DNA of 38,499 bases, taken from positions 1 through 38,499 of the forward strand of contig CAIXAY010000523.1 of NCBI GenBank assembly GCA_903917505.1. Reading direction: 5' to 3'. A model generated the notes under the pieces. That model was not told where the DNA came from, made no database searches, and worked only from the letters and a program-made list of their open reading frames with translations. Of this stretch, positions 1 through 38,499 are shown piece after piece. Both the position numbers and the translations under genes were made by a program. Each line of letters opens with the position of its first letter. Within the stretch, counting starts at the first letter, position 1. The DNA comes from an uncultured beta proteobacterium. GTDB taxonomy: Bacteria > Pseudomonadota > Gammaproteobacteria > Burkholderiales > Rhodocyclaceae.

Positions 1-1779
<1,779 letters not shown>

Positions 1780-1792
1780 GAGAGTCTCCGGT

Positions 1793-3331
<1,539 letters not shown>

Positions 3332-3341
3332 TGTGTTTCTC

Positions 3342-3887
3342 CTAGTTCTTTAGCGCTGCAGCCATTGCTTCGAGCTTGCCGCGGACAGAAGCGTCAAGTA
3401 CCTGATCACCGACCACCACCTTGACCCCGCCGATCAGCGCGGCGTCAACCTCGACGCGCACCTGCAGCTTGCTGCCGAAATGCGGCTCGAGCTGGCTGAT
3501 CAGCGCTTTCAGTTGCGTGTCGTCGAGCGCATAGGCGCTCGTCAGCACGGCATCGCGCGCGCCCGCGTCGGCACTCTTCAGCTGCTCGTAGAGTTCGCGG
3601 ATCTGCGGCAGCACCGCCAGACGCTCGTTCTCGGCGAGAATGCCGACAAAAGCGGCGAGTTCGCGATCGGCCGATTCCCCGGCTTCACCGCGCAGCGATA
3701 ACACGAGGTCGGCGACCTGGGCGGCGGAAAACTTCGGATTGCCGATGACTGCGTCCATGGCCGGGTCGCCGGCGATGGCGGCGAGCCGCTGCAGGCGATC
3801 GGACCACAGCGCCAGCGTCCCGCTTTCGCGCGCCAGACGAAAGATCGCCTGGGCGTACGGGCGGGCAATGGTAACGGACTCGGCCAT
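3342..3887 (-). CDS. atpH: F1 ATP synthase delta subunit
   Basis: Delta connects the top of the alpha3beta3 head to the peripheral b-subunit stalk. The protein has 181 residues, typical for bacterial delta (OSCP family). The N-terminal domain motif [12 protein letters not shown] and the C-terminal block [27 protein letters not shown] are characteristic. It is encoded between atpF (5 bp upstream) and atpA (10 bp downstream). Confidence 0.96.
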
Positions 3888-3892
3888 GGGCG

Positions 3893-4363
3893 TTATAGGT
3901 CCTGTTGTATCGCGGCCAGGATGTCGGCATGCGCCTTGGCGTCGACCTCGCGGCGCAAAATCTTCTCGGCGCCGGCGACGGCGAGTTCAGCCACGCGTTC
4001 GCGCAGCGACTCCTTGACCCTTGCGGCTTCCTGCTCGATTTCGGCCTTGGCGCCGGCGATCACCAGATCCGCTTCGCGCCGGGCTTGCGCCTTGGCTTCC
4101 TCGATCATCTGCAGGCCGCGTTGCTCGGCGTGGGCGATGATTTCGGCCCCCTTGTCCTTGCCTTCGCGAACGACCTCGGCCGAGTGCTTGGCGGCAAGAT
4201 CGAGGCTTTGCTTGCCGCGTTCGGCGGCGGCGAGGCCTTCGGCGATCTTCGTGGCGCGTTCGTCGAGCGCTTTCATCACCGGCGGCCACACGAACTTCAT
4301 CGTGAACCACGCCAGGATGAAGAACACGGCGATTTGGGCGAACAGCGTTGCGTTCAGATTCAC
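3893..4363 (-). CDS. atpF: F0 ATP synthase b subunit, GTG start
   Basis: Subunit b is the peripheral stalk: one N-terminal membrane helix, then a long charged helix that dimerises. The 156-residue protein starts [19 protein letters not shown] (membrane helix about residues 5-25) and continues as an uninterrupted Ala/Glu/Lys/Arg-rich helix. That is the expected length and architecture. The start codon is GTG at 4363, supported by a GGGGGAAG ribosome site six bases upstream. atpE precedes it by 39 bp. Confidence 0.96.
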
Positions 4364-4402
4364 GGTTTTCTTCCCCCGGAAAGCATGCTGCGAGAATTTC
4401 GC

Positions 4403-4678
<276 letters not shown>

Positions 4679-4698
4679 TTAACAAGCAGAACGACTAC

Positions 4699-5568
4699 TT
4701 AATGACTTTCGTGCGCCTGACCGATATACACCAGCGCCAGCATCATGAAAATAAAAGCCTGCAGCAGGACGATCAGGATGTGGAAAATGGCCCAGGCCGT
4801 GCCGGCGACGACATGACCCAGCCACAGCACCGGCCCGGTCAGGCCGAGCGAGGTGCCGTAAGCGGCGCCCATCAGCGCGATCAGCATGAACAGCAGCTCG
4901 CCGGCGTACATGTTGCCGAACAGCCGCATGCCGTGCGAGACCGTCTTGGCCATGAACTCGATCATCTGCATGAAAAAATTGGGCAGGTAGAGCAGCCAGT
5001 GATTGCCGAAAGGCGCCGTAAACAACTCATGCACCCAGCCGCCGAGGCCCTTGATCTTGATGTTGTACCAGACGCACAGGAGCAGGACGCTGATCGACAT
5101 GCCCAGCGTGCCGTTCAGGTCGGCGGTCGGCACGACGCGCAGGAAGGCGTGCGGATTGCCGGTCATCCACTGCCAGATCGTCGGCAGCAGATCGACGGGC
5201 AGGAAATCCATCGAATTCATCAGGAAGATCCAGACGAAAACGGTGAGCCCCAACGGGGCCACGAAGCGGCGCGACTCCTTGCTGTGGATGATCGAATTGG
5301 CCTGGTTGGCGACGAACTCGATCAGGATCTCGAGCGCCGCCTGCGCCCGCCCGGGGACACCCGTGGTCGCTTTCCTGGCGATGCGCAGCATGAAGAAAAG
5401 GCCGAGCGCGCCCATCGCCACCGAAAAGAAAATCGTGTCGAGATTGAGGATGGAAAAATCGACGATGGACGCCTGCGCATGACCGGTCGTATTCAACTGG
5501 GTCAGGTGGTGCACGACGTATTCGCCGGCGCTCGGCGCGTTCGCAGCGGCTTCGTGAGCAATCGCCAT
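4699..5568 (-). CDS. atpB: F0 ATP synthase a subunit
   Basis: Subunit a provides the two proton half-channels next to the c-ring. The protein is 289 residues with five or six hydrophobic helices. The segment HGMRLFGNMYAGELLFMLIALMG carries the essential arginine (MRLFGN) and conserved Glu. Start ATG 5568 (MAIAHEAAANAPSAGEYV) is preferred over the in-frame start at 5643, because the longer form would overlap the end of atpI. The atpI stop and this ATG are only two bases apart, which suggests translational coupling. Confidence 0.95.
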   Translation of the reverse strand: MAIAHEAAANAPSAGEYVVHHLTQLNTTGHAQASIVDFSILNLDTIFFSVAMGALGLFFMLRIARKATTGVPGRAQAALEILIEFVANQANSIIHSKESRRFVAPLGLTVFVWIFLMNSMDFLPVDLLPTIWQWMTGNPHAFLRVVPTADLNGTLGMSISVLLLCVWYNIKIKGLGGWVHELFTAPFGNHWLLYLPNFFMQMIEFMAKTVSHGMRLFGNMYAGELLFMLIALMGAAYGTSLGLTGPVLWLGHVVAGTAWAIFHILIVLLQAFIFMMLALVYIGQAHESH

Positions 5569-5570
5569 GG

Positions 5571-5912
5571 TCAGGACTTTTTCCAGAAAGCCAAAAAACC
5601 CGCTTGCAATGCAAGCCCCATTCCGATCAGCAGGCAAGGCCAATGCAGATCGGCATACACGTTTACCACGAGCAGCAACAAACCTATCGTCGCGGCGACC
5701 TTGACGGATTCGCCAAGAAAGAAATTAACGGGGAATGAAGCAGCCGACCCCTTGGCCGCAAACTTCAGGCGCAATGCAAACAGCAGATTGGGCAATGTAA
5801 TAAGCACTCCGCCCAAGGCCGCCGATACCGCCCCCCGCATTCCTGCAAAAAGACCCGTCACCAACGCTGCAATGATTGTTGTCCCTGCCTGCAGAAGGAT
5901 AGCTCTGAACAT
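5571..5912 (-). CDS. atpI: ATP synthase accessory protein I
   Basis: AtpI is a small membrane protein that helps c-ring assembly and is often the first gene of bacterial atp operons. The 113-residue reading begins MFRAILLQAGTTIIAALVTG and shows four hydrophobic segments, including AALGGVLITLPNLLFALRL. The frame is open back to 5969, so a 132-residue form is possible. I favour 5912 because the protein then starts like other proteobacterial AtpI proteins, but neither start has a clear ribosome site. The stop is 2 bp before atpB. Confidence 0.85.
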   Translation of the reverse strand: MFRAILLQAGTTIIAALVTGLFAGMRGAVSAALGGVLITLPNLLFALRLKFAAKGSAASFPVNFFLGESVKVAATIGLLLLVVNVYADLHWPCLLIGMGLALQAGFLAFWKKS

Positions 5913-6064
5913 TCGTACAATGCAAAAAGTTAGCTTTCCGCCGCAAGTTGCTATGCTGCCCACATCCAAAAAAATTGCGTCATGCGCACTGACGCTCGCC
6001 GCTAATGTATCACGCCGAGCGCCGCTTGGCAGCAGTGCCGAACGCCGGTGCTAAAAAAATAGCT
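5913..6064 (-). promoter_or_regulatory. parB-atpI intergenic region, likely atp promoter region
   Basis: About 150 bp separate parB from atpI on the same strand. The stretch is AT-richer than its surroundings (runs of A/T near 5967-5974 and 6053-6061) and ends with a short 4-bp palindrome around six A's at 6051-6064, just after the parB stop. Its position makes it the natural place for the atp operon promoter, but I could not pick a convincing -35/-10 pair. Confidence 0.3.
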
Positions 6065-6913
6065 TCAGCGCAGCCGCTGCAATATTCCTTCGAGTTGTTC
6101 AAGGTCGCCGAACTCGATGTGGATCTTCCCCGCACCCTGGCGGTTGGCGCGAATTACGACCTGCGCGCCAAGGACGTCGGAGAGCTCTTCCTGCAGGCGC
6201 AGCACGTCCCTGTCCTCTTTTTTCGGCTCAAGCGCCTTCGGCGGCTTCAGCGCATGCTGTGCGAGCCGTTCGGCCTCGCGCACCGACAGGCCTTTTTGCA
6301 CGATGCGCTGGCCGAGCTGGATCTGCAGCGCGCCCGGCAGAGGCAGCAGGGCGCGCGCATGGCCCATGTCGAGTTCGCCGCGCATCAGCAATTCCTGCAC
6401 GGGCGCGACGAGTTGCAGCAGGCGCAACAGATTGGACGCCGCCGAACGCGAGCGGCCGACGGCGTCGGCGGCCTGCTGGTGCGTCATGGCGAATTCGTCG
6501 ATCAGCCGCTGCAAGCCCTGCGCCTCTTCGAGCGGGTTGAGATTCTCGCGCTGGATGTTCTCGATCAGCGCCATGGCCAGCGCCGATTCGTCAGGGATTT
6601 CGCGGATCAGCGCCGCCACTTCGGTGAGGCCGGCCATCTGCGCAGCGCGCCAGCGGCGCTCGCCGGCGACGATCTCGAAACGCTCTTCGCCCAGGTTGCC
6701 GGCCAGCGGGCGAACCAGGATCGGCTGCATCAAGCCCTGCGCGCGTATCGAAGCGGCGAGTTCTTCGAGCGAGGCGCTGTCCATCTGCGTGCGCGGCTGA
6801 TACTTGCCCGGTTGCAGTTGCGCCACTGGCAAGGCGCGCTGCTGTTCCCGGCCCGCCGCTTCATTGCCGGCGAGCAGCGCGTCGAGGCCGCGGCCGAGTC
6901 CCTTCAGTTTCAT
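6065..6913 (-). CDS. parB: Chromosome partitioning protein ParB
   Basis: ParB binds centromere-like parS sites, spreads on DNA as a CTP-dependent clamp and is moved by ParA. The protein is 282 residues. It starts MKLKGLGRGLDALLAG, the usual ParA-interacting N-terminal tip. Around residues 80-105 it carries the CTPase motif region ending in GERRWRAAQMAGL, followed by ENIQRENLNPLEEAQGL. A helix-turn-helix (THQQAADAVGRSRSAASNLLRLL) lies at about residues 145-167, and a C-terminal dimerisation segment follows. It overlaps parA by 4 bp (ATGA), with an AAGGAG ribosome site. Confidence 0.97.
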   Translation of the reverse strand: MKLKGLGRGLDALLAGNEAAGREQQRALPVAQLQPGKYQPRTQMDSASLEELAASIRAQGLMQPILVRPLAGNLGEERFEIVAGERRWRAAQMAGLTEVAALIREIPDESALAMALIENIQRENLNPLEEAQGLQRLIDEFAMTHQQAADAVGRSRSAASNLLRLLQLVAPVQELLMRGELDMGHARALLPLPGALQIQLGQRIVQKGLSVREAERLAQHALKPPKALEPKKEDRDVLRLQEELSDVLGAQVVIRANRQGAGKIHIEFGDLEQLEGILQRLR

Positions 6914-7710
6914 GCTTCCGCTCCTTGTGCTGCCGCTTGCTGCGCCGCGCCGTTACGCCGTTCGAGGATTTCCTGGGCCAGCGCCATATAGGCCTGGGCG
7001 CCCTTCGAAGCCCGGTCGAAAGCCGTCACCGGCTTGCCGTAGGACGGCGCTTCGGCCAGGCGGACATTGCGCGGGATGATGGTGCGATAGACTTTCGTGC
7101 CGAAATGATCGACGAGTTCGGCCGAGACCTGCTGCGTCAGCGTCGAGCGCGGATCGAACAGGGTGCGCAGCAGGCCCTCGATTTCGAGTTTCGAGTTGAG
7201 GTTGGCGCGCACTTTCTTGAGCGTCGCCACGAGGTCGGTGAGCCCTTCGAGCGCATAGTACTCGCACTGCATCGGGATCATCACCGCGTCGGCGGCGACG
7301 AGGCCATTGACGGTCAGCATATTGAGCGCCGGCGGGCAGTCCATCAGGATGAAATCGTAGTCGTCGAGAAAGGGCTTGAGGGCGTCGCGCAGGCGATATT
7401 CGCGGCCATCCATTTCGATCAGGTCGACTTCGGCGCCGGCGAGTTCGCGATTGGCCGGCAGCACATCGAAACCGAATTCGGTGTGGATGCGCGCTTCGGC
7501 GAGGCTCGCCCGGCCGATCAGGATCTGGTAGACGGTCGGCAGCGCTTCGCGCTTGACGACGCCGCAGCCGGTGGTCGCATTGCCCTGCGGATCGAGGTCT
7601 ATCATCAGCACGCGCTGACCCAGATCGGCGAGGCATGCCGAGAGATTGACCGCCGTCGTCGTCTTGCCGACGCCGCCTTTCTGGTTAGTCACAGCCAGTA
7701 TTTTTGCCAA
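6910..7710 (-). CDS. parA: Chromosome partitioning ATPase ParA, TTG start
   Basis: ParA/Soj is a deviant-Walker ATPase whose DNA-bound dimers guide ParB-parS complexes. The 266-residue protein has the deviant Walker A KGGVGKTT at residues 11-18, the MIDLDPQGN block (Walker A') and the DFILMDCPPALNMLT Walker B region. The start is TTG at 7710: it directly abuts the rsmG stop TAG and is preceded by a GGGGAGAG ribosome site, and no ATG or GTG fits the conserved N-terminus MAKILAVTNQ. It is translated with parB (4-bp overlap). Confidence 0.96.
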   Translation of the reverse strand: MAKILAVTNQKGGVGKTTTAVNLSACLADLGQRVLMIDLDPQGNATTGCGVVKREALPTVYQILIGRASLAEARIHTEFGFDVLPANRELAGAEVDLIEMDGREYRLRDALKPFLDDYDFILMDCPPALNMLTVNGLVAADAVMIPMQCEYYALEGLTDLVATLKKVRANLNSKLEIEGLLRTLFDPRSTLTQQVSAELVDHFGTKVYRTIIPRNVRLAEAPSYGKPVTAFDRASKGAQAYMALAQEILERRNGAAQQAAAQGAEA

Positions 7711-8394
7711 CTAACTCTCCCCAGGACTTTCTTTGCCGGCAATTTTCAGGATCACCAGATGCCGCTCCCCATCGACCCCCGGCACCGCCAGCCGATGTAC
7801 CGCCTCGACCGCGATGTCCGATGGCAGGCGCTCGATCTCCTCGTCCGGCCGGACGCCTTTCATGGCCAGCCAGCGCCCGCCTTCGGCAAGCAAGTGTCGC
7901 GACAAGCGCACCAGATCGCTTAGCTCCGAAAATGCGCGCGCGGTAATCGCCGAAAAGCCAACCGACGGATGATACTGTTCGACGCGCCCGCCGTGTACTG
8001 AAATATTGGCTAATGCCAGTTCAATGGCCGCTTGTTGCAGAAAAGCGGATTTCTTCGAATTGCTGTCGAGCAGGGTCACCGCCAGGTCGGGGCGGGCGAT
8101 GGCCAGCGGGATTCCCGGCATGCCGCCGCCGCTGCCGACGTCGAGCAGGTTTCCCTGTGGAACGAAAGGCAGCACCGCCAGCGAATCGAGCAGGTGATGG
8201 CTGATCGCCTGATCGGGATCACGCAGCGCCGTCAGGTTGTAAGTCTTGTTCCATTTGTAGAGCAACGCTGCGTAAGCCAGCAGCTTTTCTTGCGCCGCCG
8301 CCGGCAGGGCAATGCCGAGCGCGGCCAGGCCCTCTGCCAGCGCTGCTTCTGCATCAACCGCCGCGCTCACCTCAGGCGATCCGGCGTGAGGCAT
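7711..8394 (-). CDS. rsmG: 16S rRNA (guanine-527-N7)-methyltransferase RsmG (GidB)
   Basis: RsmG methylates N7 of G527 in 16S rRNA using S-adenosylmethionine. The 227-residue protein has the family block [23 protein letters not shown] and the SAM-binding motif [17 protein letters not shown], followed by the acidic [12 protein letters not shown]. Start ATG 8394 lies 23 bases inside mnmG and has a GGAGCG ribosome site. A GTG at 8370 would avoid most of the overlap but has a poorer site. The gene sits in the common mnmG-rsmG-parAB order. Confidence 0.96.
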
Positions 8395-10279
8395 CGAGCG
8401 CTCCGTGCTTCAAGTGGACCAGCAGGATGGAAATCGCCGCCGGCGTCATGCCCTGGATGCGCGAGGCCTGGGCGATGGTTTCCGGCCGGTGGCGGATCAA
8501 CTTTTGCCGGATCTCGTTCGACAGGCCGCCGATGCTGCTGTAATCGATTCCCTCGGGCAGCCTCGTTTCTTCATTGACCAGGCTGCGCGCGACTTCATCG
8601 CCTTGGCGGTCGATGTAGCCCTGGTACTTGGCCTGGATTTCGACCTGCTCAACCACCGGCGCGGCAAGCGGGGCAAGCACCTCGGCATTTTCCGGCAGGC
8701 GCAGGCTGATGAGCGCCGCATAACTCACATCCGGCCGGCGCAGCAGATCGTGCAGCGTGTAGTCGCGCTCGATCGGCTTGCCGAGCACGCGGATCGCCTC
8801 GTCGGCGGCCAGCGTCGCCGGGTGCACCCAGGTCGACTTGAGCCGCTCCTGCTCGCGGGCAATGGCCTCGCGCTTTTCGCAAAAGGCCGCCCAGCGCGCG
8901 TCGCCAACCAGCCCCAGGCGGCGCCCGTGCTCGGTCAGGCGCAGGTCGGCGTTGTCCTCGCGCAGCGACAGGCGGTATTCGGCGCGGCTCGTGAACATGC
9001 GATAGGGTTCGGAGACGCCGCGCGTGATCAGATCGTCGACCAGCACGCCGAGATAGGCTTCGTCGCGGCGCGGCGTCCATGCCTCCCTGTCCAGCGCCTG
9101 CAGCGCGGCGTTGGCGCCGGCCAGCAGGCCTTGCGCGGCCGCTTCTTCGTAACCCGTCGTGCCGTTGATCTGGCCGGCGAAAAAAAGGCCGCCTATGGCC
9201 TTGGTCTCGAGCGAGGAACGCAGGCCGGTCGGATCGAAGTAGTCGTACTCGATGGCGTAACCGGGGCGCAGGATATGGCAATTCTCGAGGCCGCGCATGC
9301 TGCGCACCAGCGCCAGCTGCACGTCGAAGGGCAGGCTCGTCGAAATTCCGTTCGGATAGATTTCGTTGGTCGTCAGCCCTTCGGGTTCGAGGAAGACGTT
9401 GTGGCTGTCCTTGCCGGCGAAGCGATGGATCTTGTCCTCGATCGACGGGCAGTAGCGCGGCCCGACGCCCTCAATGACACCGGTATACATCGGCGAGCGG
9501 TCGAGGTTGGCGCGGATGATCGCGTGCGTGCGCTCGTTGGTGCTCGTCACCCAGCACGGCAACTGGCGCGGATGCTGGCCGGCGCTGCCGAGAAAGGAGA
9601 AGACCGGCAGCGGATCGTCGGAGTGCTGCTCGGGCAGGCGCGAGAAATCGATGGTCTTGCCATCGAGGCGCGGCGGCGTGCCGGTCTTCAGCCGCCCGGC
9701 CGGCAGCTGCAGTTCGCGCAAGCGCGCCGCCAGCGAGATCGACGGGCTGTCGCCCATGCGGCCGCCGGTGGTGTTCGACAGGCCGACGTGAATCAGGCCG
9801 TTGAGGAAGGTTCCGGCGGTCAGGACCACGGTGCGCGCGGCAAAGCGCACGCCGAGTTGCGTCACCGCGCCGACGACGCGGTCGCCCTCGATGATCAGGT
9901 CATCGCAGGCCTGGGCGAACAGCGTCAGGTTAGTCTGGTTCTCGAGGCGGCCGCGAATAGCCTGGCGGTAGAGCACGCGATCGGCCTGCGCGCGTGTCGC
10001 GCGCACCGCCGGGCCCTTGCTCGAATTGAGGATGCGGAACTGGATTCCGGCTTCATCGGTCGCCGCCGCCATCGCCCCGTCGAGCGCATCGACCTCCTTC
10101 ACGAGATGCCCCTTGCCGATGCCGCCGATCGAGGGATTGCAGCTCATCGCGCCGAGCGTATCGAGGTTGTGGGTGAGCAGCAGCGTTTTCGCGCCGATGC
10201 GCGCACTGGCGAGCGCCGCCTCGGTGCCGGCATGGCCGCCACCGACCACGATGACATCGAAACGGTCAGGAAACTGCAT
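8372..10279 (-). CDS. mnmG: tRNA uridine 5-carboxymethylaminomethyl modification enzyme MnmG (GidA)
   Basis: MnmG is the FAD protein that works with MnmE to install the cmnm5 group on wobble U34 of several tRNAs. The 635-residue protein is full length. It begins [24 protein letters not shown] (dinucleotide-binding fold) and contains the signature [20 protein letters not shown] and the second signature [11 protein letters not shown]. The annotated start is ATG 10279; the open frame continues upstream to 10729 without family resemblance. A weak TAGAAT -10-like element lies about 40 bp upstream (10318-10323), without a good -35. It is probably first in the mnmG-rsmG-parAB transcript. Confidence 0.97.
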
Positions 10280-10447
10280 GGGATTTGCCGACTTCCGGGA
10301 ACGCTGAAAAGATGCGGATTCTACGCCAATTCGCTGAAAAATAACAGGTTTCCGGACGCCATCGGGAAATCTCCGCGGCCGCGCAGGTCGTGTCGTCCGG
10401 CCACGCCGAGACTTGCCGGCCGCCGCACAGTCGCGTAAGGTTCCTGC

Positions 10448-12151
10448 ATGAACGCCCCGGACAGGAACAACAGCGCCGAATTGCTGCAAAAACTTGGCAA
10501 CGATCTGAAGCGCATGCGCGTGCTGCTGGTCGACCGGCAAACCGGCGCGCGCAATTCGCTGCGCATCATCCTGTCCATGCTCGGCGTCAGCGCCGTGCAT
10601 AGCGCATCCACTTCCGCCGAAGTCCTGCGCCAGGTCCGGGCTTATCCCTTCGACATCATTCTCGCCGATTACCAGCTCGACGACGGCCGCGACGGTCAGC
10701 AACTGCTCGAAGAACTGCGCCAGCAGCATCTGATTTCGCTATCTACGGTGTACATGGTGATCACCGCCGAACGCGCCTATCACAATGTCGTATCGGTCGC
10801 CGAGCTGGCGCCCGACGATTACCTGATCAAGCCCTTCACCTCCGAACAGTTGCAGGGCCGCCTGGCCAGAGCGATCTACAAGAAGCAGTTCTTCGAAGCG
10901 GTCTTCGCGCATCTCGACAAGGGCGCCTTCGCCGATGCGCTGGCGGTCTGCGAGGGGCTGATCGGCAAGGAAGATTTATTCCTTTACGACACCCTGCGCT
11001 TCAAGGGTGAAATCCTCAACGCGCTTGGCCGCCACGAGGAAGCCCGCGCGGTCTACCAGGTGGTTCTCGACAACGCCATGGTTCCCTGGGCGCGCATGGG
11101 CCTGGCCATCGCCCTGCGCGGTCTCGACGAGCTGCCGCAGGCCGAGGCCCTGGCGAGCGCGGTGATCAAGGATTTTCCCGAGTATCTGGCGGCTTATGAT
11201 TTTCTCGCCTCGGTACGCGAGGAAATGGGCAAGCTCAAGGAAGCCCAGGACGTGCTCATCAAGGCCGCTGAAATCTCGCCGAACAATTCCGTGCGCCAGC
11301 GCCTGGTCGGCGATGTGGCGGTGCGCAACGAGGACCTCGACGTAGCCGAGCGCGCCTATGGCAGAGTGCTCGAGCGCCATCGCGGTTCTTCGCTCAAAGT
11401 CATCGACGACTACGCCAACCTGACTCGTGTCATGCTCGGCAAGGGCCGCACCGACGCGGCCAAGGCGATTACCCAGGAGCTTCGCCGCGACTGGCGTGGC
11501 AGCAGGCAAGGCGAACTTGCCGCGCTGGTCATGGACAGCCTCTGCGCCGAGCAGGAAGGCGAGCCGGCGAAAGCCAAGCAGGCGCTCGAGAAGGCGCTGG
11601 TCTTGCACGGTGCGCTGAAGGGCGAAGGCGGCGCGAACGAAATGTCGCAGAAGATTGCCGTCGATCTGGCGCACGCCTGCCTGGCCAGCGGGGACGAAGC
11701 CAAGGCGCAGGAAATCCTCGGCAAGGTCGCCGCGGAAAACCACGAAGATCGCGGCATGATCGCGCAGATCCAGGGCATCTACGTAAAGACCGGCAAAGCC
11801 GAAGCCGGTCAGACGCTGCTCGCCAAGGTCGGCAAGGAAATCATCGAGCTCAACAACCGCGGCGTGCTGGCGGCGCGTGGCGGCAGGCTCGAAGCGTCGG
11901 TGCAAATGCTGATCGAAGCGGCCGATCGCGTTCCCAATCTGCAATTCCTGGTCAACGCCAGCAAGGCGATCTTCACGCTCCTCGACCGCCAGGGATGGAA
12001 TGCCGAATTCGCCGAGCGCGCCTTGCATTACCTGCAACTGGCCCAGGCCAAGGACGCACGCAATGCCAAAGTCATTTCAGCGCGCGAGCTCTATCATCAG
12101 GTCGCGCGCAAATACGGCGTTGAAGTCGTTCCGCTCGGCGGCAACCGCTAG
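10448..12151 (+). CDS. Response-regulator receiver domain fused to TPR repeats
   Basis: The 567-residue protein has an N-terminal CheY-like receiver domain (about residues 22-140) followed by roughly 400 residues of helical tetratricopeptide-type repeats, a protein-interaction scaffold. There is no DNA-binding or enzymatic output domain. In the receiver, the phospho-acceptor is Asp74 (IILADYQL), the switch Thr is 106 and the conserved Lys is 128 (YLIKPF). The usual acidic pair is only Asp29-Arg30, so the main metal-binding acid is replaced by Arg. Phosphorylation may therefore be impaired or atypical. It stands alone, divergent from mnmG and convergent with mutY. Its specific role is unknown. 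Confidence 0.85.
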
Positions 12152-12160
12152 TCGAGGACA

Positions 12161-12183
12161 GCGCCTTGCGGCAGCGCAAGCGC
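12161..12183. terminator. Hairpin between convergent genes
   Basis: An inverted repeat (arms 12161-12170 and 12175-12183, loop GCAG, single bulged C at 12165) fills most of the 32-bp gap between the REC-TPR gene and mutY. It has no U-tract on either side, so it may act as a weak two-way terminator or 3'-end stabiliser. Confidence 0.45.
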
Positions 12184-13260
12184 TCAGGCGGCTCCCTCGC
12201 GCAGCGCGCCGGCGTTGACCGCCAGCCTGAGCAAACGCCTGATCGGCGTCGGCAGCGCCGCCGTTTCGATGTCCGCATAGGCCAGCCACTGCCAGCCGGC
12301 TTCGGCAACCAGGCTGGGTGACGCGGCGACCGTGCATAGCAGCGTCTGAATCTGCAGGTGGAAATGCGTGAAGCTGTGCCGGACGCCGGCCATCGGCCGC
12401 ATGCCGAGCAGGCGAAAGCCGTGTCGCCGCGCATAGGCGCGCGCCTCGGCCACCCCGCCCTCGGGCAAGGTCAGCAAGCCGCCCCAGATGCCGGCAGGGG
12501 GCCGGCGTTCGAGCAGAACGCGGCGGCCGTCGGTAAGCAGCAGCAGTTCGGTTTCGCGCTCGGGCAGCGCCTTCTTTATCCTGGCGGTCGGCAGTTCGGC
12601 CTGCCGGCCCTGGCGGCGGGCGAGGCACAACTCGTACAGCGGACAGGCCGTGCACAGCGGCGCGCGGCGCATGCACAGCGTCGCGCCGAGGTCCATCAGG
12701 CTCTGCGTGTAAGCGACGATGCCGGCGGCGGGGAGCAGGGCTTCGGCGAGCGACCACAGTGTCTTTTCGGTTGCCGCCGTTCCCGGCGCGCCTTCGATGG
12801 CGAAGCAGCGCGCCAGCACGCGCTTGACATTGCCGTCGAGGATGGCGCTGCGCGTGCCGAAAGCAAAGGCGCTGATGGCTGCCGCCGTCGATCGTCCGAT
12901 GCCCGGCAGTTCGGCGATGCGCTTTGCCTCCTGCGGGAATTCGCCGCCGTAATCGGCGACGATCAGCTGCGCGCAGCGGTGCAGGTTGCGCGCCCGCGCG
13001 TAATAGCCGAGCCCGGCCCACAATTCGAGAACCGAGTCGAGCGGCGCCCGCGCCAGGTCCTCCAGGGTCGGAAAACGTTCGAGAAAGCGCGCGTAGTAGG
13101 CAATCACCGTGCGCACCTGCGTTTGCTGCAGCATGATCTCGGCCAGCCAGATGCGATAGGCGTCGCGTGTTTGTTGCCAAGGCAGGTCATGACGGCCGTA
13201 TTGTTCCTGCCAGGCGATCAGGCGAGCCGAAAGAACCGCGCTGCAAACGTTCTCAGCCAT
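12184..13260 (-). CDS. mutY: A/G-specific adenine DNA glycosylase MutY
   Basis: MutY removes adenine mispaired with 8-oxoguanine. In the 358-residue protein the catalytic Glu is E41 (AEIMLQQTQV). The helix-hairpin-helix LPGIGRSTAAAI spans 118-129, and the catalytic Asp is D142 (ILDGNVKRVL). The 4Fe-4S cluster Cys are C196, C203, C206 and C212 (spacing 6-2-5). The C-terminal NUDIX-like domain that recognises 8-oxoG contains AGIWGGLLTLPEG. Start ATG 13260 matches the family N-terminus; 27 further in-frame codons upstream are unlike MutY. Confidence 0.97.
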   Translation of the reverse strand: MAENVCSAVLSARLIAWQEQYGRHDLPWQQTRDAYRIWLAEIMLQQTQVRTVIAYYARFLERFPTLEDLARAPLDSVLELWAGLGYYARARNLHRCAQLIVADYGGEFPQEAKRIAELPGIGRSTAAAISAFAFGTRSAILDGNVKRVLARCFAIEGAPGTAATEKTLWSLAEALLPAAGIVAYTQSLMDLGATLCMRRAPLCTACPLYELCLARRQGRQAELPTARIKKALPERETELLLLTDGRRVLLERRPPAGIWGGLLTLPEGGVAEARAYARRHGFRLLGMRPMAGVRHSFTHFHLQIQTLLCTVAASPSLVAEAGWQWLAYADIETAALPTPIRRLLRLAVNAGALREGAA

Positions 13261-13486
13261 TGCCGTTCCCGGCCGGCATCGCATGCCCCGCACAAGCTTC
13301 TCGACACCCGGACGCGGCAAGGCGATAATCGTATTGGTCAACGGCCAGTTGCCACGGCTTACGCCGCTGTCCTGATAGCAGGCGCGGCGTCAGCATCGGT
13401 CAGCGTCCGTCGGCATTACGAAGCTCCTGAACTGCTCTAGAGAACGCTGATCTTAGCATGCCCCAACCATACGCCCGGACCGACTA

Positions 13487-14056
13487 ATGGCCTCGTTATC
13501 TTCATCTGCACAAGACGCAGCCGCAGCTGCACCGCCCAATCTCAACGAGGCCGGCGAACCGGGGTCGGCCGACCCGGCGCTTGCCTTTCGCGAATTTCGC
13601 AGCGCGCTCGGGCGCTTCGCCACCGGCGTCACCGTCGTCACGGCGCTGGACCTCGACGGCAAGCCGGTCGGGCTAACGGTCAGCTCGTTCAATTCGGTGT
13701 CGCTGGCGCCCCCGCTGATCCTCTGGAGCCTGTCGCTGCTGTCTCCGCATTTCGAGGCATTTCGCAAGGCCAGCCGCTATGCGGTGAACGTGCTTTCGGC
13801 CGAGCAGCAGAAGTTCTCCGACCGCTTCGCCACGCGCAACGATGACCATTTTGCCGATCTGCCGCAGCACGTCGGCCTCGGCCGGGTGCCGCTGATCGAT
13901 GGCTGTTGCGCCTGGTTCGAGTGCGTCGGCGAGGCGCAGTATCCGGGTGGCGATCACATCATTTTCGTCGGGCGCGTCGAACGCTTTGCGCCGGGCGCAG
14001 CGGAATCGCCGCTGATCTTTCATAATGCGCGCTACCGCGCGCTCGACCCGCGCTAG
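13487..14056 (+). CDS. Flavin reductase-like FMN-binding protein
   Basis: This 189-residue protein belongs to the flavin-reductase-like, split-barrel FMN-binding family, which reduces free flavin with NAD(P)H or serves as the reductase component of two-component monooxygenases. The family core runs from about residue 30: FREFRSALGRFATGVTVVTA, then GLTVSSFNSVSLAPPLILWSL, VNVLSAEQQ and a C-terminal GDHIIFVGRVE with HNARYRAL. The first 28 residues are a low-complexity Ala/Pro leader, so a later start cannot be excluded. It is followed 14 bp later by a cytochrome c gene. No oxygenase partner is adjacent, so its substrate is open. Confidence 0.85.
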   Translation: MASLSSSAQDAAAAAPPNLNEAGEPGSADPALAFREFRSALGRFATGVTVVTALDLDGKPVGLTVSSFNSVSLAPPLILWSLSLLSPHFEAFRKASRYAVNVLSAEQQKFSDRFATRNDDHFADLPQHVGLGRVPLIDGCCAWFECVGEAQYPGGDHIIFVGRVERFAPGAAESPLIFHNARYRALDPR

Positions 14057-14070
14057 ACCGAGGATCCAAA

Positions 14071-14514
14071 ATGGCTGACAAAAAATATTCTGCACGCACG
14101 ATCACCGGACTCAGCATTGCCGTGGTCGTCGTCCTCATCGCGCTGATCTGGCCGCTGTCACAGCTCGGCAAGGGCAGCAGCGCCAGCAGCGGCGACGAAG
14201 TCGAATTGCGGATTCAGCCGGTGGCGCGCGTTGAAATGCAGAGCGTCGCCGTCGCCAAGAGCGATGGCAAGGCGCGCGATGGCGCGACGATTTACAAGAC
14301 GATTTGTTCCGTCTGCCATGCCACCGGCGTGGCCGGTGCGCCGAAGACCGGCGACAAGGCGGCGTGGGCGCCACGCCTGGCGACGGGCATGGCCGCGCTG
14401 CTCAAGAGCGCGACCAACGGCAAAGGCGCGATGCCGCCGCGCGGCGGCGCGGCCGACCTCAGCGATGCCGAACTCAAGGCCGCGGTTGATTACCTGACGA
14501 GCCAGGCCAAGTAA
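14071..14514 (+). CDS. Membrane-anchored c5-type cytochrome c
   Basis: The 147-residue protein has an N-terminal uncleaved signal or anchor helix (residues 11-30, GLSIAVVVVLIALIW), a Ser/Gly linker and a single cytochrome c domain. The haem attachment site is CSVCH at residues 79-83, and a likely axial Met is M121 in GAMPPRGG. The layout GATIYKTICSVCHATGVAGAPKTGD is typical of cytochrome c5-like (CytC_Q) proteins, periplasmic electron carriers. It is probably co-transcribed with the flavin reductase and ends just before a strong terminator. Redox partners are not evident. Confidence 0.9.
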   Translation: MADKKYSARTITGLSIAVVVVLIALIWPLSQLGKGSSASSGDEVELRIQPVARVEMQSVAVAKSDGKARDGATIYKTICSVCHATGVAGAPKTGDKAAWAPRLATGMAALLKSATNGKGAMPPRGGAADLSDAELKAAVDYLTSQAK

Positions 14515-14533
14515 GCGGCCGGATTCCGGATGC

Positions 14534-14564
14534 AAAGAGGGGAGGCCGCGGCCTCCCCTCTTTT
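14534..14564. terminator. Bidirectional intrinsic terminator
   Basis: A perfect 14-bp GC-rich palindromic stem (14534-14563) carries A residues on its left flank and T residues on its right, giving a U-run in transcripts from both directions. It separates the cytochrome gene (plus) from the Ala-rich gene (minus), so it can end both transcripts. Confidence 0.92.
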
Positions 14565-14592
14565 CGACTGCCTGGCGGCGTCAGAGCGGTGA

Positions 14593-14859
14593 TTACTTCT
14601 TGACTTCCGGAGCCGGTGCAGCGGCGGCCGGTGCAGCGGCGGCTGGCGCGGCAGCAGCCGGCGCAGCGGCGGTCTTCTTGGTGGTCTTCTTCTTGCTCTT
14701 GGCCTTGGCGGGTTTCGCCTCGGGTTTGGCGGCCGGGGTCGCAGCCGGAGCCGCGGTAGTTGCAGTCGCCGGCGCGGCGGGAGCGGTCGCAGGAGCCTGC
14801 GCAAAAGCGGCGGTGGCGAAAGCGGCAGCGAATGCAATTGCGATGATCTTCTTGAACAT
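14593..14859 (-). CDS. Secreted Ala/Pro/Lys-rich low-complexity small protein
   Basis: The 88-residue protein starts with a Sec-type signal peptide (MFKKIIAIAFAAAFATAAFA, cleavage likely after AFA). The rest consists of Ala, Pro, Thr and Lys, with a central basic block (KAKSKKKTTKK) and a C-terminal run of PAAAA repeats. A GGAG ribosome site lies seven bases before ATG. I recognise no domain. Similar Ala/Lys-rich exported peptides are common in betaproteobacteria and have no firm function. The opposite strand is also open (87 codons), but the signal peptide, ribosome site and terminator favour the minus strand. Confidence 0.75.
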   Translation of the reverse strand: MFKKIIAIAFAAAFATAAFAQAPATAPAAPATATTAAPAATPAAKPEAKPAKAKSKKKTTKKTAAAPAAAAPAAAAPAAAAPAPEVKK

Positions 14860-15001
14860 TTGAGTCTCCTAAGGTGTGGGGTTCGGGCTCGTCCGCCTTT
14901 TCCGCGGCCTTGGACCCAATAACGCGGGCCGTGTCGAAAGCGATGGCAGCGATCGGGTAACAGCGCGTAACACTGTGTAACGTCATCGACGCATCGCCTT
15001 C
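14860..15001 (-). promoter_or_regulatory. Promoter region with three phased GTTAC repeats
   Basis: Upstream of the Ala-rich gene, GTAAC occurs at 14957-14961, 14967-14971 and 14977-14981, exactly 10 bp apart; read on the gene's strand this is GTTAC. Direct repeats spaced one helical turn apart are typical of OmpR/PhoB-type response-regulator binding, and GTTACA-like half-sites are known for OmpR/RstA. The regulator is inferred, not identified. Confidence 0.5.
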
Positions 15002-16996
15002 CTAAGCCGGTTTCCGCGCCAGCATCGCCTTCATCGCCGACAGGCGTGCGGCGCCGCCCGCCTTGTCCGGTGCGCTGTCGGCCTTGCCGCCGGAAAAGCG
15101 CAGGTCGTCCTTGCCCATTTCGACTATGAAGCGCGAAGCCTCGCAGGGGATCAGTTCGCGGCCCTGCTTGCGCTTTTCGCAGTAGCTCAGGTGCAGCGAG
15201 CGCTGCGCGCGTGTGATGCCGACATACATCAGGCGACGCTCTTCGGCGATCTTGTCGTCGCTCTGCGATTCGCGGTGCGGCAGGATGCCCTCCTCGACGC
15301 CGATGATGAAGACATGCTTGAACTCGAGCCCCTTGGCCGCGTGCAGCGTAGACAGCGACACGGCGTCCGGCGCGCTGCCGTCGTCCTGCTTGTCGAGCAG
15401 ATTGATCAGCGCGATCATCTGCGTCAGCTCGATCAGCGTCTTGCCTTCGTCCTCGCCTTTTTTCGTGAGCCAGCCGACCAGCTCCTGAACGTTGTCCCAG
15501 CGCGCCATCGCGATGCGTTTGTCATCTTCGTCGTGCAGCCAGGCTTCGTAGCCGATGGCGATCAGCAGGTCGTTCATCACCGCGGCGACCGATTCGCGCG
15601 CAGCGCGATATTCGAGGCGGTTGATGAACTCGCAGAATTCGAGCAGCGGCGCCAGCTGGCGCGGCTGCACGCGTTGCGCGAAACCTTGCTCGAAAGCAGC
15701 GGCGAACAGCGAAAGATGGCGCTCGCCGGCGTAATTGCCGAGCGCTTCGAGCGTCGCGCCGCCAACGCCGCGACGCGGCGTCGTCACCGCGCGGATGAAA
15801 GCCGGGTCGTCGTCGCTGTTGGCCAGCAAGCGCAGGTAGGACGTGATGTCCTTGATTTCGGTCTTGTCGAAAAACGACTGCCCGCCCGACAGCAGGTAGG
15901 GGACGCGCTGATCGCGCAGCAGTTTTTCGAGGGCGCGCGCCTGGAAATTGCCGCGGTAGAGAATCGCGTAATCGCGGAATTCGCTGCGCCGCTCGAACTT
16001 GTGCGCCTGCAGCTGCATCACCACCGCTTCGGCTTCCTTGTCATTGTCCTTGCATACCGTCACGCTGATCGCGTCGCCATGGCCGAGGTCGGACCACAGC
16101 TTTTTGTCGAAGATTTTTTCGTTGTGCGCGATCAGCGCGTTCGCCGCCTTGAGGATGCGCACCGTGGACCGATAGTTCTGCTCGAGCATGATCACCTTGA
16201 GCGCCGGGTAATCGCGCGGCAGGCCGCGCAGGTTCTCAATGTCGGCGCCGCGCCAGCCGTAGATCGCCTGGTCGTCGTCGCCGACCGCGGTGAAGGCGGC
16301 GCGCGGCCCGGCCAGTTGCTTGAGCAGTCGGTACTGGCAGGCGTTGGTGTCCTGGTATTCGTCGACCAGCAGGTAGCGCAGACGGTTTTGCCATTTGGAA
16401 AGCGTCTCGGGATGCTGCGCGAAAAGCTCGACCGGCAGCGCGATGAGGTCGTCGAAATCGACCGCCTGGTAGGCCTTGAGCGTCGCCGAATAGCTCGCGT
16501 AAGCGCGCGCGGCGAGCTTCTCGGTTTCGTTCTGCGCGTCCTTCCTCGCCTGGTCGGGCGAGACGAGCGCGTTCTTCCAGTTGGAAATCAGCGTCTGCAA
16601 GCGGCGTACGGTGGCCTTGTCCACGCTGGCGGCCAGATCGGCGACGATGGCATAGCAGTCGTTGGCGTCGAAGATCGAGAAGCGCGGCTTGTAGCCGAGG
16701 AGCTTGGCTTCCTCGCGCAGGATGCGCACGCCGAGCGCGTGGAAAGTCGACACCGTCAGTCCGACCGGCTTGTTCTTCAGCAGCTTGCCGACGCGCTCCT
16801 GCATTTCGCGCGCTGCCTTGTTGGTGAAGGTGATGGCGGCAATGTTGCTCGGGGAAAAGCCGCACTCCTCAATCAGATAAGCGATCTTCTGCGTGATCAC
16901 CCGCGTCTTGCCCGACCCGGCGCCGGCCAGCACCAGCAGAGGTCCGTCAAGGTAACGTATGGCTTCGCGCTGCGGGGGATTGGGGAGTGAGGACAT
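15002..16996 (-). CDS. rep: ATP-dependent 3'-5' DNA helicase, Rep/UvrD family
   Basis: This is a superfamily 1A helicase that unwinds DNA 3' to 5'; Rep helps replication forks pass bound proteins. The 664-residue protein has all the family motifs: Walker A AGAGSGKT (24-31), Ia FTNKAAREM, II LVDEYQDTN near 215, III GDDDQAIYGWRGA, IV EQNYRST, V SLSTLHAAKGLEF and VI VGITRAQRSLHL. The RPRFSIFDANDCYAIV region and overall length fit Rep better than UvrD. Start ATG 16996 (MSSLPNPPQREAI) is chosen by homology; the 18 upstream codons fall in a repeat. Confidence 0.93.
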   Translation of the reverse strand: MSSLPNPPQREAIRYLDGPLLVLAGAGSGKTRVITQKIAYLIEECGFSPSNIAAITFTNKAAREMQERVGKLLKNKPVGLTVSTFHALGVRILREEAKLLGYKPRFSIFDANDCYAIVADLAASVDKATVRRLQTLISNWKNALVSPDQARKDAQNETEKLAARAYASYSATLKAYQAVDFDDLIALPVELFAQHPETLSKWQNRLRYLLVDEYQDTNACQYRLLKQLAGPRAAFTAVGDDDQAIYGWRGADIENLRGLPRDYPALKVIMLEQNYRSTVRILKAANALIAHNEKIFDKKLWSDLGHGDAISVTVCKDNDKEAEAVVMQLQAHKFERRSEFRDYAILYRGNFQARALEKLLRDQRVPYLLSGGQSFFDKTEIKDITSYLRLLANSDDDPAFIRAVTTPRRGVGGATLEALGNYAGERHLSLFAAAFEQGFAQRVQPRQLAPLLEFCEFINRLEYRAARESVAAVMNDLLIAIGYEAWLHDEDDKRIAMARWDNVQELVGWLTKKGEDEGKTLIELTQMIALINLLDKQDDGSAPDAVSLSTLHAAKGLEFKHVFIIGVEEGILPHRESQSDDKIAEERRLMYVGITRAQRSLHLSYCEKRKQGRELIPCEASRFIVEMGKDDLRFSGGKADSAPDKAGGAARLSAMKAMLARKPA

Positions 16997-17013
16997 CAAT
17001 TCGAAGAAAAGCG

Positions 17014-17103
17014 TTAACCACAACGGGCACGACGAACACAACGAACACAACGCCTTTAACTTGTATTGTTTTTCGTTGTGCCCGTTGTGCTCGTTGTGGT
17101 TAA
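17014..17103. repeat. Imperfect inverted repeat with short direct repeats
   Basis: The gap between ubiB and rep is almost filled by two 29-base arms (17014-17042 and 17075-17103). They match at 25 of 29 positions when one is reverse-complemented, and all mismatches are transitions, compatible with G-U pairing. Inside are tandem CGAACACAA units. The right arm contributes the ubiB stop codon. The pattern resembles the CACAACGAACACAACG-type intergenic repeats I recall from other proteobacterial genomes. Confidence 0.8.
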
Positions 17104-18641
17104 GAAATCAGGCGGTAGAGGACTGCCAGCATGGCCGCGAGCAGCGCGGCGATCAGCGCCAGCAGACGGTTTTGCCGGCGCTGCGCGGCGGCGAGTTCGG
17201 CGAGCAGCGGCGCGAGAGCGGCGGGTTTCTCGCGCGAGAGCGCCTGATGCACGAGGCGCGGCAACTGCGGCAGGGTGCGCGCCCAGTTCGGCGCTTCGTC
17301 TTTGAGGCCGCGCGCCAGCGCGCGCCAGCCGACGCGCTCGCTCATCCAGCGCTCGAGGAAGGGCTTGGCGGTGGTCCACAAATCGAGGTTGGGATCGAGT
17401 TCGCGGCCCAGGCCTTCGATGTTGAGCAGCGTCTTTTGCAACATGACGAGCTGCGGCTGGATTTCGACATTGAAGCGGCGCGAAGTCTGGAACAAGCGCA
17501 GCAGCACGCGGCCGAAGGAAATCTCATGCAGCGGCCGGTCGAAAATCGGTTCGCAAACCGCGCGGATCGCCGCTTCGAACTCGTCGACGCGGGTGTCGGC
17601 CGGCGCCCAGCCGGCCTCGATGTGTGCCGTCGCGACGCGCTTGTAGTCGCGCTTGAAGAAAGCCAGGAAGTTCTGCGCCAGATAGTTCTGGTCGACGTCG
17701 GTCAGCGTGCCGACGATGCCGAAATCGAGCGCGATGTATTTGCCGCGATGCACTTCGTCGGTGGCCACGAAAATGTTGCCCGGGTGCATGTCGGCGTGGA
17801 AAAACCCGTCGCGGAAAACCTGCGTGAAGAAGATTTCGACGCCGGCTTTGGACAGCGCCGAGAGGTCGATGCCGGCGGCGATCAGCGCGTCGTTCTGGCT
17901 GATCGGAATGCCATGCATGCGCTCCATCACCATCACCTTCGTCGTGCAAAGATCCCAATATACTTCGGGGACCAGCAGCAGCTTCGAATCGGCGAAGTTG
18001 CGCCGCAGTTGCGAGCAGTTGCCGGCCTCGCGCATCAGGTCGAGTTCGTCGTAGAGATGCCTGGCGAACTCGGCGACGACTTCGCGCGGTTTCAGGCGCT
18101 TGCCGTCCGACCACAGCTTTTCCAGCAGGCCGGCCAGCGTGTCGAGCAGCGCCAGGTCGTTGGCGATGACGCCGTGCATGCCCGGACGCAGGACCTTGAC
18201 CGCGACTTCGTGGCCGCCGTCTTCGGCACGCAGCGTGGCGAAGTGCACCTGCGCTACCGAGGCGCTAGCCACCGGCACCGGGTCGAATTGCGCGAACACG
18301 GTGCTCGCCGGCCGGCCATAGGCCGCCTCGATTTGTTCCAGCACCACTTCGGGCGCGAAAGGCGGGACACGGTCCTGCAATTTGGCGAGTTCGTCGGCGA
18401 TATCGAGCGGCAGGAGATCGCGGCGCGTCGACAGCACCTGCCCGAACTTGACGAAGATCGGCCCCAGCGCCTCGAGCGCCAGGCGCAAGCGCACGGCGCG
18501 CGGCGTCTCGAGGCGCTTCCAGAAATGCAGGATGCGCGACAAGGCCACCAGGCGACCGCTGGGCTCGTGTTCGAAAATGATCTCGTCGATGCCGAAACGG
18601 CTGGCGACGCTGAGAATTTTGGCGATGCGGAAAAGACGCAT
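17100..18641 (-). CDS. ubiB: UbiB family ABC1 atypical kinase (ubiquinone biosynthesis)
   Basis: UbiB is a membrane-attached atypical protein-kinase-like ATPase that supports ubiquinone biosynthesis, probably by helping extract lipid intermediates. The 513-residue protein begins [20 protein letters not shown]. It contains the family-specific KxGQ motif ([16 protein letters not shown]), then [10 protein letters not shown] (nucleotide-site Lys), the catalytic-loop region [13 protein letters not shown] and [10 protein letters not shown] (DFG-like). Two hydrophobic helices form the C-terminus. Start 18641 is chosen for its match to the family; 22 codons upstream remain open. Confidence 0.95.
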
Positions 18642-18749
18642 TGAACGGCGCGGGGCAAAAGGCGAAAGCGAGAGTTTACCCCGAATCGCCGGGCCCACCG
18701 CAGGCAAATGGCGAGCCCTGTGCTGGCCGGCCCCGCCGATGCACTTGTG

Positions 18750-19979
18750 CTAAAGCCAATAAACGCCGAACAGGATGGTGAGCAGCGTCAGCGGCGCGCC
18801 GACCTTGAAATAGGCCCAGAACCCTACGGTGATGCCGGCGCCCTGCGCGCGCTGGACGACGATCAGATTGGCGACCGAACCGACGACGGTGAAATTGCCG
18901 GCCAGGGTCGAGGCCATGGCGATCACCAGCCATGCCCTTTGCGGGTCGTTCATCGTCGCGACGAAGGGCTTGAGCACCAGCACGGCCGGAACGTTGCTGA
19001 CCAGGTTCGAGAGCGCCGCCGTGACCGCCGACAGCATCGCCACCGAGTCGAGGTGCTGCGTCGCTACTACCGCGATCACGCCGGGCGTCAGCATGATCTT
19101 CTCGAAGCCGGCAACGACGACGAACATCACCAGCATCGGCCAGTCGATTTCACGATAAACCTTGTAGGCCTTGATCCGGCGCGTGAACAGCATGAACGCG
19201 CCGCCGAGGATAGCGACCTTGGCGACCGGCTGGCCGGCGAAGAACAGCGCGATCATCACGGCGGTGACGAGCAAGGACTTGACGATGATAGTGCGGTAGA
19301 AGCGAATCGGTTTGGCGACTTCGACCCGGAAACACTCGCGGGTCAGGAACTCGCCGCGATAGATCAACGCGATCAGCGCGACGGTGAGCAGCAGGCCGAC
19401 CATCGCAATCGGCGACAAGGCCGCGGCAAAGCTCGCGTAATGAATGCGCGACAGGCTGCCGACGATCATGTTCTGCGGGTTGCCGGTGATGGTCGCCGTG
19501 CTGCCGACGTTCGAGGCCATGGCAATCGCCAGCAGGTAGGGGATCGGATTGCGCTTCAGCCGCATGACGATGTCAAGTACGAGCGGGGTCATCGCGAGAC
19601 AGATCGTGTCGTTGACCAGAAAGGCCGAGAGCGATCCGGCCATCAGCACAATGGCCGCGAGCAGCACCAGCGGATGCCGGGCGCGACGCACCACCCATTC
19701 GTTGATCAGCAGAAAGAATCCTGACAAGCGCAGGTTGGCGACGACGATCATCATGCCGAGCAGCAGCGCGACGGTGTCGAAATCGATCGCGCGATAAGCC
19801 TCGTCGAGCGACAGGACGCCCAGCCAGACCATCAGGCTCGCGCCGAGCAGCGCCGCGCCGGCACGATCGAGGTGGTAGCCGGGCAGCTTGCCGATGGCCA
19901 GGAAAAGATAGGTCACGGCGAAGATCGCGACGGCGGCGATCGTCGTGGCGTCGTGCCATAAAACCTGGGCGGTCGGCAT
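18750..19979 (-). CDS. Anion permease / ArsB-NhaD superfamily membrane transporter
   Basis: A 409-residue polytopic membrane protein with about 10-11 hydrophobic helices. It belongs to the ion-transporter superfamily that includes ArsB, CitMHS, the P protein and DASS permeases. Supporting blocks are LSAFLVNDTICLAMTPLVLD (the N-D-T re-entrant region), ASNVGSTATITGNPQNMIVG and its C-terminal counterpart ASTLAGNFTVVGSVANLIVVQ, which mark the two inverted halves. The substrate (dicarboxylate, arsenite, sodium/proton or other) cannot be assigned. No ars genes are adjacent. Start ATG 19979 has an AAGGAA site ten bases upstream. Confidence 0.85.
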   Translation of the reverse strand: MPTAQVLWHDATTIAAVAIFAVTYLFLAIGKLPGYHLDRAGAALLGASLMVWLGVLSLDEAYRAIDFDTVALLLGMMIVVANLRLSGFFLLINEWVVRRARHPLVLLAAIVLMAGSLSAFLVNDTICLAMTPLVLDIVMRLKRNPIPYLLAIAMASNVGSTATITGNPQNMIVGSLSRIHYASFAAALSPIAMVGLLLTVALIALIYRGEFLTRECFRVEVAKPIRFYRTIIVKSLLVTAVMIALFFAGQPVAKVAILGGAFMLFTRRIKAYKVYREIDWPMLVMFVVVAGFEKIMLTPGVIAVVATQHLDSVAMLSAVTAALSNLVSNVPAVLVLKPFVATMNDPQRAWLVIAMASTLAGNFTVVGSVANLIVVQRAQGAGITVGFWAYFKVGAPLTLLTILFGVYWL

Positions 19980-20220
19980 AGCGGGCTATTCCTTTTGCTT
20001 GCATGCGCGGATTTGCGTCGCGGCGGCCCTCGATTATCGGGCCATTGCTATGCCCCGGCAATTTCGCGTCCGCGCAATGCGGCGCGCGGCGAAGTTCCGC
20101 GCTTCGCGCCTTTCCCTCGCCCTCCGATATAATCGACCGGAGATGCCATTCCCTCACCAGCCGCCTCGCGTTTCATTTCAAGCCGGGGCGACGCAAGCAA
20201 AGGGTCCTGATTTCCATTCC
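19980..20220. promoter_or_regulatory. Intergenic region between anion permease and MFS gene
   Basis: This divergent intergenic stretch contains a TATAAT at 20128-20133 oriented toward the MFS gene, but no good -35 at 16-18 bp. An ATG at 20143 with GGAG immediately before it is in frame with the MFS protein, so the start of that protein and of its mRNA may lie here. No repeats seen. Confidence 0.3.
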
Positions 20221-21420
20221 ATGTTCGGCCATCATTTTCGCCGCGCTTTTCCCGGCAGGCACGGACAGGCTTCCAAAGCCATCGTCTGGCTGATCGGTTT
20301 CTTCGCCTTCCTCAACGTCTACTCGATGCAGGCGGTGCTGCCGCTGGTGATGCAGGATTTCCACGCCTCGCCGCTGCAGGCCGGCGCGACCGTCGGCGCG
20401 ACGGTGCTGGCGGTGGCGCTGGTCTCGCCGTTCATGGGCATGTTGTCCGACGCCCTCGGCCGCAAGGTGGTGCTCTGCGTTTCGCTGTTCGGCCTGACGC
20501 TGCCCACCGCGCTGATTCCGGCCGCCGCCAGCCTCGACCTGGTGGTGGTCCTGCGCTTCCTGCAGGGATTGTTCATTCCGGGCATCGTGGTGAGCTTCAT
20601 GGCCTACATCGCCGAGGAATTCAGTTTCGACGCCGTCGCTCGCATCACCGGCATCTATGTCGGCGGCACCGTCATGGGCGGCTTCAGCGGCCGCTTCATC
20701 ACCGGCCATGCCAGCCATCTGCTCGGCTGGCGCGGCGCATTTCTCTCCTTGGCCGCGATGAATTTCGCCGGCGCCGTGCTGATCGTCTGGCTGCTGCCGG
20801 CCTCGCGTCACTTCGTCGCCCGCCGCGATGTCGCCAGCGCCTTGCGTACCCTCGCACATCACCTGCAAAACCCGCGCCTGCTGGCTGCCTGCGCCGTCGG
20901 TTTCTTCGTCCTGTTCTCGCTGGTCGGCACTTTCACCTATGTCAATCTACTGTTGACCGAGGCGCCGTTCAAGCTGAGCGTGGCCGGGCTGGCCAATGTC
21001 TTTTGCGTTTATCTCGTCGGCGTCGTGGTCACGCCGCTGGCCGGGCGATTCATGGTCAGGCTCGGTTTCCGGCGCGCCCTGCTGTGCGCCCTGGCGATAT
21101 CCTCGGCCGGATTGCTGCTGACCCTGCTGCCCCACCTCGCCTTGGTTATCATCGGCCTGACGATCTGTTCGTCGGGCGTGTTCATCTGCCAGACGGCGAC
21201 GATCAGCTTCATCGCCGAGAGCGTCAGCGAGGGGCGCTCGCTGGCGACCGGCCTTTATTACATGAGCTATTATGCCGGCGGAGCGGTCGGCACATGGATC
21301 GCCGGATCGGCCTACGAGGGCTGGGGCTGGGACGGTTCGGTGCTGTCACTGATCATCGGCCAGATGCTGGCGGCCGCGATCGCTTGGTTCGCCTGGCGCA
21401 AGCCGGCGTTCAAGGCCTGA
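20221..21420 (+). CDS. MFS transporter (YnfM-like, drug/sugar efflux type)
   Basis: A 12-helix major facilitator protein of about 399 residues. The first helix is AIVWLIGFFAFLNVYSMQAVLPLVM. The loop 2-3 MFS signature is MLSDALGRKVVL, the helix-4/5 region is FLQGLFIPGIVVSFMAYIAEEF, and YVGGTVMGGFSGRFI follows. These features resemble YnfM and related exporters of unknown substrate. The reading frame is open to 19945. I place the start at 20221, although ATG 20143 (26 residues longer) is equally possible because neither has a textbook ribosome site. The following dehydrogenase begins 50 bp later on the same strand. Confidence 0.85.
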   Translation: MFGHHFRRAFPGRHGQASKAIVWLIGFFAFLNVYSMQAVLPLVMQDFHASPLQAGATVGATVLAVALVSPFMGMLSDALGRKVVLCVSLFGLTLPTALIPAAASLDLVVVLRFLQGLFIPGIVVSFMAYIAEEFSFDAVARITGIYVGGTVMGGFSGRFITGHASHLLGWRGAFLSLAAMNFAGAVLIVWLLPASRHFVARRDVASALRTLAHHLQNPRLLAACAVGFFVLFSLVGTFTYVNLLLTEAPFKLSVAGLANVFCVYLVGVVVTPLAGRFMVRLGFRRALLCALAISSAGLLLTLLPHLALVIIGLTICSSGVFICQTATISFIAESVSEGRSLATGLYYMSYYAGGAVGTWIAGSAYEGWGWDGSVLSLIIGQMLAAAIAWFAWRKPAFKA

Positions 21421-21470
21421 TGCGCCGCGGTCGGGCGACAGGCGGCACGATTAACACGACAGGAGCTGCG

Positions 21471-22349
21471 ATGAAAATCGGATTCATAGGGTTGGGTCTC
21501 ATGGGGCGTCCGATGGCGCTCAATCTCCTCAAAGCCGGTCACGAGCTTACGGTCTGGACGCGACGTGCGGAGGCCATGCAGCCGCTGCTCGCCGCCGGCG
21601 CGCAAGCTGCCGACAGCCCGGCGGCGCTGGCCGCGGCGGTCGACGTGGTGATTTCGATGGTCGCCGATTCGCCCGACGTGCAGGCGGTCATGCTCGGCGC
21701 CCAGGGCGTGCGCGCGGGCGCGCACGCGGGGCTGATTGCCATCGACATGAGCACCATCCTGCCGGCGGTGGCGCGGCAGATCGGCCTGGAGCTAGAGACC
21801 CTGGGCGTAGACTTTCTCGATGCGCCGGTGTCCGGCGGCGATACCGGCGCCATCGCCGGGACCTTGACGATCATGGTCGGCGGCAGCGAATCGGCGTTCG
21901 CCAAAGCCGCACCGGTATTCGCATGCCTGGGCAAGACCATCACCCATATCGGCCATTGCGGCGCCGGGCAGGTGGCCAAGGCGGCCAACCAGATCCTCAC
22001 CGGCGTCGGGGTACTGGCGGTGGCCGAAGCGCTCAATTTTGCCCACCGGCATGATGTCGACCCGGCCAAGGTCCGGCAGGCGCTGCTCGGTGGCAGCGCC
22101 TACTCGCGGATTCTCGAGAACCACGGCCAGCGCATGCTCGAGCGCAAGTTCGAACCCGGCTTCAAATCGTATATGCACCAGAAGGACATGAACATCGTCA
22201 TGCAGAGCGCCTACCAGCTTGGGCTTTGCCAGCCGGCCGCGGCCGCAGCGGCGCAAATGTTCAACGCCATGGTCGGCAGCGGCCTGGGTGATGAAGACTC
22301 GGTGGCCATGATCAAGCTGCTCGAATCGCTCTCGGGTGCCGAAGACTGA
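21471..22349 (+). CDS. NAD(P)-dependent beta-hydroxyacid dehydrogenase (GarR/HIBADH family)
   Basis: This 292-residue protein is a 3-hydroxyisobutyrate/tartronate-semialdehyde reductase family enzyme, which oxidises or reduces beta-hydroxyacids. It has the N-terminal Rossmann motif GFIGLGLMGRPMALNL, the substrate-binding signature DAPVSGGDTGA (residues 118-127) and the catalytic Lys170 in GAGQVAKAANQ. An AGGAG site precedes ATG 21471. The C-terminal KDMNIVMQSA segment fits the dimerising helical domain. It could be a tartronate semialdehyde reductase, but no glyoxylate carboligase or glycerate kinase is nearby, so the substrate is left open. Confidence 0.9.
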   Translation: MKIGFIGLGLMGRPMALNLLKAGHELTVWTRRAEAMQPLLAAGAQAADSPAALAAAVDVVISMVADSPDVQAVMLGAQGVRAGAHAGLIAIDMSTILPAVARQIGLELETLGVDFLDAPVSGGDTGAIAGTLTIMVGGSESAFAKAAPVFACLGKTITHIGHCGAGQVAKAANQILTGVGVLAVAEALNFAHRHDVDPAKVRQALLGGSAYSRILENHGQRMLERKFEPGFKSYMHQKDMNIVMQSAYQLGLCQPAAAAAAQMFNAMVGSGLGDEDSVAMIKLLESLSGAED

Positions 22350-22401
22350 GGCGGTCAATCCAGCGAGGGAACCCCTAGGGCTGCGCGATGCCCTATAGCG
22401 G

Positions 22402-22959
22402 ATGATCCTGATCATCCACGCCCACCCGTATCCGCAGCGCTCGCGCGCCGGCCGCGCCTTGCTCGACGCGGTGCGCGACCTGCCGCAAGTCGAGCTTCGT
22501 TCCCTGTACGACCTCTACCCCGATTTCGACATCGACGTCGCCGCCGAGCAGGCGGCCCTGACGCGCGCCGATCTTGTCGTCTGGCTGCACCCGCTCTACT
22601 GGTACAGCGTACCGGCGCTCTTGAAACACTGGTTCGACGTGGTGCTGCTGGGCGGCTGGGCCTACGGCGAGGGCGGCGACGCGCTGCGCGGCAAGCATTG
22701 CCTGTGGGTGGCCACGACCGGCGGGCAGGCCTCTTCGTTCGCCGAGAACGGCACGCATCAATTGCCTTTCGATGAGTTTGCCGCGCCGATTCGCCAGACC
22801 GCGCAATTCTGCGGCATGGTATGGGAGCCGCCGCTGGCGCTGCACGGCGCGCAGGTGATCGGGGAAGACGAGATCGCGGCGGCGGCCGTCGTCTTTCGCC
22901 AGCGGCTGGCGGCATGGTCGACGGTCGCTGCGGGGAAGAATCCGGAGACCGCGCGATGA
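22402..22959 (+). CDS. kefF: KefF-like NAD(P)H quinone oxidoreductase, ancillary to KefC
   Basis: A 185-residue flavodoxin-fold protein of the NQO/KefF family. It begins with the flavin-phosphate loop region MILIIHAHPYPQRSRAGRAL and has the family block LVVWLHPLYWYSVPALLKHWFDVVL plus WVATTGGQASSF. In enterobacteria KefF is both a quinone reductase and the activating partner of the glutathione-gated potassium efflux system KefC. Here its stop overlaps the start of the efflux gene by 4 bp, so paired function is well supported. Upstream is the beta-hydroxyacid dehydrogenase, 52 bp away. Confidence 0.9.
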   Translation: MILIIHAHPYPQRSRAGRALLDAVRDLPQVELRSLYDLYPDFDIDVAAEQAALTRADLVVWLHPLYWYSVPALLKHWFDVVLLGGWAYGEGGDALRGKHCLWVATTGGQASSFAENGTHQLPFDEFAAPIRQTAQFCGMVWEPPLALHGAQVIGEDEIAAAAVVFRQRLAAWSTVAAGKNPETAR

Positions 22960-24746
22960 TGCGGGATGCGCTGATCTATCTTGCCGCTGCCGTTATTTGC
23001 GTCCCGATCGCGTGGCGCTTCAAGCTCGGCGCGGTGCTCGGCTATCTGATCGCCGGCGCGCTGATCGGCCCGTGGGGACTGAAGTTTGTCTACGACGTCG
23101 AGTCGATCATGCATTTTTCCGAATTCGGCGTGGTGCTGATGCTCTTCGTCATCGGCCTCGAACTCGAGTCCAGACGCCTTTCCGAAATGCGCAAGAGCGT
23201 GTTCGGTGGCGGCGCATCGCAGCTGGCGCTCTCCGGAGCGGCGCTGGCGCTGGCCGGCGCAGCGGCCGGCCTGCCCTGGAAAGCGGCGATCGTCGTCGGC
23301 CTGGCGCTGGCGCTGTCATCGACCGCCATCGCCGTCGCGACGATGAGCGAGCGCAACTTTCTCCCGACGCCGACGGGTCAATCGAGCTTCGCCGTGCTGC
23401 TCTTTCAGGACATCGCGGCCATTCCGCTGCTCGCCGTCATCCCGCTCCTGGGCGGCGCGGGCGCCGAGGAACTGAACTGGCTTGCGGCGGCAAAGGTGTT
23501 CGCGGCGATCATCGCGGTGATCGTCATCGGCGTCTATCTCTCGCGGCCGCTGTTGCGGCTGGTCGCCGCGACCAATTTGCGTGAGGTGTTCACCGCTTTC
23601 GCCCTGCTGCTGGTGATCGGCATCGCCCAGATCATGTCGCTGGTCGGCCTGTCGATGGGCCTCGGCGCTTTTCTCGCCGGCGTGCTGCTGGCGAGTTCCG
23701 AATACCGGCATGCGCTCGAAACCGACATCGAACCGTTCAAGGGCCTGCTGCTTGGCCTGTTCTTCATCTCGGTCGGCATGGCCATCGATTTCGGGCTGCT
23801 GGTCAATCAGCCCGGCCGCGTCGCCCTGCTGCTGCTCGGCTTTCTCGCCCTGAAGCTGGCGACGCTCTGGCTCGCCGCGCGCATCACCGGCGTCACGCCG
23901 CGCCAGCGCTGGCTGTTCGCCATCCTGCTCTCCCAAGGCGGCGAATTCGGCTTCGTCGTCTTCGGCGCGGCGCAAGCAGCAAGGGTCCTCTCCGACGAGT
24001 GGGCGGCCCTGCTCAACATGACTGTCGCGCTGTCGATGGCGACGACGCCGCTGCTGCTGATGCTGCACGACTGGCGGCAGGCGCGCAGCGAATGCGCACG
24101 CGGGGCGAAGGACGAGGCCGACAAGATCGACCTCAGGCAGGCGCCGGTGATCATCGCCGGTTTCGGCCGCTTCGGGCAGATCATCGGCCGCCTGCTGTTC
24201 GCCAACGGCGTCAAGGCGGTGGTGCTCGACCATGACCCCGACCAGATCGAGCTGCTGCGCAAGTTCGGCTACAAGGTGTTCTATGGCGACGCGACGCGCC
24301 TCGACCTGTTGCGCGCCGCCGGCGCGGGCGAGGCCGCGCTGATCGTCAATGCGATCGACGACATCGAGGACAGCCTGCTGCTCGCCGATATCGCGCGCGC
24401 GAATTTTCCGCATCTGAAAATGATCGCCCGCGCGCGCAATGTGACGCACTTCGTCGAGCTGCGTTCGCGCGGCGTGCTGTTCATCGAGCGCGAGACCTTC
24501 GAAGCCGCGCTCAAGGCCGGGCGGTATACGCTCGAGGCGCTGGGGATAGACCGCTTTCGCGCGCGCGACATGGCCAACATCTTCCGCCGTCACAATGTCG
24601 CCGACCTCGAGGCGCTCGTTCCCATCTTCAAGGACGATGCGCGCCGCGTTTCGGCGGCCAGGGCCGGCCGCGCCGAACTCGCCGCGCTGTTTGCGCGTGA
24701 CCGCCAACAATTCGAATCCGAGCAGTCGTCGCAGGACTGGCATTGA
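22956..24746 (+). CDS. kefC: Glutathione-regulated potassium/proton antiporter KefC/KefB
   Basis: This is a CPA2-family potassium efflux antiporter that acidifies the cytoplasm during electrophile stress. Of the 596 residues, about 380 form a multi-helix transporter domain (GAVLGYLIAGALIGPWGL; LMLFVIGLELE; ALSSTAIAVATM). A cytoplasmic TrkA-N/RCK domain begins near residue 397 (VIIAGFGRFGQIIGRLL) and binds nucleotide or glutathione. Start ATG 22956 overlaps the kefF stop (ATGA). The frame upstream to 22821 is a shadow of kefF. Choosing between the KefB and KefC names is not possible from sequence alone; the KefF-type partner suggests KefC. Confidence 0.93.
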   Translation: MMRDALIYLAAAVICVPIAWRFKLGAVLGYLIAGALIGPWGLKFVYDVESIMHFSEFGVVLMLFVIGLELESRRLSEMRKSVFGGGASQLALSGAALALAGAAAGLPWKAAIVVGLALALSSTAIAVATMSERNFLPTPTGQSSFAVLLFQDIAAIPLLAVIPLLGGAGAEELNWLAAAKVFAAIIAVIVIGVYLSRPLLRLVAATNLREVFTAFALLLVIGIAQIMSLVGLSMGLGAFLAGVLLASSEYRHALETDIEPFKGLLLGLFFISVGMAIDFGLLVNQPGRVALLLLGFLALKLATLWLAARITGVTPRQRWLFAILLSQGGEFGFVVFGAAQAARVLSDEWAALLNMTVALSMATTPLLLMLHDWRQARSECARGAKDEADKIDLRQAPVIIAGFGRFGQIIGRLLFANGVKAVVLDHDPDQIELLRKFGYKVFYGDATRLDLLRAAGAGEAALIVNAIDDIEDSLLLADIARANFPHLKMIARARNVTHFVELRSRGVLFIERETFEAALKAGRYTLEALGIDRFRARDMANIFRRHNVADLEALVPIFKDDARRVSAARAGRAELAALFARDRQQFESEQSSQDWH

Positions 24747-24848
24747 CCCCTGTCTCGCTTTTGGAACGTGTAAATTTCCACAAGTGCATTCGCTCCGGTG
24801 CGTTCGCCAAAGCGGTTCCCGCAGATTCCGGACATTTGTAAATTTATT
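24747..24848. promoter_or_regulatory. Upstream region with paired GTAAATTT elements
   Basis: Between kefC and the importer promoter the DNA becomes AT-richer. The octamer GTAAATTT occurs twice, at 24770-24777 and 24838-24845, 68 bp apart start to start. The second copy abuts the -35 box. These could be activator or repressor sites for the importer operon. I see no terminator hairpin for kefC here. Confidence 0.35.
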
Positions 24849-24876
24849 TTGACAATTGTCCAATTTCGGCTATATT
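24849..24876 (+). promoter_or_regulatory. Sigma70-type promoter with operator-like palindrome
   Basis: A perfect TTGACA (24849-24854) lies 16 bp before TATATT (24871-24876), a near-consensus promoter for the sugar importer operon. The 10-bp perfect palindrome GACAATTGTC (24851-24860) overlaps the -35 box, where a LacI- or GntR-type repressor would block RNA polymerase. The repressor itself is not encoded in the window. Confidence 0.75.
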
Positions 24877-24883
24877 TCCATCT

Positions 24884-25131
24884 TGGCGGGAGCCTCTGCA
24901 TGAGCACCAGCAGCGCGCGCCTGTCAAGAAAACTCTGTCCTCTGCAAGCAATGTCATTCCTGTGCCGGGATAGACTGCTGAGCGGCCTGCGAACAAGCCT
25001 TCAGCCAGGGATGGTTGTTATTTGCAAGACAGGAAGAGAAGTGAAAGACAGCAGCCCATGCCATGTGTGGGCAGTTGCTGGACACGGCGGGTTCAATGTC
25101 AGAACGAGAATTATTTTCTTAGGGGAAGTTT
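24884..25131 (+). promoter_or_regulatory. Long structured 5' leader of the importer operon
   Basis: About 245 nt separate the predicted transcription start from the binding-protein ATG. A hairpin at 25049-25080 has arms 25049-25058 and 25068-25080, ten base pairs, a 3-nt bulge and a 9-nt loop. It lies about 50 nt before the start codon. An ATG at 24900 with a GGGAG site opens a frame that runs far into the binding-protein gene in another phase; it is probably not a protein, though a leader peptide is possible. No known riboswitch is recognised. Confidence 0.45.
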
Positions 25132-26121
25132 ATGAACAGGGCACTCAGGATATTTGTAGTACTGGCGGCGGCGCTCGGGCTTTTTGCCACCGGCGGCTTG
25201 GCATATGGACAAACGGGCAAGAAGATCGTCATCGGTTTTTCGCAGGTCGGCGCCGAAACAGAGTGGCGTGTCGCTATGTCGAAAATCATGAAAGAGACTT
25301 TCGCCAAGCAAAAGGACATGGAACTGCTCTTCTCCGACGCGCAACAAAAACAGGAAAATCAGCTCAAGGCGCTGCGCACTTTCATTTTGCAGAAGGTTGA
25401 TTTCCTCGTCTTCGCTCCGGTCGTGCAGACCGGCTGGGATGCCGTTCTCCAGGAAGCCAAGGAAGCCAAGATTCCGGTCATCTTCATCAACCGGCAGGTC
25501 AAGACGAGCACGGTGAAACTCGAAGATTACACGGTTACCTTCATCGGCCCCGACAACATGAACGCCGGGCGCTATGCGGCCAATTTCATGATCGACAAGT
25601 TCAAGGATGCCAAGGGCCCGATCAATGTCGTGCAACTCGAAGGCACGGTCGGCGCGTCGTCAGCGGTCGAGCGGAAAGCCGGTTTTGATGAAGTCATCAA
25701 GGGCCAAAGCAAGCTGGTGTTGATCAAGACTCAATCGGGCGACTTTACCCGCGCCAAGGGCAAGGAAGTCATGGAAGCCTTCCTCAAGTCGACCAAGGCT
25801 GAAGGAACTAAGATCGATGCCGTCTTCTCGCATTCGGACGATATGGGAATCGGCGCCATGCAGGCGATCGAAGAAGCCGGCCTCAAGCCGGGCAAGGACA
25901 TCATCATTGTCGGTATCGACGGGGTGAAGGGCGCATTCGAAGCGATGATCGCCGGCAAGCAGGCCGCCACGGTCGAAAATCCCGTCGACTATGCCCAGCC
26001 GCTGATCCAGGTCATCCGGGATTACGAAGCGAAGAAGCCGATTCCGGCATGGGTCAAGCTGGACTTCAAAGTGTACCCGGCCTCGGTCGCCGCCAAGGAA
26101 CTGCCGAATCGCCTTTACTAG
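25132..26121 (+). CDS. Sugar ABC transporter periplasmic binding protein (YtfQ-like)
   Basis: A 329-residue periplasmic binding protein of the pentose/hexose (CUT2) type. The signal peptide is residues 1-25 (RIFVVLAAALGLFATGGLAYG). The mature protein closely follows the pattern of E. coli YtfQ, the galactofuranose binding protein: IGFSQVGAETEWR, DAQQKQENQLKALRTFI, FAPVVQTGWDAVLQEAK, LEGTVGASSAVERKAGF, QSGDFTRAKGKEVME and EEAGLKPGKDIIIVGIDGVK. It is first in the importer operon, with an AGGGGA ribosome site. A furanose-form sugar is the best guess for the ligand, but binding specificity changes easily in this family. Confidence 0.92.
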   Translation: MNRALRIFVVLAAALGLFATGGLAYGQTGKKIVIGFSQVGAETEWRVAMSKIMKETFAKQKDMELLFSDAQQKQENQLKALRTFILQKVDFLVFAPVVQTGWDAVLQEAKEAKIPVIFINRQVKTSTVKLEDYTVTFIGPDNMNAGRYAANFMIDKFKDAKGPINVVQLEGTVGASSAVERKAGFDEVIKGQSKLVLIKTQSGDFTRAKGKEVMEAFLKSTKAEGTKIDAVFSHSDDMGIGAMQAIEEAGLKPGKDIIIVGIDGVKGAFEAMIAGKQAATVENPVDYAQPLIQVIRDYEAKKPIPAWVKLDFKVYPASVAAKELPNRLY

Positions 26122-26163
26122 TCGGCTCGCTGCTTATCTTGTCGGGATAAAGCAGAACGTTCT

Positions 26164-26219
26164 TCTTCTACAGTCATAATAAAAACAACAGGGTGCCGGC
26201 GACGGCACCCTGTAGAAGA
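26164..26219 (+). terminator. Nested, mutually exclusive hairpins after the binding-protein gene
   Basis: An 11-bp perfect stem (26188-26198 with 26203-26213, loop GCGA) follows the binding-protein gene. A second 10-bp inverted repeat (26164-26173 with 26210-26219) shares bases 26210-26213 with the first, so the two stems compete. No U-run follows, so full termination is unlikely. The position fits an mRNA-stabilising or partial-termination element that raises binding protein over membrane components. Confidence 0.65.
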
Positions 26220-26260
26220 TGCGTTTCTGGTGAAAAGAAATCGGGGGGCGAAAAGCAAGC

Positions 26261-27781
26261 ATGGGAACAGCGAACGTACTGGTGCGGATGGAAGGCATCT
26301 GCAAGGAATTTCCCGGCGTCAAGGCGCTCGACAATGTCGACTTCGAGTTGCTGCACGGCGAAATTCACGCGGTATGCGGCGAGAACGGCGCCGGCAAGTC
26401 AACCTTGATCAAAGTTTTGACCGGTGTTGAACACAACGAACGCGGCAGCATCTATCTGGACGGCAAGCCGATCAGTCCGAGGACGCCGATGGAAGCGCCG
26501 GCGCTCGGCATCAGCACGGTGTATCAGGAAGTCAACCTGTGCCCCAACCTGTCGGTCGCCGAGAATATCTTCATCGGTCGCGAACCCGTCAAGTTCGGAA
26601 AAATCGACTGGGCGGAAGTCAACCGGCGATCGGCAGTCGCGCTCGCCAGGTTGAACGTCAAACTGGATGTGACCGGCCGGCTCGACGAGTATTCGGTGGC
26701 CATTCAGCAAATGGTGGCGATTGCGCGGGCACTCGACATCGACGCCAAGGTCCTGGTTCTCGACGAACCGACCTCGAGTCTGAACAAGACTGAAGTGGCG
26801 AATCTTTTTCGCATCATGCGCAAGCTGAAAGGCGAGGGCATGGGCATTGTTTTCATTACGCACTTTCTCGAGCAGGTCTACGAGATTTCCGATCGCATAA
26901 CGATACTGCGCAACGGCCTCCTGGTCGGCCAGTTCGAAACGGCCAAGCTCGATCGCCTGCAATTGATCGCCAAGATGATCGGCAAGGATCTCGCGGAATT
27001 CGAAAAGACCATCAAGGAAGACGTTCAGGACGCCGCTGCGGCCGCCAACGAGGATGCTTTCTATCAGGCGAAGAATCTCGGCCAGCAGGGTTCGATCAAT
27101 CCTTTCGATATTCGCATCGGTAAGGGTGAAGTCATGGGGCTGGCCGGATTGCTCGGCTCCGGGCGCACCGAAAGCGCGCGCGTCATTTTCGGCATCGACG
27201 AACCGGACAGCGGCGAAGTTCATGTCAATCGGAAGGAAGTCGCGATCAAGGCGCCGGCCGACGCCATTCACCTGGGCTTCGCCTTTTGTTCGGAAAACAG
27301 AAAGACCGAAGGCATCGTCGCCAATCTGACGATCCGGGAAAACATTGTCCTCGCGCTGCAAGGCAAGCGCGGCATGGGCGCTTACCTGAGCCGCGCGGAA
27401 CAGGTCGAGATCGCCGAGAAATATGTGCGGCTGCTCAACATCGCCACGCCGAGCATCGAGCAGCTGGTCGGCAATTTGAGCGGCGGCAATCAGCAAAAAG
27501 TTCTTCTAGCGCGCTGGCTGGCGACCGACCCGGAATTATTGATCCTCGACGAACCGACGCGCGGCATCGATATCGGCGCCAAAGCCGAGGTGCAGAAACT
27601 CGTTCTGCAACTGGCGGCCGAGGGCAAGGCCGTGCTGCTGATCTCCTCCGAACTCGACGAAATGGTGCGCTGCTGCGGCCGCATGGCGGTCTACAAGGAC
27701 AAGCAGAAGATCGGCGAGCTCACGGGCGCAGAAATTACCGAGATCAACGTGATGAAGACGATTGCCGGGGGACAGAAATAG
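26261..27781 (+). CDS. Sugar ABC transporter ATP-binding protein (YtfR/RbsA-like, duplicated)
   Basis: A 506-residue protein with two fused ABC domains, as in RbsA, MglA and YtfR. The first domain has Walker A GENGAGKST (40-48), a signature variant YSVAIQQM and Walker B VLVLDEPTSSL. The second has the degenerate Walker A GLLGSGRTE typical of this class, the canonical signature LSGGNQQK and LLILDEPTRGIDIG. It powers import at the inner membrane. It starts about 140 bp after the binding-protein gene, beyond the paired hairpins, and its stop overlaps the next start by one base. Confidence 0.94.
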   Translation: MGTANVLVRMEGICKEFPGVKALDNVDFELLHGEIHAVCGENGAGKSTLIKVLTGVEHNERGSIYLDGKPISPRTPMEAPALGISTVYQEVNLCPNLSVAENIFIGREPVKFGKIDWAEVNRRSAVALARLNVKLDVTGRLDEYSVAIQQMVAIARALDIDAKVLVLDEPTSSLNKTEVANLFRIMRKLKGEGMGIVFITHFLEQVYEISDRITILRNGLLVGQFETAKLDRLQLIAKMIGKDLAEFEKTIKEDVQDAAAAANEDAFYQAKNLGQQGSINPFDIRIGKGEVMGLAGLLGSGRTESARVIFGIDEPDSGEVHVNRKEVAIKAPADAIHLGFAFCSENRKTEGIVANLTIRENIVLALQGKRGMGAYLSRAEQVEIAEKYVRLLNIATPSIEQLVGNLSGGNQQKVLLARWLATDPELLILDEPTRGIDIGAKAEVQKLVLQLAAEGKAVLLISSELDEMVRCCGRMAVYKDKQKIGELTGAEITEINVMKTIAGGQK

Positions 27782-28851
27782 TGGAAACAAGAAAGAAGAT
27801 GGACAAGAGGCTCGTCGATAACCAGCTTTTCTGGCCGCTGTTTGCCCTGGTCGTGCTCCTGGTATTCGATTTCTTTTACCTCAAGGGATTTTTTCATATC
27901 GAGGTCATCGACGGGCACCTGTACGGCAGCCTGATCGACATCGTCAACCGGGCGACGCCCCTGATGTTCATGTCGATCGGCATGACCCTGGTCATCGCCT
28001 CCGGCGGCATCGACATTTCGGTCGGTTCGGTACTGGCCATTTCCGGCGCGATCACCGCCATCATGATCGGCGGCGACATGGTCTTCGTCGACGGCGTGCA
28101 GCACCACGTGGCGCATTACCCGATGGCGGTCGCGATCCTTGTCGCGCTCGTCGCCGCCATCGTTTGCGGAATATGGAACGGCCTGCTGATCGCCAAGCTC
28201 GGGGTCAACGCGATGGTCGGCACGCTGATCCTCCTGGTCGCCGGGCGCGGCATCGCGCAGCTCATCGTCGATGGCAACGTCATCACCGTCTACTACGAGC
28301 CTTTCTTCTTCATCGGTTCCGGCTTCTTCCTCGGGCTGCCCTTCTCGATCTTTCTCGTCGCCGCTTTTCTGGCCGCCATCATGTGGCTGGTGAAGAAGAC
28401 CGCTTTCGGGCTTTTTCTCGAGTCGCTCGGTTCGAACCGCGTATCGAGCCGCTTTGCCGGTCTCAACGTGCAGAAGATCATGTGGGCCTGCTATGCGATC
28501 AGCGGTCTTTGCGCCGGCATCGCGGGGATCATCGTCGCCTCCGAGGTGAAATCGGCGGATGCCAACAATGCCGGTCTGTTCATCGAGCTCGATGCCATCC
28601 TGTCCGTCGTGCTCGGCGGCAATTCGATGGCCGGCGGCCGCTTCTCGGTGATTGGCAGCGTTATCGGCGCGCTGGTGGTGCAAACCCTGACGACCACGAT
28701 CTATGCGGTCGGCGTTCCCCCGGAAGTGACCATGGTGGTCAAGGCCCTGGTGGTCATCGTCATTTACTTGATTCAATCGCAAATGGGCAAGAAGACACTC
28801 AAAACGCCGAGCGGCGAAGCGGTGCTGAAGACCGAAGAGGCGAAAGCATGA
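27781..28851 (+). CDS. Sugar ABC transporter permease (YtfT-like), probable GTG start
   Basis: A CUT2-family inner-membrane permease of 356 residues with 8-10 helices. It carries the family block LMFMSIGMTLVIASGGIDISVGSVLAISGA (residues about 60-90) and the C-terminal ELDAILSVVLGGNSMAGGRFSVIGSVIGAL. The GTG at 27781 shares its G with the ATPase stop codon and has a GGGGGA site eight bases upstream, so I prefer it over ATG 27799 (six residues shorter). Its pairing with a second permease matches the ytfQRT-yjfF arrangement. Confidence 0.92.
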   Translation: METRKKMDKRLVDNQLFWPLFALVVLLVFDFFYLKGFFHIEVIDGHLYGSLIDIVNRATPLMFMSIGMTLVIASGGIDISVGSVLAISGAITAIMIGGDMVFVDGVQHHVAHYPMAVAILVALVAAIVCGIWNGLLIAKLGVNAMVGTLILLVAGRGIAQLIVDGNVITVYYEPFFFIGSGFFLGLPFSIFLVAAFLAAIMWLVKKTAFGLFLESLGSNRVSSRFAGLNVQKIMWACYAISGLCAGIAGIIVASEVKSADANNAGLFIELDAILSVVLGGNSMAGGRFSVIGSVIGALVVQTLTTTIYAVGVPPEVTMVVKALVVIVIYLIQSQMGKKTLKTPSGEAVLKTEEAKA

Positions 28852-29849
28852 AGAATTTCCAGATCAACTCGAAGTTCATTCCCCTGCTGATCACCATCGG
28901 CCTGTTCGCCGCGCTGTTCGGCGGGGGTTCCGTCTCTTACCGCGGCTTCTTCTCGATGCAGGTCGTCTTGAACCTGCTGGTGGACAATTCCTTCCTGATC
29001 ATCGTCGGCTTGAGCCAGGCGATGATCATCATTTTGGGCGGCATCGACCTGTCGTGCGGCGCGCTGATTGCGCTGTCGTCGATGGTCGCGGCTTATGCGC
29101 TGGCGCATTTGAACCTGCACCCGGCGCTGGCCATTCTGGCCGTGCTGATCGTCTGCTCGCTGTTCGGTTTCGTGCAGGGCTGGCTGATCACTTATCGCAA
29201 ATTCCAGCCCTTCATCGCCACGCTGTGCGGGATGTTCATTGCCCGCGGCCTGTGTTTCATGATCAATCAGGATACCGTGCCGATCACCGATCCTTTCTTC
29301 GTGACCATGGCCACGACGCGAATCAAGCTGATTCCCGGCGCGGCCATTTCGACCAGCGTGGTCATCGCCCTGGTGATCATCGCCCTCTATGTGTACCTCG
29401 CCCATTTCACGAAATTCGGCCGCGCGATCTACGCCATCGGCGGCAACGAGCAATCGGCGCGGCTGATGGGTCTGCCCGTCGATCGTACCAAGATCATGGC
29501 CTATACCTTGAGCGGCTTTACCTCTGGCCTGGCCGGCATCGTCTTCTGCTTCTACATGCTGTCCGCCTACGGCCTCAACGCCATGGCGCTGGAAATGGAC
29601 GCCATCGCCGCAGCGGTCATCGGCGGCACGCTGATGACCGGCGGCGTCGGCTTCGTCATCGGCTCGGTCTTCGGCGTGATGATCGAGGGCATCATGCAAA
29701 CGCTGATCACTTTCCAGGGCGATCTGAATTCGTGGTGGACGCGCATCGCCGTCGCTTTCCTGCTCTGCGTGTTCATCGTCGTGCAGCGGGTTCTCGTGCT
29801 GCGCAGAGAAGCCAAGAAGCGGATCCGGGCCGTCGAGTTCATTGAGTAG
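28848..29849 (+). CDS. Sugar ABC transporter permease (YjfF-like)
   Basis: The second CUT2 permease, 333 residues. It has the conserved block GLSQAMIIILGGIDLSCGALIALSSM near residues 45-70, the cytoplasmic coupling-loop region FGRAIYAIGGNEQSARLMGLPVDRTK, and EMDAIAAAVIGGTLMTGGVGFVIGSV. These follow E. coli YjfF closely. ATG 28848 overlaps the upstream stop by 4 bp (ATGA) and has a GAGG ribosome site. The heterodimeric permease pair supports a furanose-type importer. Confidence 0.93.
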   Translation: MKNFQINSKFIPLLITIGLFAALFGGGSVSYRGFFSMQVVLNLLVDNSFLIIVGLSQAMIIILGGIDLSCGALIALSSMVAAYALAHLNLHPALAILAVLIVCSLFGFVQGWLITYRKFQPFIATLCGMFIARGLCFMINQDTVPITDPFFVTMATTRIKLIPGAAISTSVVIALVIIALYVYLAHFTKFGRAIYAIGGNEQSARLMGLPVDRTKIMAYTLSGFTSGLAGIVFCFYMLSAYGLNAMALEMDAIAAAVIGGTLMTGGVGFVIGSVFGVMIEGIMQTLITFQGDLNSWWTRIAVAFLLCVFIVVQRVLVLRREAKKRIRAVEFIE

Positions 29850-29868
29850 GGCAATCGGGGAGTCAGGT

Positions 29869-31269
29869 GTGATCAAAGTTACCGTACTATCAGTTTCCGA
29901 CGGACGCGAGCGCGTTCATGACCAGCTCGTCCCCTACATCAGGGAACAGGCCGAACGCATCAAGGCGAGCCTCGAAAAGACCGGCCAGGCGCAGGTGCAG
30001 ATCGTCGACGAGATCATCTGGAACAACGAGCTCGCCAAGTCGCAGGGCCGCGTCGCGCTGGCCGGTTTCCCCGACGCGGTGATCTTCAACGTTCCGGTTT
30101 TCGCTTTCCCCAATTTCTCGATGATCGCCGCTTCGCTGCAGACGGTTCCCTGCCTGGCCATCGCGCCGGTCAACGGCAAGCTGCCGGGACTCGGCGGCCT
30201 GCAGGCGGCGACCAACGCCATCCGCCAGGTCGGCATGCAGTGCGACAAGGTGTGGGGCAACATCGACGAGCCCGATACCCTGGCGCGCGTGATGACCTTC
30301 CTGCACGCCGCGCACGCGGTGAGCACGCTGCGCGGCCAGGTCTATGGCCTGATCGGCGGCCGCAGCATCGGCATGGCCTCGGGCGCGGCCAACGGCGACG
30401 CCTGGATGAAGATCTTCGGCGTCGATGCCGACCATGTCGACCAGTCCGAAATCCTGCGCCGCGCGAATCTGATGGATGAGGCCAAGGTCGATGTCGCGCT
30501 CGCCTGGCTGACCGAAAAGATGGGCGCCATCAACTACGACGGCGACAAGCTGACCGACGATTCGCTGCGCATGCAGATCAAGTGCTACATGGCGACCAAG
30601 GAACTGGTCGCCGAGAAGCGCTTCGATTTCGTCGGCGTCAAATGCCACTACGACCTCAGCGAATACTATGTGACGCAATGCATTTCCGCGGCGTTGTGCA
30701 ACGATCCTTACGACTGGGACGGCGCCAAGGAACCGGTGGTCTTCTCGTGCGAAGCCGATTCGGACGGCGCGCTGACCATGCAGATCATGAAGCTGGTCTC
30801 CGACCAGCCGGTGCTTTTCTTCGATTTCCGCCACTACGACAAGGCCGCCGGCGTCTTCATTTTCTGCAACTGCGGCTCGATGTCGACCTGGTACGCGGCG
30901 CGCAGCAAGGATCCGGGCGAGAACCTGAAGCGGGTCACCCTGCACCCGATCATCGGCAAGTACGCCGGCAAGGGAGCGCACGTGCAATACATCGCACGCG
31001 CAGGCGACGTGACGCTCGGCCGCCTGACGCGCGTCGGCGAGCAGTACAAGATGACGCTGTTCCGCGGCCATCTGCGCGACTTCCCGCAGGAGAAGCTGCA
31101 GGAATCCTGTCCGGTCTGGCCGCACGGCTTCGTCGCCGTAGACATCGATCCCGAGCAGCTGATCCAGAACTACGACAGCAATCACGTGCACGGCATCTAC
31201 GGCGACCACATCGCCGAACTGGTGAAGTTCTGCGAACTCAAAGAGATCCAGTGCGATGTGCTGGGCTAG
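29869..31269 (+). CDS. L-fucose/L-arabinose isomerase family protein, short form, GTG start
   Basis: This 466-residue protein belongs to the FucI/AraA-type isomerase superfamily, which interconverts unphosphorylated aldoses and ketoses at a metal centre. It is about 120 residues shorter than E. coli FucI. Recognisable parts are GLIGGRSIGMASGAANGDAWMKIFGVDADHVDQ and the metal-site block around Glu295 (CEADSDGALTMQ) and Asp319 (LFFDFR), followed by a C-terminal His-rich segment (SNHVHGIYGDH). GTG 29869 is preferred (GGGGAG eight bases upstream) over a TTG at 29842 that overlaps the permease. Being directly downstream of the importer suggests it acts on the imported sugar. The substrate is unknown. 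Confidence 0.82.
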   Translation: MIKVTVLSVSDGRERVHDQLVPYIREQAERIKASLEKTGQAQVQIVDEIIWNNELAKSQGRVALAGFPDAVIFNVPVFAFPNFSMIAASLQTVPCLAIAPVNGKLPGLGGLQAATNAIRQVGMQCDKVWGNIDEPDTLARVMTFLHAAHAVSTLRGQVYGLIGGRSIGMASGAANGDAWMKIFGVDADHVDQSEILRRANLMDEAKVDVALAWLTEKMGAINYDGDKLTDDSLRMQIKCYMATKELVAEKRFDFVGVKCHYDLSEYYVTQCISAALCNDPYDWDGAKEPVVFSCEADSDGALTMQIMKLVSDQPVLFFDFRHYDKAAGVFIFCNCGSMSTWYAARSKDPGENLKRVTLHPIIGKYAGKGAHVQYIARAGDVTLGRLTRVGEQYKMTLFRGHLRDFPQEKLQESCPVWPHGFVAVDIDPEQLIQNYDSNHVHGIYGDHIAELVKFCELKEIQCDVLG

Positions 31270-31297
31270 GACAGGAAACTGAACAGGGGAGACTCCG

Positions 31298-31885
31298 ATG
31301 CAAGAATCACTCGTCACCTTGCTCGCCGAACTTGAAGACTTCGGCAAAGCCAACGACGCGACGATCACCGACCGGCCGCGGCGCATGCTCAACATCACGC
31401 GCGACACCGGCGAGTTTCTCGACGTGCTGGTGCGCGCCACCAACGCGCGCCGCGTACTCGAGATCGGCACCTCGAACGGCTATTCGACGCTGTGGCTGGC
31501 GCAGGCCGCGCGCGCGGTCGGCGGCAAGGTAACGACCGTCGACCTGTCGCGCTTCAAGTTCGAGATGGCGGCCGGCAACTTCGCGCGCTCGGGGCTCGCG
31601 GCATTCATCGTGCAGGTCCAGGACGATGCCGGCAAGCTGCTCGCGCGCCAGGACGACGGCGCCTACGACCTAATCTTCCTCGATTCCGAGCGCCCCGAAT
31701 ATCCGGGTTGGTGGCCCGAGATCCGGCGCGTTCTGAGGCCGGGCGGGCTGCTCGTCGTCGACAACGCCACTTCGCACGTCGCCGAGATGGCGCCCTTCGT
31801 CGCGCTGGTCAAGGCCGACAATCAGTTCGCGAGTTGCCTGGTGCCGGTCGGCAACGGCGAGTTCATGGCGACGCGCGCAAGCTAG
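31298..31885 (+). CDS. SAM-dependent O-methyltransferase family protein
   Basis: A 195-residue class I methyltransferase of the catechol/caffeoyl-CoA O-methyltransferase type. SAM motif I is VLEIGTSNGYSTLWLA (residues 53-68). The acidic residue after strand 2 is in VTTVDLSRFK, and the metal/catalytic Asp regions are LIFLDSERPEYPGWW and GGLLVVDNATSH. It has a GGGGAG ribosome site and lies between two sugar isomerases in one operon. Such enzymes normally methylate catechols or small polar acceptors. Its role in a sugar cluster is unclear: it could modify an intermediate or have a divergent function. Confidence 0.83.
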   Translation: MQESLVTLLAELEDFGKANDATITDRPRRMLNITRDTGEFLDVLVRATNARRVLEIGTSNGYSTLWLAQAARAVGGKVTTVDLSRFKFEMAAGNFARSGLAAFIVQVQDDAGKLLARQDDGAYDLIFLDSERPEYPGWWPEIRRVLRPGGLLVVDNATSHVAEMAPFVALVKADNQFASCLVPVGNGEFMATRAS

Positions 31886-31902
31886 CCCCGGGAGAGCAAG
31901 CA

Positions 31903-32397
31903 ATGCCCGGCGATGAGATCTGGATCGGCAACGATCACGGCGGTTACGAACTCAAGTTGCAGGTCGTCGAGCGCCTGAAGAAGAAAGGGCTCGCCGTGCA
32001 TGACGCCGGCACCCATTCGACCGACATCGTCCGCTATCCGTATTTCGCGGCCGAGGTCGCCGGCGCCGTATCGACGGGCCGCGCGCGCCGCGGCATCCTG
32101 ATCTGCTCGACCGGCATCGGCATGAGCATCATCGCCAACAAGTTCAAGGGCGTGCGCGCCTCGCTATGCACCAGCACCTACATGGGCAAGATGACGCGCG
32201 CGCACAACGACTCGAACATCCTCTGCCTCGGCGGCAAGATCACCGGCGTTTTCGAGGCGCTCGACATTCTCGATGCCTGGCTGGGCACCGACTACGAAGG
32301 CGGCCGGCACGCCATCTCGCTCGGCCTCATCAAGGACGCCGAGGAATCCATCTGCAACCCGGACGGCTGGCATCCCGAGGCAGCGCCAACGGCCTGA
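31903..32397 (+). CDS. RpiB/LacA/LacB-family sugar-phosphate isomerase
   Basis: The 164-residue protein follows the RpiB family: IWIGNDHGGYELK (Asp11-His12), VRYPYFAAEVAGAV, the active-site loop RGILICSTGIGMSIIANK with catalytic Cys68, and His101 in TRAHNDSNILCLGGK. The family isomerises ribose-5-phosphate, allose-6-phosphate, galactose-6-phosphate or tetrulose-phosphates. The usual CGTGIG is CSTGIG here, and there is a 15-residue C-terminal extension (NPDGWHPEAAPTA end). Placement in the sugar operon suggests a special substrate rather than housekeeping RpiB. It ends the plus-strand operon. Confidence 0.9.
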   Translation: MPGDEIWIGNDHGGYELKLQVVERLKKKGLAVHDAGTHSTDIVRYPYFAAEVAGAVSTGRARRGILICSTGIGMSIIANKFKGVRASLCTSTYMGKMTRAHNDSNILCLGGKITGVFEALDILDAWLGTDYEGGRHAISLGLIKDAEESICNPDGWHPEAAPTA

Positions 32398-32408
32398 GCG
32401 CCAGCAAT

Positions 32409-32429
32409 CAGCGGCCGTTCAAGCCGCTG
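32409..32429. terminator. Hairpin at convergence of the two sugar operons
   Basis: A 7-bp GC-rich stem (32409-32415 with 32423-32429, loop of seven) lies in the 47-bp gap between the converging operons. There is no clear U-tract on either side, so termination efficiency is doubtful. Confidence 0.4.
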
Positions 32430-32444
32430 GTCCGGCGCGAACGA

Positions 32445-32843
32445 TTACTTTCTTTCGGAAAGCTCGATCGTCGCCTTGTCCGGCCCCTCGATGTAAGAAA
32501 TGGTCAGGCCCGGCCGCGGACTCCACGGTTCTTCAAGAATGGTCACGCCTTTCGCGCGCAGGTCGGCAACGGTCTCGGCCATGTTGTCTACGGCGAATCC
32601 GAAGTGATCGGTGCCGAAACGGGTCCGCAACGACGGCTGATTTGGCGCATTGTCGCCTTCCTCGCCCTCGAGTTGGCCGAAGACGATGAAGTTGAAACCG
32701 GAGATGTCGAAATAATAGACTTTCGACCCCTTGAATTTCCCCTCGAACGTGATCCTGGCGCCGATCTTATCGACATACCATTGCGCCGTTCTCTCGACAT
32801 CGACAGCCTTGAGATGGATATGATCAACTCTGAAACTTGGCAT
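32445..32843 (-). CDS. VOC (glyoxalase/bleomycin-resistance fold) family protein
   Basis: A 132-residue vicinal-oxygen-chelate protein with two beta-alpha-beta3 modules. It begins MPSFRVDHIHLKAVDVERTAQWY (first metal-ligand His), has GTDHFGFAVDNMAETVADLRAKGV at the start of the second module and ends with TISYIEGPDKATIELSE (Glu ligand). Family members include glyoxalases, epimerases, dioxygenases and resistance proteins. ATG 32843 with a GGGAAG site is chosen over a TTG five codons upstream. It is last in the minus-strand operon. An isomerase or epimerase role would fit, but this is inference. Confidence 0.87.
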   Translation of the reverse strand: MPSFRVDHIHLKAVDVERTAQWYVDKIGARITFEGKFKGSKVYYFDISGFNFIVFGQLEGEEGDNAPNQPSLRTRFGTDHFGFAVDNMAETVADLRAKGVTILEEPWSPRPGLTISYIEGPDKATIELSERK

Positions 32844-32908
32844 GATATTTCTTCCCAATTTGAAAACCGTTAAAATTCATACGGCATGGTGCCGCCGGCA
32901 AAACGCCG

Positions 32909-33733
32909 TCACTCCGAATAGACGCTCTTGATCAGCGGGAGCAAATAAGACGCCGCCTGACTGGCGGCCGAATCCGGATCCGGCACCGGAAATATTTCCA
33001 GCGAGCACCAGCCGGAATACTTGGCCCGCTTCAGACTCCTGAATATGTCGACAAAATCCGTGTGCCCCCAGCCGGGCGCATGCCGGTTTGAATCGGCAAG
33101 ATGGATATAGGCGATGTCGGCGATGTGCTTCTCCAGTTCGCCGCCTATCGTGCGATCCTCGATGTTCATGTGAAAGACGTCAGGCATCAGCTTGAAATTC
33201 GGCCGATTGACTTTCTTGACGAGTTCCGCGCCCTCTTCGACACTGTTGATGAAATTGATTTCATAACGATTGACGGGCTCGAGGATCAAGGTGACGCGCT
33301 TCGCTTGCGCGTATTCGCACAGGTCGGTGAGCAGGTCGATGAATCGGCCTTCGGCTTTTTCCTTGCCGTCCTCGCCTATCCTGCCGCGCACGCGGCCGAT
33401 ATTGACGAGCTTCCCGTAGTTCGCGGCGAGATCGATAAAATCCCTGAACAGGCTGCTGAGCGTATTCCTGCGCGCTGGGTCCGGATCGGTAAACATATAA
33501 CCGGTTTCCGCATAGACCTGGCCGGTTGAAATGCAGGACACTTCCAGGCCGTTATTTTTCAGCAGCGCGTCAAGTTTTGCCGGATTGATTTCGGCTGCGC
33601 TCTTCAAGGCGAGTTCGACGCCTTGGTAGCCCAGTTCGGCGGCGCGCGGGATGAATTCGTCGAAGCCGCGGTAGACGACAAAAGCGGAAGGCAGGGCATT
33701 GCTGGCGGCGATGGCGATGGATAGCTTGATCAT
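32909..33733 (-). CDS. Sugar epimerase/isomerase, xylose-isomerase-like TIM barrel (1)
   Basis: A 274-residue AP-endonuclease-2/xylose-isomerase-like barrel. The expected divalent-metal set can be seen: Glu in LILEPVNRYE, Asp in MPDVFHMNIED, His in YIHLADSNRHAPGWGHTDF and Glu in CSLEIFP. This E-D-H-E pattern with the NR-HxPGxGHxDF segment is typical of D-tagatose 3-epimerase/hydroxypyruvate-isomerase relatives, which epimerise or isomerise free keto-sugars or keto-acids. It lies between the racemase-fold gene (50 bp upstream, with a hairpin) and the VOC gene. The substrate is not known. Confidence 0.88.
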   Translation of the reverse strand: MIKLSIAIAASNALPSAFVVYRGFDEFIPRAAELGYQGVELALKSAAEINPAKLDALLKNNGLEVSCISTGQVYAETGYMFTDPDPARRNTLSSLFRDFIDLAANYGKLVNIGRVRGRIGEDGKEKAEGRFIDLLTDLCEYAQAKRVTLILEPVNRYEINFINSVEEGAELVKKVNRPNFKLMPDVFHMNIEDRTIGGELEKHIADIAYIHLADSNRHAPGWGHTDFVDIFRSLKRAKYSGWCSLEIFPVPDPDSAASQAASYLLPLIKSVYSE

Positions 33734-33748
33734 CTCTTTTCCTCTTCG

Positions 33749-33777
33749 GGCTTCAACAGCGCTGCCGCCGTGAAGCC
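33749..33777 (-). other. Intercistronic hairpin
   Basis: Between the racemase-fold gene and TIM barrel 1, a 7-bp stem (33749-33755 with 33771-33777) closes a 15-nt loop that itself contains the palindrome CAGCGCTG. With no U-run it is more likely an mRNA processing or stability element than a terminator. Confidence 0.4.
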
Positions 33778-33783
33778 GCTATG

Positions 33784-34464
33784 TTAGCTGGAGATGCTTG
33801 CACCGGCATTTTCCAGCGCCGTTTTGACCGCCAGCAGGCCCGGGCGCAAGCTCGACAGCACCGGCTTGCCGGTTGCTTTGGCGATGGTTTCCTGCATGCG
33901 CGCCATCGACGCCTGCGCCAGAATGATGACGCCGACCTGGTCGGCGATGGCCAGCGCGGCTTTCAGCAGGATCTCGTCATGGACTTCCGGCTGGCCCGCG
34001 TTGAGCGCCTGCAGCGCGCCTTTGGCCAGGCCTTCGACGATGTTCACCGATCTCCCCGAGCGGCCGGCGACGGCATGCACCAGGCGCCGGGTCGGCGCCA
34101 GTGTCGTATCGACCGTCGCCAGCACGGCGATGGACGGTGAGATCGCGACGGCCTGCCTGACCATGGGCTCGTCGATTCGCAGGATAGGCACCTTGATGAA
34201 GGGCTGTATCTCGCCGACGATATCGCCCATCGACGAGCAGGTGCTGAGAATCAGATCGACGCCCATGTCCTCGGCGGCGCGGCAATAGGCGAAGAGGCGA
34301 CGCTTGACGTCGCGCGTAACGACATTGCCTGCCGCGATCACGTCGGGAATCAGGCTGTCGTCGAAGATGCTGACCAGGCGCTGCCCGGGCAGGAGTTCAG
34401 CGAACATCGCCTTGGTCGGCTCGATGATCGAGAACGCCGTGTAGATTGCCGCTACTGTTTTCAT
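33784..34464 (-). CDS. Asp/Glu/hydantoin racemase-fold protein lacking the second catalytic Cys
   Basis: A 226-residue protein of the Asp/Glu racemase superfamily (also maleate isomerase, hydantoin racemase and arylmalonate decarboxylase). The first catalytic position is Cys76 (LILSTCSSMGD). The second, usually in an LGCAGM-type motif, reads ILAQASMARM, with Gln184 in place of Cys. A two-base racemase reaction is therefore unlikely; one-cysteine members can act as decarboxylases or isomerases. Start ATG 34464 (MKTVAAIYTA) is chosen on the AGGAGCGGGG site. It lies inside the sugar operon, 30 bp after the epimerase gene. Confidence 0.82.
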   Translation of the reverse strand: MKTVAAIYTAFSIIEPTKAMFAELLPGQRLVSIFDDSLIPDVIAAGNVVTRDVKRRLFAYCRAAEDMGVDLILSTCSSMGDIVGEIQPFIKVPILRIDEPMVRQAVAISPSIAVLATVDTTLAPTRRLVHAVAGRSGRSVNIVEGLAKGALQALNAGQPEVHDEILLKAALAIADQVGVIILAQASMARMQETIAKATGKPVLSSLRPGLLAVKTALENAGASISS

Positions 34465-34494
34465 TTTCCCCGCTCCTTCCGGCATGACGCCCGG

Positions 34495-35511
34495 CTATTT
34501 CAGGTAGAGATCCTTCATTTTCCCCGCGTAATCGTCGTACAGCGCGAGCAGGCGGTCTTCGAGCGCGTCCTTCTCCGGATCGACGCTGTGCGCTTCGGCT
34601 TCGTACCAGGCGAGTATCGATTTGAGGCCCTCGTGCAGCGTGATGTCGGCCTTGAAGTCGGGAACCGCGCTGCGCAATTTCGAGTTGTCGAAGAGGCCGG
34701 CGTAGGTCTTTTCAAAATACAGATGCGAGCAAAGATTGGGCGCCGCGCTGCGCAAGAGTTCCGAGGGAACATGGACGATGGTCGGTGCCTTGCCGACCAG
34801 CCGCCCGAACTCGAGGTAGAGATCGTTCCAGATGCGGCGCTCTTCGCCGGTCACATGGTAGTCCTCGCCGAAAGTCCTGGCGTTGCCGGCGATCGCCACA
34901 TAGCCTTTGGCCAGGTCAGGGACGAAGGTGAAGGTCCACGGCGTGCAGCCGTCGCCGAACATGACCAGCCGCTTGCCGCGGCGGATGCGGTCGACGATGC
35001 CGAAGTTCTGGCGCAGCACGCCGATGTTCGCGGCGCCCGGGCCGTAGGTCAGCGAGGGCCGGACGATGGTGATCGGCAGCTTGTCCTGCTTGATCGACTT
35101 CCACAGCGCCTTCTCCATCTCGGCCTTGTTCAGCGCGTAGGGGAAGACCGGGTCGTCCCACAGCGTTTCCATCGCCTCGACGGTCGGGACGCTGCGGTAG
35201 GGCCGCTGGTAGGCGGCGATGCTCGAAGTCACGACGATGTGCCCGGCGTTGCCGCCGAAAGCGCGCGCCGTCGAGCGCGCGTCATCGGCGGTAAAGCAGA
35301 TCATATCGATAACGACGTCATAACGCGTGCGCTGCATCGCCGCTTCGAATTCTTCTCGGCGCATGCGGTCGCCGACCAGTTGCTCGACGCCGCTGGCCGA
35401 TGGCGCTTTGCTGCCGCGGTTGAAAACCGCGACCTCGTCGCCCTTGGCAACAAATTGCCTGACGATTTCGCGGCTGATGACGCCGGTTCCACCCAGGACC
35501 AGTACTTTCAT
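34495..35511 (-). CDS. NAD-dependent epimerase/dehydratase family protein (extended SDR)
   Basis: A 338-residue extended short-chain dehydrogenase. The NAD-binding motif is VLVLGGTGVISREIVRQF at the N-terminus, the catalytic Ser/Thr region is HIVVTSSIAAYQRP, and the YxxxK pair is in PYALNKAEMEK. RPSLTYGPGA follows, then a substrate-domain region (GCTPWTFTFVPDLAKGYVAIAG). The family oxidises, epimerises or dehydrates sugars and sugar acids, usually as nucleotide forms. With no nucleotidyltransferase here, a free sugar-acid or lactone substrate is plausible. It is 18 bp after the beta-hydroxyacid dehydrogenase gene. Confidence 0.88.
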   Translation of the reverse strand: MKVLVLGGTGVISREIVRQFVAKGDEVAVFNRGSKAPSASGVEQLVGDRMRREEFEAAMQRTRYDVVIDMICFTADDARSTARAFGGNAGHIVVTSSIAAYQRPYRSVPTVEAMETLWDDPVFPYALNKAEMEKALWKSIKQDKLPITIVRPSLTYGPGAANIGVLRQNFGIVDRIRRGKRLVMFGDGCTPWTFTFVPDLAKGYVAIAGNARTFGEDYHVTGEERRIWNDLYLEFGRLVGKAPTIVHVPSELLRSAAPNLCSHLYFEKTYAGLFDNSKLRSAVPDFKADITLHEGLKSILAWYEAEAHSVDPEKDALEDRLLALYDDYAGKMKDLYLK

Positions 35512-35529
35512 TTCCCTGCCCTCCTGACC

Positions 35530-36420
35530 TTACCTGCTGATGACGTAGCCGGACGTCTGTTCGTAGAGCTTGACCACGCTCGACAGATCCTCGTCGCCCC
35601 AGCCCTGGGCCAGCGCCTTGCCGAGCATGCCCTTGACCGCGTCGAAGACAGGCGTCGTCAGGCCGAGGTCGGCGGTGAGCTGCGTCACCAGACCCAGATC
35701 CTTATTCATCATCGCCAGCGAAAACGCCGGCGAGAAATCGCGGTCGAGAATTTTCGGCAGCTTGGCTTCGGCGACCAGGCTGCGGGCGCCGCCCTTGCCG
35801 ACGATTTCGATGAAGAGTTCCGGATCGATGCCGCTCTTGGCGGCGATCGACACCGCTTCGACGAAAGCCAGCAGGTTGATCGCGTACATCGTGTTGTTGG
35901 CCAGCTTGGCGTAGGAACCGTTGCCGCTCGCGCCGAGATAGTAGGCGGCCTTGCCCATGGCCAGGAAGACCGGCTCGCAGCGATCGAAAACAGCCTTGTC
36001 GCCGCCGCCGACCATGAAAGCCAGCGTGCCCTGCTTGGCCTGCGGCGCGCTGCCGGTGACCGGGCAGTCGAGCATGGTCAGGCCCTTGGCGGCGACGATG
36101 CCGGCGAGATTCTTGCTCGTCGATGGCAGGATGGTGCTGCTGTTGAGAATCAGCAGGCCGGGCTTGGCGCCCTTGAGAATGCCTTGCTCGCCGAGCACGA
36201 CGTCTTCGCTGTCGCGGTCGTTCTTGACCATGATCACCACCGCCTCGACGCTGGCCGCGACTTCCTGCGGCGTCGCGCAGCCGGTCGCGCCGTGCGCGGC
36301 CAGCTCAGCGACCTTGGTGGCCAGCTGATCGTAGACGAAGACTTGATAGCCGGCCTTGAGCAGGTTGTCGGCCATCGAAGAACCCATGATGCCCAGTCCG
36401 ATTACACCTATCTTTTTCAT
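35530..36420 (-). CDS. NAD(P)-dependent beta-hydroxyacid dehydrogenase (GarR/LtnD-type family)
   Basis: A 296-residue member of the 3-hydroxyisobutyrate dehydrogenase family. It has the Rossmann motif IGVIGLGIMGSSMADNL, the signature region LDCPVTGSAPQAKQGTLAFMVGG (118-139) and catalytic Lys172 in GNGSYAKLANN. L-threonate 2-dehydrogenase (LtnD) of sugar-acid pathways belongs to the same family, which makes oxidation of a sugar acid possible, but family membership does not give the substrate. It differs clearly from the copy at 21471-22349. A 13-bp hairpin separates it from the upstream TIM-barrel gene. Confidence 0.9.
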   Translation of the reverse strand: MKKIGVIGLGIMGSSMADNLLKAGYQVFVYDQLATKVAELAAHGATGCATPQEVAASVEAVVIMVKNDRDSEDVVLGEQGILKGAKPGLLILNSSTILPSTSKNLAGIVAAKGLTMLDCPVTGSAPQAKQGTLAFMVGGGDKAVFDRCEPVFLAMGKAAYYLGASGNGSYAKLANNTMYAINLLAFVEAVSIAAKSGIDPELFIEIVGKGGARSLVAEAKLPKILDRDFSPAFSLAMMNKDLGLVTQLTADLGLTTPVFDAVKGMLGKALAQGWGDEDLSSVVKLYEQTSGYVISR

Positions 36421-36447
36421 TGCGCCTTCCCTTTCGAAAATGTACGA

Positions 36448-36478
36448 AGGCTCGCCGCGCGAATTGCGCGGCGAGCCT
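36448..36478 (-). terminator. Strong intercistronic hairpin
   Basis: A perfect 13-bp GC-rich stem (36448-36460 with 36466-36478, loop of five) lies between TIM barrel 2 and the beta-hydroxyacid dehydrogenase gene. Downstream on the minus strand there is no U-run, so partial termination or protection of the upstream mRNA from 3' decay is more likely than full termination. Confidence 0.65.
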
Positions 36479-36501
36479 GCTTCGGCAAGACCTGCTGCGA
36501 G

Positions 36502-37431
36502 CTACCGCGGCAAGAGAGTCCTGATGTAGTCGCGGTTCATCGCGCAGACGGTCAGGCCGTCGCCGCCGTAATGCTCGCAGAGAAATGCGCTCTTGTAGCC
36601 GCAATCGAGCGCTTTCTGGATGGCGATGCGGTAGTTGATGATGCCAAGCGCCATCGACGTCGGATAGGAGGCGATGAGATTCTGCGCCTTGTCCTCGACG
36701 CGCATGTAGTTCTTGACGTGCCAGTACTTGAGGTAGGGGCCGAGCTTCTCGATCATCGACAGCCAGTGCTCGACCGGGCGATGCAGGCGGACGAGGTTGC
36801 CGATGTCGGCGTTGGCGCCGACGCAGGGCACATCGACGTCGTTGAGGAATTTCACGGTGCCGTCGGCGGTGCCGATATAGGTGTCCTCGTACATTTCGAG
36901 CGAGACTTCGAGGCCGAGCTGTTCGGCGTGCTTGCCGAGTTCGCGGATGCGCGAGACCGCTTTCTGGTAAATGACCGGATCGTCGGGATTCTTGACGCCA
37001 TCGGCGGTCCAGAACCAGAGTTCGGCTTTCTGCGCCGGCGTCAAAGGCCCGAACAGCCCGAAGGAAACGGCTTCGCAGCCGATCTCCGCGGCCGTCTCGA
37101 GCAGGCGGTGGCTATAGACCAGATGCTCGTCGCCGCGCTCGGGATCGATGACGCTGCGGCGCGCCGTCGAGATCGCCGGAATGGAAAGGCCGATCGACTT
37201 GGTCAGCGCCATGAATTCGCGCCGGCGTTCGGGCGAGAGATCGGCCACGCACAGCCAGCTGTCGGTCGGGTCGAGTTCGGTGAAGCCGGCGTCTACGACC
37301 TGGCTCAGCGTCTTGGCCCAGCCCTCGACCGACTGGTTCTGCACCGAAGTGCCGTCCGGCAGCGTGCCCGGAAAAGTCACCATGGCCGCGGCGATCGGCC
37401 AGTTGTCGCGATTTCTGTTTGCTGTGGTCAT
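36502..37431 (-). CDS. Sugar epimerase/isomerase, xylose-isomerase-like TIM barrel (2)
   Basis: A 309-residue xylose-isomerase-like barrel, larger and distinct from barrel 1. The likely metal residues are Glu in VSLEMYEDTY, Asp in CVGANADIGNLVR, His in LKYWHVKNYM and Glu in FLCEHYGGDGL. ATG 37431 (MTTANRNRDNWPIAAAM) is chosen by its GGAGA site; the frame runs 54 codons further upstream into denD. It sits 22 bp after the DenD-like gene. Two different barrels in one operon point to two isomerisation or epimerisation steps, or one decarboxylase-like step, since some members of this fold decarboxylate 3-keto sugar acids. Confidence 0.86.
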   Translation of the reverse strand: MTTANRNRDNWPIAAAMVTFPGTLPDGTSVQNQSVEGWAKTLSQVVDAGFTELDPTDSWLCVADLSPERRREFMALTKSIGLSIPAISTARRSVIDPERGDEHLVYSHRLLETAAEIGCEAVSFGLFGPLTPAQKAELWFWTADGVKNPDDPVIYQKAVSRIRELGKHAEQLGLEVSLEMYEDTYIGTADGTVKFLNDVDVPCVGANADIGNLVRLHRPVEHWLSMIEKLGPYLKYWHVKNYMRVEDKAQNLIASYPTSMALGIINYRIAIQKALDCGYKSAFLCEHYGGDGLTVCAMNRDYIRTLLPR

Positions 37432-37453
37432 TGCGGTGTCTCCAAAAAAGTGT

Positions 37454-38452
37454 TCAGACCTTGATGCCCTGTTCGGCAATGTAGTCGCGGATGATCGTCT
37501 CGACATCCTTGTCGGAGGTAAATCCCATCCTGCGCGCGCGCTCGTTCGTAAAGCGCACCGGCCAGGTATCGACAATCGCCTGGATGCGCGCATCGGGTTT
37601 CATTTCGACGAGATTGGCGACCTTGTCGCCGGCGATCTTGCGCAGCGCGGCGACCATTTCGGCGACCGACGCCGTATTGCCGGGAAGATTGACGACGCGG
37701 TTCGTTCCCCAAACCGACGCCGGCAGATCGTGGGCGAGGATGAAAGCCTCGATGACCTTCGCCGGCGAGAGCAGCCAGATCGACGTTTCGGCGCTGACCG
37801 GGCACGGCGAGACGACACCGGCAAGCGGCTCGCGGATGATGCCGCTGGCGAACGACGAGGCGGCGAGATTCGGTTTGCCGGCGCGCACCGAGATCGTCGG
37901 CAGGCGCAGCGAACGTCCGTCGATGAAACCCTTGCGGGTGTAATCGGTGGTCAGGTACTCGCAGCACACCTTCTGCGCGCCGTAGGAAGTCTGCGGTGTC
38001 GGCGTCGTCGAGTCGTCGAGGACTTTCGGCAGATCGCCGCCGAAGGCCGCGCACGAACTCGCGAAGACGTAACGCGGCGGCCGCGCCTGTCTGCGGCAGG
38101 TTTCAAGCAGGGCGCGCGAGCCGTCGAGGTTCACCTTGTAGCCGCCGTCGAAATCGGCTTCGGCACCGCCGCTGACCACCGACGCGAGATGGAAGACCGA
38201 AGCCGTGTCGCCGCCCATAATGTCGGCGAGCAGCGCCTTGTCGGTGAGGTCGCCGGTCACGCATTTCAGGCGCGGGTCGGTTTGCGGCGGGAAGGCGATG
38301 TCGAGCAGGGTGATCTGGGTGATCGGCGTCTGCTTGCCTTCGGCGTTGGCCAGCGTGCCGCGCTTGAGCAGGGTGTTGGCCAGGCGGAAACCAATGAAGC
38401 CGCCGCCCCCGGTAATAAGTACTTTTGAACCGGCCCCTATTTTTCTGGACAC
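37454..38452 (-). CDS. DenD-like extended SDR (D-erythronate dehydrogenase family)
   Basis: A 332-residue extended SDR. The NAD motif VLITGGGGFIGFRLANTLLKRG begins near residue 11. TLLDIAFPP (the cofactor-binding acid after strand 2), YVFASSCAAFGGDLP and the catalytic YxxxK in TSYGAQKVCCEYL follow. The overall plan recalls D-erythronate 2-dehydrogenase (DenD) of tetronate catabolism. The DUF1537 kinase and OtnC aldolase partners are not in the window, so the name is withheld. GTG 38452 lacks a ribosome site, and the frame stays open to the window edge (reading SISNSFFQTRFYPKF), so the true start is uncertain. Confidence 0.8.
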   Translation of the reverse strand: MSRKIGAGSKVLITGGGGFIGFRLANTLLKRGTLANAEGKQTPITQITLLDIAFPPQTDPRLKCVTGDLTDKALLADIMGGDTASVFHLASVVSGGAEADFDGGYKVNLDGSRALLETCRRQARPPRYVFASSCAAFGGDLPKVLDDSTTPTPQTSYGAQKVCCEYLTTDYTRKGFIDGRSLRLPTISVRAGKPNLAASSFASGIIREPLAGVVSPCPVSAETSIWLLSPAKVIEAFILAHDLPASVWGTNRVVNLPGNTASVAEMVAALRKIAGDKVANLVEMKPDARIQAIVDTWPVRFTNERARRMGFTSDKDVETIIRDYIAEQGIKV

Positions 38453-38479
38453 GAATTTGGGGTAAAACCGTGTCTGGAA
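38443..38479. repeat. Imperfect inverted repeat at the right edge
   Basis: An 11-bp inverted repeat (38443-38453 with 38469-38479, 9 of 11 matching) surrounds a G/A-rich centre, between the DenD-like gene and a new plus-strand start. It could be an operator in a divergent promoter or part of an insertion-sequence end. Confidence 0.4.
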
Positions 38480-38492
38480 AAAGGAGTTTGAA

Positions 38493-38499
38493 ATGCTGA
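38493..38499 (+). CDS. Start of a plus-strand gene cut by the window edge
   Basis: An ATG at 38493-38495 is preceded by a consensus AAGGAG (38481-38486) at six-base spacing, then CTG (Leu). Only two codons are visible, so the product cannot be named. It could be a divergent catabolic or regulatory gene, or a transposase beginning just inside an insertion sequence. Confidence 0.4.

Follow-up and report, generated by a model that had tools for sequence, protein, structure and literature searches.

Which substrate is taken up and broken down by the island of 14 genes, for an importer and ten enzyme-like proteins, in the window, that is, in the whole stretch of 38,499 nucleotides from a Rhodocyclaceae-like bacterium analysed here? 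An earlier note had described the island as two converging operons, and all 14 reading frames are indeed present within 25132-38452, seven on each strand, with a plus-strand run (25132-32397) and a minus-strand run (38452-32445) that converge on a gap of 47 bases (Table 1). The gene families read by the note, including a complete YtfQ/R/T-YjfF-like importer of the CUT2 ABC type, agree with NCBIfam searches of all 14 proteins and Pfam searches of 10 of them. The same searches detected no kinase, aldolase or regulator in the island. The note had made this statement for the window; the part of the upstream frames that was scanned encodes two proteins outside the sugar families, one ABC1-type and kinase-like, the other of the response-regulator/TPR kind. 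The note had recognised no characterised pathway, and among those that we compared none matches the island at high identity or gives it a name.

Table 1. Features of the island and of its upstream flank. Scores are in bits, followed by the model cut-off where one applies.
Feature	Position	Strand	Evidence
Promoter-like site TTGACA-16-TATATT, 5' of importer operon	24849..24876	+	consensus scan, 11/12 positions
SBP, periplasmic binding protein, YtfQ family	25132..26121	+	NF041827, 319/510
11-pair inverted repeat between SBP and ATPase genes	26188..26213		
ABC ATPase, YtfR family	26261..27781	+	NF041861, 686/850
Permease 1, YtfT family	27799..28851	+	NF041862, 317/535
Permease 2, YjfF family	28848..29849	+	NF008630, 393/363 (passes)
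FucI-like metal-dependent aldose-ketose isomerase, 466 aa	29869..31269	+	PF07881, PF07882, PF02952 (all three Pfam FucI domains)
O-methyltransferase	31298..31885	+	PF01596 family
RpiB-like isomerase, changed C-terminal motif	31903..32397	+	TIGR01120, 180/139 (passes)
VOC-fold protein, putative accessory	32445..32858	-	PF00903
TIM1, xylose-isomerase-like TIM barrel close to IolO	32909..33733	-	NF041099, 233/300 (below cut-off)
Rac, Asp/Glu-racemase fold	33784..34464	-	PF01177
SDR2, extended short-chain dehydrogenase/epimerase	34495..35511	-	PF01370
HBDH, beta-hydroxyacid dehydrogenase near tartronate semialdehyde reductase	35530..36420	-	PF03446, PF14833; NF008592, 258/397
TIM2, xylose-isomerase-like TIM barrel, PDB 5tnv family	36502..37431	-	PDB 5tnv, 295
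DenD-family SDR	37454..38452	-	NF043036 (D-erythronate dehydrogenase), 442/325 (passes)

We propose that a sugar acid, either an aldonate or a uronate, is taken up and catabolised by means of the island, a claim on which our judgement is evenly balanced. Where the note had named a furanose, a methylated or branched sugar or an aldonate, a sugar or sugar acid still fits, with the emphasis now moved to a carboxylate. The carboxylate is the best-supported part of the proposal and is favoured because the core genes are served by a TRAP importer or lie beside a DctP-type sensor in relatives, and because TIM2 is paired with an acid dehydrogenase, DenD; the order of the steps we infer. The carboxylate sugar would be imported through a binding protein whose pocket has shifted away from galactofuranose binding. 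DenD might oxidise C2 or C3 of an aldonate, probably one of five carbons; TIM2, which is metal-dependent, would then isomerise the resulting keto acid, decarboxylate it, or both, and so yield a tetrulose, for example L-erythrulose. The tetrulose could receive a phosphate from a DhaK-family kinase, and isomerases of the TIM and RpiB types (EryH/DerI-like) could turn it into D-erythrose-4-phosphate for the pentose-phosphate pathway, this kinase and these isomerases being encoded outside the window. HBDH, SDR2, Rac, FucI and RpiB may feed the DenD-TIM2 route or form a parallel branch on unphosphorylated acids. On such a branch, aldoses and ketoses would be exchanged by FucI and the RpiB-like enzyme, changes of oxidation state would fall to the dehydrogenases, and Rac would carry out proton transfer or decarboxylation next to the carboxylate through its single active-site cysteine. 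The island itself has neither a kinase nor an aldolase and the full carbon route cannot be drawn from it, which counts against a sugar acid. As a compact case of a catabolic route with its own importer, the island is open to a direct approach: if the carboxylate reading is right, a single ligand screen of the SBP could name the substrate, and this would point to the functions of at least three subfamilies known by fold only, namely the 466-residue FucI-like protein, the one-cysteine racemase fold and TIM2. TIM2 and the racemase fold extend well beyond the genome of the window, so that many annotations would benefit from the answer.

The two runs belong together and can be treated as one functional unit, because members of both are fused in one apparent operon in the relatives G106 and G291, where SBP, ATPase, both permeases, HBDH, SDR2, Rac, FucI and RpiB follow each other on one strand. 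The note would have been refuted had the operons not been conserved together elsewhere, and for the core they are. In G265, HBDH-SDR2-Rac-FucI-RpiB is kept and a TRAP carboxylate importer replaces the ABC importer; this core travels as a unit in the three relatives, in each of which FucI adjoins Rac. DctP-type sensors, homologous to the TRAP binding protein of G265, adjoin the operons of all three, and the sensors and that binding protein have in common an arginine within the motif (L/I)R(T/A)MTGP. The corresponding arginine of DctP proteins holds the carboxylate of the ligand. When contigs were equated by equal size, matches of SDR2 and Rac fell together on 11 contigs, one of them the window, against 0.8 expected, and those of FucI and SDR2 on 6 against 0.6, whereas FucI and Rac had only 2 contigs in common (99th percentile of chance).

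Within this core, the FucI-like protein weakly matches L-fucose isomerase (67 bits against a cut-off of 775) and scores 72 bits for the sulfoquinovose isomerase SftI, below the cut-off of 700; its candidate metal residues E295, D319 and H439 are intact and invariant in 25 aligned sequences. In SDR2, Y125 and K129 are invariant in 32. The RpiB-like isomerase has GGRHAISL in place of GGRHxxRV in five of five island-type proteins, as compared with GGRHQQRV and GGRHENRV in two annotated RpiB proteins, and has thereby lost the second arginine of the motif, which has a phosphate role. With 80 bits on the DerI model NF051858 (cut-off 240), it belongs to a subfamily other than DerI. Since DerI also lacks the RpiB arginines, though named a phosphosugar isomerase, the lost arginine is weak evidence for an unphosphorylated substrate. 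We count its loss in all five proteins towards a sugar acid, together with the acid-sugar kinases in Rac-family loci elsewhere; the usual substrates of FucI- and RpiB-type enzymes are neutral sugars or sugar phosphates, which counts against it.

Rac had been described as a one-cysteine protein, and this stands for the active site: the protein, whose start was judged by relatives to be 34464 (alignment A1), has 226 residues with cysteines at 61 and 76, and it is C76 alone (C83 in the numbering of A1) that lies within an active-site motif. This first active-site cysteine is invariant in 35 sequences and the second site reads AQ(A/G)SM in 35/35, and Rac lacks the second catalytic cysteine of the two-cysteine Asp/Glu/hydantoin racemases, which have one in both halves, while the best PDB matches of its predicted model (pLDDT 94) are Glu/Asp/hydantoin racemases. 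Elsewhere, Rac-family loci lie with acid-sugar kinases; among 80 fetched stretches, 44 encode an OiaK-like kinase, 37 an OiaX-like and 2 an ApnO-like protein, ApnO being usually missing from the stretch. Here we speculate, as a tentative idea that we consider somewhat unlikely, that the core might be a kinase-free front end, in which unphosphorylated sugar acids are handled by the FucI-family isomerase and by the RpiB-like isomerase with its altered anion site, and Rac performs the key step beside the carboxylate (epimerisation, isomerisation or keto-acid decarboxylation), its family also serving the kinase and RuBisCO-like routes of Paenibacillus and Bacteroidetes.

Alternatively, a neutral furanose, for instance galactofuranose or arabinofuranose, could be imported, isomerised by FucI and oxidised stepwise by the dehydrogenases. 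Such a furanose is possible, as the nearest relatives of the importer are furanose binders, which counts against a sugar acid: the SBP is nearest to YtfQ and to PDB 6hyh (best match, 248 bits), all four subunits are of the families of the YtfQRT-YjfF galactofuranose importer, and the FucI fold retains its candidate metal residues. However, three of the four subunits (SBP, ATPase and permease 1) stay under the equivalog cut-offs for that transporter and only YjfF passes, while the binding-pocket aspartate of the DR motif is replaced by asparagine in all three aligned SBPs (window, G106 and G291). The TRAP importer that serves the same core in G265, the carboxylate-type sensors and the lack of a kinase in the core also argue against this route, which we regard as unlikely. 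The ATPase matches its G106 and G291 copies at 84%, and permease 1 those of G291 and G106 at 87-88%.

For the sugar-acid proposal, DenD and TIM2 form a second, separable module, and 13 stretches around TIM2 were searched at E 1e-8. In nine of them TIM2 has a DhaK-type kinase in its vicinity, which can be proposed as the kinase of the DenD-TIM2 branch. At least one of the tetrulose-phosphate enzymes DhaK, TIM and DerI is found in 10 of the 13 and none at this threshold in the other three (L001, G236 and L150); these three count against the proposal. L001 is the closest relative, and the only partial match to DerI there is the RpiB-like gene. In G106, a protein near TIM2 passes the DerI model (244 bits, cut-off 240). 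According to a passage of PMC5992420 that cites others, dihydroxyacetone kinase phosphorylates L-erythrulose, and isomerisation leads on to D-erythrose-4-phosphate. The enzymes of this exit (a DhaK-type kinase, EryH and EryI/DerI) recur near TIM2 but are not encoded in the island, whose RpiB is of a different subfamily. Other neighbours of TIM2 are DenD in four stretches (L001, G106, G236 and G291), a 3-hydroxyacyl-CoA-dehydrogenase-like protein in four, all actinobacterial, a Zn-ADH in G265 C48, and PdxA in three (G265 C36, S. meliloti and S. fredii NGR234); G265 has TIM2 twice, and a DenD match is absent from the stretches around both copies. A role of TIM2 as decarboxylase is weakened, because PdxA enzymes decarboxylate unaided. 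The E-D-H-E motifs of TIM2, kept from Rhodocyclaceae to Actinobacteria, align with those of an epimerase family, which also counts against decarboxylation. The solved structure of the family, 5tnv, bears a generic name.

The same exit would suit a variant of the D-apiose/D-apionate pathways, in which apionate (3-C-hydroxymethyl-erythronate) is oxidised by the DenD paralogue and TIM2 acts as an OiaC-like 3-oxo-isoapionate decarboxylase that yields L-erythrulose. These pathways (OiaX, OiaK, ApnO) have a CUT2 ABC importer in common with the island and the TIM-DerI exit in common with the TIM2 neighbourhoods of relatives, the R. etli p42f cluster with annotated oiaX also has an annotated triose-phosphate isomerase, an RpiB-family isomerase and DhaK, and distant Rac relatives adjoin OiaK- and OiaX-like genes. 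However, the marker enzymes are absent from the window, where R. etli OiaX, OiaK, ApnO, ApsD and ApnL found no match (tblastn, E 1e-6, 40% length; only oiaX is named in the record, and the other four are presumably these enzymes by their position). Only R. etli DerI (33%) and the sugar-binding protein (29%) weakly match the window RpiB and SBP, and FucI, HBDH and SDR2 have no place in the route, which is quite unlikely.

Very unlikely, too, are two unrelated pathways side by side, one of the ABC importer, HBDH, SDR2, Rac, FucI and RpiB and the other of DenD and TIM2, with different substrates. The modules lie far apart or on separate contigs in G106, G291 and G265, and need not have a common substrate, since G236 has DenD-TIM2 without FucI or a close Rac and G001 lacks FucI; against this, DenD and TIM2 are on the same strand as Rac in the window and L001, and in the window also as SDR2 and HBDH. 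The known D-erythronate/L-threonate (tetronate) pathway is highly improbable: its operon LtnD-OtnK-OtnC-OtnI-DenD has in common with the island the DenD family, with DenD passing its model, a beta-hydroxyacid dehydrogenase and a xylose-isomerase-like TIM barrel, but HBDH (196/350 bits for LtnD) and TIM1 (76/325 for OtnI) match weakly, the island has neither OtnK nor OtnC nor, at the cut-off, OtnI, and full or partial tetronate operons lie elsewhere in G106, G001, G236 and G265 (four of five TIM2 family genomes, G291 being left out), where the OtnI/OtnK/OtnC-type genes of G106, G236 and G265 have their own DenD. The window DenD, at 51-53% to these three and 68-85% to TIM2-linked copies, is a separate paralogue.

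Four promoter-like sites occur in the region against 3.5 expected by shuffling, so that the candidate promoter of the importer operon, at whose first base the note had begun its description of the island, is supported solely by match quality and is by itself no proof of function. TIM1 has as its best family the 5-keto-L-gluconate epimerase IolO of the inositol route, below the cut-off, and matches TM0416 in the PDB (144 bits); inositol enzymes are otherwise absent among the best NCBIfam matches of the island proteins. Because neither TIM1 nor the VOC protein found a match in 16 related stretches (E 1e-8), both look like accessories rather than core. The idea of a methylated sugar comes from the O-methyltransferase, whose only recurrence is in L001, there also beside RpiB, at 78%.

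The island is a real and rare catabolic gene set with a conserved core, built from known protein families, and most likely acts on a carboxylate sugar. All 14 genes that the earlier note had placed in two converging runs are present, seven on the forward and seven on the reverse strand, and three of the 14 proteins pass the cut-off of an NCBIfam equivalog model, the remaining ones scoring below it. In those parts of the literature covered by our search, no described pathway with this gene combination was found.

Coordinates and strands of the island genes in the window, with equivalog matches
Gene	Position	Strand	Model match
Binding protein (SBP)	25132-26121	+	
ATPase	26261-27781	+	
Permease 1 (P1)	27799-28851	+	
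Permease 2 (P2), YjfF-like	28848-29849	+	above NCBIfam equivalog cut-off
FucI-like isomerase	29869-31269	+	
O-methyltransferase (OMT)	31298-31885	+	
RpiB-like isomerase	31903-32397	+	above NCBIfam equivalog cut-off
VOC-fold protein	32445-32858	-	
TIM1, IolO-like TIM barrel	32909-33733	-	
Rac, racemase-fold protein	33784-34464	-	
SDR2, extended SDR	34495-35511	-	
HBDH, beta-hydroxyacid dehydrogenase	35530-36420	-	
TIM2, TIM barrel of the PDB 5tnv family	36502-37431	-	
DenD, D-erythronate-dehydrogenase-family SDR	37454-38452	-	above NCBIfam equivalog cut-off

Between the SBP and ATPase genes (26122-26260) lies a GC-rich inverted repeat of 11 pairs; such repeats often follow binding-protein genes with high expression. 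A second beta-hydroxyacid dehydrogenase (21462-22349), near tartronate semialdehyde reductase (318/341 bits), is encoded a short way upstream of the island, between an MFS transporter and KefF/KefC.

The two runs had been proposed to form one unit, and this is supported by related genomes, as G106 and G291 carry members of both on a single strand, in the order SBP-ATPase-P1-P2-HBDH-SDR2-Rac-FucI-RpiB, the proteins being 62-88% identical to those of the window. G265 retains the order HBDH-SDR2-Rac-FucI-RpiB, with a TRAP set in the position of the ABC importer. All three genomes continue with a divergent set that encodes a periplasmic protein of DctP type, a response regulator and a long histidine-kinase-like membrane protein (DctP of the TRAP set was confirmed; DctQ, DctM and the divergent set were named by sequence). 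In L001, a locus of the close relative G001, DenD-TIM2-Rac is opposed to RpiB-OMT. Based on these gene orders, we distinguish a module A, comprising the importer with HBDH, SDR2, Rac, FucI and RpiB, from a module B of DenD and TIM2; VOC and TIM1 had no match in any of 16 related stretches. When shared contigs were judged by equal size as a proxy for identity among the matches listed (FucI 119/120, SDR2 120/120, Rac 76/120), Rac and SDR2 shared 11 contigs, one being the window itself, with 0.8 expected by jittering, and FucI and SDR2 shared six with 0.6 expected, while the two shared by FucI and Rac (0.4 expected) equal the 99th percentile of chance and are thus not significant alone.

Catalytic residues are retained in those enzymes of both modules that were inspected for them. 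The FucI-like isomerase has E295, D319 and H439, which we take to be metal ligands after E. coli FucI, HBDH has the presumably catalytic Lys of GSYAKLANN, SDR2 has Y125 and K129, and TIM2 has E-D-H-E motifs. The predicted structure of Rac (pLDDT 94) matches glutamate, aspartate and hydantoin racemases, with arylmalonate decarboxylase lower among the matches; its first active-site cysteine is kept (C76; C83 in alignment A1) and the second site reads AQ(A/G)SM in 35/35 aligned sequences. A structure search with SDR2 gave only generic extended SDRs of at most 22% identity among the 50 matches listed, and no mention of PDB 5TNV was found in the literature searched. The RpiB-like protein reads GGRHAISL in the window, L001, G265, G106 and G291 (5/5) as opposed to GGRHQQRV and GGRHENRV in two annotated RpiB proteins, and thereby lacks an Arg that we assume to be a phosphate ligand in RpiB; DerI likewise lacks the Arg of the phosphate motif. 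An extra C-terminal tail with NP(A/D)GW(H/Q)P is kept in the same five RpiB-like proteins. Since the core of module A includes no kinase, we infer that it would act on unphosphorylated substrates.

For module B, DenD and TIM2 would together yield a tetrulose, and the simplest route to it would be the oxidation and decarboxylation of a C5 acid; the metal motif of TIM2 fits an epimerase as well, so that either enzyme may be the one that releases CO2. In PMC5992420, which credits others, L-erythrulose is described as being phosphorylated by dihydroxyacetone kinase and then isomerised to D-erythrose-4-phosphate. The neighbours of TIM2 across 13 stretches suggest that it tends to accompany such a tetrulose exit (the kinase DhaK, the triose-phosphate-isomerase-type enzyme TIM, and DerI) and an acid dehydrogenase of varying kind. 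As our simple ORF pick in the fetched loci overlooked some real genes (e.g. DenD-TIM2 in G291, TIM2 in L149), neighbours were counted by tblastn: DhaK lies near TIM2 in nine of the 13 stretches and at least one of DhaK, TIM and DerI in ten, none of them being near it in L001, G236 and L150, where the partial DerI match of L001 is its RpiB-like gene. DerI, TIM and DhaK adjoin DenD-TIM2 in G106 and G291; of the G106 proteins, DerI scores above its equivalog cut-off (244 vs 240) and the kinase is recognised by the family model for dihydroxyacetone kinase. Of two TIM2 copies in G265, one adjoins DhaK and a Zn-ADH, whereas the other adjoins DerI and TIM and has a PdxA-like gene in its vicinity. PdxA, TIM2 and DhaK also occur together on S. 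meliloti pSymB (L119:4660-11829) and S. fredii NGR234 pNGR234b (L157); the annotated order on pSymB is PdxA-TctCBA-TIM2, followed by a DhaK stretch (509/569 residues matched) absent from the gene table. Four of five actinobacterial stretches (L148, L149, L151 and L152) have DhaK, DerI, TIM and a 3-hydroxyacyl-CoA-dehydrogenase-like gene, and these clusters probably represent an acid-to-erythrulose route of their own, whereas all four genes are missing from the fifth, L150. The surroundings of TIM2 in L150 instead hold genes resembling those for a beta-decarboxylating dehydrogenase, for a VOC protein and for a transporter of the TctCBA type (names from sequence).

The sugar-acid reading draws on the carboxylate-type Arg of the TRAP and DctP proteins, an Asp to Asn change in SBP, the acid-dehydrogenase family of DenD and a TRAP-like set after DenD-TIM2. 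The TRAP binding protein of G265 aligns well with the DctP-like sensor of the same genome and with those of G106 and G291, and the Arg of (L/I)R(T/A)MTGP is common to all; in DctP proteins an Arg of this kind holds a carboxylate. The core is thus adjoined by a carboxylate-type sensor in all three genomes, and in one of them its importer is of carboxylate type too. In SBP, Asn stands at the Asp position of the DR motif of the 6hyh chain in 3/3 proteins (window, G106 and G291). The TRAP-like set follows the DenD-TIM2 pair in G106 and G291, and a divergent LysR-like gene adjoins the pair in L001, G236, G106 and G291 (both named by sequence). Counting against a sugar acid, however, the importer belongs to a furanose family, and FucI-type enzymes normally act on neutral sugars.

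Among known acid pathways, erythronate use, in which roles of DenD, LtnD and OtnK are described in PMC10580937, was compared by means of full or partial tetronate-operon genes found elsewhere in G001, G106, G236 and G265 (by sequence and PF07005 matches), the tetronate-type match of G291 being left out. DenD of three tetronate stretches is 51-53% identical to that of the window, compared with 68-85% for the TIM2-linked copies, which argues that the window DenD is a paralogue. The known D-apiose route, described in PMC6302742, is absent from the window, as five R. etli marker genes (OiaX, OiaK, ApnO, ApsD and ApnL) have no match there. R. etli DerI and the sugar-binding protein match the window weakly, with 33% and 29%. 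The comparison of enzymes specific to the route covered these five markers; its decarboxylase is OiaC, and NF042435, considered as an OiaC model, is the dehydroshikimate dehydratase QuiC. Only oiaX is so named in the R. etli record, and OiaK, ApnO, ApsD and ApnL are our own designations, given by gene position.

Other readings were rejected. That TIM2 is the erythritol-pathway EryC, which forms one such set with EryH and EryI (PMC5992420), is weakly countered by record distribution: TIM2 had a match in one Rhizobium-labelled record out of 95 plasmid records, compared with 149/708 for the DerI query (any RpiB-type protein, E 1e-5). A methylated sugar, one of the substrates suggested in the earlier note, had its sole support in the O-methyltransferase, which recurs only in L001 among the related stretches, and this suggestion was abandoned. 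A sulfoquinovose route is contradicted by the scores of the FucI-like protein for SftI (72/700) and of HBDH for sulfolactaldehyde reductase (172/348), and an inositol route had only the sub-threshold IolO match of TIM1.

With regard to distribution, the ATP synthase alpha subunit encoded in the window shares 94% identity with its G001 counterpart and 89-91% with those of G106, G236, G265 and G291, so that the window probably derives from a Rhodocyclaceae-like bacterium. In the family of G001, TIM2 was found in 5/297 genomes, FucI in 3/297 (E 1e-30) and a close Rac (62-76% identity) in 4/297, a fifth genome, G053, having only a 40% relative. TIM2 occurs in 1/203 genomes of the wider class, G001 itself, and in 6/197 actinobacterial genomes, five of which provided the stretches for neighbour counts. 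FucI was found in 0/291 Clostridia (E 1e-120) and 0/349 genomes of the wider order; as both samples were without any genome known to match, these zeros carry little weight.

More distant Rac relatives (loci L002-L080, 37-54% identity) adjoin acid-sugar kinases and RuBisCO-like proteins. Across 80 Rac loci, many of them so short that an absence holds for that stretch only, the R. etli queries OiaK, OiaX and ApnO matched 44, 37 and 2 loci, respectively. At a distance of up to four genes from Rac, 33/69 loci have a member of the kinase family and 29/69 one of the RuBisCO-like family, the other 11 of the 80 having no Rac gene picked in the cluster. The kinase and RuBisCO-like protein of L002, one of each scanned, reach scores of 453 and 459 where the cut-offs are 700, and are thus relatives rather than members of OiaK and OiaX. 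The combination of OiaK/OiaX-like genes with a rare ApnO at L002-L080 may point to a variant form of the 3-oxo-isoapionate route. A FucI search in the genomes behind 34 of these 80 loci gave three matches (E 1e-60), all of 33-36% identity. G291 and G106 also have second Rac copies (L115 and L116), 37% paralogues located directly before two consecutive split-transketolase-like genes, so named by sequence.
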